A stretch of 64,000 nucleotides of DNA, taken from Panorpa germanica (taxonomy: Eukaryota; Arthropoda; Insecta; Mecoptera; Panorpidae). A program made the translations under genes and the position numbers. Within the stretch, counting starts at the first letter, position 1; each line of letters starts with the position of its first letter. Positions 1-64,000 of this stretch are shown here, one piece after another. Where the stretch lies: the NCBI GenBank assembly GCA_963678705.1, contig OY783216.1, positions 10,230,001 through 10,294,000 on the forward strand, written 5' to 3'. The notes under the pieces were generated by a model, which did no database searches, was not told where the DNA came from, and saw nothing but the letters and a program-made list of their open reading frames with translations.

Positions 1-1643
1 TTGTTCCAGACATTGTCACAAACAAAACCTCAGCTCTGTAATTTACATGAAATAATAATGAACATTCATTCCAGCACATCTGCTGCTCTGCTCGTCCGTT
101 CACAGTGCCCCCCTGTTCCGTACTCAGTTGTTACAGAAATGGCAATGTTTATAAATATGGGGATATTAGCTATTTGCATATCGTCGAAGCAATTGCCATT
201 TGTAATTAAACATTTACAATTCTAGGAAGCGGTTTTACATATTAAAGCTTGACATTTAAATGAACTTCAACCATATAAAATATAATGTTAAATTTCGTAG
301 AATTCCGTAGATTAAATACGGAAAAAAATATTAATTTATTAATGAAAAATTTATTTATTAAGGTTCCAACTCATTAAAAGTCAGTGGAAGAAAGTTTAAA
401 ATGTAGATACGTTATTCATCTAACTAATTGCAGCTTTAGATTTTGATTCGCGTTTATAGTTACTTACATAAAACGATTTAAACATAGAAAACATTGTTTT
501 ATCTTGATAATATTTAACCTGCTATATAGTTATAATATTTTAAAGCTACAAAATAAATTTTTACCCTATAACGAGAGGGAGGTATAGGGCTGTGAGAGGA
601 GATGGAAAGTGAGAGAAGTGCGAGAGAACAGTGATAAAAAGTAAAATGGCGGAGGGTGTAGAACAATACAAATTAAGACAGGAACAAAAGAGAGTATAGA
701 GAAAAGGAAGAGATTTCTTTTTTCGTTGACAGGAACAATTAATTTATAAGTATCTCAAGATTCAACGGAAAAAACATTAAATAATAAGGTACTACTATCC
801 GAAATAGATCAAAGTTACGTAAAATAAATAAAACATTAATAACAAATACTGTAGTTACTTTTGTTATTGTAATTTGCTTCATTTCTAGTAACTCCGATTG
901 CAATCTTATATATTTTTTGCAATTTCAATAATTCATTGCAATCGGTTCATAAATTCGTGTAATCGTATGCATGTTCAGTGCATGCGCAATTACCTCTTGT
1001 TATGGGCAGTGCTTCCTAAAAAGGAAATCATATTCTTTTGTCGGGCCTGGTCGCTGCGATCAGTGTTGTGGTGGACCCAGTGAGCTAGCAACAGCCCGCA
1101 CCGGACCATTCTGCGATGAATTGTGATATATGGCAGGCTCACAAGTGACCCATCGCCGTGTACTACATCGCCGACAAGCTCAGACACGCAACCATTAGTA
1201 CTGTACTAATTACAGTTGCGTAAACAAATACATTAGCTAGTAGAAAGTAGACGGGGTGGGGTGAGGTGGGGCGAGGCAACATTGTTGTTATTTGCAAAAC
1301 ACGTAATTAGATTTCGCTACACGTGCAGAACTAGAAAGATTTGAAAATCAATAAAAAAAGAAAAATTCGACAACGTTATCTGCAGAAACTTATCAACTAA
1401 TGAAATCATTTTAGTTTTTCAATTTCAGAAAATCTTTTTCTCGGAATTTTTTTTTGTAACATCTGCGGAGATTCGCTGTCAATACCTCATCATTTCTTGA
1501 TATTTATTTATGAAAATATCACAAAGTATTCTTCAAATGTCATTTTATTATGTAGTAATTATAGAAATAATTATATATTATACGTGTCGTCAAAAAACAT
1601 TATCGAAAATATGCTTCTTTTTCATCGTTTTGACTTTACAAAT
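1..1643. other. No gene recognised
   Basis: AT-rich sequence with short accidental ORFs. A GC-richer patch at 1040-1290 contains a purine-rich GGGGTGGGGTGAGGTGGG stretch. I find no splice-paired exons or RNA gene. Confidence 0.6.
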
Positions 1644-1662
1644 CCCCCCCCCCCCCCCCCCA
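1644..1662. repeat. Poly-C tract
   Basis: A run of about 18 C in otherwise AT-rich sequence. The exact length may be an assembly estimate. Confidence 0.9.
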
Positions 1663-1762
1663 CACTTCTGCAGATCACTCTCGTATATCATCCTATCACT
1701 TATTCAGTAATGTGTTAATATGGTCTATAAGATAGTCAAGATCTGTTAATTATATTTAACAT

Positions 1763-1922
1763 CAGGGGCGTAGCTACCGCCGTATCTGCCGTATCAATTA
1801 TACGGGGCCCTCAAAGTGTGTAAGGAAGGTTTTTTTTCTTTTGTGAAAAATCTTTACCCCCATATAAGGGCCTCCAAGCAAATTTTTTATACGGGGCCCC
1901 GACTAGACACGCTTCGCCACTG
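1763..1922. mobile_element. 160-bp hAT-like MITE with perfect 8-bp target duplication
   Basis: Ends CAGGGGCGTAGC and (reverse complement) CAGTGGCGAAGC form terminal inverted repeats. TTTAACAT flanks it on both sides (1755-1762 and 1923-1930), the 8-bp duplication typical of hAT elements. Internally the motif TATACGGGGCCC is repeated. It has no coding capacity. Confidence 0.85.
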
Positions 1923-2728
1923 TTTAACATACTGTTTAGTGGAGTGACGTCACTAACTAAGCGATCATCAAGCCGAGTTACTGTGACTTATTCGGTTTAT
2001 TCTGTGTCAATATTTAGAAAAATGCAGTCCAAATACCGTGATCAATATTCGAAATTGTGTCGACAATAATTTAAACAACACATCAGATTTAAACCGCATA
2101 ATTCACCAAGCAAATAATTACAAAATAATTTGATAACAAAATGTTAATAACACATAAATTAAATTTACATAAAAATTCATTTGTACTGCTCAACCACTTA
2201 ACTTTTATAGACTCTACAGTACATTCAAGTTAACCTAAATGTGATAACATTTACTGGTAAGAAGTAAACAACTTGACTTAACCAAACATTTTCGTAACCT
2301 TCGTATTTCGATGTTCTCTTTGCTAAATATGAAATGCGGCCAGCTGTGGCGTGCAGCGCTGTGCGTGGTGCGTGGTGGGGCTAACGTGTTACGACATGCA
2401 TAGTTCATCATATTACTTGTAATAGAGTTTAACTACGATTCGTTTGTTTAGATATGCTAATACTAATACATTTCGTACAATAGGTGTTACGTAATTGTGT
2501 CAAATAAAGTAAATGCCACACAAACACACGTACACATCGAAATTAGTGGTTCCATTTCCATAAGTATAAATGTAGCTTCATGTGTTGTTGCAAATTTCGT
2601 TCAAGGATTTTATGATGTAACCACTCGGTTGACAAAAAACATATTTTTTGTATTTACTTTGCATGACCCACCGATTTTAACGTTTTTACAAAATTCCATG
2701 ACGCAAATAAAACAATGAAGGAAGGTTA

Positions 2729-3010
2729 TATGCATAAAGCCGGCGTCAAACGATCCAACGTTGGACGCTTGATCCACATGTCATGCACTGCTGCACGAAT
2801 CGTCCAACAAAGAAATGTTTTATACTTGAAGGTTTCTTTATTTACTTGAAAGTTTTTGTTAAACAGTGTCAGTGTCAATAATATCAACAAATTAATAAAA
2901 TAAATATTCGTCCCACTGGGAAACTTGCCAAGTAAATCTTTCAATATTTGACTCACACTTTGGAGGCAAGCATTTGAATCAAACGTCGATTTGGTACCGG
3001 CTTTATACAT
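2729..3010. mobile_element. ~280-bp MITE
   Basis: The two ends are inverted copies of ATGYATAAAGCCGG, from 2730 and to 3009. The element contains no protein. An ORF spanning it is an accident of the repeat. Confidence 0.6.
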
Positions 3011-3530
3011 AACATCAATGTAATAATATTAAACCTATCAATTAGCGAATGGAATTCATTAGTAGGAGAGTGGTAGATGTATAAACTTCTTCACGCAAGT
3101 GAATACTAACAAATAATTTAAATCAGATATTCTCCAGCGCTTAATCTCTTTCAGATTATCACAAATAAACACAAAACACAACCGAACACAATTTCTAAAA
3201 AATTAGATTTGTGTTCTTACCGATTTTATTTTTGCTTTAATTCAAACAATTCAAAACCTTATACTAAAAATGCAACAAGTGTCAAGCATGCACAATTATT
3301 TTCATCCCAACACCAAAAATAAAGCAGTTCCCAAACTGTGGGGCATGGCACTTAAGGTGCACGGGAATATCAATATCAATATAATTAATACCCTACCTAA
3401 CACCTATATTTAACTAAAAACCCGAAAAAGAGGTAACAAAAGACTGGGGGGAGGGGAAGAGGGCAATACTACTTTTATTTGTAGTTAAGACAAATTTGGA
3501 AACTACTTAAATATTTAAAAAATCACTCAC

Positions 3531-4020
3531 CGGAGCTCATTGTTACAGCTTTTGAACCCTGAAGTGAGCTGAAATTAAAGAAAATTAATTAGATAACTAT
3601 ATTAAAGAAATTATAATATGTATAGCATATTTATTAAGTTGGACAATTACCTATTTTATAATATCCTAATGCAAGATGGCTCCTGCCACTAAAGATGAAC
3701 TGCTACAACACTGCTGAAAGAAATCTGCAACAATAGAAATAATTTGTTTATAAAAATGTTTAAAAAATATACATTATTTAAAATTTGAATGAAAATATTT
3801 TGCATACTTTTTAATTATAAACAAAGGGTGTTTAAAAATCAGGTGAGCAGGCCGGAACGAAGGTCCTGTAGGTCATCTGTAACAACAGAAAAGCGTCGGT
3901 TAAAAAATTGTTATTGATAATTAATAATAATAAGAAATAAACATTGCAATCTTGAATTACCTTTCTTCTAAAAGTCCACCGCACGAAGCCTCCCAGCCTC
4001 TGCTTCCCCGTTGCACTCAT
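3531..4020 (-). CDS. Candidate small spliced transcript with a 34-codon ORF
   Basis: A start codon at 4018-4020 opens a 60-nt exon (3961-4020, peptide MSATGKQRLGGFVRWTFRRK) ending at a GTAATT donor. After an 84-nt intron with a TTGTTACAG acceptor, a 45-nt exon (3832-3876) encodes MTYRTFVPACSPDF and TAA. Two further exon-like segments with paired splice signals follow on the same strand: 3651-3724 (TTGCAG acceptor, GTAATT donor) and 3531-3558 (TTCAG acceptor, GTGAGT donor). Either the ORF is a tiny protein or the transcript is non-coding. The intron is a multiple of 3 and open, so retaining it gives 62 residues. I recognise no family. Confidence 0.4.
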
Positions 4021-4189
4021 TTTTATTTAAATTTAGTTTAAAGCACTGTTAAATTTTTATTTCAATATCACTATTGTCTATTGTTTATTAAAGTTTTCAC
4101 CCTAGTTTAAAATACGCGAAAGCTTTTAATTTATTTAAAATGTTAATTATAAGAAATTTATTTATAAATTTTATTTTATTTTATAATTA

Positions 4190-4415
4190 TTATTAATTAA
4201 TAACGAAATTTTAAATCTCTAGGAGCTTATCGCGCACGAAGCTACAACTAGAACGAAACGAACCGAACCGAACCGAACCGAACCGAACCAAACCGATTTA
4301 GTTATAAAATTTAAGTAGAATCTATATTATAATTGATTTTATTAATTAATAGCGAAATTTTAAATCACTAGTAGCTATCGCGAACGAAGCTACATCGCGA
4401 AACGAACGAACGAAC
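4190..4415. repeat. Imperfect ~145-bp tandem duplication with GAACC/GAAC microsatellites
   Basis: The segment with GCGAAATTTTAAATC and a GAAGCTAC end occurs twice (4202-4245 and 4350-4392). Each is followed by a short repeat: (ACCGA)n at 4257-4298 and (CGAA)n at 4398-4418. Confidence 0.7.
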
Positions 4416-4439
4416 GAAAGCTGTAGGGAAAAAATGCAT

Positions 4440-6135
4440 ACATACATTTCAAAAATATTTAACTAATCCATTAAAAATTACTTTTTCCAATTTATATTAG
4501 AAATTTCTAAAATGTAATGAATTCTGAATGAATTAGCTGACACTTCTTGCAATACCAACACCAAATTAATATAAAAGAAACTCACGGTCTGTACTCAGCT
4601 AATAATTAAACAGCAAAAAATGTCATCATTACGCCAAAGCAGTCCATAATCCTCCAGCCCATCGGTACCTATAACAATTCACAAAGTTACAAATCTAATT
4701 CATCATCATATCATAACATATCAAATCATTCATGAACGATAATTTCAAGATATTGAGAAAAGAATTAAGATCTAAAAAGTTAGAAAAAGAAAGATATTTA
4801 CAAGAAGCAATTACAAATTTTGTGTAGGGATGAAAATAAATAAAGAAATAATACTACAAGAAGTAAAATATACAGTTTCTTAACAAAAGGAACTTTCACA
4901 TAAGTTAGGTTATGTGTACAACATGATAAACTAAATAAAAACTATTATATTAAGAGAAAACTGATAGTAACAAATAAAAAAACAATAGAAAATACTTACA
5001 ATATATGAACATCAAAGTCCTATTGTTATTTGCACCAGGATGAATCATCTGGAAGTGCAGTACCAAAAGACAAACTGGATCGCACAATCCCAGACGCTGA
5101 ACACAAACACTTATCCACCTCACATAATTTAATTCATATATTCATTAATATCACTATTTAATTGTTTAAAAAACTGATTCACCTTTCACAATTTTATAAT
5201 GTTTTTATTTAATTGAAATAACTACGCACTTAATTAGTTCATTTACCTTGACAAGCATTGACAAGTGTCAAACTTATTAGTGTTGCCCGATGGTAAATTT
5301 ATAGTATTGTATTGCCGTCGAGCGTTTAATTTATTTTAATGTGTTGCCATATGTATATTTGTTTGAGTGTTCGTAAAATTATAAGAACTCTTAATATTTT
5401 AACATAATAATATGTTTTAAGCCGTTCAGAAGCCAATGCGATTAAGTCCTTTCTATTCCTTAGAATGCTGGAATACATTTAAAAATGTCTAATCAGAATT
5501 TATAATTTCTAATTGAATTAAAGTAGTCTAAGTAGTATTTACCATATATAAATATATATATTTCACGGTATAGCTGCTGACAGCATTTAGGCTTGATACC
5601 AGACTGCTGTGTCTGCTGCGATTCGATCTCTTAACCAATGTTATATTTTCTGAATGTGCTCACACAAACATAAACTTGTTAGGCAGCTATGTAGTTCACA
5701 TATATGACTGCCATCATATTGGTAGGTCTCCAAACACCTAATAAATTTTAAAATGTTCTGGAAAATATCAATTGCAATTTCATTTATAATATTTGAGACG
5801 TTTAAGTACCTTTTGCACCTGCTAGCTGCAAAAGGGCCCCACTTTTAATAAAACAAATAATTCTCAAACTATTTATTCTCAAAATTGTATCTTTGTTAAA
5901 CGACTAGGGGCTTTGATGTCTTACTCTAATATTTCTGAATCAGATTGTATCGTAAGCTGACAACTACCTGTATGTAGAAAAAAACAATATAAAACATATG
6001 CAAGATAAAATATTTGAATTAAAATTATAAATACATGATATAAAAATAAATACATAACTCTATTCGACTGAACAAATCTGCACAAGCAAAATCTCCAGCT
6101 GTCATGTGAGAACATGTACATACAACGTACAAATA
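4440..6135. repeat. Left arm of a large inverted duplication
   Basis: Segments 4440-5410 and 5860-6135 are inverted copies of 11030-12245. The 5411-5860 stretch is missing from the other arm, so one arm gained an insertion or the other lost sequence. Divergence is a few percent plus small indels by eye. No conserved coding frame is apparent. Confidence 0.8.
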
Positions 6136-6807
6136 AAAGTATCCTAAATGCACTAGGAGGCCCACCTGGTATGGAACCAACACTGACGTTTACTGTTTAG
6201 GTCCAAGGCTGAAGTGCAGTACACGATAAATGGAATTTACGTTGCTGCACTTATAAATTGTAACACTACGTCTACTAAAAATAAAATATATTTAATATGA
6301 TATGTTCTTGAAAAAGACACATCAGAAATGGGGCCCACAGGACAACTACTTACAATTTTGACAAACGTCAAGCGATTGAATAGTATACAATGCACAAGTG
6401 TTGATACATTTATAGTAAGTAAATTGCAGAATTTTATTAAACCAAGTTAATCAGAAATAAATACATCTCTTAATAAATGACAACTGTAAACCTAACCCTA
6501 AAAATAATTTCTCAGTGAAATTTTATTAGGTATTAATTAATTGACAAATTATTGATTCATTAAGTATGTAACAGGTTGATTTATTTAAGTTTACCATTTA
6601 ACGTATTCAACTGTAGTATGAATCTATTAATTTGATTTTTTTTTAATTCTTTTGTACAACAATCTTATTAGAATGACACGGGCAATAATTCTGTAACACT
6701 ACTAATTTGACTGAATTTGACAATGACATGCTGTGCTGTGTGTTGCATCGCGCGCTATTAGACATATTAGTGTCAGAGACTTTGTAGGTTCTGTGCATAA
6801 TAACTTA

Positions 6808-8318
6808 TAGCCCAATCATATTAGGGCTTTCACCTCGGAATGAAAGATAATAAGCTGCAAATTGGTATGAACCTTTGTTTTGTCATTCTAAATGTTGTCT
6901 CAAAAGTCACAATCGTTATCGTGTCCGCGTCTCAAGATATTCAAGGTCAAAGGTCACAAAAATCGGTTTTTCGCGAATATCTGGCTTCCTATCGGTTAAA
7001 TGAGATTTGCATTTATTATAAAAGTTGTAGGCTATAAAATTCCCTACAACTTTTGTTTAAACTTTTTTTTCATACAACCAACCGTTTTGAAGGTAGAGCG
7101 CGAAGAGTGCACATCGTACAGTCATATACGGCCTAATGCAAGGTCAAGCGTGAGTTATAGTTATGAGTACGTTATAAAGTCAATTATTTACTTGGAAATT
7201 ATAATTATTAAACAATGCCTATTATTTATGTACTAACTATTAATTATTTATATTTAATTAAAGTAAGTAACTTGATTATTTATATATAATTATTCATATT
7301 TAACTATTTAAGTATAAAATATTATTAATTCTGGATTATATATTTTAGTTTTATTTTAAGTTAACACGACATTATATATCTTTTCTTTAAAACGCGTAAA
7401 TTTCTCAATACTTATATACCTGGAAATACTTGTCCCTACCCTATGCCCTTTTCTATTCATTGCCGGGACAGATGTTCTATAGTATTCAAGGCCACTCTCT
7501 CCACTTTGTATGAGTCAAGATTATTCGTTAGTTTGAAATTGTACCGTTGCAACTACGGACGTACGGTTTTAAGAGCTATGGCTGATTTGTGTTTTATATG
7601 TGATAAGAAACTTTCAGAAGGTGTTTCTGTGAATGTCGTACGTGGTTTACAAACTTTAAAAACTGCAAGTATTGAAAGAAATGATGGACATATAGACTAT
7701 TTAAATACTTTAAGTTCTGTAAATGTGCATTCCGAGTGTCGAAAAGTGTACACCAGTAAAAATGTTATTATTGCATCAAAATCCAGAATTAATAATATTT
7801 TATACTTAAATAGTTAAATATGAATAATTATATATAAATAATCAAGTTACTTACTTTAATTAAATATAAATAATTAATAGTTAGTACATAAATAATAGGC
7901 ATTGTTTAATAATTATAGTTTCCAAGTAAATAATTGACTTTATAACGTACTCATAACTATAACTCACGCTTGACCTTGCATTAGGCCGTATATGACTGTA
8001 CGATGTGCACTCTTCGCGCTCTACCTTCAAAACGGTTGGTTGTATGAAAAAAAAGTTTAAACAAAAGTTGTAGGGAATTTTATAGCCTACAACTTTTATA
8101 ATAAATGCAAATCTCATTTAACCGATAGGAAGCCAGATATTCGCGAAAAACCGATTTTTGTGACCTTTGACCTTGAATATCTTGAGACGCGGACACGATA
8201 ACGATTGTGACTTTCGAGACAACATTTAGAATGATAAAACAAAGGTTCATACCAATTTGCAGCTTATTATCTTTCATTCCGAGGTTGACCCCTTTTTTTA
8301 CCTAATATGATTGGGCTA
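6808..8318. mobile_element. 1.5-kb foldback element with ~530-bp inverted arms
   Basis: The arms 6808-7336 and 7779-8318 are near-perfect inverted copies, starting TAGCCCAATCATATTA and ending with its complement. TTA flanks both ends, a plausible target duplication. The central ~440 bp is unrelated to the arms and carries a gene fragment (next entry). No transposase is encoded, so it would move only with outside help. Confidence 0.85.
7578..7817 (+). pseudogene. Captured N-terminal fragment of a zinc-finger-like protein
   Basis: From ATG 7578 the frame encodes MADLCFICDKKLSEG and, further on, GLQTLKTASIERNDG and SVNVHSECRKVYTSKNV. CxxC and HxxxC spacing suggests a metal-binding start of a larger protein, of a type I associate with uncharacterised insect or transposon-linked ORFs. 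The frame runs into the right foldback arm at about 7779 and then stops, so the fragment is truncated. The ORF can be extended upstream to 7443. Confidence 0.6.
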
Positions 8319-9955
8319 TTAAGCGCGCATTTTAAAATATTATTTTAAAATATTAATTTAAGAATTCTTAACTTCTGATTTATTATAATATTCATACAGT
8401 TATCGTTAATAATTGTAATTTTATTGGATTAAAATCGCTCCCATCTCAGTTTGCTCTAACAAGTTTTTAATAAAGAAACTTTTCGTTTACTTATAAGTCA
8501 AACTGTCTTGATACAGACTTGACTGTAGTGGTGTGCTTCGTGTATAAGACAAAACTGTCTTAATACACACTGTTTCCAAATAAAGATTTTCTTTAATAGT
8601 TCAATGAAATTGTGAAGCAATGCAATTCACTTTCAGAGTGAATACATAGAATCGACAAAAGTTGGTAATGTATTAAGTTACATGTTAGTTCGGTTTGGAC
8701 GTCTTGTATAACTTCTTCCCAAACTTTTTGTCGATGTTAATCATGCAATGAACATTATACCAAAGCAGATTTTATTGTTATAATTTAAACAGATTAATTA
8801 AAGACATATTACATATTTTATGAGTGACTAGCATATTGTCGCCAGAGAATCTTAAGAAGCAGGAAGTGTTGTTAAATATAAAATTAATTATGGTAATTAT
8901 TTCTATCGTATTTGTCTTACTTTAATTATCCTGTGTACTAATAATCTGTTTGTTAAAAGGATGTTACACAGAACATGAAAAAACTATTACATTTCGGCGC
9001 CAGTAATATGGCATTACGCTTGGAATATTATTGGAGTGGGGGTGAAGATTCTCGAGTTGTTATTATTATGAAACTCAAAAGCAATGACGTTTTGTTATTT
9101 TGTTATTATTTTGTTTATTATTTGTAAGGCGAGTTCAGGATTACATTAACTATTTTTTTTTCATTTAGGATATAAAAGGAGGATTACGTTAATGCATATT
9201 AAAACACATTTGTGTCACTCATTGTCACACTAAATTGATGTAGATGTAACGTAAAACATTAAAGGGTCCCAGTCGTGCAATCCCAGTCAGTTCCTAACCA
9301 GGTAAACACAGCAAAAATAAAAATTTCTGAACACGTTATACATTTTTTGGGACATATATTAATACTATATTATTACTATAGACAGAACGAAAGAAGGAAG
9401 AAATTACCAAAGCAATAAAAGAAATATATGAATAACCGATAAAAAAGGTGAAACATATATTTAAAATATTGTGTTTGTTATCTACAATAAATTAAAGAAG
9501 ATTATCCAACAGGCAAGGGAAGCAGCGGTGTTGGAAGAGGGTGTTACTGATTCGTTATGATTGATTTAATTGCCGTGAACAGAAGAGCATAAAAATAATG
9601 ATGTTATAATGTTCACTAGGTTTGGCATATAGCATAGCAACAGCGCAGCGCAGTGTATAGGGGGTCCGCAGAATGAAGTGAGGGGCTTGTAGGTTCAGTA
9701 ACATACTTCACATTGCCAAATTATATATTTATATGCCAGAGTAATTTAATTAAGGACACTTCATGGGTTCATTGCTCTCTATTGACATTTAAAATAAAAT
9801 TACGTCTAATCATCTATACAAGTAATCAATCAAAATGTTTGTCTGAATATTGTTTATTCTAATGTGCAAATGACATTATGATTATGTATATTATATATCT
9901 CTGAAATGTAGATCTAGGACATCGTGTTATAAGATATTTGGTATAGTCAGTAAAC
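8319..9955. other. No gene recognised
   Basis: AT-rich unique-looking sequence with scattered stops in all frames. Nothing resembling the microexon signature is organised here. Confidence 0.6.
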
Positions 9956-10464
9956 AATGGGCTTGTGTCCTCATTTTTTAATGGTCGATTTTTCAATTGT
10001 TGTTTGAAATTGATGTTAATAAATGTGTATTGGCGTGTCTATTTTATTAAATATCTAAATGTTGACGGAGCTGTAGCAATTAAAAATTTGAATTGTAGTT
10101 TTAGCGCTAGAAATGGTCGGCCATATTTTAACGTCAGTTATTTATTGAGTAGGTCAGTGCTGTGGTAATGTTTTGTAGCTGTTGGTAGTCGAAATAATCA
10201 AGTCAAGTCAAATAATAATAAGTTTTTGTTTTATTAACCCTGCTACGCAGACATAATATTGGTATTTTATTGTTCCTTGAAATAGCTGTAAATAATATTT
10301 GATATTTTGATATATAAGAGAAACAATGACTTTTTAAATTGTTAATATCTCTTGAAACATAAGGAGTTATTAAAAAATAATTGAACATTTGAGGTTCTAG
10401 TAACCCACTTTATCAATATATAGTACACTTTTATAGAAATTAAGACATAGGACACAAGCCCATT
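9956..10464. mobile_element. MITE family X, copy 1 (509 bp)
   Basis: Terminal inverted repeats AATGGGCTTGTGTCCTC and (right end) AGGACACAAGCCCATT. The body shares long stretches with copies at 15023, 18112, 21611 and 39905. No coding capacity. Confidence 0.85.
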
Positions 10465-11029
10465 ATTCTACTGATGTGGTCTGTAATATGATATTATTAT
10501 TTTTAAATTAACTCAATACTTAAAATTAAAAATCTGATATGATGTTGACATGCTTATCGTTAAACCTATTGGAATATCATAAATATCTTCAGATTACTGT
10601 AACTCGTACTTTCTAGTTGAATAAATTAATGAGATTTGGCTGAGCGCGTAACATAAACCTATTTCAGTGACTGTACGACGTCTTAGAAACATAAACAATC
10701 AAATTATAAATAAAGAAAACAATGTTACTAAAATTAAAAATATATATAAATATAAAATAAAATATTATGCATATTGTTATTATATTAAAACTATTAAAAT
10801 AACTATTTTACTTTGTAGAAAGTTCGAAAGTGTTAAAAAAGTGGATTACGAGGTTAGGAATGGTGTCTTGTCACTCAAATTGTTTTGTTTGCTTTTATTT
10901 GACTGAATTTTGCGTAAAGATTAGTATTGTGTAAATGTAGGTCGACCATAAATTATGCATTACTATTTTAATTCAGTCATTCGGTCTTACAATTTGTATT
11001 GTACTTGTAATTTACTATTTATACGTTGT

Positions 11030-12245
11030 ATGTACATGCCTCACATGACAGAGCTTGAGATTTTGCTTGTACAGCTTTGTTCAGTTAAATAGAGTTATGT
11101 ATTTATTCTTATATCATGCATTTATAATTTTAATTCAAATATTTTATCTTGTATATGTTTCATATTATTTTTTTCTACATACAGGTAGTTGTCAGCTTAC
11201 GATACAATCTGATTCAGAAATATTAGAGTAAGACATTAGAGCCCCTAGTCGTTTAACAAAGTCGTTAATACAATTTTGAGAATAAATAGTAATAAATACT
11301 TAAAACATGTTATTATGTTAAAATATTAAGAGTTCTTATAATTTTACGAACACTCAAACAAATATACATTTGCCAACACATTAAAATAAATTAAACGCTC
11401 GACAGCAATACAATACTATAAATTTACCATCGGGCAACACTAATAAGTTTGACACTTGTCAATGCTTGTCAAGGTAAATGAACTAATTAAGTGCGTAGTT
11501 ATTTTAATTAAATAAAAACATTATAAAATTGTGAAAGGTGAATCAGTTTTTTAAACAATTAAATAGTGATATTAATGAATATATGAATTAAATTATGTGA
11601 GGTGGATAAGTGTTTGTGTTCAACGTCTGTGATTGTACGATCCAGTTTATCTTTTGGTACTGCACTTCCAGAGGATTGATCCTAGTGCAAATAACACTAG
11701 GACTTTGATGTTTATATATTGTGTAAGTACTTTCTATTGTTTTTTTATTTGTTACTATCAGTTTTCTCTTAATATAATAGTTTTTATTTAGTTTACCATG
11801 TTGCACACATAACCTAACTTATGTGAAAGTTATGAAACTTTATATTTTACTTCTTGTAGTATTATTTCTTTATTTATTTTCATCCCTATACAAAATTTGT
11901 AATTGCTTCTTGTAAATATCTTTCATTTTCTAACTTTTTAGACTTCAATTCCTTTTCTCAATATCTTGAAATTATCGTTCATGAATGATTTGATATATGA
12001 TGAATTAGATTTGTAACTTCGTGAATTGTTATAGGTACCGATGGGCTGGGGCAATATTGACTGCTTTGGCGTAATGATGACATTTTTTGCTGTTTAATTA
12101 TTAGCTGAGTACAGACCGTGAGTTTCTTTTATATTAATTTGGTGTTGGTATTGCAACAAGTGTCAGCTAATTCATTCAGAATTCATTACATTTTAGAAAT
12201 TTCTAATATAAATTGGAAAAAGTAATTTTTAATGAATTAGTTAAA
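11030..12245. repeat. Right arm of the large inverted duplication
   Basis: Reverse-complement copy of the arm at 4440-6135, about 5 kb away. Landmarks shared by both arms include CATCGGGCAACACTAATAAG, GACACTTGTCAATGCTTGTC and ACAGGTAGTTGTCAGCTTAC. The foldback element and a MITE lie between the arms. Confidence 0.8.
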
Positions 12246-12414
12246 TATTATATTACTATTTTAATTCAGTCATTCAACAATTGTCATTCAGTCCATACAA
12301 TTGTATTACAATCGATAATTCCATACCTGTAGTTGCAAGAGCCGTATCAATATATTAATACTATAATGCTCTTTCCGTTTCTTTTTATCTTATAAAAGGT
12401 TTATTTTATAAGGC

Positions 12415-12930
12415 AATTTATTTTTTGATGGTACTTCCGGTTTTCGAGATATTAGCGTTTCAAGGGTTAAATAATGGAAATATTTTAAAATGGTTTTCAG
12501 ATTTGGAATCAGCAGGAAAAAGTACGTTCAAAAACATTTTTAAAAGTTGGAAATAAAATATTTTAATTTTTAAATTTTTTAAAAAAATTTACAAGGGGGG
12601 ACCATTAAAATTTGTTGAAAAATTGATGGTCTCCGATTGTATAATTTATAATAGTTCTTAACGTAAAAATTTATGCTGATTTCAAATCTTCAATTTATTT
12701 TTTGGTGGCACTTCCGGTTTTCGAGGTAATAGCGTTTCAAGGGTTAAATAATGGAAATATTTTAAAATGGTTTTCAGATTTGGAATCAGCGGGAAAAAGT
12801 ACGTTCAAAAACATTTTTAAAAGTTGGAAATAAAATATTTTAATTTTTAAATTTTTTTAAAAAATTTACAAGGGGGGACCATTAAAATTTGATAAAAAAT
12901 TGATGGTCTCCGATTGTATAATTTACGTTT
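12415..12930. repeat. Tandem repeat Z, two ~285-bp units
   Basis: Units share TTTTTTGATGGTACTTCCGG, a GTACGTTCAAAAACATTTTT core and ACAAGGGGGGACCATTAAAA. Related units lie at 19918-20490. Confidence 0.8.
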
Positions 12931-13537
12931 ACTTTTAAGGATATGCTAAAATTGTTTTCAATAAATCGGCGTAACTTTTATAAAATAAAGAACTCCCTTA
13001 TTTTTTTTGATTCCTGTTTGTTGATAGATATATATATAGCTAACAGTAGGGGAGCTAACAACACTACCCTAGCAGCGGGACGCCTAGGGGTGTAACACGA
13101 TTTCAAATTTAATATTAATACTACCACCACCACAATAATAACGGGGGCAAAATGTTTCAAATCAAAAAACCTTCATTAATAATTAATATTAAAATATTAT
13201 TTTTATTTAAATAACTAATATATCAAATATTATAACTTATAATTATTTTAATTTGTAATGTATTATTTATTTTAATTGAATATTATATCTAATTTAATTA
13301 TTTGAGTAATTATCAACGTCAATTATTTTTAGTGGTACATATTTAAATTAATCTGGGTTCTTAGTTGAGGTTAATTTCCTTAATAAAATCATGAGGGTTT
13401 GGTTCAATTTAAGGCTAGCCAATAACAGAAATATATAAACTGTAATTTATGGGAATAAAGATGCATCGGGCAGTAAAGTAAAGTTTGTAATTATTGTAGC
13501 ATTATTCCCATCAAACAATTTGGTGAAGGATCCTGTT

Positions 13538-13735
13538 TTGTGATGTTTCTATCCCTATTGCATTTCAATTATAGTTTGCAACAACTTTATCTTCATTTGT
13601 ATTCCGACAGGTGGAGTGGATCCGCTATTTGTAGCCGATATAATAGAAATTTCACATGAACGAGTGTGAGAAACTGAACTCTTTCATGACAACAAAATCA
13701 TGCGCAACTTCAATATGATGGCGATGTGACAAGGA
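13538..13735. repeat. Interspersed repeat, copy 1
   Basis: Direct copy of 17090-17285; both share TTTATCTTCATTTGTATTC and GAGAAACTGAACTCTTTCAT. No terminal structure is recognised. Confidence 0.7.
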
Positions 13736-14438
13736 TGATAAGGATTCGGGGCTCACGCTGTTCAATCAATATTGATTTATCTTCAAGAACTAAGACACCG
13801 AGACAGTTTTACTTCGATGATGTTACTACCAGGTAAAGAAACGTCTACAAAAAATAGAAGTTCTAAAAATAACAAATCAATAAACTGTTTAAATTATTCA
13901 CAATTAAAAAAAAAAAACAAAGAAGAAGGGAATAAAGTAAAACAAAACCTAAAAATTTAAATATATAATAATAAAGACTATAGAAAAAATAAGAATATAT
14001 TAATATAAAATTAATGTAAATTACAGTAGTTAACAAATGGCCAAAGGGGCTATCATTCGTAGAAATTTTATTAGTATTAATAATAAGTAAAAGTTTGAAA
14101 TACAATTTTAAGAAATTCATATAATTAATTTTGTTAATTATTACATTTAACTACAAATTCATAAAGACAAACATGGAAATAATTAGTTGGTTTAAATAAT
14201 GAGCTAAATAATTATTTATTATTAAAAGACCACGTTGCATTTCCCAGACATAGGTGTAGTTAATATTAATAAACTAATTTCTTATTATTTGTAATTAATC
14301 GTTTATTTCATGTCGAATATGATAAGGGCCTAAACATCCCATATGCTACAGTTCAAATCTAATTATAAAATGACTAATATAAAATAAAAATCTGAAAATT
14401 CTAGGAAATGCATTACTGTTGTCATATAACGTAGGCCT

Positions 14439-15656
14439 CAGTGGCGTAGTAAATATCGACCTCTCCATTGTTATTGATTAAATGAAAGAAAACACACAAA
14501 AAATTAATTTGTCCAAGATGTATTTAATAAAAAAACAAAAGAAAATACGAGTAAACATAAATTACAGTTTAAAGAAACACGTAATAAAATATGAAATACA
14601 GTAGAATCTCTATATAACGAACTAATTGCCAGGAAGGATGGTTAAAAGAAATGTACGAGTATGTTTATAAAAGGTTAGAAGCAACGCTGTGGGGTCGGTT
14701 AAATTGTACCGACTGCGGCTCTGGAAAAATTAAATTTACTAAAATATTTAAATAATATAAATTAAAAAATAATGAACCAAGATGTATGTAGTATGAAGAT
14801 GGTTTAATCAATTATTTATTTAACGTTTTAGTTTTTATTATTATGTTTTGTTATTATTATGACAATTTAATTTACCTGGTTCTTTAATGAATGTTTTAAT
14901 TGTTAGTATCTTAATAATGTTAAGACTATTTGTACAAAATAACATTTGAGATCCTGTAGTTTACTTTATCAGAACATGTTGTTTCTCTAGAATTTAAGAT
15001 ATTGTTCAGAGCCCAAATGAACAATGGGCTTGTGTCCTCATTTTTTAGTGGTCGATTTTTCAATTGTTGATTGAAATTGATGTTAATAAATGTGTATTAG
15101 CGTGTCTATTTTATTAAATATCTAAATGTTGACGGAGATATAGCAATTAAAAATTTGAATCGTAGTTTTAGCGCTAGAAATGGTCGGCCATTTGTATGAC
15201 GTGAAATACATTTTAACGTCAGTTATTTGTTGAGTAGATCAGTGCTGTGGTAATGTTTTGAAGCTGTTGGTAGTCGAAATAACAAGTCAAGTCAAAGAAT
15301 AATAAGTTTTTATTTTATTTAACCCTGCTAAGGCAGACCTGAGATAATTTAGACTGGAGAAAATAGAATCTAAGATAAATAAAATTTACAAATACGGACT
15401 GGAGAAAATCGTATCTTAATATATAATAGTTATTAGTAAAGTAAAATGAATCTAAAATTCATTTCAATTTTAATATCAACTTAAAATATAAATCTTACAT
15501 TACATTTATATAAATTTATTTCTTAAAGAAAAGCTAGTACTATTTAACATAAAATTGGTCTAATTTTATAACCAATTTGAAAGCCAGTTAGTCAGGGGGT
15601 AGTTAGTTTATAACCGGAGTAAGTGATAATAGCCGATATATTTAGCTGCGCCACTG
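14439..15656. mobile_element. Possible hAT-like element with nested MITE
   Basis: Left end CAGTGGCGTAGTAAATATCG and right end (reverse complement) CAGTGGCGCAGCTAAATATA match as inverted repeats. Flanking 8-mers differ, so the two ends may belong to different insertions. MITE X copy 2 is nested inside. No transposase frame is visible. Confidence 0.5.
15023..15336. mobile_element. MITE family X, copy 2, 3' truncated
   Basis: Begins AATGGGCTTGTGTCCTC and follows the family to CCCTGCTAAGGCAGAC, then breaks off; the right terminal repeat is absent. The left flank 14938-14990 resembles the family's missing right part in diverged form, which suggests rearrangement. Confidence 0.8.
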
Positions 15657-16827
15657 TACTTAGTTATTATAATTAATAACTAAAACTATTGCCTTCATGC
15701 TTAGAGCGAACAAATCTCATTGTAATTAAAATCTAATTAAACTTTAACAAATCTGCAAAACCATTAAACCTATCATCCAGAAACCATCTCGCCGAGGGGG
15801 GAGAACATGAAGCACGAAGGCATTTCACGCTTCTATCGCTAGTAGATACATATGTACGTACATTTAACCATTTAGCCGTTTCACGTTTAAAGCAAGAATA
15901 ATTATAATTGACATTATTAATATGAACCCATTAACTACCATTTAAATGTCATACAAATAATTTATTAGTATCAGATACAGGTTTAACCATAGCTTTACAT
16001 AGGATTCCAGAATCGTTGGCATCTTCGGGTTCTTTCGGTTGCCAACCGAATGTGATCGTATAGAGTTAAGACTATTCTGCGATGGCAAACCTTTTATTGA
16101 AGTGTAACAATATTTTCTAGTTAGAAACATATAAAATTTAGCAACAAAAAACATAGAATTTCTTCAAGATGAACTTATGAGACGTATTAGAGTTACTGAT
16201 TGTGGGTTAGTCAACGGTGTTTAGAGTCAAGTTCGTTTTTTCTTTTCTTAGGAAATATATTTTTATTGCGATCTGTCATTGAAACATTTAATAGGTTTAT
16301 AAATAAAATTCCACATCGAGTGATACAACCGTATCTATTTATTATTTCATTAATTAAGTCCTCTTCAGTCTGCTGAAGGTAGTCCAGTCTTACATTATTA
16401 CCTAATAATTCTTCATTTGATTGAGGTATTTTTGTTAATTTATAACTTCATAATATCTGTAATTCGTTTCCATCTAGATTGCGCTTGCTATTGGTTTGCT
16501 ATCACTGACTTAAGCCACTCCTTTATTGCATTTACTATTTGTTATTTTGCACATGCGCATTGTGGAATTCTAATATTAGGTTATATTCATAATTTACATT
16601 TATTAGTTTTTAAATTTTATTCATATTTCGAAAGTGTGACGACATAAATAATAGAAATGTTGTTTCGAAAATTAGAAAAGCAACTGCTGGGTTACTAACA
16701 TGATCAAAGTCTAAATTTATAAAAATAATTAGAAAAGTACAACTTTTTCTTTAATTTATTTACTTAACGTCTGCATTTTTCCGATGCTGAGTCCTACCAC
16801 AACGTGTCGTGGCTTAGTGTATGTGAG
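15657..16827. other. No gene recognised
   Basis: Short accidental ORFs only. The neighbouring stretch 13736-14438 is likewise empty, and so is 18720-19600, which should include the gene B 3' untranslated region. Confidence 0.5.
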
Positions 16828-17063
16828 CTACACTATTATAGTTCAAATTACGAGAGTTCGGCGGCGACTCATACTTAAAACAAGTTGTGGGGTATAAACT
16901 GCCGATATAACTAAAAAGCATTGACTCACTTATTTTTCTATAATATATATAGAAACGAATAAGATAAAATTCAATATCGTATTATAGATTTATACCGCTC
17001 TTATAACCTCTTTTAAGTATAAGTCGCCGCTGAACTCTCGTAATTTGAACTATAGTAGTGTAG
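16828..17063. mobile_element. MITE family Y, copy 1 (palindromic)
   Basis: Inverted repeats begin TATAGTTCAAATTACGAGAG and extend through GTTCGGCGGCGACT. The whole element can fold on itself. Other copies lie at 26105, 27052 and 55030. Confidence 0.8.
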
Positions 17064-17089
17064 CCCATGTAGCTATCTCATTTTGTCCT

Positions 17090-17285
17090 ATTTTGTGACA
17101 TTTCTATCATTATTGCACTTCAATTATTGTTCGTATCAACTTTATCTTCATTTGTATTCTGACAGGTGGAGTGGTTTCGCCATTTATAGCCGATAAAATA
17201 GACATTTCATATGAACGATTGTGAGAAACTGAACTCTTTCATGACAAAAAAAAGTCAAACGCATCTTCAATATGATGGCAAAAAT
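17090..17285. repeat. Interspersed repeat, copy 2
   Basis: Direct copy of 13538-13735, directly next to MITE Y copy 1. Confidence 0.7.
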
Positions 17286-17856
17286 GACTTCAAAATGTTT
17301 ACTGGGAACTTTGTTGTCATGTTTTGTTAAGAAAAGAAGAATTAAAAATAAATAAAGAACTCTACAAGCTGCAAATAAGATTATTCTTGACAGCAAGCGA
17401 TGGTGTCTTGATTTCGGTGCCATCGATGGGCAGTTTGTTACGCACCCTTATGTACGCCACTGTATACAAGTTGTGTACTTAAATATGATTTAACAGTCAC
17501 CGCAAAACACAAAACAACAATAACAGCAAGTACCCAGTTGCGTCCTTCATTTGCTTGAAGCAATTGCGTTGCAATGTTGTACTCACTGCATTGTAGTCAT
17601 CAACACCCACTAGATAAGGACACTGGGATATTATGAACCACCTATAAATAGATTTAATTGTGTTAGAACAATGGGACAAGTTTGACTATATTTTAATTAC
17701 TAATTATTAATGTCCCTGAAGCAATCGTTGGAAGATTCATAGATTCTTTCATAATACATAATTTAAACAAAGGATATCCTTATTTTGGAGAGCTGTGAAC
17801 AAACATGGACAATACTAACCCTTTTGTCTTGTGTATCCTCCAACGTTACTTCTCAG

Positions 17857-18711
17857 CAGAGGCGGCCTTAGGGGTAGGCAAGCAAGGCAAACGCCCGGGC
17901 CTCGCACTCTCGCGCAATAACCCAAGTAGAAAAATTCAGTACTATATATGTATTTGAATCTCGCGCCTCGCTCTTTAGAAATCCCACTAGCATCATTGCG
18001 TATATCTTTTAAAGCATTCATGTGCCTTAGTTTATCATCATTAATATTTGTCGTCTTTGTGCTTGTTAATTTTTATAAAACTTCCAATATAAAATTTTAT
18101 TTCTCGTCAATTATCCTCATCCTCATTTCTTAGTGGTCGATTTTTCAGTTGTTAATTGAAATTGATGTTAATAAATTTGTATTGGCGTGTCTATTTTATT
18201 AAATATCTAAATGTTGACGGAGATATAGTAATTAAAAATTTGAATAGTAGTTTTAGCGCTAGAAATGGTCGGCCCTATTTGTATGACGTGAAATGCATTT
18301 TAACGTCAGTTATTTGTTGAGTAGGTCAGTGCTGTGGTAATGTTCTGTAGCTGTTGGTAGTCAAATAATCAAGTCAATTCAAAGAATAATAAGTTTTTAT
18401 TTTATTTAACCCTGCTAAGGCAGACATAATATTGGAATTTGAGTGTTCCTTGAAATAGCTGTAAATAATATTTGATATTTTGATATATAAATACATATAG
18501 CAGAGATTTATGATCTGTAAGGTTGGTAACCTTTGAAAAATGACTTTTTAAATTGTTAATATCTCTTGAAACATAAAGAGTTAATAAACAATAACTGAAC
18601 ATTTGAGGTTCTAGTAACCCACTTTATCAATATATGGTACACTTTTATAGAAATTAAGGCATAGGACACAAGCCCATTACAAAGATTTGCTGCCGGCTAG
18701 GGCCGCCCCTG
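17857..18711. mobile_element. hAT-like non-autonomous element with 8-bp target duplication
   Basis: Ends CAGAGGCGGCCTTAG and (reverse complement) CAGGGGCGGCCCTAG. CTTCTCAG flanks both sides (17849-17856 and 18712-18719). Most of its interior is MITE X copy 3. Confidence 0.85.
18112..18678. mobile_element. MITE family X, copy 3, 5' truncated and nested
   Basis: Lacks the first ~20 bases of the family but has the intact right end at 18678. It lies inside the hAT-like element 17857-18711, so it inserted later. Confidence 0.8.
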
Positions 18712-19657
18712 CTTCTCAGTTTGCACCAATTCAAAGTCAATTTTTTATTAAATATATACCTATATCTAACTACTTGCATCTTATTATAGTTTATTTATCT
18801 AAAACGTAACAGAAAGTTTAATTTTTAAGCAACTTTTGACATCACGAGATTAGTACAGTAATAAATAATCGATTTTATTTATTTTTATTAAAGTTCTTCA
18901 AAATACAAACGATTCATAATGTTCAACATTCATAAAATACCAGAGGATAAAGAAATGATTATATAACATAAAAGAATTTATTCATAAGCCTTTAAAAATA
19001 TATAGGTCATTTTAAAAATCAATATAGTTTTATAATTTAATTATTATCTATTATATAATTTGTTTAATTCAATAATGTTCGAAGTTATATTGTGTATTTA
19101 GATAAAGAATACTAATTTAAAAAAAAAAAAAGTGAATTGAAAATGATGTGAAATGGAAATAATTAAAATTCAAATAGAAAAATTGAAATTCAAACTTTTA
19201 CCTAAATATGTAAAACATTATTACAATAGTGTCTGACCTGCCATCTAACGGCCGCGTTTGTAGTTACAACGCAGTAATATATCAGATACCACAACCATCT
19301 ATAGTTTTTTTTATTTATTTGGTTTGAATCTTGTAATCCATGTTCTATTGCTACAATAAATCTTATCTACATTTTTGAAACTGATTATACGTTATAAATA
19401 AAAATTAAACGTATTGATGTTATTAGCTACAAAAGTGTATATATTCTTGACAAAGTATTTGTACACATATAATCTAATTTAGAATTTGAAAACAACATAA
19501 CATATGTCACATATATAGGATAGAAATTTTAAATTTACTTTATAATACTATTGCTATAATATAATTCAATTTATAAATTCTAATTTCGCTTTGGTGTTTT
19601 AAGTTTAGTAGATCGTTTCGGTGTTCAATGCTTCAATTGGTGTTACGTCATCAGGTC

Positions 19658-19854
19658 TTAGAGAAGTATCATTAGAAGCAGATAGCACCAAGTTGGCAGC
19701 AGACAAACACTCGGTTGCTGGGCTCCTAGAAAATAAAAATTATAAGTACTCTACATATAAATACTGTGCTTGCATTTGTACAATAAGATATATAAACACT
19801 TTTCTAAATTATTAAATATTTTATTATTTTTACCTCCATAATGTACGTCGCCGA
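19658..19854 (-). CDS. Gene B terminal exons: hydrophobic tail and stop
   Basis: The last exon 19658-19725 (coding part) is entered in phase 1 after a TTTTCTAG acceptor and encodes GAQQPSV then CLLPTWCYLLLMILL and TAA. The stop aligns with the TAG of gene A although the bases differ. A candidate 21-nt exon at 19834-19854 (VGDVHYG region, AAG acceptor, GTAAAA donor) may precede it, placing small residues (GGA) just before the hydrophobic tail, as at a GPI attachment site. I see no certain polyadenylation signal; an AATAAA-like site lies near 19310 on the minus strand. Confidence 0.8.
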
Positions 19855-20788
19855 CTTCAAACCAACAAAAAATTGAATAATAACATATATAAGTTAATAA
19901 ATCAAAATAAAAACCTACAATTTATTTTTTGATGGCACTTTCTGTTTTCGAGATATCAGCGGGCAAAAGTACGTTCAAAAACATTTTTAAAAGTTGTAAA
20001 TAAAATATTTTAATTTTTAAATTTTTTAAAAATTTTCACAAGGGGGGACACCATTGAAATTTGATAAAAAATTGATGGTCTCCGATTGTAAAATTTATAA
20101 TAGTTCCTAACGTAAAAATTTATGCTGATTTCAAATCTGAAATTTATTTTTTGGTGGCATTTCCGGTTTTCGAGATATTAGCGATTCAAGGGTTAAATAA
20201 TGGAAATATTTTAAAATGGTTTTCAGATTTGGAATCAGCGGGAAAAAGTACGTTCAAAAACATTTTTAAAAGTTGGAAATAAAATATTTTAATTTTTTAA
20301 TTTTTTAAAAATTTTACAAGGGGGGACCATTAAATTTTGACAAAAAATTGATGGTCTCCGATTGTAACATTTATAATACTTCTTAACGTAAAAATTTATG
20401 CTGATTTCAAATCTGCAATTTATTTTTTGATGGCACTTCCGGTTTTCGAGATATTAGCGTTTATAGGGTTAAATAATGGAAGTTTCATAGAAGTACTTAC
20501 ATCCTAGGGTAGGTTAATTGTGACGTTAATTTATTATAAGAAATATTATAATTAAAATTGTATCTTATGCAAAAACCGCACTTAACAATGCTTATGCTGG
20601 GTATACGCATAACGATTTATCGGACAATCCTATATCATGTTTTGTAATGTAAATGCGTGTATACATAATATACTCTAAATAGAGAATCAATAGAAATCAT
20701 TAATGTTTAATTATTATTTATAATACCTTTATATCGCTCGACTTCATAATGAAAAAGTTGTAATAAGAAAAACACAATTAGCATATTT

Positions 20789-20852
<64 letters not shown>

Positions 20853-23800
20853 TATGGACGTAACGGGTGCTTCTTAATTAATGTAGACAGCACAACAATT
20901 TGCAGATCATAAGAATTAGCTGTTTCTGCCAGTGTGCGTCCTTTTTTTTAACTTACCACCTATTTCACGTCAAGAAGTAATTATTTCTAAAGTTACTATG
21001 GGATAAGAGTAATAACTGAAATAAGGAAAATATTTTCGAAGAACTTACAGACTGTACAACAATTAATTTGTGCTAATTATTGATTTTATTGATAAGAATT
21101 GATACCGCCAAATATTACAGAATGTACAACGAGCGCAAAGAACGTTGTGAAATATGTGTATATGGTTTAAAATGTCGCTGTATTAAATTACAACAACATA
21201 ATTTGTGCCAGCACCATATTCCCATTGATTATAAGCAGAGAAAGTCTTAAAACCCTCATTGACTTTATCAATGAAACTAATTTAACCTCAATATTTCAAA
21301 TACACATCCTCGTATTTATAACCTATAATGTTTGATATGTTATCTTCGTTATTCACTTATGCTGGTATAGCTACTGCTCGACATGCGAATCAGACATGAC
21401 TAAATCGCATTGTGAGTATATTCACAAGGTCAACCTAGTCGTGCAACGAAGTGCATAAGGCTGTGTCTTCAAAAGCGTATAATAAACTCATACGTACAGT
21501 CTGCATCAATTTTGTAAATATTTGTAAGATTTTATTCACTCTTAGCGTATAGAAAACTAAATAACTTATACTAAATAAATATCTTTGTATAAATATAAAT
21601 AAACTAATATAATGGGCTTGTGTCCTCATTTTTTAGTGGTCGATTTTTCAATTGCTGATTGAAATTGATGTTAATAAATATATATTGGCGTGTCTATTTT
21701 ATTAAATACCTAAATGTTGACGGAGATATAGCAATTAATAGTTTGAATTGTAGTTTTAGCGCTAGAAATGGTCGACCATATTTGTATGACGTGAAATGCA
21801 TTTTAACGTCAGTTAGTTGTTGAGTAGGCCAGTGCTGTGGTAATGTTCTGTAGTTGTTGGTAGTCAAATAATCAAGTCAAGTCAAAGAATAATAAGTTTT
21901 TGTTTTATTTAACCCTGCTAAGGCAGACATAATATTGAAATTTGATTGTTCCTTGAAATAGCTGTAAATAATATTTGATATTTTAATATATAAATACATA
22001 TAGCAGAGATTTATGAGCTGTAAGGTTGGTAACCTTACACAAGGATTGTGATGTCACTAGCATTTGGAATGTTTACAACGTTGAATCCCTTTAATAATTA
22101 AAGAGACAAAATGACTTTTTTAATTGTTAATATCTCTTGAAATATAATGAGTTATTAAAAAATAATTGAACATTTGAGGTTCTAGTAACTCACTTTATCA
22201 ATATGTAGTACACTTTTATAGAAATTAAGACATAGGACACAAGCCCATTCATAAACATTAAAAATTTAAAAAGTCAACAGTAAGGCTCCGCCGCCGACAT
22301 ATAACTTATATAAAGTAGAGTAAAAGTAATGCTGAATAAGTGGCAGAATGTAAGACGGAGCCCTAATCAAATTAAAACCTATTCGTTTCTAATTTATTAT
22401 AATTAATATCGTGTGTTACAACTGCATTATTTTTCTAAACACTCACAGTCTGTGGTAATTGAAACTTTAATTATTTTACATGAAAAAGGAATCTGAGAAA
22501 AATTTGAGAGCATCCTTTCATCATGATGTGTAAAGAACCATTCATATTTTGTGCAATAATTATCAATTCTCAAGCTCTCAAATTATGCTATTTGGCGCCC
22601 CCTGTCCTATTTCAAAGATTCGCCTTATCGTTTCGCTTCCCCTTATCCACGGGGCTACACCTGTGGCGGCCCTGCAATAGTATATTTTCATTTACTTACA
22701 AACTTCTATATTTTTTATGTTATTGAACAAGTATTACTTTCTTTTCACTTAACCATTAAAGAAATTTCTTATAAAATATTGTAAAAAAGAAGACGTACTT
22801 TCTTTCGTTAGATAATAAAATTTCATTTTTTACCGCTTGTATAAATACATTGGCTACCTCATTTATGGTAGGACTCATTTCATACATAAGAACACTGCAT
22901 CTCCTGATGACATTTTAAATATTGTGATAGTACAAATCTGGGTATTGAACGGACCAAGAGAATGCTACAAACGCACAACTAATACAGAAACAAAAACTTT
23001 TTTTTAATTCTATTAACTGAAAGAAAATTACAAAAAAATAAATTGAATGTTTAGGTTTATCTAGTCTATAAGGGCACGTTCACCGTATGTATAATAATTC
23101 GACTTACGAGAGACTGTAGTGAGCAAGACAAATGTTATTTTTATTACAATTATATTACAATGTGTATTTACAACTGTCAAATTTGTTTACATAAAGATTT
23201 TATAGCAATTCCTTCTACACTCTCTGCAATCACTTACGCTCTGTGTTGGAAATAATGGGCCTGTAGTATTCGTATGTAAAAAATAAGATGTTTGGGATAA
23301 TTTATTTATTATACTTTTTTAATTAAAGAGCCTAATAGACAATTAGCTTGGATCAGAACCAAGTTAGTCGTGCATAACACCATGATTGCTTTTAAGTGAA
23401 TAAAAGTTTTGCTTACGTTCTGTCGTTGTGAAACAATTATGATATAAATCGTGACGAAGTTTGCAAGCTATCTTTCATCCACGCTAATTAGTTGTCGCTG
23501 GTATATCTCACTATTCTTGCTATTGCAATGCCATCTATGATGTAGAGGCAGCAAATACTTTTAATGTCGAATGGTAATAAATAATACATTCCGTACCCAG
23601 AAAATATTGGAGTAATTCGGAATCGAACCTGAAGGCACACCACTTTGGTTTCCCGCATTATCGCTCTCGAGCACTTATGTTTTTACCAAATAATTAAGCA
23701 TGAAACTAAATTTATTTTTATATTTATAAAGCAACCTACCATCTGTAATGTTTCAATAATGAAATATTGACAGTGCCATAATTAAATAGTTACGCCATTA

Positions 23801-26800
23801 TTATTATTTATTTATTGAAGTTGCCGAAGATATTGTTACACACAGTAAATTCGCTATCACGACTTTTAAATGTAGAATAAAATAAATAGGACATTAGTGA
23901 TCCGTTATCAGACGAAAAAAACGAGAAATTTATTAGTCAAGTATCATTCCCACTGTTTTAATTTTGTTTTTAGTTTTGAATTTATTTGGAGGATTTGATA
24001 ATTAGACTATTTGAATTTCCCGCGCAGCTCTCGTCAACTGTCATCTATTAATAAACTACTGTCAAATTTTGAGCAAGCAGCGTTATTTACTTTGTTGGTG
24101 TCGTGATTGAGATTAAATGTGTAGTGATCATCAATTTGTTCAATCAATTACTTACCCTCTAGTATTGTATAAACAACCATTAAGAATTTGAAAGAATGTT
24201 AAAGTACAAGTTTAAAAACAAACTCATAATTCAAAGTTGTTTTTATGGTTTGTTTAAAATTGCAGAATGTGAAATGCAATGCTTCAGTCTTGCAGCTTAT
24301 CTATTACATCTACTACAGGATGCAGGCTTAACTTACCCTCTAAGAAGATTGTGACAGAAGATGTACAATGGTGTTGAAGGCGTTTCTTCTAACATATTTT
24401 GTGTATTGCTTTGAAACAGTCTTACCTTCTAATAGGTTCACAAGTTTAAAAATAATTTATAGTCTAAGAGGTATTCTCTAAAATACAAATTTAATATTTT
24501 TGTTATCCCCCTCCTCTGTTCCCATTGTGAGACCTTTATGACTCACACTTTATGAACCCCTTTACCCCCACTTCATTTTTATGTGACTTACTCCCTAAGA
24601 TTAGAATATAAAAAATTATTTTTAATTTAATATTTAGTCGGTTAGTTAAAAAACATTAATCCTTATTATCCTGCCGTTTAGCTATTCTATCTATCTGTGC
24701 TTATTTATCTAAATGCCGATGCATTTATTTATTTATAAAACTTACAAGCTATAAATATATATAAACAATATAATATTTGTTCACATTTAATTATCTTTAT
24801 ATATTTGGTAATTCTGTATCTAACTACAATGCACTAATCATATATTTGTAGAACTGATTATTGACATTTTCTTACGTGCTGTTTTAAAATATTATAATTA
24901 TTATTATATAATTTTGAAGCGGTGTTAGAAATTATTGTAATACGTTATTAAAATCTTAGTCCGCTCCTGTTTTGTAACATTTTAAGGGCACCCTTTACTA
25001 GAAGTTACGAGTCAAAATAAATTAAAATAAATTACTAAGGCTCTGAAAGAAATGTGCATGCTTATTTCTACTAAATTTTAAGCATTAATTTGACAATCAG
25101 AGATTACAATAAGATACATTAGTAGGCAGGTCATATTGCAATTGTGTTCTTACCATCTTATGCGACATAAATAAAATAATAAAATACTAGCATCTATTAT
25201 TCAAAGCAACAATTTTAGCATTACCTAAATTCTGGCAAATACGAGTACATAAAACTACTAAGCAAAACTTTTTGATAACTAATTTATTATTTTATATATA
25301 TTTATTATAACGAAAATACTGATAGCAGTATTCGTAAAAGAAAAACTTACAAGCTGTTTAATATTGTAAAATTTAACATTTATAAATTTGTGCTCCAAAA
25401 CTTGGTGCGTAGATTTGTCTTTCACAACAAAAGGCCTGTAATCAGAGGACCGCACATGTGTTTTAACTTGACAGTACGCTTTGCCATTTATCAGATTCTT
25501 AGCTGCTAAATCGAAAACATTCATATTAGTGCACTGCTGCATAAATGTTGTGAGCTTGTGTGGCTAGAATGTCCAGTGAGTTAGGTACTTACTTGCTGCA
25601 TATTCAATAGTTTTAATAAAATGAAACCAAACATAAATAAAATATTTATGTTATTATCTAGAACTACAAAATATGTGCAACGCATTGTAGAAAAATATTT
25701 ACTGACTGTTATTAATATAATGTAAAATAAAAATTAGTGTGTTACAATAGCAAATGTGAAAACAGCAAGAGGAGTGAGTGGGTAATTTAGTAAAACGGTT
25801 ATCGTAATAATATCGTCGGTAGTACAAAATCATGCTATTCTAGAGAAAGCTAGTGAATTAAAGAAACAAGATTTGAAGAAATGATGGAGATAGCAGAAAG
25901 ACAGCTGTTAAAAATTATAAGTGCGAAATTTAGGACAGCCGAATATGGGAAAAGACATGGGATGAAACGCACGATCAAGGGTGTAGAAAGTAGAAGGAAA
26001 GAGGACAGGAATAATTACGGAAAAGGGAGAAGTAAAAGATATATAAGAGTGTGTACAGGAGATGCTGAAATTATATAGCTCGCACGCGTCTTATATCAAG
26101 GATGTGTATAGTTCAAATCACGAGAGTTCGGCGGCGACTTATACTTAAAAGAGGTTATAAGAGCGGTATAAATCAATAATACGATAATGAATTTTATCTT
26201 ATTCGTTTCTATATACATTATAGAAAAATAAGTGAGTCAGTGCTTTTTAGTTATATCGGCAGTTTATACCCCACAACTTGTTATAAGTATGAGTCGCCGA
26301 ACTATCGTAATTTGAACTATATTAACACCTGACAACTTGGTAAATAAATACTGCTCTGTTACGTAAATGTTACTTACTTACTGATTTAAAATTAAGGTTG
26401 TGTTAAACGAATTATTATGATCTCTCTCTGTGTCCTATTTTTTCTTTTTTGTTTTGAAAATGTTAAAGCAACTTATTACAGCATTGCAGTGTGCTTAAGA
26501 CATGTTATTATATTCATTTAGAAATGAGAATTGCTTGATATACTCAAACTAAACTAGAAAATCGTCAATAACACAGTCAAGGTATAAAGGTCACGAGGTC
26601 AAAGAATATACTTACAGTCTATTGATTGAGTAGAAAACATATTACTTAATTTTTTGTTTGACAAAAATGTGATATTAAACAAAATAAACATTCTATCTTA
26701 AATAAAATTTAGTACTCTGTGTTTTTTTTTAAACTACGCACTTGTTTAAATGCCAAAATACTTTTTAGGTTATTTATATCATCTACACCGTTAACGTATT

Positions 26801-29800
26801 AAATAGTTGGAGATGTTGCATTTTTATCTAAAATGATTTTTTTGGTGTTGGTGTTCAAACTATTTTGACGTTAGCTAATCATGCACGGCCGTCGCTTCCA
26901 ACGTGCCGGATGAACAGAGGGCTACTGCCAACTAAATCTGGTGGATTTGAAAATGCGTAAATTAAATTTAAATATAATATTATTTACCCTCTGTTTTAAT
27001 GGCGACGATAATGAATAACCATGCATAATCAAATAATAATTATTTAAATAAAATATAGTCCAAATCACGAGAGTTCACCGGCAACTTATACTTAAAAGAG
27101 GTTATAAAGAGCGGTATAAATCTATAATACGATAATGAATTTTATCTGATTCAAGTCAGTGCTTTTTAGTTATATCGACAGTTTGTTTTAAATATGAGTC
27201 GCCGCCGAACTCTCGTAATTTGAACTATAGCTAGAGATGTCTCAAAAGCATATACGAGTTTGTATTCAGATAGAGACGTACCATCTATTCAAATTTAAAG
27301 ATATCTTGTAAATACAATTGGGTAGATGTCTTTTCATAAAATAAGTAATCAATTTAGTTCATAAATACAACACATAGCTAGGATTGCGAGGGGTACAACA
27401 GAATGCTGTTTGGTACGTTTTAAATTAAAAAAAGAAAAACTAAATTAATGTTTTATGAAGTCATCTGGCAACCCTATTCATTCCTGGTTAACACGGTTAG
27501 GGAATCTCTCTTGATAAAGTATGCTAATGTTTTCTGTAAAAGTCAAATATCGCAAGTAGTCGATTCACTGTCAGAGTGGAATCTTAACCCATTACTCTTC
27601 AGTTTTTTAATTAATTTTCTTAATTAATTAGTACTACATATATATCATTTATTTGTACTTCATAAGATTATAAGCCTGACCAAATCATGCTACTTACTTT
27701 CTAAATAAGGGCATAATACACAGGCTGTTTAAAGTGAAATCACATATATGTATATGTATAACACATCACTCATAAAGTTTGTAGAATGACATATAGATGG
27801 AGGTATTAAGAAATACATTTTTAGATAGTACCAACCTTCAAGCGATATATTTAAATTTTATATGACATTACGACCAATTGTTCACGAGTTGCAATGGTTT
27901 TACTGATGCCACTTTTGTAATTTTTTAAATAATGAAAAAATCTGAATTTCGTGTTGATTAATAGGAGAAATACCTAGTCCGAATAACACTTGTCAATCTA
28001 AAGAATGTTACATAAACTAATATACTTAACTTACCTTCTGTTTTTATTGCAATTAATGTTATTAATTAAAAGTGAAGATGTTGAAATTAACATGGATAAG
28101 GTTATGTAGTTAGTGATGATAATTAAAATCATTATTTTGTACGCACCACCTATATTAGTATTGAAACGAATGTGTAGAAACAGTTCTCGAATGACTGAAA
28201 CAATATTAAATGGTAAAAACTTACAAACTGCATAAAATATAAATGCAAATTCAAAATATATTATGAACGCATGCGCAGAAAACAGTTTCCAAATAACACG
28301 AAATATTAAAAAACAAAAATCTCTGATTGGAAACAAATAATTTCGACTGGATATAAATATAAATGTTTTAGAAGATATCATCAACGTCTTTACATATGTG
28401 TAAAGTTTCTTATTTAAAAAGAAACAGTTGCAACAGAGTTTTTGATCTTAACAGAAGCGACGGTTTTGAGGTTATATTTACCACCTGTTCAAATATACGT
28501 ACAAGAAGAATTAATCATTTTTGTTTTCTTTCCACATGTAATATGCACAGGCCTGACGATAAAGGATGTCATGATCTAATTATAAGTAGATATAGAATAT
28601 ATTCTGACACTATATGAGTCACTAGCCACGGCTGGGGCATTTACAATTTTCATTTAAGGTTCAGCAGGAGCAGATCCGTTTCTACAGCTAGACGAGGCTG
28701 TATTTATCTTCATAAATCTACACGCATTATAAATTAACTTACATTCTGTATAAATAGATGTATTAATATATACATTGTTTTACAAATTTTGAAAATTACT
28801 TTCATATTTTTATTATTTACTTACCCACTATAGAGAATATAATTTTAAACTTTTATTACGTCTATGTTATGTAATCAAGGATACCAGACGACCCGATATG
28901 GGCATGTGAGTCCTGCATAAGTATTTAAATGTCCCGCAAAAATTAAATCAACAGTTTTTAATCTTATTTAAATAGCAGGTAGTTTGGGATCTTCTAAAAT
29001 TGTCATTTATAAATATTAGGTTTTCAAAACTTGTGATTCTTAATACAATGGAAAATAAAATATGAATTATATATTTTTAACTTGATAGAACCAAACTAGA
29101 TGTCACTACTTAATCAAATATTATACATACGAGCTGTGTATTAAATGAAATGCTATTTACTTATACGAATATTTACATATAGACATTTTTTGAATCATTT
29201 TATTCAGTGTCAATTTATTTAAGGTCTAATTAATACGAATGAATGTTTTTGCGATTCTTACCAGCTGATAGTAAATTAAATTACACCTTTACAACCTAAA
29301 TCCAAATGGCTTGTTCATATTTTGTACATATTTGTATTGTTTTTAAGGAAAATATCATTGATATTGCGCTCAAATATTTTAAATGGAGCCCTGATTTAAA
29401 CTTATGCCCACTCATATTGTGTTTGGTACGCATAGTTCTATTTGTATTCGCTAGGTGGAGTCTACATACATTCCTATATCTTTACAGGGAGGGAGTAACA
29501 GTATTTTTATAATACTTACGTGCTATTTATACATGAAAAAGTATACTACATTGTTATGTAATGTAACAGCGCGAACTGACAATCATTAGCTCTAAGTTTC
29601 GGCATATTTCATTTATCAAACAAGATTAACATAACCTATCTTTTTTCAATTTTATTACAGTGCTATAATTAAATTTAACAACAAGAATTATCTCATAAAA
29701 ACTTACGCCTGTCTGTAAATGATATATTTAAATTGTTAATGCTTTAGTATACTATTATATTTAGAATATTTTATTCGCTAAACACCAAATACAGATATTA

Positions 29801-32800
29801 CCTTACATACAAGTCAAACTTTAATTAATCTCAGACTTACTAATATATTTCTTGTATTATTTACTGTAATTTTTTACCTAACGTTACATTTTATTTGTTA
29901 CCGAAGTTTAGAATTATGTTCTTAGATTGTCATTAGGTACTTTAAAAAAATTTAGTTTGTACATACCAGCTGTTATACATTGGAACACAGTTGTGTACAT
30001 ATATTCGTCTGCACACACGCAAATATATTATTGAACTATTTATACATACGATCTGTTTTTACAAATTGAAACACAGTTGACATTTTTCACAGTTTCAACT
30101 GCACGCACTGCAATGAGGCTTCCACAATGAAGGAACAAAATATCAATGACTTACCTTCGACTAATTAAGAAGCACGAATATTTAAATTATTTATAACACA
30201 GAGTAAAATAAATTAATAAATAGAATTAGGAAATATATTTACCGGCTGTGTTTAAAACAGAGGTTAGGTTATTAAAAGAAAATATCGAGTGGTTCAAATA
30301 TTAGTGAGGTATAAATAAAAGCATCCGTTTGTATATAAGAAGACGAACTGCGTTAAAAAATTTGAAATATCTCAATTATTTTGGATTTTATAAGGGGTTC
30401 TAAAAATTCATGGACTTTCTTTTTTAAATAAAAATTATTGATTTCTTAATATTTTTTGATGCAGTTATATTCATTTGTATTTAAGAAGACGAATTGTGTT
30501 AAAAAATTTGAAATATCTTAAATATTTTGGATTTTATAAGGGGTTCTAAAAATTCATGGACTTTTTTTCTTAAAATAAAAATTATTGATTTCTTAATATT
30601 TTTTGATGCAGTTATATTCATTTGTATTTAAGAGGACGAACTGTGTTAACAAATTTGAAATATCTTAATTATTTTGGATTTTATAAGGGGTTCTAAAAAT
30701 TCATGGACTTTTTTTTTAAAAATAAAAATTATTGATTTCTTAATATTTTTTAATATAAATATATTTGAAATATAAATGAATATAACTGCATCAAAAAATA
30801 TTAAGAAATCAATAATTTTTATTTTAAGAAAAAAAGTACATGAATTTAAAAAAGGTCGCATAGAAATCTAAATACATTGATGTTTAAAATGTAATAAAGC
30901 AGAAAATTATACATATTTTAAATTTTAATTTAACAGTTTATCAATTTAACGTGCAGCGGATATTACTCTATTAAGAACTAGACAAACAAGAAATAAGGAT
31001 TATCAATAAATTTTCATCGCTTTAGATGTTTCCCTTTCTATAACAATCGTGTAATACACACCCATTGCCATACAATGGGGCGAAGAGCTAGTCTATATTA
31101 TAAAGACAATTCGTTACTCACGTCCTATAAAAAAGATGGAAGTATTAAATCTAAATTCTCCCGTCTTATACATCTATAAATAAATCTTTGGTTATACTTG
31201 AAATGCATAAATCATTAGCTTCAATGTAAGACTTACGAACTTTAAATTACAAAAGAATATTGAATTCCAAATAGTATAGACATCTATCCAATATTAGGGG
31301 CTACCCCTAATTTCTCCTTTCTTAGAGAAGTTAAACTTATATATTTACCTTCTACATTTTCCAAAACACCAATTGTTATGTTAAAACAGATAATTAAAAT
31401 GGTAATTATTTAATAGGTAAAAGAAAAACATATTCTATATTATTTTGATTACATTTATTAATTAAAAATTATATTTTCACAAAACGCAATGGTTTATTTT
31501 ATTTTCTACATATATATGTAGAATCTTTTTTTCAACGCCTGCTCACTTTGCAACTATATATACACAAATACATGTAACTGTGCTTGCATACTGATCAGGC
31601 GTGAGTACCCGACATTATTTTATTCACTTACGTCGTCCTATTCGCATAGAATTGTATTGGTAGATAGAATAGAATTAAAAGAATATGTATTATCAATCAA
31701 ATTCATTTTACAGTCACTATAACCCCCTTAATATGTATAAGAATTAAATATTTTTCTAGTATTTACGTTCTGAAAAATAACAGCAATTTCTTTTTAGACG
31801 CAGCTCCATAATTTTTTTATTCAGTAGACGATTTAAAACAATTTAAAAAACTCATGTGAACCGCAGCTATAGTTCTGGATTTGGTTGTTATCAAATAAAA
31901 TTGAATATTTAACGACACGACACTATAAATACTGCCAACATATTACGAGGTCGTCGGTGATAGACTTAACATCGACGTTAAATAAATTAAATATAAAAAA
32001 AAAGTAATTAACAACAGTCTTTAAAATACTTACGTTTGGAATGAAATACCACGGCTAAAAATATTTAAATTCATTGTAAATAAGTGATATAAATATTACT
32101 AGTATGTTACTTAGTAATACAGAAAAAAACGTACGTTCGTTGTCGTCCATCAAAACTTTAGCTGAAATAAATTACAAAAAGAAATTATGCATATATCCTA
32201 TAGCTCCGTGTCTGATTACAACACTACCTTCTTAAAAGATATTTCAAAAAGACTACCTCTTAATAAATAAGATTTTTGATTTATTACTTACGATAGGCTT
32301 GAGGTACAAAAGATATTAATTAAATTGATTAACTTTTGTATATAAAAAAAACACTTCTTCGTTTATTTATATAGCTTACCAAATGTCACAAATGAGCGGA
32401 AGAATGCTGTAATAAATTAAACATAATATATGTTATTTCATTTATAATTAAATGTTTATTAAAATGTATTTGGGTTCAATACCTGTACCAGCGACATGTT
32501 TGACTGTATTATGAAATGACATTTTCCTAAGAATTTGAAGCTCTTTGTTTAATTTATTATTTATAATGAATTTAAACAAATATTATTTTTGCTAAAATTA
32601 AAAATGCAATAAATTTATCAACTTTAACAAGAGTAAATTCTTTATTCATCTCAAGCAATGCAGAAATATCTTTTTTTCAACGCCTGCTCACTATGCAACT
32701 ACTTATACACAAATACATGTATCTGTGCTTGCATACTGATCAGGCGTTGTAAGTTCCATTAGAGTCTGATAACAATTAATAATATCTGTCAACTGGTTCT

Positions 32801-35800
32801 TATATGATAAATAATTTACTAAGCTGTAGATCAAATTCAAATATCTATTGTTACAAGTATCTATGTTTCTTCCAACCTTTTTTCTTTAGAAGAATTGCAG
32901 AATATCTTATTTTTTAGAATATCTTATGTAAATAATTGTATATATACAATTATTATACCCTCAACAGTTCTATTCTAATTTGTTTTAATATGATTATTTA
33001 TCAACTTACGCTCTCCTGATTATCATTAGTTAAAAACAATACGTGCAAATTAAGTGTCAGTAAAGTATATTAGGAAGATAACACTTCTTGTTTAACTAAG
33101 TTATCATTTTCATTGCCCGCGGAGACGACAAGTCTGATCCTTGTGCCGGTCGGTAAATTCAAGCTACAAGTGCGGTTTTCTTTAAATAAGAGCCTTTGGT
33201 TTTTATTTAATAAATTAGCGGCAGTTTTAAGTTATTGTACAGCTTTAAAGAAATCCAAGATGCGGGACTGATGTCAACCTTCCCCTTTCGTTAAAAAAGA
33301 GAAAAAACTTTTTAGAATAAATATCTCATACGAATATTTGATTACCTTGTAAGAGACACAAGTTTGTTTTTCTACAAAACTTGCCATACGAAACTTATCA
33401 ACTCACTGATTATTATATTATTATTTAATTTAACTTACTTCGTCCTATTTGGAATATAAATAATTGTAATCATAATTAATAACTTAAAAATGTAATAAAG
33501 TGAAAAGCAATTTTCACTTACGTCGCTCTTAAGTCATAGAATTTTTGTTTGTTATTAATACTTTTCTTAGAACGAAACTACTTCTACTAATATTTTCTTT
33601 TATAAACGTGTTCTACAATTTCTTCCAACAGTTTGGACGACGTGTTAAGAATGAAAATGAATATTGTTATATTTACTTATTTCAAATAACCCTGAGATTT
33701 TTCCAGGGTCAATTTCAGCCTCGCTATCTGATTCACTATCGCTGTCATCGTAACTTTCTCCTGAATATGGGGTTGCTGAAAAGATCAAGTTGTAATTATA
33801 ATAAAATGTAATATTAAAACACTATTATCGAATAATAAAATTAACAATTCTTTTAATATATAATTATTAAATATACAAATAATAATTACTGTCATAGTAG
33901 TCCCAATCAAAATCTTCAGATTTCGAAAATGGTGCTGGAAAAGTACCTGGATAAGAAACCAAATACTAGTTAGAATATAAGAAAAACTAAATTTATAGAA
34001 CAGAATAGAATATCAAAAATAATCCATCTCGAACTTACCATTTGCTCCACCGGTGCCATCTTCAATCAAAATATTTTTTAATTAGTTCACTAGCTATTAA
34101 TAATTACTAAAAATATCAAAAACAATTTCGTCCCAAATTAGTTGTCACATTTAGTGTGAGAAGAATGGATATTCATCAATAATTAATTAGTTAATAATAC
34201 AAATTATGATTATTCTTTAATTTAATGTACTATGTTTCTTTCAGGGCTATGGAGTCGAAGTCGGAAGCAATTTGGAACTGCGTGAGTACTTACTTTTACC
34301 TAATTATTAGAAATATTAGTTAACTTTTATAATATTTAAATTATTTAAGCTTTTCTTGTAAATACACCTATTTATATTTTTACATCCTCACCAGCTACTT
34401 CAGCTTCCCTCAGAAAATCTGAAATTTTTAAATTAAACACATAAATATAATTTTTTATTAATCCTGAATGTCTACTTACAGTAACTTTCAAATCACCTAG
34501 TTGTTCAAAGCAAAACTTATACATAAACCTACTGTGGTCATCTTCAGGTACACAAAATATTATATTAGAATAAGGAGTGAAAGTAAAAGAGAGTTAAAGG
34601 TTGCGAAATCTGCTTGGTTTTAAATTTTACATATCAACTAACATCAAATATCATTCCACACAATATTTCTGTTGCTATAACCACAGAATCAAAACAGATC
34701 GGCGTGCCAAAGCCTTACCCTATTCAACCATCTTACCAAATATCAAATATATAATTGCTACATGAACTTAGAATATAAAATACTCAAATTGTAATTACCC
34801 TCAATTGTTGTTTCTTCGCAAAATAAATTTGAATAACCAAACAGAAATAATAGAATTGTGTTAGAATTGTGTTGCACTGTTTTTTAAGATCTGTTTCGAA
34901 TTTTTTGTAGTATATGAACAAGCATGTTTAATGCAGAGATGATGGCCTTATTCCCACTCACTGTTTTTATATTTACCACCACTTTAATTTTTATATTTAT
35001 CTTTAGTTATTTATAATAGAATTGAATTACTTTTACCTTTTGTTGTGGCCATTGTTGAGCCTATAGTACAAATAACCACATTTTATAAAAAAAAAAACAA
35101 ATCTGAATTAATTTCTTTTACAAAACGGAGAGGAGCAGAATGAGCTAAGGGTATTTCACAGCAGCTCGAAAGTGTGGCTAAATAGGACAATCAAAATACA
35201 ATAAATATAAGAGCATATCGAAAAGGAAGCTCTGCGAACAAAAAGATTTTGAATTACAAAAAATAATCTTAATTAATTTTATCTTCTGTGACATTATAAG
35301 CAGAGGTGCCACAAGCCGCAAATGTTACATAGGAAAAGGGAGAAGTAGAGGACAGAGAAAGTGGAAAGGATTACATTTAATAAATCGTAATCAATGATTA
35401 AATGTAGAAGAATATAAAGCCTAGTATGAATTAAAAATAAATATACATGCATACATTATTACTTAACAAGACTTACCAAGAATTACTGCAAATTAAATTA
35501 ACTCATTGAATATATTTTATTTTTCTTTGAATATGTTGTTTATTGTGTTCAATAAAATGTATAGCTTAAAGACAGGGCCGGTCCAACCGATATTTATTGT
35601 AAATGCGACATGCTGATTTGAAGAACCTTCTCCGCCCCTATTTTAAAGATTTCTAAATAAGGGAACTATGCGGTCGATTCTTTACAGTTTTCCGCCCCTC
35701 ATTTTTACCGTTTCTCTGGCATGCACATCGGACCAACCCTCTGCTTGAAGATAGGGCATTAGTTTTAAATACTTACTTCGCACTGGATTTCGGAATATTG

Positions 35801-38800
35801 CATTTTACATATTAGACAATTAGTTTTTATTTAAGGAATATGGCAATATATTTTGAATGAATATATATCATACTTTTATCTGTAGAATTATGATAGTAAA
35901 TAGAGTTTAATAAAAAGATCACATAATTTTTTAATTGACAATAACTAATAATTCGTAATTTATGTTGTGATAATATTACTAATGAATAAAAAATAATTAC
36001 ATGCTGTATTAGAAAAATATTAATTAAATATTATTTAGAGACAATTTACATAGAAAATATTCATAATATTGTTCATACATCTTGACAACAAAGCAATGCT
36101 CGGCCAGGTATTCAGAGTTGCATATTTTCGAACCTTTTGGGATTAGCCAATGCTATCGATTGTGTTTATTATTACATAGGGGACGAAAGGCGAGGGGTGA
36201 AACCAATTGTGAGTGGTGTATTCATAAATATTAAAGATGCAATGAACTTAATAATGCGATTTACTTACTAACTAGTCGCCCTGATTTAATTACATAATAA
36301 AACTAATTAATCAAATATTTACTAGGTATAATTATTACATTTATCACAATTTAGTCATAAAATCCCGTTAAAAACTCTCGTTCAATACAATTGCTATTTA
36401 AATATTGTGCTATTGTGCGATTGGGCTATGAACTGCTACTCCATCCAGCATATTCTTCAGATTTAGCCCACTGAGACTAAGAAGAAACTCTTTCAAATCT
36501 GAAGAAATGGCTGGGCGCTTAGAGATTTGTGTCAGTTATAAAGAAATCTGCATTAGTGTGTGGCAAACTTACTTCCTAGATTTTATAATTTAAAAGAACA
36601 TAAAATGAAAATCTTTTAAAATAAATTAAGGATTAGAGGATTATAAAGGAGTGATATCTTTATTTAGTTGAGAATGATGACAAATTGATAATTTTTCTAT
36701 TAGCAGTATTACAGATACTGTATCGTCTCTTAATAAAAATAACATAAAACAGAAAACTTCACAAAACTTACTTCCTGAAATGATAAAACAGAAAAGTATT
36801 TAATTTTTTATTTCATATGAAACTACTATTATATTTTTCTGTTTAGATTTCAGTATTAGTTATAAGATTGTCTTTGTAATAATTTATTTATTATAAAAAT
36901 AAAATGATTCTGTAGTTTACCGCCTTCTATAATATTAAATAATAATATTATTAATAATAGGAGCCTACAATTTGGCTTTGACGTTTCTCTTTAGGTTTCA
37001 ATATTGGTTATCACATTGTTTATGTAATAATTTATGTGATATAAGTATAAAATGAATCTCTATTTACGAGCTTTTATAATGTTAAATGATAATGTTAATA
37101 ATAATTCGAGCCTACTATTTTGCTTGGCGTTTCTGTTTTGGTTTCGGTATTATTTATATTGTCTTTGTAATAATTTATTTAATATAAGTATAAAATGATT
37201 CTCTATTTACCTTCTTCTATAATAGTAAATAATAATATTATTACCAATACAAGCCTACTATTTGCTTTGACGTTTCTGCTTAGGTTTCAGTATTAGTTAT
37301 CACATTGTTTGTGTAATAATTTATGTAATGTAAGTATAAAATGATTCTCTATTTACCGGCTTCTATAATAGTAAATAATAATATTATTACCAATACAAGC
37401 CTACTATTTGCTTTGACGTTTCTGCTTAGGTTTCAGTATTAGTTATAATACTGTCCATGTAATAATATATTTATTATAAGAATAAAATAATTCTTTACTC
37501 TTTAATATTAATATCAGCATATTATTTTCGCATAAGTATTATGTTCAATAATGTGGTACATTATTCTAACATATTCTCCACTATTGACAAATCAAAAACA
37601 GAGTCCAAATAATTCTTGGCAAGCCATTGCTTTGCTTGAACGGAGATGTAAGCACCTCTACTTTTTTATTATAATTAATGGTTAAAATAGAACTTGAAAA
37701 AAATGAAAGGTATATTATAACAACTAAGAAGGCTAAGAATGTTTTTTTATGTCCGTTTATTTATTAGCAACGTATTGGCAAATAGCTATAAAGATATAAA
37801 GTTCCTCATAATAATGTTTTAAGTAATCTAAATATTATTACTTGTAGCTGCAATAGTAACAAGTGTAACCAAATAACAGAAGTAAAAGAAAAAGACAATA
37901 ATTAGCTGTACTAAAAACATTTAATATTTATTTTAGATCCTTTATACGGCTTACTATCTAATTGGGTGATACAAAGTTTAAAAATATTATTTTCTTTTCC
38001 CTAAGAATAACTTTTTATATGACTTAATGACCTTATAATTTAAAAAAAAATATTACTTACATACTATTTAGTATTAGGAATAATTTAAATAATGAATTTT
38101 AAAATTTTGTATTGAAAATGTTTCTTTAACTGGTTAATATTTTATAATATAAAACTACAAATATATCGTAATGAGGTTTTATCTAGTATAACAAAAGTTG
38201 CTATGTTACCTAATTTATAACATTTTGTGACTTATTTTAAGGTCTATATTTTTCAAGATTGGTAGAAGCACAAGCTTCCTAAGAAGATCATTAAGTAGTA
38301 GTAAGTTAACTTACTGACTGCAATAAATATACTTATAGTCAGCAAAAGAATGAACAAAGACTAGGTTTACTCTCAGCAGTTTGCAGAGTTTCTTGGCAGA
38401 GTTTTCTATAAATATTGTGCAATAATTAAGAAATTATCATTTTTTATATTTACCGTCTGAACCATTTCAATCAAGCGTTGTTAATATCAAATCTTCATTA
38501 TGGAAACAAAATATTCGAAAAATATAAAATAAACTTATAGTTTCTTAAGAGTGATAGGATAGATCTTATAAATAATCTCAATATATCTACTTACTCAATG
38601 CTACAAATTGCACATATGAGATCGTCAATACACAGAAAAAATTATTAAGGTACAAACTAAGTGTGTGATATTCTTTAACGGGTTAACAACTTTGAAATAT
38701 TCAAAAACTAAAAAATTAGTTTTGCTTACATTTAATAATTGGTTTGTGACATGATTTTTTAGGGGCAGATTTTTTAATTCTTTCTTTAAATAATAGTAAA

Positions 38801-41141
38801 TTAATTGGCGTTTTTATTTTACAAGATCCTAGTAGTTGATATCGTCAATGACTCTAAAAGTAATTTTATTTATTTTTCGTTTTATATGACGACATTAAAT
38901 GAAAACAGCTGCGATCGCTGTGACATTTAATTCTGCATTTCTTTTTCACATCTCAGCGATAGCAAGTTGCAACCCTTTATAATAAAGGATATTTCAGGTT
39001 CTGATAGCCGCTAACTTTATCAAAACAGTTTTATATAAATTAATTCAAGATTTACAAAGAACAATACTTACGATCTATTTATCCATAATATATTCCACAT
39101 TATATTAACTGTTAGTTAAGAAAAAAATACCATTTTATTATTAGGGTGTGAGCGAAATTATTAATTCAGAAATTGTATTTCAAGTGGCATGTTGTCTTAG
39201 TAAAAATATGTTCTTAACAATTTCGCTTCAGTTATTAATTAAATAACTTTATTTACTATCGTTACATACCATCTTTTGAAAGAGAATATATATTTAGACT
39301 CTTAAATTGTTTTTTGATTTAGACATTTTGCTTAATTCGGATAGGATTCTATCGTAACTGAATTTGAACCTATTCCATCCTATTCTTTGCTACTTACTGC
39401 CTTTATATTTGTAAATAATATTTTTATTCAATTCTAATTTTTTATTTATTTTTGAATTATGATAAGATTGTAGCCTAAGCCGCACGTGAGAATTGGATAT
39501 TGGAGGATACGATTTTACAAACGCAGATAACGCTCATGATAATCTCGATAGAGTATATGAATGTCGCATTGGTTTGGACGATAATTTGAATTATCGTCAA
39601 CATTTGAATGAAAATAGAATAATGTTGGAAGTCTCTTCTAGGAGTCGTAACAATGTGTGGCTGCTTTGGTGAACTGATTTCATTCAATGATGAGGATGTC
39701 ATTCAATATATTTTTACTCAATACTCATTTTAATTTTATAGTTCTTCTTATTTGTACATGTAATAAAACTTACAATCTATAATGTTTATTTATTTATTAT
39801 TTTAATAACATTTATCACTGGAAATCTCATAATCCAATTCAGAATCAAACTTACGGGCTGCAATATAATGTAAACAATATATAAATATATTAATCACACT
39901 AGACAATGGGCTTGAGTCCTCATTTTTTAGTGGTCGATTTTCAATTTTTGATTGGAAATTGATGTTAATAAGTGTGTATTGGCGTGTCTATTTTATTAAA
40001 TATCTAAATATTAACGGAGATATAGCAATTAAAAGTTTGAATTGTAGTTTTAGCGCTAGAAATGGTCGGCCATATTTGTGTGACGTGAAATGCATTTTAA
40101 CATCAGTTATTTGTTGAGTAGGTCAGTGCTGTGGTAATGTTCTGTAGCTGTTGGTAGTCAAAGAATCAAGTCAAATCAAAGAATAATAGGTTTTTATTTT
40201 ATTTAACCCTGTTAAGGCAGACATAATATTGAAATTTGATTGTTCCTTGAAATAGCTGTAAATAATATTTGATATATAAATACATATAGCAGAGATTTAT
40301 GAGCTGTAAGGTTGGTAACCTTACACAGGGATTGTGATGTCACATGCAGTTGGAATGTGTACAACGTTGAATACCTTTAATAATTAAAGAGACAAAATGA
40401 TAAATGATTGTTAATATATCTTAACATATAAGGATTTATTAAAAAATAATTGGACATTTGAGGTTCTAGTAACCCACTTTTATAGAAATTAAGACATAGG
40501 ACACAAGCCCATTCTTTATAGCTACAAATTATACCACTTACCGGCAGACATCACTAGAAATATAAAAGATTTACGTAAAAATTCATAATAATCATTAACC
40601 TTTATTCAAAGAAATTCATTAAATTTTCCTTATTTAAAAATTGGTAGAACGATAATGTTACTTACAAGCCGTTACTAAAAATAAGTATATAGTTATTACA
40701 TTACTCAGAAATTACTCATTATTCAGAAATATTTAAAATATGGTCCTGTGCACAATAAATGAGGTAACAAATTCTTTTGTTCACACATATTGTTGAAATA
40801 TTCGACACCTTCATAAGTAATAGGTACTGTTCTGCAAAATCTGGATTATGGCTTTAGATAAGATAACATTTCTTTCTAGATATAGATTCAAATAATAGAC
40901 CCCAAATGCGACCCTGCTATTTAGACGAGGAAGTGATCGAAAATAATTTTTAAGAGTTGTTTTATTTTATTATCAAATGAAACCTAGTGCCTCTTGATAA
41001 TATTTGCTACAGGCCCACCGCTGACTTTATTCGGGTACAGGATCATAATTTGCATTTGATGACATACTTACCAATATCTACATAACTTAGTTCTACTAAA
41101 ATAATTGCAACGCCAAAGAGAAATGATAAATTGAAATACAT
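19658..41141 (-). CDS. Gene B: paralog of gene A, ~80 exons, most of them 3 nt
   Basis: Gene B starts with ATG at 41139-41141 and ends with TAA at 19658-19660. About 55 exons are 3 nt and about 26 are longer (6-99 nt). All accepted junctions are phase 1. The chained product is about 245 residues in the same order as gene A: signal peptide, HCND, short exon array, acidic Tyr-rich exons, KRRRRE polybasic site, 27- and 21-nt exons, CVC...DLITTYAPW...IYFC, hydrophobic tail. A good internal test: joining exons 28225 and 28035 directly makes TAA, but a 3-nt exon between them (28147, gtg, donor GTGCGT) restores the frame and the conserved CxC. Introns hold several MITEs. The gene is divergent from the THAP gene, about 1 kb upstream. 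I do not recognise the family. Confidence 0.87.
19918..20490. repeat. Tandem repeat Z, two full units and a partial one, intron of gene B
   Basis: Same family as 12415-12930, located between the last two coding exons of gene B. The first unit has an internal deletion. Confidence 0.8.
20796..20846. repeat. (AT)n microsatellite
   Basis: About 25 AT dinucleotides in a gene B intron. Confidence 0.95.
20957..31769 (-). CDS. Gene B C-terminal single-codon exon run (CVC...DLITTYAPW...IYFC)
   Basis: Exon starts in order (3 nt unless stated): 31767 aac, 31632 gacgac (6), 31349 aag, 31237 ttc, 31122 gac, 30243 ccg, 30155 tcgaag (6), 30050 atc, 29967 ctg, 29707 acaggc (6), 29520 cac, 29262 ctg, 29131 ctc, 28825 tgg, 28743 aat, 28482 gtg, 28225 ttt, 28147 gtg, 28035 aag, 27698 aaa, 26988 agg, 26616 act, 26378 taa, 25703 tca, 25593 caa, 25351 ctt, 25154 atg, 24876 cac, 24746 ctt, 24592 gga, 24426 aag, 24337 agg, 24156 agg, 23740 atg, 23417 aac, 23238 agc, 23108 tctctc (6), 22799 aaa, 22700 ttt, 22447 act, 21049 tct, 20957 gtg. 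They encode QRRQVRPVEDPDRPPALE, then CVCEEKDLITTYAPW, then KEEDEQLSQIYFC. A weak extra gtt at 29293 is possible. Compared with gene A, the first half keeps the order aac, 6-nt basic exon, aag/tag, ttc, gac. Confidence 0.88.
21611..22249. mobile_element. MITE family X, copy 4 (639 bp), intron of gene B
   Basis: Complete, with both terminal repeats, between gene B microexons 21049 and 22447. It is the longest copy and carries an internal segment (ACAAGGATTGTGATGTCAC) that it shares with copy 5. Confidence 0.88.
22278..22366. mobile_element. Short (~85 bp) MITE-like hairpin
   Basis: AAGGCTCCG near the left end is matched by CGGAGCCC at the right end. It lies next to MITE X copy 4 in a gene B intron. 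Confidence 0.45.
26105..26323. mobile_element. MITE family Y, copy 2, intron of gene B
   Basis: Same inverted repeats and TATACTTAAAAGAGGTTATA body. It lies between gene B exons 25703 and 26378. Confidence 0.8.
27052..27232. mobile_element. MITE family Y, copy 3, intron of gene B
   Basis: Slightly shorter copy with an internal deletion, between gene B exons 26988 and 27698. Confidence 0.78.
30335..30860. repeat. Three ~145-bp direct repeats plus an inverted partial copy
   Basis: Direct units start near 30339, 30478 and 30628 (AAGAAGACGAA, GGTTCTAAAAATTCATGGAC). Segment 30760-30850 is a reverse copy of the unit end, so transcripts could fold into a long hairpin. It contains no microexon signature and lies in an intron of gene B. 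Confidence 0.82.
31533..31602. mobile_element. 70-bp miniature inverted-repeat element, copy 1
   Basis: Bounded by AACGCCTG and CAGGCGT; nearly identical to 32679-32749. Confidence 0.65.
32034..33527 (-). CDS. Gene B polybasic site and 27/21-nt exons
   Basis: Exons in order: 33522-33527 agcgac (KR), 33439-33444 gacgaa (RR), 33010-33015 gagagc (RE), together KRRRRE, a proprotein-convertase-like site built from three 6-nt exons. Then 32483-32503 (21 nt, LKHVAGT; donor GTATTG, no partner in gene A, less certain), 32380-32406 (27 nt, FFRSFVTF), 32292-32297 cctatc (AY), a weak 3-nt candidate aag at 32228-32230, 32135-32161 (27 nt, KVLMDDNE, donor GTACGT) and 32034-32054 (21 nt, VVFHSK). The 27-6-27-21 order matches gene A. 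Confidence 0.85.
32679..32749. mobile_element. 70-bp miniature inverted-repeat element, copy 2
   Basis: Bounded by CAACGCCTG and CAGGCGTTG, with the same interior (CACAAATACATGTA, TGCTTGCATACTGAT). Confidence 0.65.
33677..33944 (-). CDS. Gene B acidic, tyrosine-rich exons
   Basis: Exon 33900-33944 (45 nt) encodes PFSKSEDFDWDYYD and exon 33677-33775 (99 nt) contains PYSGESYDDSDSESDSEAE and ends GLFEI. Both have good TTTTC(C)AG acceptors, phase 1-1 boundaries and GTAATT or GTAAAT donors. They match gene A exons 55578 and 55307 in composition, order and the SY-acidic-EI pattern. The alternating Ser/Asp/Glu run also fits casein-kinase-2-type phosphorylation, known for secreted acidic proteins. 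Tyr-acidic clusters suggest sulfation. Both are inferences. Confidence 0.9.
34039..36774 (-). CDS. Gene B exons between the array and the acidic domain
   Basis: Exons in order: 36772 gaa (G), 36573 gaa (R), 36269 tta (I), 36001 cat (T), 35874-35879 ataaaa (YK, donor GTATGA, flank shared with gene A 56958), 35777-35782 tgcgaa (MR), 35477-35485 (9 nt, IIL), 35037-35060 (24 nt, GSTMATTK), 34799-34813 (15 nt, ETTIE), 34533-34541 (9 nt, DDH), 34392-34418 (27 nt, NFLREAEVA), a doubtful 34294-34299 gtaaaa, and 34039-34059 (21 nt, GTGGAN). The first six are firm. The 35037, 34799 and 34533 exons rest on weaker splice sites, although all are open, phase 1 and multiples of 3. Confidence 0.68.
34245..34281 (+). 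other. Plus-strand exon-like segment inside gene B
   Basis: TTTCTTTCAG is followed by 37 nt containing ATG and the frame MESKSEAIWNC, then GTGAGTACTT. Splice signals on both sides are good, but I found no partner exons on this strand. Confidence 0.25.
35573..35743. mobile_element. 171-bp hAT-like MITE in a gene B intron
   Basis: Ends CAGGGCCGGTCC and (reverse complement) CAGAGGGTTGGTCCG. Flanked by CTTAAAGA and CTTGAAGA, an 8-bp duplication with one mismatch. Confidence 0.7.
36840..37490 (-). repeat. 4-unit tandem array with one 3-nt exon per unit (gene B)
   Basis: Four units of about 145 bp, each ending in a plus-strand tttacNNNct core. Exons: 37357-37359 ccg, 37211-37213 aag, 37068-37070 ctc, 36921-36923 gcg (residues T, E, A, R). 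It occupies the same position along the gene as the 18-unit array of gene A, but the repeat sequence is different. Three units have a TAGAAG acceptor, so a 6-nt exon starting with aag is an alternative in each. Confidence 0.8.
37842..40674 (-). CDS. Gene B N-terminal microexons (HCND region)
   Basis: Exons in order: 40666-40674 (9 nt, VTA), 40542-40553 (12 nt, LMSA), 39855 ccc (A), 39774 att (H), 39398 gca (C), 39270 atg (N), 39072 atc (D), 38595-38600 cattga (PL), 38454 acg (N), 38315 tca (V), 38061 tat (I), 37955 ata (Y), and a less certain 37842-37847 ctacaa (TT, donor GTAATA). Coordinates are the low end of 3-nt exons where one number is given. Intron sequence next to 38454, 38315 and 37955 resembles that beside gene A exons 61782, 61578 and 61423, so exon order is conserved. 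A 0.6-kb MITE sits between 39855 and 40542. Confidence 0.82.
39905..40513. mobile_element. MITE family X, copy 5 (609 bp), intron of gene B
   Basis: Complete copy between microexons 39855 and 40542, with right end AGGACACAAGCCCATT at 40513. A strongly diverged relative seems to occupy 38740-39050. Confidence 0.85.
41072..41141 (-). CDS. Gene B exon 1: signal peptide
   Basis: This 70-nt exon (23 codons plus G) ends at a GTAAGT donor in phase 1. The peptide starts MYFNLSFLFGVAIILV, with a hydrophobic core typical of secretory signals. It has the same length and phase as gene A exon 1, and similar opening residues (MY-N-FL). Confidence 0.9.
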
Positions 41142-42189
41142 TTTAAATTACGTAAAATAAAAATAAAAATTCTAGAAAAATTTTAACTGTTCAACAAATT
41201 CACAGAAAATAAAACAACATTGTTTGCGTTCAAATTATCAAGTCGACATTGTTTTCAGCCTACTATGCATACACAATAAAAATCAAGCCTACTTTGATTC
41301 AAATTTTAAAACAAAACAAGAATACATAAAATTGATTACTTATTATTCTTCATACTTTATTTGCATACTGTTACTTTAAAAATATGTTTAAAACCTAAGC
41401 GGCAAAAAAGAATGTACAATTTTAAATAGGTATATCTCAGTGAATTTTTAGATGTAATAATAATATATAATATGTAATAAAATCAATAAATTAAAGTTAA
41501 TAAATTAAAATTAAAGATTCCTCGATAAAGAAGCAGTTTAACCTAGTATAGTTTGCCGTACAGCCCATCAAAACAATCAGCAATTAAAATTAATATTCCA
41601 TTATTTAAAATAGTGAGATCCTATATATTCGTTTCTAAAAATATAGTATTTATAAAAATCACAGCTGCACCAAAATATAAATTGTAATCGTGTGACGTAA
41701 TAGAGGTTCAAATGTTTTCAAAGCATAAACACAATAGAACCTAACGTTAGGGCTCAATCACCTCGGAGACTAGTTGGGAGTAAGTAGGACAGGGCAAATT
41801 TAGACAAGGGCAGATACATGTTGCTGGAAAGAAATACGGGTTGTAACTTGTAAAAAGAAGGGAGCTTGCAGTTGCTAACCTTGGTTCAGTGAAAATATTA
41901 TTGTGCCAGTTTATATGTAATAGTCTACTTGTGAAGGTGTTAATTTTGAGGTTATATTTCTAACATTAACTTTCTTTATTAAATTGTTTTTCTATATATA
42001 TTCTAATATAAATATGTACATTAATATGTAAATGTGATTCTAGCAACAGTGTTAGTTCTAAATTTAATGATTCATATTGAAAATCAATTCAAACACGTGC
42101 TGTTATTAAAAATAGTGTCATTCGTGTAGCATAGTGAATGTAATAAACAGAATATAGAGTTAATAAAGACTATATTAAACTTTGTAACG
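41142..42189. promoter_or_regulatory. Divergent upstream region of gene B and the THAP gene
   Basis: About 1.05 kb separates the start codons of gene B (minus) and the THAP gene (plus). Both 5' untranslated regions and promoters must start here or be shared. I see no convincing TATA box or named motif; the region is AT-rich and free of the MITE families seen elsewhere. Confidence 0.45.
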
Positions 42190-43281
42190 ATGCCTCAGTG
42201 TTTTGTTTTAAATTGTGGAAACCACTATCATAAGACTCGTCGATCAAAAGGTAATAGAATAGTACAGTATCATGTATTTCCATCGGATAGAAATTTGGCA
42301 CAGATATGGGCACTTCGTTGTCGTGGTGTGAAAACTGCTGTACCGTTGCATACGCGTGTATGTTCAGATCATTTCAGCCCTGACAATTACAAACGAGATA
42401 TGCAACACGAACTTTTGGGATTACCTCTACGTCGAATGTTATTACCGGGCTCTATACCAGACACTCGTTTGCCTGAATCAAGTGTATTAAATGCAAATAA
42501 AATAATTGACAGTGCAGTTATGAATGTTAAAAGTAGTGATAAATGTGAAGACATTAACAATGTGTGTATTAATAGTGTTAGTTCGACTGAAAATACTCAG
42601 TTTAACGTCAAAATGAATGAAAAGTCGCCAGCAAAAAGAGTTAAATTGAATGACTTTATACCAATAATCGATTTGACGGTTTCACCTAAAAAGACTGTAA
42701 ATCATATTGATCTACAAGTCACAATGAATAACGAAGATACATCAGTAGATAGAGATATCAGTCTAACCCCAAAAAGTGAGTTACTTCAGCCGGTGATCCG
42801 AAAACCACCAATGTTAATTAAAACTCCTAAATTGCTAAAAACTCGTGCAAATAAAATTAATAATATCAACAAAGTAATGCCTTTTAATTTGAATAATACA
42901 TATCCACCTGGAAACATAGTTTCTGGACATAACCTAGAAATGAATACACCAAGTAGGATGGAACTGTCAACAGGAACTTCTTCGCTTCCTGGAAAATGTT
43001 TACGAAATAAACCACAGAAAAAACAGTCTAAAAGAAATTCTATACCTAAGAGGCTTCTTAAAAAGACTAAACCATTGCGGTCAAGTTCGAGAATTGCAAT
43101 TAGAAAATCTAATGAAATACGTGATGCTGTCGAATCTCCAGTTAAAGATAAAACTAAATTTTTGATGAAATTACATTTAAAGAGAGTCATCCCACAAGAT
43201 GATGTTTCGGAACCAGGTACAGATTGTAACCCTTCCGAGGCTGCTGCTACTCCAGAGTATTGGGCCAATAAAAATAGGTAA
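42190..43281 (+). CDS. THAP-domain zinc-finger protein
   Basis: This 363-codon ORF encodes an N-terminal THAP (C2CH) DNA-binding domain: Cys4 and Cys9, Phe30-Pro31, Trp40, Val57-Cys58-Ser-Asp-His61-Phe62, and a basic LRRMLLPGSIPDT stretch in place of the usual AVPTIF-type end. THAP domains bind DNA through one zinc ion and occur in transcription regulators and P-element-type transposases. The rest (about 90-363) is low-complexity, rich in Asn, Lys and Ser, with basic clusters (KKQSKRNSIPKRLLKK) and no transposase catalytic motif that I can see. The ORF ends AGG TAA inside a good donor-like context (AG, GTAAGC at 43279), so the protein may instead continue by splicing into an exon I did not find. 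It is divergent from gene B and sits between the two microexon genes. A host regulatory gene seems more likely than a transposon. Confidence 0.85.
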   Translation: MPQCFVLNCGNHYHKTRRSKGNRIVQYHVFPSDRNLAQIWALRCRGVKTAVPLHTRVCSDHFSPDNYKRDMQHELLGLPLRRMLLPGSIPDTRLPESSVLNANKIIDSAVMNVKSSDKCEDINNVCINSVSSTENTQFNVKMNEKSPAKRVKLNDFIPIIDLTVSPKKTVNHIDLQVTMNNEDTSVDRDISLTPKSELLQPVIRKPPMLIKTPKLLKTRANKINNINKVMPFNLNNTYPPGNIVSGHNLEMNTPSRMELSTGTSSLPGKCLRNKPQKKQSKRNSIPKRLLKKTKPLRSSSRIAIRKSNEIRDAVESPVKDKTKFLMKLHLKRVIPQDDVSEPGTDCNPSEAAATPEYWANKNR

Positions 43282-44283
43282 GCATTTATTTATTTATATA
43301 TATTTAGCGTGTCCTAAGCATAAATATACTTGTGCAATTGCAATACTTGTCATTTACTATTCTATGTACCTAGGTAAACGAGATACAGAATCTTTTGTTT
43401 TTCTGATTGAAACTTTAAACGGAGTGACAAGGAGTTCATAAGGAATATTTAAATAAGCTTTTTGTTTATAACTCAGTTATATTTATTTAGTTTGTTTATT
43501 TAAATATAAATGTATAATAAAAAGTTTATAATAGCAGTTTATGTATTATTTTAGCAAATAACTTTAAACGGTAGCAAATCTATGAATAGAATTCTGTAAG
43601 GATCATTAAATCATATAAATGTATAAAGAACACTCGCGACAAAATTGTTGATGTTTCTTTTCAAAAGTTTAAATCGTTTGCAGTGAAATTAAAAAATATG
43701 ATTTAGCAATTTAGATGCAAATGTCAAAAATATAATAAGCTATAAAATACAGCTCCAGTATTCAGTTTTAGTATCTTAGGGTAGGTGACAAAAATATCTT
43801 TATTGTATGAATACACATATTCAAGAATATAATTTATTATACATATCAATATTTAGAAACTTATTGCAAAACATTTTTGACTCTAGTGTGCCCTCGCTTC
43901 TAGTATGTTAGGTTAGGTATAAGTAATTAGAAAGGGCTAACATAATCATATCTTAACTTAATCAAAATACAAAATAAGAAGTAAGTGGATGGATCAACAA
44001 TGATTTAATTTATAATTTATCACTTAGATCTTTATATTATAGTAGATAACCTTAAAATAAAAGGCAATATATTTTATCTAGTATTGTTTATATTCTTGTC
44101 ATAGTATTTTGCACATATTATCTAATTTAGAATTTAAAAGAACATAAAATAATAAAGTTGCCATAAAAAGTGATAATATAAATACATATGCAAGTCAGCA
44201 ATTTTAAATTTAATAATAACATAAATCAATTTGAGTTTCAATTTAGAAAGTTGCGATCTTCAATCCTTTTGAGTCATCTGGTC

Positions 44284-44550
44284 CTAGTGATCCTGCATTG
44301 ACATCAGAAACAATACGATAAGCAGATAGAACAGCAGTAGGCCAGTTCCAGAGAGATGAGATGCTGGAAACGTAAAACGTAATTAATTAAATATTTAGAT
44401 ACCCAGTGGCCTAGCATTAATGATGTTGGCTGGAGCACCATTGATGGTACGCTACTGGGTTTATGTGATAGATAAACATTTGAATTTTAATGAGGAAATG
44501 CATTAATTATTTATAATTAATAATTAATATATTACCTACTCCTCTTGGTA
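44284..44550 (-). CDS. Gene A terminal exons: hydrophobic tail and stop
   Basis: The last exon is 44284-44363 (coding part 80 nt), entered in phase 1 after a TTTCCAG acceptor. It encodes ASHLSGTG followed by LLLFYLLIVLFLMSMQDH and TAG. A hydrophobic C-terminus on a signal-peptide protein suggests a GPI-anchor signal or a single membrane segment. A candidate 15-nt exon at 44536-44550 (PRGV plus split codons, AAG acceptor, GTAATA donor) would sit just before it and keeps phase. Entering in phase 2 would give a different 39-codon frame, but that needs an exon whose length is not a multiple of 3, and I see none. Confidence 0.8.
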
Positions 44551-45039
44551 CTTCATAATAGAAATGTTGGAAACAAAAAAACACATGTTATGCATAAGAG
44601 AAAATATGAGATAGTTTCAAATCTGATTTCTATAGAAATTTAATATTGGGTATATTATTGAATATTGGCTGAGCAAAATTAATTTATTTTTTATATTAAT
44701 GTATATTTTGCATAATTACTCACCACCTATTTAGAAGAATATCATGAGATAAATCTTAAAGTCATTAATGATAACCTTAATTTCTTTATTTCTTTAATCT
44801 AAGATCTACTACTCAACAATTTGTTTAATGCTAAATATCTTTAATAAGGCAACGTTTTTCACGTGACAATCTTACATTGTTTCTCCAACAGTTAGGTTTT
44901 TATAATGAGGATTATTTTGTAAAACGCTGACTACAAAATAAATTAATTTCTGGTAAAGAAGGACTACACTTACATTCTATATTAGATAGAAATATACAAA
45001 TATATTTATTGGTGATTATTTTTAAGGATCAGAAATGGC

Positions 45040-45105
<66 letters not shown>

Positions 45106-48100
45106 CAATTTAAATGCAATTAATTATTAATGCCAAAAATGATTACGTACTGTCTGTATTTTTATTATTATAATCTATATTATCCTTTTTGTTATAGTAA
45201 GTTTTTTTCATTAAAATAATTAGAATCATTGGTAAAGAACTATAGCAAATATGGAAATGAACAAGCATTTTGTTTTCTTTCTATAATATAGATAATTTAC
45301 ATGAAGTGTATTTGTTATTTAACATCACTCACAATCTATGGTAAATGCAAATAATCAACAAATAAGTACAAACAACATTTTTTGATTGTTTGATTTCATT
45401 TTGATCAATCTATATATACAAACAGTACATAGCTTATCAGTTTTAGCTATTTAGGTGGACATAATTCAATTTTCATAAAGCAGGCATAGTGTACGAATAG
45501 ATTTTGATTGTTATTTGTTAGTAATATCAATCACTTACAAACTTCTGTATTTACAAGTTGAAATTTTTTAATTTAATTATTAATTAAAGTTCTTAAGAAG
45601 ATGATTTCTTTCGATACGAGTCTGGGAGTTTAAAAAGACACCCATATTATGTTTTATACCAAGAATAATACGTACTGCCTTTATTGATAATAACATTACA
45701 TTTTAAATTAAGGTTTAATTTAAATTTAAAAAGTTACCTTTTACATAAAAATGATTATCTATGTTTAATCTTTTTTGAATTAATCATAAAACATATTTAT
45801 TTAGTACAATTATATTAATGACTATTTCTTAATTATAAAAGACCTTTTTATATCCTTAGAATCAATAAGACAAACCATTCGAAGTCGAATTTAAATGTTA
45901 CTTATACTAAAGCTTATTTATTTTAAGATCAAATATTAATATTTGGATTTAGTAAAACCTGAATTTCATTTTGAGGATCAAATAATATGAACTTAGCTTA
46001 TAATTATAATTATAATATAATTACTTATAAAGCTAATATAACAAGTCCACATCAATCAGTTCCCTCACAATATCTCAAAGCGTTTCTTAAATGTTAAAAG
46101 TCTAGTATAATAATTTCACTTACTTGCGACTGTAAGTTAATGTGGAATGAAATTAAAATAGTTACTGCTAGTTGTATGTATATAAATTATTATTTATTCC
46201 ATTGAATTAAAATAACACAATGGAATTGTGATAATGAGAACACAGATAAAGAGGTATAAAATAAGAAAATATTAACAGGTTCGTAATTTAGTAAATTATA
46301 ACTGTACCGGTACCTCTAAATATATCTTTATTTACATGGGCGTTTGCGGAAAAGTTTACAAAAGAATTTATTGTAGCTATGGTAAAACTCCATAGGAAAA
46401 GGGACAACTATTGCACTATCCCGTATTTGTAGGCACCCATGCCTCTATATTGGAAACCTATCAAATTTGAAAGGAAAACTTGTTTTGTTGGAAAAATTTG
46501 TTCATGTGTATTCAGTATGCATAACTTTGTAGATTATTTGGAAGAAATTCGTAGGTTTGAAGATTAATCACTTAGCTGTTGCAGTGACCAATACCTGTTC
46601 TCTATTTATATGTAGATTGTATAGCTACTTACTCTCTGCAACAGTTAATAGAAGAGCTCTGTTATCTTTTATGGTTAACTAATTATTGAAATTATAAAAT
46701 ATTTTAGATTTAGTTTGAGTCTATTGCGAGTTTTTTTTACGCTAGTACCATTTTTTTATTATTGTTTTATTTTATAATTTATTACTTTTAATAAATAAAA
46801 AGGCTAGTCTATTTTTAATTTATAAAGATTAGTCTATATTCTATATCAAATTAATTTTGATAACAGCAAAATCTATAAAGTATTGCATTTAAAGTATTAA
46901 AGTTATGTTTAACTTACCTTCTGTAATATATAAAAGAGAAACCAACATTTATTTCATCATGTGTTTAAGAATTTTAAAGATATTGTTTATATAAAAATGA
47001 TTTCGTATAATCTGGTTGCCAAAAGTTGTTACTCAGATAACGTATAACATAAATAAACATTTTAAAATATTTCAGACTCAATTATAATCAATGCAATGCA
47101 TATATTATTGTTAAATAGTTTTGCTTAGTATTAAAATTAATAAAACAATGCCAAAAATAGTGTTAGCCTATTAGAAGATGTCGTCTCTTCCAAAATGGTT
47201 CGATTTCAAAGAACCTACCATCTATAAAGCACGTATAATAATCAAAATATTGATAGTGTAGTAAAAGAATACATTAGTTCATTATTAAAAATTGTAATTA
47301 AAAATAGCTATAAGCATGGCTTGTCTTTTGGCTTTTTTATAATAATATTTTGTTTATTTTGTTCCAAGCGTAATGTTTCTATTCTGTTTTTATACTTCCT
47401 GTTCTTGCGATTCCAAATTCATTAATAATGTCTATAGTTTTCAATTAAACTTATAGAATTTTCATTTATCCATTCAAACACTAGTTTCAATTATCTTTAT
47501 TTATTTACTAGACACAACTAAAGCAAACGTCGAAACACGCTGAGATTATACTGAAGACTGAGAACCTACTGGATATATTTGTTCAGGATCAAACTCAAAA
47601 TCGCAGTCCTTTGTCCCTTGTCTGCATGTTGAAAATACCAGACATTGAGTTGGATGTGTAAATAACAACTTGTCAACTTATGATTAGGAATATATAAATG
47701 TTGGATGTCGCAGAAATACATACGAGACATTAGTATATTGCGTTGATTTGTTTTTAAAGGCTTTGAAATTCAGAACTTACTTGCTATTTATTATTAAAAA
47801 ATAGTTTGGTATATTGTTTAGATAAAAGTGTATCCACATTAGTAATTGCTTGAAATCTTCCTTTCTTTTTTCTGTTCACTCACGTTCTGAGAAATTGTAA
47901 GGATTTTTTAATAATAAATTTGAAAGAAATACTTAAATAAGTAGACACTTTTATATAAAGAAATGTTTTGTGGGACATACCTACTACTCGTCGTAAAACA
48001 TGTTCAATTAAATTAAGTTAGCCAAAAATAGGAAAAATACAAATCTTAAACTATCACGTTATACTTACGCCCTAATATGATACATCAAAAGTTGGATATG

Positions 48101-51100
48101 TATTTAGAAATGAGTAAAAATATATTAAATTTAAGAAATACATTTTTTAAAGAGCAATATTTTTTTAAGAGCTCTGTTGTTACTAAATACATAGTATTGA
48201 TTCATGGTGGTCCAGACAATTTTATAAAAGAGAAAATTTCAGTTTCTGTTGTCCTCGTTCTATCGAGTGATCTACAGCGGTGCAAATTTACTAATATTAC
48301 AAACCACACAATATATTAAAACATCAATCACCATACTTACAAGCTATAAACAAATTTAGAAGTTGTTAACATATGAAAAGGCTTGGTTAACATTTTTATT
48401 ATTTGTGAATTTATGAGTATTTACTTACGAGCTATTTTATAAATTGTACGTTGAAGTTATGTCAATAATTTTTGCGTTGCAGAATCGTTATTTCAGTCAG
48501 AATGATTTCAGTATTTTTAATTGTTTTAATTGATTATAGACTTACCATCTGTTTTAGTATTAATTAAATAACATTATTAAATACTTCTGTCTCTCTCTCT
48601 AACAGTTTTAATAGAAATGTTATACTTTAGGTGAATTTATTTGCTAATGTTATACACAAAATGTATATTATTTCTAAACTATCAGATATTAATTTTATTT
48701 TGTAAATCACTTACATGCTTTAAATATATAATATCTTTGTTTAAAAAAACTCAGATGGTCTAAATCTAAACCTTAAGTTAAAAACAATACTTCTTCAACA
48801 ACAGCAGGTTATATTAAAGCATTTAATGATAAGTTGCATTGTGTATTTAAGGATTAAAAACTAAAGCAGATAGAAATTTAGAAATTGAGAGTGCAAAGTG
48901 TACAAATTGAATATTTTAATCATTAAAAATGGAATCACCCTATTGCACTTACTTGCTGCATATGTAGTAGTTTGATAAAAAGTAACCAAGTCAAAATAAA
49001 TTATTTATATTACTATCTAGAACTATAAAGATATAAAATCTACGAGGGTTGTTCGAAAAGTTTTGATATTTAAAAGCAAAGACAAGAAAACAATTCTTTT
49101 CTGTTGATTAGTTTACATTTACATTTGTATACAGATGTCCGATGTTGACGACTCTCCTAAGGTTGAATATAATTCACTCTGAATTTTCTTTACATTTAAA
49201 CCTTTCGATTGATAGTATTTAATCACTACACGAATTCACAAGTGTTTTAAAATTGTTCATCTAGTCAATCTAGTTCAAGCGAGCTCGTAAAAGTACCAAG
49301 CCTAACGACTATATCAAATTATTATATTTAATAAAATTATTTACTGACTGTTCAAAACATAAATAGATAACCCAGTGTTTTGTAATTAGTTCTTGAGATA
49401 CTTTACTATCTTAGCAGTATTTTAACTTACTCACTGATGTAAATTATATAAAGATAATGTAGTAAATATCTATATATACTTAACCCGCTATAAAATTACA
49501 AGTTAATTTATAATTTACTTACTGTCTGTTGTAAAATATGTTGGGTTAGTTGTATCCCGTTTGCTACGACATGTACAATTTTTCTTTGTGATTTATATGA
49601 TACTCGTAGTATGGTATGTTTTTCTATGGGATAATTTACGTTGTGAAAAAAGTATTTTAACATGGGTGTAGCATAAGGTGTAGTTCTCTATTTTAATCAG
49701 TCCTTTTACTAATCTTTGCAATTATTATTATTATCAACTCACTAAAGTTGGAATCTTGCGAATGCGTCTGGTTCTTATGCAACTTATAATTAAATATTTT
49801 TATAAAATACTTTCAAAAATAGCGTTAACGCTATAATATTTTAAGTACTACGATAATAATATAAACATCTATTATAAAATATTTAGCTCTTTCCCAATCA
49901 ATAATCGCAAAGTAAATTTAAGCTGAAGGGAGAGTTCAATGCAGTGTAGAAAATAGCATCTACCCCTATATGCACTAATCTGTAGCTGTGGTGGTATTAC
50001 TTTGAACGTGTGCAATATTATGCGTTCCCTGCTTATTGGAAGGGGATGATACTTGTTGAAAGTAGAATGACTCACGGGAGAAAAGCACATTATATAGAAG
50101 GGAATTCCTGATAAATTGTTTAGGGAGAGAAGAGAATAAAAACATTTTACTAATTTACAATCAATAGGAAATGAAATGCTCCACTTTAACGCATGTAGCG
50201 AAACAGCGTATTATCATAAGTACATAATTTCAATAGATAAATTATGATATTTATCTAATTGGTGTATTAAATAAATCCGTTTTAACGTTATACATAAGGT
50301 GACCACCGTGACAAATACGGTGGTTTTTAAAATACGAATATAAAATCTATTGGGTATAAATTATTTACCCTCTATTTAGTTGACCAATTTAAATAACCAT
50401 AAATAAACATGTTAAAAAATTTAATATTAGTAAATATATATATAAAAATGCATATATTATGAATACAACTTCATACCATCTATTAATGTTATATATTTTA
50501 TATTTCAATTAATAAAATGTCCCCTTTACAATTGTGTAAAAATAATACTTTAAATTATCAATATTTAAAAATAGAATCATCAAAATCGTTGTAGAATTGA
50601 CCGGTTTCCTAATAAATACATAACGCACTTCTTATGTACATTATGTATGTTACATAGCACTTACTGTCTGTATATAATCAATCAATTAATTGAATTTAAA
50701 TAAATGATCACAAGAAAAGCAAGGTGCATAAAGAATTTGTGTTTTAATTACTACGCACCATCTATTTTTGTAAAATTTATATATGTATATATATTAAGCT
50801 TAGTATCACTTTGTAATTCAAAAGGTGCGTTCTATGTTAGATAAAATATCACGCGTACCACCTAATCAAAACAATTATGAATATGTCTAATTGAAACATA
50901 CTGCTGAAATAATAAAAATAAATTTATTTCTTATTAGCTTACAATCTGCATATTAAAAAATTGTTTAATAGAAATGTCTTGAGATTGTACTACCGATTGA
51001 TATATATAAAATATTTACAGCCTGTTAAATTATGGTTTAATAATTAGAAAAACGTCATATTTATATCTTAATTTAACACTTTGCAATATTGAAAATTAGC

Positions 51101-54100
51101 TTACATGCTGAAATATATTCATATATAAATGCAAATTAAAATAGAAAAGAAATAAATGAGTATGCTTAAGGAAATGAACAGGATTTTGTGCAATATCAAC
51201 TTACGAACTTTTGTGATAATAATTAAATATTAGAGGAGTTAATAAGCCACCACTCGATGCGAATCCTAGATCAGGGATCTCCAAACTGTTTACGCATGAT
51301 GAAATTGCACTGATTCTGTATTTGTGACTGTATTCTGCATACAAATTAATTCATAGAAACTATAATATTTTGCATATAAATATTTTTCAGATTGGATTCT
51401 GTAGAATTTTAGAAATGTTTTTTCTTTTTAATTAGAGAGGCAGTGTGTCCTTAGTGTGGGCTACTTCAGCTGTTAATTAAATAAGACAAACTATACAAAT
51501 ATTATAAAAGAAACTTACGTTCTTCTATTGGTGAAAATAAATAATTTTAATGTTTAATTTGTAAAATTTTAAAAACATACAGAGACCTTGCCGCGTGAGT
51601 CTTCACAATAAAAAGAATATTCTGTATGCAATGAAATTTGCATACCGTTATAAAATTTGAAAAGAAATAAATGTAATAATTATTTTAAATCACTTAGAGA
51701 AGGGAGTAGTCAAAAATCGTTGAGGCAGGGTAGTCGTACAAATACATATAAAAAGTAATATGTCCACAACTTATAATATAGTATATTATTTTTTTTTTAA
51801 TACGTACTTCCTGTTAATAAAGGTAATTTAATTGTTGCTGTAGTTTTAATCGAGGCAAGTCTATTAACTGACAAGTCAGAAAAGAAAAGGCAGTGCTTAA
51901 TCTAGAATACGTCTAGGCCTATATCTTCGGAACTTTGTCACAAGTAGTTACAAAATAGGCGTTATATTATGTAGTTTTTAATAATCGCTTACCATCAGCT
52001 GTTGAGCGGATATTCCAATAAGTGATTAATAACTTATGTCGCATTAATATAGGTCATGGGCGCCCGCAGAAAATTTGGCAAGAGGTAGCGTACCTAAGAT
52101 TCCATTCTGTCTGTCAAAAATTTATTACTGTCTATATTAAATTTATTATTATTTTATTTAATAACTAGTGGGGCAAGTTCAACATTTGCTCTTATCTGTG
52201 GACGCCTATGTATGTATTTATTTTGCATTTCACACTTACGAGAAGCTACATGTTACAATAGAAAAATTAATTAATTAATTTAAGAATTAGATACCAGTTA
52301 ATTATTTATAAGAGAAACACTTACTTGCTGAAACGTTTAAATAAGTTTTGTTAAGAAAATTACTAACTGCAATCTAATATACATTTTAAAATCACAAATT
52401 TTAATACAGAATTATTTATAACTTGGATAAAATATATAAGATTGAAATGTTATTTTTGGAACATCTAAATGTTTTTTCTCTTTATATAATCAATCAATTC
52501 GATTCGTTATCTTTATTTATTAAGAGATATACTTGCAACGCATTGTGGTTTTCTCTTTTTAATAAGTTTCCGCCCGGGAAATATACAAAATTTGGAATGG
52601 GAAGTACATGTGAGTCTTCCTGTGGTATAATAAAAACCGTCACGTTTTCACAATGTACAAACATGTCCATGCTCTGTTGTAATTAGCTGACCTGATTTAT
52701 TAAACCAGCAACATGAAAAGAATATGCCTTTTTGACCCATAGGCTTTGCAATATTGAAAGTAATAAATTTATACTACATATAAAGTAATATTACTCACGT
52801 CCTAGAAGAATAAACCAAGGGATTACATCCTAATTCAAAATATTATAATATAAAACTCATAATCATATGTTCAAAATGAAACTTACGAACTTTTTAAACA
52901 TATATCAAACAATTAAAAAAAATATTGTGAGCTGCTTCTATTATTATATTTCTTCGAGAAATAAAACTCAAAGAAAAACTATAATAATCGTAATATTTAC
53001 CTACTACATTTTAACAAACAATTAAAAAGTTAATTATTTCTTAGTCGTTAACAAGTTAATTAGAAGATTTTAATTATTTAATTTGCTTACGTCGTGCTAG
53101 CCGCATAGAAATGTCATTGGTAGATGAAATGGACAAAAGGAATGTTAGAATATATGTTACTTTTTTTTAAATATTATTTATTATGAAATAGCACATTAAC
53201 TGCACCTTATCTAGAACCAATCAATTGACATTTGCTTCTTTTAATCAAAGATAAGTTTCACGACAATTTCTTGCTCTATTTCCGACAAACAAAAGCCAGA
53301 CTGGTACGTCTACAACTTATTCTAGTAAATCGCATACCAAATTTTATTTTAATTGCATTTGAAGCAATTGGTTTTTGTATTCAATTTTGTTTCTGTGGCG
53401 GCTTTAGTTCACAACCCAATTAATAATTAGTTTATATTTACGTTCTATGAAAAAATTAACACACTCTTTTTAATATTATTAAGTAATTATAAATAACAAA
53501 TAGAAAGCCATCTATATACGTCAATAAATAAATCAGTTTCATCAATAAAGTAGTGGCAAAAGGGTGAGACTGTGAAGTATATTGATGCTAATGTTTCTTT
53601 AAAATAAATGTTTTAAAAACCCAGTTCAGCTTTGTTAAGTATTGTATAGTTTAACTCTTCAAAATACTTACTTCTGGGATGGAATTCCACAGCTAAAAAT
53701 ATTATTAAAAATGTTTTAAAATAAAAAAATACGATTTGTAATTAAGATAAATAATGAAAATATTATTTACATTCGTTATCTTCCATTTCGACCGTAGCTG
53801 GAACAAGTTGAAAGACAAGATGAAAACAATGGTGTAAATAGTACAGCTCCAAAATTAACTAGTGTTCAAAACATTTGCAGTTAAGTAGTATAATTAAACT
53901 CTACTTACGACGGCCTTGATACGAGGAAGTTTTATTGATTAACTTTGAATATATATAATTAATTAAATTAAAAATTATATTGAATATTCACTATGTGTGA
54001 TATTGGCCAAGAAGTCTTATCTATGAAGTCTAAGTACACTTACTACGACCTTGAATGAAAATAAAGAAAACAATATACGTTTACATTCATTTCATATCAA

Positions 54101-57100
54101 ATAGAGCCACAGCAAAGCGTGATAGGGTTATGCTAGTTTATAAAAAATAACTATTTATTATTTACAATTACTTACGAGTCGTGCTAATTGTGATAGCGTA
54201 TGCTGTAAGAAATTAAGCAACATTGTATTTAGTATTATTAAACAATTTTCGTGAAATTAGAATAGTAACTCTTCTTCAAATACAGGATTTATATTAGTGG
54301 AAGATTTAATTACTATTTAGACGCTAGAATTAATATTTTTATATTGTTTTGTTACTTACGGTGTCCTGATTTTATGATTTACATAACCTATTTTATAATG
54401 TTTCAACTGTATGTTTATATTCTTATATGTTTGGTACTGAATTTTGTATGGCAGCGCGAAAACGGCTCCGTCAATGTTTTTCAAAATTGCCTATTTCGTA
54501 GAGAAAAAAATTCTAAGACTTTTAGCGTCCCCAGATTTTCCCCAGCATTTCCTGAAAACCCGTAATTTTGGAAAAACTGGAAAAAAAGTGAGCCCTTTTT
54601 TGCTGTATTACTTTTAATTCGTAAAAGATAGAAAGTTGAAATTTTGCATGTGTATTAAGGTATTCAATGCTGACATTTCTCAAAAATTAGAAATTCAAAA
54701 ATTGAAAAAGGGGGGGTTTAAGAAATTCAGGGGCCCGGTAGGGAACTTTGGAGAATGTTCATATTAATTATTATTTGTATTTTCTTTGGGAAGACTTACT
54801 TTTTCCTATGTGAAAATAATTATTTGTAAATAATATAATAAATAATTAAGTGAGTAATTAATAATAATAAAAAGGAGTAACAAGTATAAGCGCATATATT
54901 ACTTACGTCGCACTAGTTCCATAATATACATTATAAGATTTTTATTGTGACAATTTTTTAAATGTTAAAAAATTCAGTTGCTTTTATTTTATGTATACGC
55001 TAATGTAATGAAGAAAATAAATAGAAAAAATGCAAATTACGAGAGTACGGCGGCGACTCATACTTAAAACAAGTTCTGGGGTATAAACTGCCGATATAAC
55101 TAAAAAGCACTGACTCACTTATTTTTCTATAATGTATATAGAAACAAATAAGATAATATTCATTATCGTATTATAGATTTATACCGCTCTTATAACTTCT
55201 TTTAAGTATAAGTCGCCGGCGAACTTTCGTGATTTGTACTATGTTACTTTAAATCATTCTTAAACAAATTCCTAAAGTTGATAAATGTTAATATCGAGAT
55301 AATTACTTATTTCCATCAAGTCCACGTCATTTTCACTTCGGTCATCATCAGTTTCATAACTTTGTAGCGGGTACATAGTTGCTAAAACAAAAATAATTGT
55401 CCAAAATAAATACATAAGAATATAACGCACGAGATTATTTTTAGAGCGAAAGCCAATTATAACTGGATTGACTTCAGTAAATTGGCTCTTGGTACGGCAC
55501 TGGTGTTGCACTCGTACTAAGTATATTATTATGTTATGCAGGTATTTTTAATGGTATTAATAATAAACTATAGTTACTTTCATCATCGTAATCATAGTCA
55601 AGTGAAGTCGCTGAAAAGTAACATTTAATTTATTAGCATCATGTTACATAAATCAGTCGTAGGAAGCGATTCAAAATATATCTATACATAAATGCAATAT
55701 TACCATAAGTTGTTTCATCATAAAAATCCAGATCTAAAATAATAATAACCAATGTTAATTAAATTAATTTTTTTATTAAATACAAAATAATATTAATATT
55801 TTTTAAATAAACAATACAATGCAGTTGTACTAACACTTGTATCAGTAATTGAACACGTGGCTATTTATCAAAATTTACAGTTAGTTGCGATAATAATTTG
55901 CACTATATTATTAAAACGATAAAGTAAAAATAGTTCCATTGCAGGGGCTAGACAACTTGACTAATCCGACTTATGTTAGTTCCCATTAATAAAATGTATG
56001 TAGCGTTTACATCTAAACGTATCTGCTATATAAATATTAGGATTCTAATACATATATTCAATTCCGTGTTTTAATTACCATCAAGTGAAATTCCTATTTT
56101 AGAATTAATGTTAATAACCAAACAAATACACAATACATTATTTAATAATATTCAATATAAAATATTGTTAGATATTAGAGAGATGAACAATTTCGTCACT
56201 TGTTACCGGATATTCGTGACACATTAAACAATAAATATTATATTCAATATTCGCCGTGTTATATTCAGGATAAGTTTGTGTGACAGTCTAAACTGCAAAG
56301 ACAAGTCTCAAATAAATGTTAAGTCTATCTCGTAATACGTACATACAATGTTAGCGGAGGTAATTATTGTTTCCAACAGAGATGTGCACAAATAGTTTTC
56401 AAAAGTATTTAAATACGAAATAGATCAGGCTCCCAGACTTAGTTTCTTTTTAAATATCTAAAAGTTAACAGAGCCGCTTTATCTTTAGTTATACTTTGAC
56501 GTAACGGGATTAATATAAAAAATACTTCTATTTTCTCCCTGCTCACCACTTTCTTAATATCTTAAGTATATGTTTCGCCTTGAGACATCTGCAAGTAGTA
56601 TCTGTTATATAAATGAGATAGCAATTCATACAACGAAGAGAGAGAAGGAATTGGAAATGACATTGTGCGATTACTGATCCTACTAATTTCTTCAGCACAA
56701 TTCAAACATACAAGAGAATTATTTATAAGCACTGATTTATATAAGTAAATAAATTTCTATTTATTCACAGCAATTCTTATTATTTCTTTAACATTTATGT
56801 AATAAAGGTTTTGTTTGTGTTTTTTGTCACTTACCTCCTACTGAACATTGGAATATTTTTGTCGTATTAAAGCTTCACCAGTTTTACATTATTTAATTAA
56901 AATTAGGATTATTTTATAAACACATTTACTCTAATAAATTGCGTTATAATAACATACTTCGTTCTGCAGAAATATGATAGTAAATGTAGTTGAAAATGAT
57001 ATTATTTTAAATATGTAATAACAATTAGTAATAAATAAATTTTGTTATAATAAATTTACTACTTACTTGCTGTGTTAGACAAACGTATATTTAATGACAA

Positions 57101-60100
57101 TAAGTAAAAGATACTGTGAAATAATTAGTAATATAATATTTATTTACTTCATATACTCACTAACTCCCCCATCTTATTTATTTATAAAAATTATTTATTA
57201 TAAATATAAAAACTCTTCTGTAAAAATAATCTTTAATAAAACTACCTTTGAAACCAAATAAAAGTTTAGTTGTATTTTATACTTGGTATTTAATTATAAA
57301 TGACAATAAGAAATATTAATATGCAACAGCAATTCGTATGAAGGTAAAATAAATGTAATTATCGAGGTAAATATTACAGTCATTAAAAATTGATCATTAT
57401 TTTTTTAGTTTTTTGAAGAAATTTTCTTTTAATTTAATTTTTTCACGCATTAAAAGAACCACCAAAGGGGAGGGTGGGTTGCACCACAACTTGTGCCTAA
57501 AGATACACGAATCCTAAACCGGTTTTTGTATCTGAGGTACATCTGCTAGTCAAATTGATTATTGCTGAGAATTATGGTCTATATTCATTTGTTCAATTTT
57601 CGATTTATAATTTATTTACTGATTCAATTATTAGCTACAAATTAGAATGCAAAAAAAGGGATTATGTTTAACTTACGCCGCCCTGGAGTTTTGAGAATAT
57701 AATATTTAAAACTAAATTACAAAGGTTACGTTACTACAACTATGGTTACTTGTAGCCATGGTTAGAAAATATTCAGAAAGAAATGAAATTGTCTTTCTTC
57801 ATAAGATGTAGAGATATAGTTGATTAGAGCAAAACATTTAACCAAACCAAAGTTATAATGTTTATTTGACATTAAAATATTTTACGTATTATAAAAGGTG
57901 TTGTCTGATACGTTCTATAACCTATTTTATTGCTATTGCAACCAGAAAATTACTTTGAGTAATAATAGAAAAGACACTTTTTATTAATTAATGAAACTTA
58001 AGTCCTTTTGAAGGATTAAATATTTAAAAGATATCTGTAAAGTCATAAACTAAATGGATTTTAGACAAAATCTAAACGTTTTAAAAAAAATAATACTAGG
58101 TTTCAATTAGCCAGGGATGTTGTGTATATATCTACATCATCTACAGCATCTACACCAATGAAGTTGTCCTCAAGCGTCGGAAATTGATCAACTTTAAATA
58201 AATACAGTACACTTACTTCCTGTTAGTATAATTCACGAGTGTCATTAGATTGTTTAATATTGTACGTTATTTAATTTTAATTGGAGTAAGCCTGTTTATT
58301 TATAAAATAAAGAATCATGGCTTGGTTTGAGAAAATCAAGATAATTTCTGTTTAAGTCGATTTATTTAATATGAATTGCTTAATTTTCCTTAGCATTCCA
58401 TAGTTTTTTAGCTTTATGTTTTTTCCTACTAAATATTATATAATAAATTATTAACAAAATGAGATTTGTACTTTACTTTCTAATCATGTAAACACAAAAA
58501 TTAAATTAGATTTGTACTAAAAGTTTTTAGCTTTATATTTTCTCGTACTAAATTTATTATATAATAAATTATTAACAAAATTAGATTTGTACTTTACCAT
58601 CTAATCACATAAACACAAAAATTAAATTAGATTTGTACTAAAAGTTTTTAGCTTTATATTTTCTCGTACTAAATTTATTATATAATAAATTATTAACAAA
58701 ATTAGATTTGTACTTTACCTTCTAATCACATCAACCCAAAAATTAAATTAGATTTGTACTAAAAGTTTTTAGCTTAATGTTCTTTTCAACAAAATGTTAT
58801 ATAATAAATTATTAACAAAATTAGATTTGAACTTTACCACCTAAACATATAAACATAAAAATTAAATTAGATTTGTACTAAAAGTTTTTAGCTTTATATT
58901 TTCTTCAACAAAATGTTATATTATAAATTATTAACAAAATTAGATTTGTACTTTACCACCTAATCACGTAAACACAAAAATGAAATTAGATTTGTGTTTT
59001 TCAAAATATTTTTAGCTTTATGTTTTCTTCTTCAACAAAATATTATATAATAAATTATTAACAAAATTAGATTTGAACTTTACCACCTAAACATATAAAC
59101 ATAAAAATTAAATTAGATTTGTACTAAAAGTTTTTAGCTTTATATTTTCTTCAACAAAATGTTATATTATAAATTATTAACAAAATTAGATTTGTACTTT
59201 ACCACCTAATCACGTAAACACAAAAATGAAATTAGATTTGTGTTTTTCAAAATATTTTTAGCTTTATGTTTTCTTCTTCAACAAAATATTATATAATAAA
59301 TTATTAACAAAATTAGATTTGTACTTTACCTTCTAATCACATCAACCCAAAAATTAAATTAGATTTGTACTAAAAGTTTTTAGCTTAATGTTCTTTTCAA
59401 CAAAATGTTATATAATAAATTATTAACAAAATTAGATTTGAACTTTACCACCTAAACATATAAACACAAAAATTAAATTAGATTTGTACTAAAAGTTTTT
59501 AGCTTTATATTTTCTTCAACAAAATGTTATATTATAAATTATTAACAAAATTAGATTTGTACTTTACCACCTAATCACGTAAACACAAAAATGAAATTAG
59601 ATTTGTGTTTTTCAAAATATTTTTAGCTTTATGTTTTCTTCTTCAACAAAATATTATATAATAAATTATTAACAAAATTAGATTTGTACTTTACCAGCTA
59701 ATCACATAAACACAAAAATTAAATTAGATTTGTACCAAAAGTTTTTAGCTTTATGTTTTTTCCTACTAAATATTATATAATAAATTATTAACAAAATTAG
59801 ATTTGTACTTTACCAGCTAATCACGTAAACACAAAAATGAAATTAGATTTGTGTTTTTGAAAATATTTTTAGCTTTATGTTTTCTTCTTCAACAAAATAT
59901 TTTATAATAAATTATTAACAAAATTAGATTTGTACTTTACCATCTAATCACATAAACACAAAAATTAAATTAGATTTGTGTTTTTGAAAATATTTTTAGC
60001 TTTATGTTTTCTTCTTCAACAAAATATTTTATAATAAATTATTAACAAAATTAGATTTGTACTTTACCTTCTAATCACGTAATCACAAAAATTAAATTAA

Positions 60101-63100
60101 ATTTATACTAAAAGTTTTTAGCTTTATATTTTCTCCTACTAAATATTATATAATAAATTAACTAAATAAATAATTAATAAAATTAGATTTGTACTTTACC
60201 TTCTAATCAGATAAACACAAAAATTAAATTAGATTTGTACCAAAAAATTTTTAGCTTTGTTTTCTTGAACTAAATATTATACAATAAATTATTAACAAAA
60301 TTAGATTTGTACTTTACCATCTAATCACGTAAACACAAAAATTAAATTAGATTTGTACCAAAAGTTTGTAGCTTTATGTTTTCTCAAACAAAATAATATG
60401 TAATAAATTGTTAACAAAATTAGATTTGTACATTACCACCTAAACACATAAACATAAAAATTAAATTAGATTTGTACCAAAAGTTTTTTAGCTTTATGTT
60501 TTCTCCTACTAAATATTATATAATAAATAATTAACAAAATTAGATTTGTACTTTACCAGCTAATCAAATAGAGACAAAAAGTACATCAGATTTTATTTAT
60601 TTATTATTACTAATAGTTAGTTTAATACAGACGAGGTCATGACCTTACAATTTACAACACAATTCCACAATATACAAAATAATATTACTAGAATTTACCC
60701 CCGTCGCAAAGTGATGTGTATGATTTTAACCCGTTCGTAATATCATTTTAAATTTTAATTTTATTTTCAAATTGAAATATTTAACTCGTTCAATAATAAA
60801 ATAGTTTTTCGTATATTGACTAAAAAAATATATATATTCAACAAAATATCAAATATTTTCAATTTATATTTATAGCGAAATTAAGACTAACACACATTAC
60901 TACTAAAGCAAAGTTGAATTTGTAATCTGTGTTTTTCAAACAAGGCAGCAATTAACTCATTGACTCACCGGCTTTAGTAACGCATCACAAAGATTATAAA
61001 CAAGTTTTGAATTTTTATAGTGTTACCAAAATTCGTATTTTCGCATCAAGTCTAATTTTGGATCACTATCTGTAAGAGTATTTAACAATTAAAGGTGCTC
61101 ATTATTTTGTCTTTACTAGTTTGATATTAAATTTAATAAAAATATATGATATCAAGTGTACATTTGCCAACATTAGGGATGCACAAAACAGTTTGGTACA
61201 ATCCCAAAATTCTAAACTCTTATTTAAGAGTACAATTTTTAACGATTAACTTATATATAAATATATATAAGTCTCGCATAGCAGAAAATTTTATGTTTAC
61301 CTGCTTTGGCTGTAACATTAACAAGTAATAACCAAAAAATAAATTATTTAGAAAAAAGGGAACAATATTATTATCTGCACCACAAATATTTGATGTTAAT
61401 TTCGTTTCTTATTGCAGCTTACGATCTAATTGCGTTGATTTATTTTTACTAATTTAATACATTATTCGATTAATTTATCTAATTATATTAGATTATACAA
61501 CTCACAAACTGTAAAAATAAAAGAAGTACTAAAATGTTCTTACAGTATTCTTTTTAAGATAAATTACGATGGCTTACTGGCTGCAATAAAAACAATGAAA
61601 CTCTACATTTAACAATTGGATTGTAGATATAACTTGTTTTTCACAATTTTAACATGTTCACAAAATAAATAAATAAATAATTAATAAAGAAGTGGAGTAC
61701 ACGAAGTTTTATGTTGAATAGTAGAGATTCACTCCATTAAATATAACATATATTTTACAAATAATATATTTTTATATTTACTATCTGAACGGTTTCAATT
61801 AAGTTCAATGTAATTTATTAATATTAATCTTACACAAGATTTTACGACCAAGGTACAAAATACATCTTACAACTGTATAATTCTAATAAAAGTCATCTTA
61901 CAAATATATGTATATAATATATAAATAAATATATTGTTAATATTGGACTTACATTCAGCTGCATTTGTGTAAACATCAACGTTACATATAGAAAAATTGT
62001 TTAAAATATTAAGTTAAATATCTATTTTACCATTAACAATTATCAAAATCTGCACCGATAATAATTCCGCGTAATATCACATCAATACTTATTCACACAT
62101 ACCATCAGAGTCTGATTTATAATTAGGCTGAGCACAAAATTGCTTTTCCGAAGATTTTAAATTAATATATTCACAAAAATAATTTTATTTATAATTTAAC
62201 TTAATAAATTAATTTATCTTATTGTGTTAAATGGAAGTAATTGAAGTCTAACTAAACTATACTAGACTTACGATCTGTTTTCAAAAGTAATAGCGATAAT
62301 TCATTTTTACATACTTCTACAATTTTTAAGATTGCAGTTCGATGAAATAGCTTCACTAATAATTTATCTACTATTGTTTATATATTTTTTTCACTCTATA
62401 TTTTGTTTACACATCATGAAATGCAGGTGATTACAGAAAAGAAACAAATAATGTTGTTTAGAAACGATAGTCACCACCATAATAAGTTATTATTAGACGA
62501 TACAAACGTTTTGATTTCTGCTACCAGTTATCAAATACAATACATATTTACGCACTCTGCGTGAGCTCGTGCAACTCTTAAATTTTTTTTGAAGAAATAA
62601 TATAATTTTAACAATTGGAGATTATATTAATATATTATAGTTAACATACCATCTATTTCATGACACCAATTTATCAGATTTTAAATTTATAAAAACAAAT
62701 AGATTTTACGTCTTTACGTATTTCATTTTTTACGTCTTCTTATTGCTATTTTGTAGACAGCATGCTCTATATATATAAATCATATATTGTATACTCACTG
62801 CCTGTTTATTTGTGAACAATCATATTTTCAATTAATAAGTAATAGTTATTAAAGTAAATAAAGTGTGTATATGTCTTAATTATTTCCCACAATTATAAGA
62901 AATATCGCTTTTGTGATAAAATCTTAAAATAAGATGTTAAGTTGATTAAATTTAATTGAAGTTGTTGACGATCTAAATCGCCTAATGCACTTTCATTTCT
63001 AATAATTAACTTACAGTCTGTTAGATTTATGATTTACTAAATTAATAAGTATTTCTTATATTTTTACATCTACAGATTTAAATTATACATCTAGAAATAA

Positions 63101-64000
63101 TTAATTGTATAAATATAATCGTATATAATAATAGATTGTCTTTGAAAAAAATATACTATTTAAATCAGCCAGAAACTTACGGCCTAAAGATAAAATTAAT
63201 CAGTGGGTGTTTTTAATAAATGAATAAATATTTTTAATTGGTTCTCATAAAGCAAATTAATTTGAATGCGATAATAAAGTTTAAATATTTAAATGGCGAA
63301 CTTGTCAAGTGCAGGTTTGCAGTAAACCGTATTTAATTATTTTTGCACTCCGGCTAACATGCACCTTGAAACCTAAACTCTTAAATATGTTCCATCAGGT
63401 CTATGTTAAGAAATAATAATGCGGCTATATTTTATTATTGAACATAACCCTAATGAGACTAGATATCTACGATTTAATTACCTTCTGCAATTAAAAATAT
63501 TAAATATATACTCGTATTTATAGAAAGTGCAATAAAAGTTTTAAATTATTCGAATTAGATTTATTGTAATGAAATTCCAAAAACTTTCTATGTTAACTTG
63601 TAACTTACCACCAGATGCTAAAAAATATATATTATTTTTAGACAAATATAGAAATCAATGTATATGAAATGTATGAGGATAACACGCCGTTGCAAAAATA
63701 AGATTTCTAAAAACTTGGCATACATTAGAAATACAATTGTCACTAGATATAAAGGAAAAGGAAATTTCCTACGACTAGGTTTTTAAACTATATATATTAT
63801 GTTCAATAATTGTTATATGAGAACCTAAAAATTTTCATATTAACATTCATATTTTAACAAAATTTATAATTATTTAACAAAATATTAATTTCAAATTTAA
63901 GAACGATTGAAAAAAGTAAATGATGCCTACCCTCATGTATGAAAATAATTGTTACAAAAATAGGTAAAAGTTCTAACAAAAATAATAAATTTAAATACAT
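44284..64000 (-). CDS. Gene A: secretory protein built from ~95 exons, most of them 3 nt
   Basis: I do not recognise the family. The start codon is the last three bases of the window (63998-64000) and the stop TAG is at 44284-44286, so the coding region is complete but the promoter is not included. I identified about 70 exons of exactly 3 nt and about 25 longer ones (6-80 nt). All internal exons are multiples of 3 and all junctions are phase 1 (one base of a codon upstream, two downstream). Chaining them gives about 230 residues with no stop, in the order: signal peptide; HCND region; Gly/Glu/Asp/Ala tract from an exon array; basic stretch; acidic Tyr-rich segment; RRKR; two 27-nt and one 21-nt exons; Cys-containing C-terminal motif; hydrophobic tail. 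Donors are mostly GTAAGT or GTAAAT. Gene B is its paralog, downstream on the same strand. Individual microexons may be missed or spurious, but the overall architecture is well supported by the A-B agreement. Confidence 0.87.
44724..53444 (-). CDS. Gene A C-terminal single-codon exon run (CYC...DMITTYAPW...IYYKC)
   Basis: Exon starts in order (3 nt unless stated): 53442 aac, 53091 cacgac (6), 53001 tag, 52887 ttc, 52799 gac, 52364 tta, 52325 caa, 52240 cttctc (6), 51993 ctgatg (6), 51808 gaa, 51519 aac, 51205 ttc, 51105 cat, 51019 gct, 50943 att, 50859 gtg, 50759 atg, 50665 aca, 50477 atg, 50369 agg, 49523 aca, 49431 tga, 49345 tca, 48953 caa, 48715 cat, 48546 atg, 48429 ctc, 48341 ctt, 48069 ggc, 47884 aac, 47781 caa, 47219 atg, 46918 aag, 46633 aga, 46124 tcgcaa (6), 45676 gca, 45539 ttt, 45333 att, 45151 aca, 44974 aat, 44724 gtg. 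They encode KPRLVRLTTSPDGKLP, then CYCDDNEDMITTYAPW, then QPNEEIASIYYKC. Triplets tag and tga are harmless because they are read out of phase. The run matches gene B over CxC and D-L/M-ITTYAPW and ends in a matching IYxxC. Confidence 0.87.
45042..45101. repeat. (AT)n microsatellite
   Basis: About 30 AT dinucleotides in a gene A intron, between exons 44974 and 45151. Confidence 0.95.
47546..47631 (-). pseudogene. Orphan exon-like frame ending in a stop
   Basis: After a CATGCAG acceptor, one frame reads KDCDFEFDPEQIYPVGSQSS to TAA. It is acidic and aromatic like the gene A centre, but the phase does not fit the chain (it needs phase 2 entry), and gene B has no equivalent. Confidence 0.25.
49041..49320. 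mobile_element. Mariner-like element end, solo remnant
   Basis: TACGAGGGTTGTTCGAAAAG is the usual terminal repeat type of Tc1/mariner-family mariners, preceded by TA. I could not find a matching inverted end or transposase, so this is probably a decayed fragment in a gene A intron. Confidence 0.6.
53672..54912 (-). CDS. Gene A polybasic site and 27/21-nt exons
   Basis: Exons in order: 54907-54912 tgcgac (MR), 54800-54805 gaaaaa (RK), 54360-54365 gacacc (RH), giving MRRKRH, which fits the R-X-K/R-R consensus for furin-like proprotein convertases. Then 54176-54202 (27 nt, YAITISTT), 54044-54049 gtcgta (RR), 53909-53914 gccgtc (SR), 53771-53797 (27 nt, TVEMEDNE) and 53672-53692 (21 nt, VEFHPR). 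The 27-, 6-, 27- and 21-nt exon series occurs in the same order in gene B (32380, 32292, 32135, 32034), with clear similarity in the second 27-nt exon (M-D/E-D-N-E) and in VxFH of the 21-nt exon. Confidence 0.87.
55030..55245. mobile_element. MITE family Y, copy 4, intron of gene A
   Basis: Copy between the 6-nt exon 54907 and the 75-nt acidic exon 55307. Its absence from the equivalent gene B intron dates the insertion after the gene duplication. Confidence 0.8.
55307..55733 (-). CDS. Gene A acidic, tyrosine-rich exons
   Basis: Three larger exons, all phase 1-1: 55704-55733 (30 nt, LDFYDETTY plus split codon), 55578-55610 (33 nt, TSLDYDYDDE) and 55307-55381 (75 nt, including SYETDDDRSENDVDLMEI). 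Acceptors are TTTTAG or TTTTCAG and donors GTAATA, GTAACT and GTAATT. The 75-nt exon corresponds to the 99-nt exon of gene B: both have a Tyr-Pro pair near the start, SY followed by a run of Asp, Glu and Ser, and end in EI before the same phase-1 junction. Tyrosines flanked by acids are the usual context for tyrosylprotein sulfotransferase, so sulfation in the Golgi is possible. Confidence 0.88.
56079..58219 (-). CDS. Gene A basic stretch before the acidic domain
   Basis: Exons in order: 58217-58219 gaa (R), 57677-57682 ggcggc (RR), 57161-57163 tta (L), 57067-57069 caa (T), 56958-56963 aacgaa (KR), 56835-56837 gag (R), 56079-56093 (15 nt, GISLD). The product reads RRRLTKRRGISLD, a strongly basic stretch ending in KRR-G. 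The tta exon has an unusual GGGGAG acceptor, but a matching tta exon with similar context is found in gene B (36269), and caa is paired by flanking sequence with gene B cat (36001). An open run at 58103-58204 lies in the first intron here and is treated separately. Confidence 0.74.
58103..58204 (-). pseudogene. Orphan protein-like frame, possible transposase remnant or alternative terminal exon
   Basis: The frame reads VDQFPTLEDNFIGVDAVDD and, shortly after, YTTSLAN and a stop. It looks coding, but no standard upstream acceptor is clear. It sits in the intron between gene A exons 58217 and 57677 and is not found in gene B. Confidence 0.3.
58400..60600 (-). repeat. 18-unit tandem array, one 3-nt coding exon per unit (gene A)
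   Basis: Units of about 118-132 bp repeat 18 times. Each has the minus-strand core TTAG, NNN, GTAAAG. Exon starts and triplets in transcript order: 60557 ctg, 60437 gtg, 60318 atg, 60200 aag, 60068 aag, 59941 atg, 59814 ctg, 59695 ctg, 59568 gtg, 59449 gtg, 59330 aag, 59203 gtg, 59084 gtg, 58957 gtg, 58838 gtg, 58719 aag, 58598 atg, 58477 aaa. Because nearly every triplet ends in G, each exon adds a GNN codon, giving AGDEEDAAGGEGGGGEDE. The intron parts of the units are nearly identical while the first two exon bases differ. A three-unit block (aag-gtg-gtg) appears twice, 58.7-59.1 and 59.3-59.7 kb, pointing to recent segmental duplication within the array. Confidence 0.88.
60969..63617 (-). 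CDS. Gene A N-terminal microexons (HCND region)
   Basis: Exons in transcript order, with minus-strand sequence: 63609-63617 (9 nt, ASG), 63482-63484 aag (E), 63181-63183 gcc (G), 63015-63017 act (H), 62799-62801 gca (C), 62650-62652 atg (N), 62272-62274 atc (D), 62103-62111 (9 nt, HSD), 61953-61958 ctgaat (AE), 61782-61784 ata (Y), 61578-61580 cca (T), 61506-61508 ttt (I), 61423-61425 atc (Y), 61301-61309 (9 nt, PKA; a 3-nt version 61301-61303 is possible), 60969-60971 ccg (A). Each residue is read from the last base of the previous exon plus the first two bases of the named one. HCND is identical in gene B. The smallest introns here are about 70-80 nt. A further candidate, tgc at 62552-62554, has a weak GAG acceptor and no partner in gene B, so I left it out. 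Confidence 0.8.
63931..64000 (-). CDS. Gene A exon 1: signal peptide
   Basis: This 70-nt exon holds 23 codons plus one base and ends at a GTAGGC donor (phase 1). The peptide begins MYLNLLFLLELLPIFV and is almost wholly hydrophobic, as in a secretory signal peptide. Gene B exon 1 has exactly the same length and phase and begins MYFNLSFLFGVAI, which supports the start choice in both genes. Confidence 0.88.

Follow-up and report, generated by a model that had tools for sequence, protein, structure and literature searches.

Candidate scorpionfly paralogues with coding sequence split over dozens of single-codon exons

Introduction

Can a gene be assembled largely from exons that each hold a single codon? 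Very short exons are thought to pose a problem for splicing, since both exon definition and the space that the splicing machinery requires oppose them (PMC4674806). The question is raised by a window of 64,000 nucleotides from the scorpionfly Panorpa germanica (contig OY783216.1, positions 10,230,001 to 10,294,000), in which two neighbouring minus-strand genes, here called A and B, appear to carry dozens of 3-nt exons each. Much of the protein would then be put together by splicing, one amino acid per exon, and a series of 50-65 single-codon exons would put splice-site pairing to an extreme test in nature. Such genes would be difficult to detect with common gene predictors and RNA-seq aligners, and they would reveal a way for proteins to grow in which one codon comes with each duplicated intron unit. 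A tandem array in gene B allows this way of growth to be tested directly, by comparing individuals and species.

Results

An earlier note on this DNA had described about 125 minus-strand sites in which an acceptor AG and a donor enclose three bases. A recount with an explicit donor rule gave 58 AG-NNN-donor sites in gene A and 67 in gene B, the same total of 125, which takes in array units and overlapping alternatives. In the stretches 19.6-41.1 kb and 44.3-64.0 kb, 64 of the 103 minus-strand GTRAGT donors had an AG exactly 3 nt upstream, compared with 3 of 67 on one strand and 4 of 99 on the other in 200 kb of flanks (7 of 166 in total; Fisher p 1.6e-26 for the minus strand of the genes against both flank strands). 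On the plus strand of the two gene stretches, the corresponding count was 0 of 16.

The spacing of the signals was scored with acceptor and donor weight matrices, leaving out the gene B array. At thresholds of (4, 8), acceptor-donor pairs were found at 3 nt (59), 6 nt (15), 9 nt (3), 12 nt (3) and 0 nt (3), and at no other spacing below 19 nt; no 3-nt pair was seen on the minus strand of the flanks, and none below 31 on the genes' plus strand. Relaxing the thresholds to (3, 7) gave 78, 19, 4 and 3 pairs at 3, 6, 9 and 12 nt, together with 1-4 pairs each at 0, 1, 2, 4, 5, 8, 17 and 18 nt. The short spacings thus cluster at 3, 6, 9 and 12 nt, which agrees with the earlier claim that the spacers are multiples of three; for exons longer than 18 nt this rule is assumed rather than tested, since the chain search used to build the models allowed only 3n lengths. 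All four 0-nt sites that pass the looser thresholds turn out to be exons whose last two bases are AG, and a search for zero-length recursive sites independent of a 3n exon found none.

The last exon base showed no preference for G (C18, T18, A20 and G14 of 70), and in the donor consensus GTAAGT the four free bases each stood at 69-80%. The intron side therefore seems to carry the 5' splice site, a reading drawn from the sites of these genes. The branch-point motif CTRAY was not clearly enriched (20 of 96 versus 111 of 718), although CTAA (35 versus 17.3 expected) and TAAC (40 versus 22.6) were over-represented upstream of the sites. The intron-pair pattern gave 34 versus 32 in the control at spacings of 101-131, with no overall excess, and 48 versus 20 at spacings of 70-100.

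Gene A (19658..41141, minus strand) was modelled, partly by hand curation, with 79 internal exons, 53 of them 3 nt long, and introns with a median of about 196 bp (75-946). Its first exon (41072..41141) has 70 nt, ends in phase 1, and holds a start codon, a hydrophobic signal-peptide-like stretch and the donor GTAAGT. A tandem array of about 146 bp in 4.5 copies follows at 36836..37494; by eye, a small exon of 3 or 6 nt with an ambiguous acceptor can be read in each of four units, and the array's position among the exons matches that of the gene B array. A middle block (31600..36300) has exons of 6, 9, 12, 15 and 21 to 30 nt. From 33527 on, this block pairs in order with gene B, apart from a 6-nt exon that B has in addition. 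The model is weakest between 35485 and 33691, where the exons lack partners of equal length in gene B. Seven consecutive 3-nt exons at 24592..25705 read ITTYAPW in phase 1, and the last exon (19658..19725, 68 nt) encodes a hydrophobic C-terminal tail and a stop codon. Before the exon-chain alignment, 38783, 23009 and 22894 were dropped; candidate 20503 was removed at a later step, because it had no partner and would introduce a stop ahead of the last exon. In the earlier curation, 37362 and 37216 were swapped for the 3-nt alternatives 37359 and 37213, and 38456 and 36924 were added, the last being entered one base out of register (it should start at 36923), which affects one residue and no length.

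Gene B (44284..64000, minus strand), likewise partly hand-curated, was modelled with 87 internal exons; 65 measure 3 nt, 18 of these lying in its array, and the introns have a median of 145 bp (69-843). Exon 1 (63931..64000) again has 70 nt with a start codon and a hydrophobic signal-peptide-like stretch, and its donor, GTAGGC, is weak. The array (58405..60593) consists of 18 units of about 119 bp with one 3-nt exon each. Exon bases N1 and N2 vary among the units, with mean pairwise differences of 0.66 and 0.43, while the surrounding intron is nearly invariant (mean 0.12); one exon per unit and two variable first bases suggest growth codon by codon. A middle block (52799..57682) has exons of 6, 12, 15 and 21 to 33 nt among 3-nt ones, the ITTYAPW run lies at 48069..49347 in seven consecutive 3-nt exons, and the 80-nt last exon (44284..44363) encodes a hydrophobic C-terminal tail and a stop codon. 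Curation before the exon-chain alignment removed 62576, 61872, 52366 and 45758 and added 62652, 61425, 60971, 58219, 53096, 52327, 50371 and the 18 array exons, 53003 being already in the chain.

The boundaries named in the earlier note, with exon 1 ending at 41072 (A) and 63931 (B) and the last exon of A at 19658, are those of the models. Its description of genes made mainly of 3-nt exons holds for the internal exons (53 of 79 and 65 of 87) but not for the codons, of which such exons supply a quarter to a third, and its exon sizes need correction in the middle blocks, where exons of 6 to 33 nt are modelled besides the single-codon ones. Overall, each gene would have about 80 internal exons, most of 3 nt and the rest mostly of 6-27 nt, all 3n in length and in phase 1.

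When exons were picked without regard to frame, with below-threshold exons breaking adjacency, the three readings of A, B and four loci elsewhere in the genome contained 8, 8 and 4 stops. The lowest count belongs to phase 1, and its 4 stops compare with a mean of 9.7 after shuffling of the order (0.0095 of shuffles were as low). Phase-1 junctions, as the earlier note had proposed, are thus favoured, although the count is above zero (2 in A, 1 in B and 1 in outside locus L035). At another outside locus, L036, triplets without an overlapping alternative contained, by eye, a single phase-1 stop, and phase 0 was free of stops. The curated chains do give one open frame per gene, and the models of A (without 20503) and B can be read from start to stop, but the zero-stop result is partly built in, since the chain search itself forbade stops.

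The predicted products are orphan proteins of about 200 aa, hydrophobic at both ends. In hydropathy profiles, which stand here in place of dedicated predictors, 15-residue windows with a mean above 1.6 start only at 1-14 and 199-201 in A and at 1-11 and 176-184 in B. Both 70-nt first exons encode a signal-peptide-like start, where the earlier note had named a signal peptide. An N-terminal hydrophobic stretch with a C-terminal hydrophobic tail is the pattern looked for in secreted or GPI-anchored proteins, and the product is probably of this kind, fast-evolving and with a variable acidic, Gly-rich linker. Searches of 5.8 billion proteins returned no homologue of the gene B product at E 1 (0 of 172 candidates) or of the A+B alignment at E 10 (0 of 2439). 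The gene B product had a single match in the PDB (E 5.4), and no Pfam family exceeded its cut-off with A and B, YxzE reaching 15.2 bits against a cut-off of 40. Uncertainties of the B chain are carried into all homologue, Pfam and A/B identity queries that use B, and those of the A chain into the Pfam, A/B protein-identity and A+B alignment queries.

Comparison of the two genes shows that the order of the exons is shared. The ordered triplets of A and B aligned with a score of 39.0, compared with a mean of -6.65 (sd 3.95, maximum 9.2) in 2000 shuffles and with -10.1 for the reversed order. The curated exon chains gave 64 pairs, 61 of equal length, with a score of 68.9 versus a maximum of 20.9 in 300 shuffles. 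At the three exon positions, 26, 23 and 26 of 33 pairs (picked from the alignment) were identical, while identity in the intron flanks was about 0.2-0.55 beyond 10 nt. The introns of A and B hardly align. With exons masked, flank similarity gave three A-B pairs, two following the exon pairing and one adjacent to it. ITTYAPW is encoded in both genes by seven consecutive single-codon exons in phase 1, and, compared by eye, both nucleotide differences in its codons are synonymous. Amino-acid identity was 0.50 in phase 1 and 0.40 and 0.44 in the other readings; differences at codon positions 1, 2 and 3 (27, 16 and 20 of 64 codons) give a weak contrast. The predicted proteins are 36% identical and have motifs in common.

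The signature recurs in seven examined stretches on chromosomes 1, 2, 4, 5 and 13, so it probably marks a gene class; the earlier note's two genes are both supported, but their number is likely to be too low. Two C2 copies are 94% identical over 6903 aligned bases, and 12 of the 13 listed 3-nt exons can be aligned between them. AG and GT are retained at every one of the 12, and a single exon differs, at N2. A 106-bp tandem array is also found on C2.

Discussion

We conclude that genes A and B very probably carry spliced coding exons of 3 nt, and we infer from the genomic sequence that the triplets are included in mRNA. The case for many single-codon exons is built on paired splice signals that lie 3n nt apart, score well in splice-site matrices and are confined to one strand and two gene bodies. 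It is strengthened by exon order, length and bases that are colinear between the paralogues, and by a phase-1 reading of the exons, with a conserved peptide, that can be followed from the signal-peptide-like first exon through to the hydrophobic tail at the C terminus. Taken together, we interpret A and B as two diverged tandem paralogues of a scorpionfly gene class with coding sequence split over about 80 internal exons.

Real exons could still be used facultatively. All modelled microexons are 3n long and in one phase, so any subset could be skipped without loss of frame, and the locus would yield combinatorial length variants; schistosome micro-exon genes vary by such combinatorial exon skipping. 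The spacing, the single phase and the exons present in only A or only B fit this possibility, but A and B have preserved long runs of exons in the same order, among them seven consecutive exons with identical residues; this fits regular inclusion better, and we regard facultative use as a serious but rather doubtful alternative. It is very unlikely that A and B are pseudogenes, relics of microexon genes that have lost expression. The weak GTAGGC donor of gene B exon 1 would agree with decay, but both models are open from start to stop (A without 20503), motifs are retained at 36% protein identity, and splice dinucleotides stand in both genes at paired exons (pairs picked for having them) despite diverged introns.

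The sites might also be ratchet points of recursive splicing that help to remove long introns, with the triplets not kept in mRNA, since an acceptor adjoining a donor is the layout of Drosophila ratchet points (PMC8605326). We consider this highly improbable: ratchet points have AG directly on GT, whereas the 0-nt sites here are exons ending in AG, the spacing is 3n, the intervening bases are conserved in order between the paralogues, and every modelled intron between internal exons is shorter than 1 kb. A dispersed repeat or satellite bearing AG-NNN-GTAAGT, copied through the region where there is no gene, is already disfavoured, and we give it almost no credence. Tandem arrays do lie at 36836-37494, at 58405-60593 and, with the 106-bp unit, on C2, and 11 of 28 flank-similar pairs among the 96 non-array sites are neither A/B counterparts nor overlapping neighbours. 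However, 8 of the 28 pairs are counterparts in the A/B exon alignment and 9 are neighbours with overlapping windows, the remaining 11 match over 16-56 nt (low-complexity filter off), and the spacing also takes values of 6, 9 and 12 nt, with order and bases colinear between A and B.

If the triplets are spliced coding exons, they may be joined stepwise by intron definition, a proposal that we rate as evenly balanced. The upstream exon would be joined to NNN-GTAAGT by intron definition, and the intronic donor half, now beside the grown exon, would then provide the 5' splice site for the following step. Simultaneous occupation of both sites of a 3-nt exon would thus not be required. The process would resemble recursive splicing, except that one codon is retained at each step. 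We also think it likely that the genes lengthen by tandem duplication of the intron-exon unit, the gene B array being such an expansion; each duplicated unit would add one codon, with the phase preserved by construction. More tentatively, and with slightly less than even confidence, we propose a genome-wide animal gene class built codon by codon, with duplicated units, diversifying triplets, near-fixed introns and a splicing ratchet that uses intron-side donors without exon definition. If so, protein length can change one codon at a time, possibly between individuals.

In the literature searched, we found no described counterpart of a gene with dozens of single-codon exons in series. An aphid or plant-pest origin of the DNA was rejected: among the 8000 candidates sharing most words with it, the COX1 translation of the mitochondrial contig is 100% identical, over its full length, to Panorpidae sequences. 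As the organism is a scorpionfly, comparisons with aphids, schistosomes and salivary systems can serve only as analogies, and the earlier note's appeal to aphid and schistosome genes stands to that extent. PMC10526429 describes Schistosoma mansoni MEG genes with 10-20 short exons each, most of 15 bp, in a range of 6-81 bp in the text and 3-81 in the abstract. A and B resemble them in having many very short exons, mostly 3n, between longer introns, in their predicted secreted, lineage-specific proteins and in occupying several loci; symmetric 3n exons and an N-terminus that is hydrophobic in hydropathy profiles are found here too. They differ in exon number and size: the models have 79 and 87 internal exons, about 80 per gene, and 3 nt, the length of 53 and 65 of them, is the commonest size. 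General searches of 5.8 billion proteins of any kind found no sequence relation. Aphid megacycle genes have more than 100 microexons, one with 118 exons encoding 2092 aa, or about 18 codons per exon (PMC9168663). In the bicycle and megacycle genes described there, almost all of the many small internal exons start at codon position 2; the internal exons modelled here start at that position too, which follows from the 70-nt exon 1 of both genes, the 3n spacing and the reading with fewest stops. Unlike the megacycle genes, about 80 exons encode about 200 aa, in another insect order, and general protein and Pfam searches found no homology.

The stepwise scheme has its nearest parallel in Drosophila ratchet points, with an acceptor next to a donor, a regenerated 5' splice site and stepwise removal; these are described as zero-nucleotide sites of long introns, and the cryptic exon downstream of them is usually absent from mRNA (PMC8605326). 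Here, by contrast, 3n bases would be kept, the introns are short and AG directly on GT was seen only at exons ending in AG. That splicing can handle exons of no more than one codon is known from isolated cases, including the 3-nt and 1-nt exons of homothorax, troponin T and NCAM (PMC7392893), Arabidopsis APC11 (PMC4674806) and Fusarium CYP621A (PMC12940212). In the accounts cited, these are single cases in the named genes, whereas genes A and B would string 50 or more of them in series.

Spacing of splice donors and acceptors in genes A and B

The models of gene A (minus strand, 19.6-41.1 kb of the window) and gene B (minus strand, 44.3-64.0 kb) are predicted from DNA alone, with most exons being of 3 nt. 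In the window, GTAAGT occurs 89 times on the minus strand versus 11 times on the plus strand. A spacing of exactly 3 nt from a preceding AG is seen at 54/89 minus-strand and 0/11 plus-strand copies, and a spacing of 6 nt at 26/89 and 1/11, respectively. When examined in 4-kb steps, the excess was confined to 20-64 kb, and the remaining window and 100 kb on each side were at background. Using acceptor and donor matrices trained on the 54 AG-NNN-GTAAGT sites from genes A and B, we found under stricter thresholds 59 pairs spaced by 3 nt, 15 by 6 nt, 3 by 9 nt, 3 by 12 nt and 3 by 0 nt, all other spacings below 19 nt being empty; because of the training on 3-nt sites the 3-nt count is favoured, whereas the restriction of the remaining spacings to multiples of three is not. 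Under looser thresholds, 1-4 pairs each were seen at eight spacings below 19 nt other than 3, 6, 9 and 12 nt.

The window lies at C13:10230001-10294000 (chromosome 13) in a 464-Mb genome. The mitochondrial COX1, translated with code 5, is 100% identical to sequences from Panorpidae, in keeping with a scorpionfly. The genome report gives 21 chromosomes, 464.2 Mb and a 16.39-kb mitochondrion for Panorpa germanica ijPanGerm4.1, with chromosomes 1 and 2 being 30.64 and 29.11 Mb (PMC11464959). COX1-like nuclear fragments on several chromosomes are probably mitochondrial insertions. Between genes A and B, a single plus-strand ORF at 42130-43281 of the window carries a THAP domain that scores 47.7 bits against a cut-off of 23.9. 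Two minus-strand copies of a ~600-bp repeat, spotted by eye and in the same orientation, lie in gene A introns (39910-40510 and 21613-22246), and tandem repeats of ~277 bp, with units alike at both places, lie at 12414-12925 and 19955-20481.

Reading frame and predicted proteins

Exon 1 is 70 nt long in both genes, which sets phase 1 for the internal exons. The three readings of the frame-blind exon set contained 8, 8 and 4 stops, the lowest in phase 1, and 0.0095 of order shuffles were as low. Within aligned A/B runs, amino-acid identity was highest in the phase-1 reading (0.50 vs 0.40 and 0.44), which had 0 stops vs 6 and 7, the zero being partly by construction. In A and B alike, a run of seven single-codon exons spells ITTYAPW when translated in phase 1, and the codons of the two genes differ there at two nucleotides, both synonymous. 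The predicted proteins as used (215 aa for A, 199 aa for B; 36% identity) are hydrophobic at both ends, share the motifs HCND, RR-R-P, DNE-V-FH, VRP and YY-C, and had no match in the protein libraries searched.

Genes A and B as paralogues

With the B array excluded, the ordered 3-nt sites of A and B aligned with a score of 39.0, versus a mean of -6.65 (sd 3.95, maximum 9.2) for 2000 order shuffles and -10.1 for the reversed order. The curated chains including longer exons gave 64 A/B exon pairs, 61 of equal length, from models that are partly hand-curated and a search that allowed longer exons in multiples of three only. One paired block runs 6/6/6/27/6/21-27/21/3/6/3/3/3 nt, with one additional 6-nt exon in B; the longer exons modelled in A upstream of this block, at 35485-33691, have no equal-length B partner and are doubtful.

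The introns of A and B are mostly unalignable; blastn of one gene against the other yielded a small number of short matching stretches, AT repeats and repeat elements. Flanks with exons masked gave three matches, of which two follow the exon pairing and one is adjacent. Among 33 selected A/B pairs, identity was 26, 23 and 26 at exon bases 1-3 and reached the intron level within ~10 nt; because these pairs were picked from the alignment, the fair test is the order shuffles of the 3-nt sites.

Each gene also carries a tandem array at the identical place in exon order. The A array has a ~146-bp unit in 4.5 copies and the B array a ~119-bp unit repeated 18 times, and the two are visibly different in sequence. 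The B array translates in phase 1 as AGDEEDAAGGEGGGGEDE. Among its units, the mean pairwise difference was 0.66, 0.43 and 0.11 at exon bases 1, 2 and 3, versus 0.12 in the intron (112 columns), where one column exceeds exon base 1 and nine exceed exon base 2. One possible reading of the variability among these triplets is diversifying selection. Duplication itself keeps phase and length, and this gives a simple reason for exons of 3n nt in one phase.

Similar loci elsewhere in the genome

Genome-wide, there are 875 matches to TNCAGNNNGTAAGT versus 576 to the reversed control, with places given for the first matches listed, down to early chromosome 2. Seven further stretches (one on chromosome 1, three on 2, one each on 4 and 5, and one on 13 near 5.76 Mb; L035, a 94% copy of another outside locus, L033, was excluded) have the 3-nt spacing at 62/95 gene-strand donors and 4/50 on the other strand, counts that are favoured by choosing stretches for such patterns and are thin for chromosome 4 (2/4). 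They share their exon architecture with A and B and may also be homologous to them; phase 1 is a putative reading there. The chromosome 13 stretch has the spacing in 14/16 donors within 4 kb. A tandem series of copies occupies 3.13-3.98 Mb of chromosome 2; in two of these, 94% identical, 12 of 13 three-nt exons could be aligned and all 12 are kept.

Candidate exon pairs at C13:5736839-5768000 lie on the plus and then the minus strand, possibly as a divergent gene pair, the reading there covering the minus-strand part. Chromosomes 3 and 8 hold further candidate places among the matches listed, and matches on opposite strands in mirror order at C8:9738852-9827057 suggest that a candidate locus was duplicated in inverted orientation. 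The outside locus L037 (C2:13403701-13404700, minus strand) holds a 106-bp tandem array in which five units have exon-like triplets, CAA, TAG, AAA, TAA and CAA.

Proposed splicing of single-codon exons and known systems

Among the papers listed on 3-nt or single-codon exons, microexon families, schistosome micro-exon genes (MEG), bicycle genes and recursive splicing, titles and abstract openings showed none in which a gene has single-codon exons by the tens, which does not prove absence. The last exon base is G in 14/70, showing no preference, and the intron side carries the GTAAGT consensus; thus, it seems that the donor is recognised from the intron alone. Such recognition would fit a 3-nt exon whose exonic half differs at each splice, and stepwise joining would remove the need for both splice complexes to sit on three bases at once.
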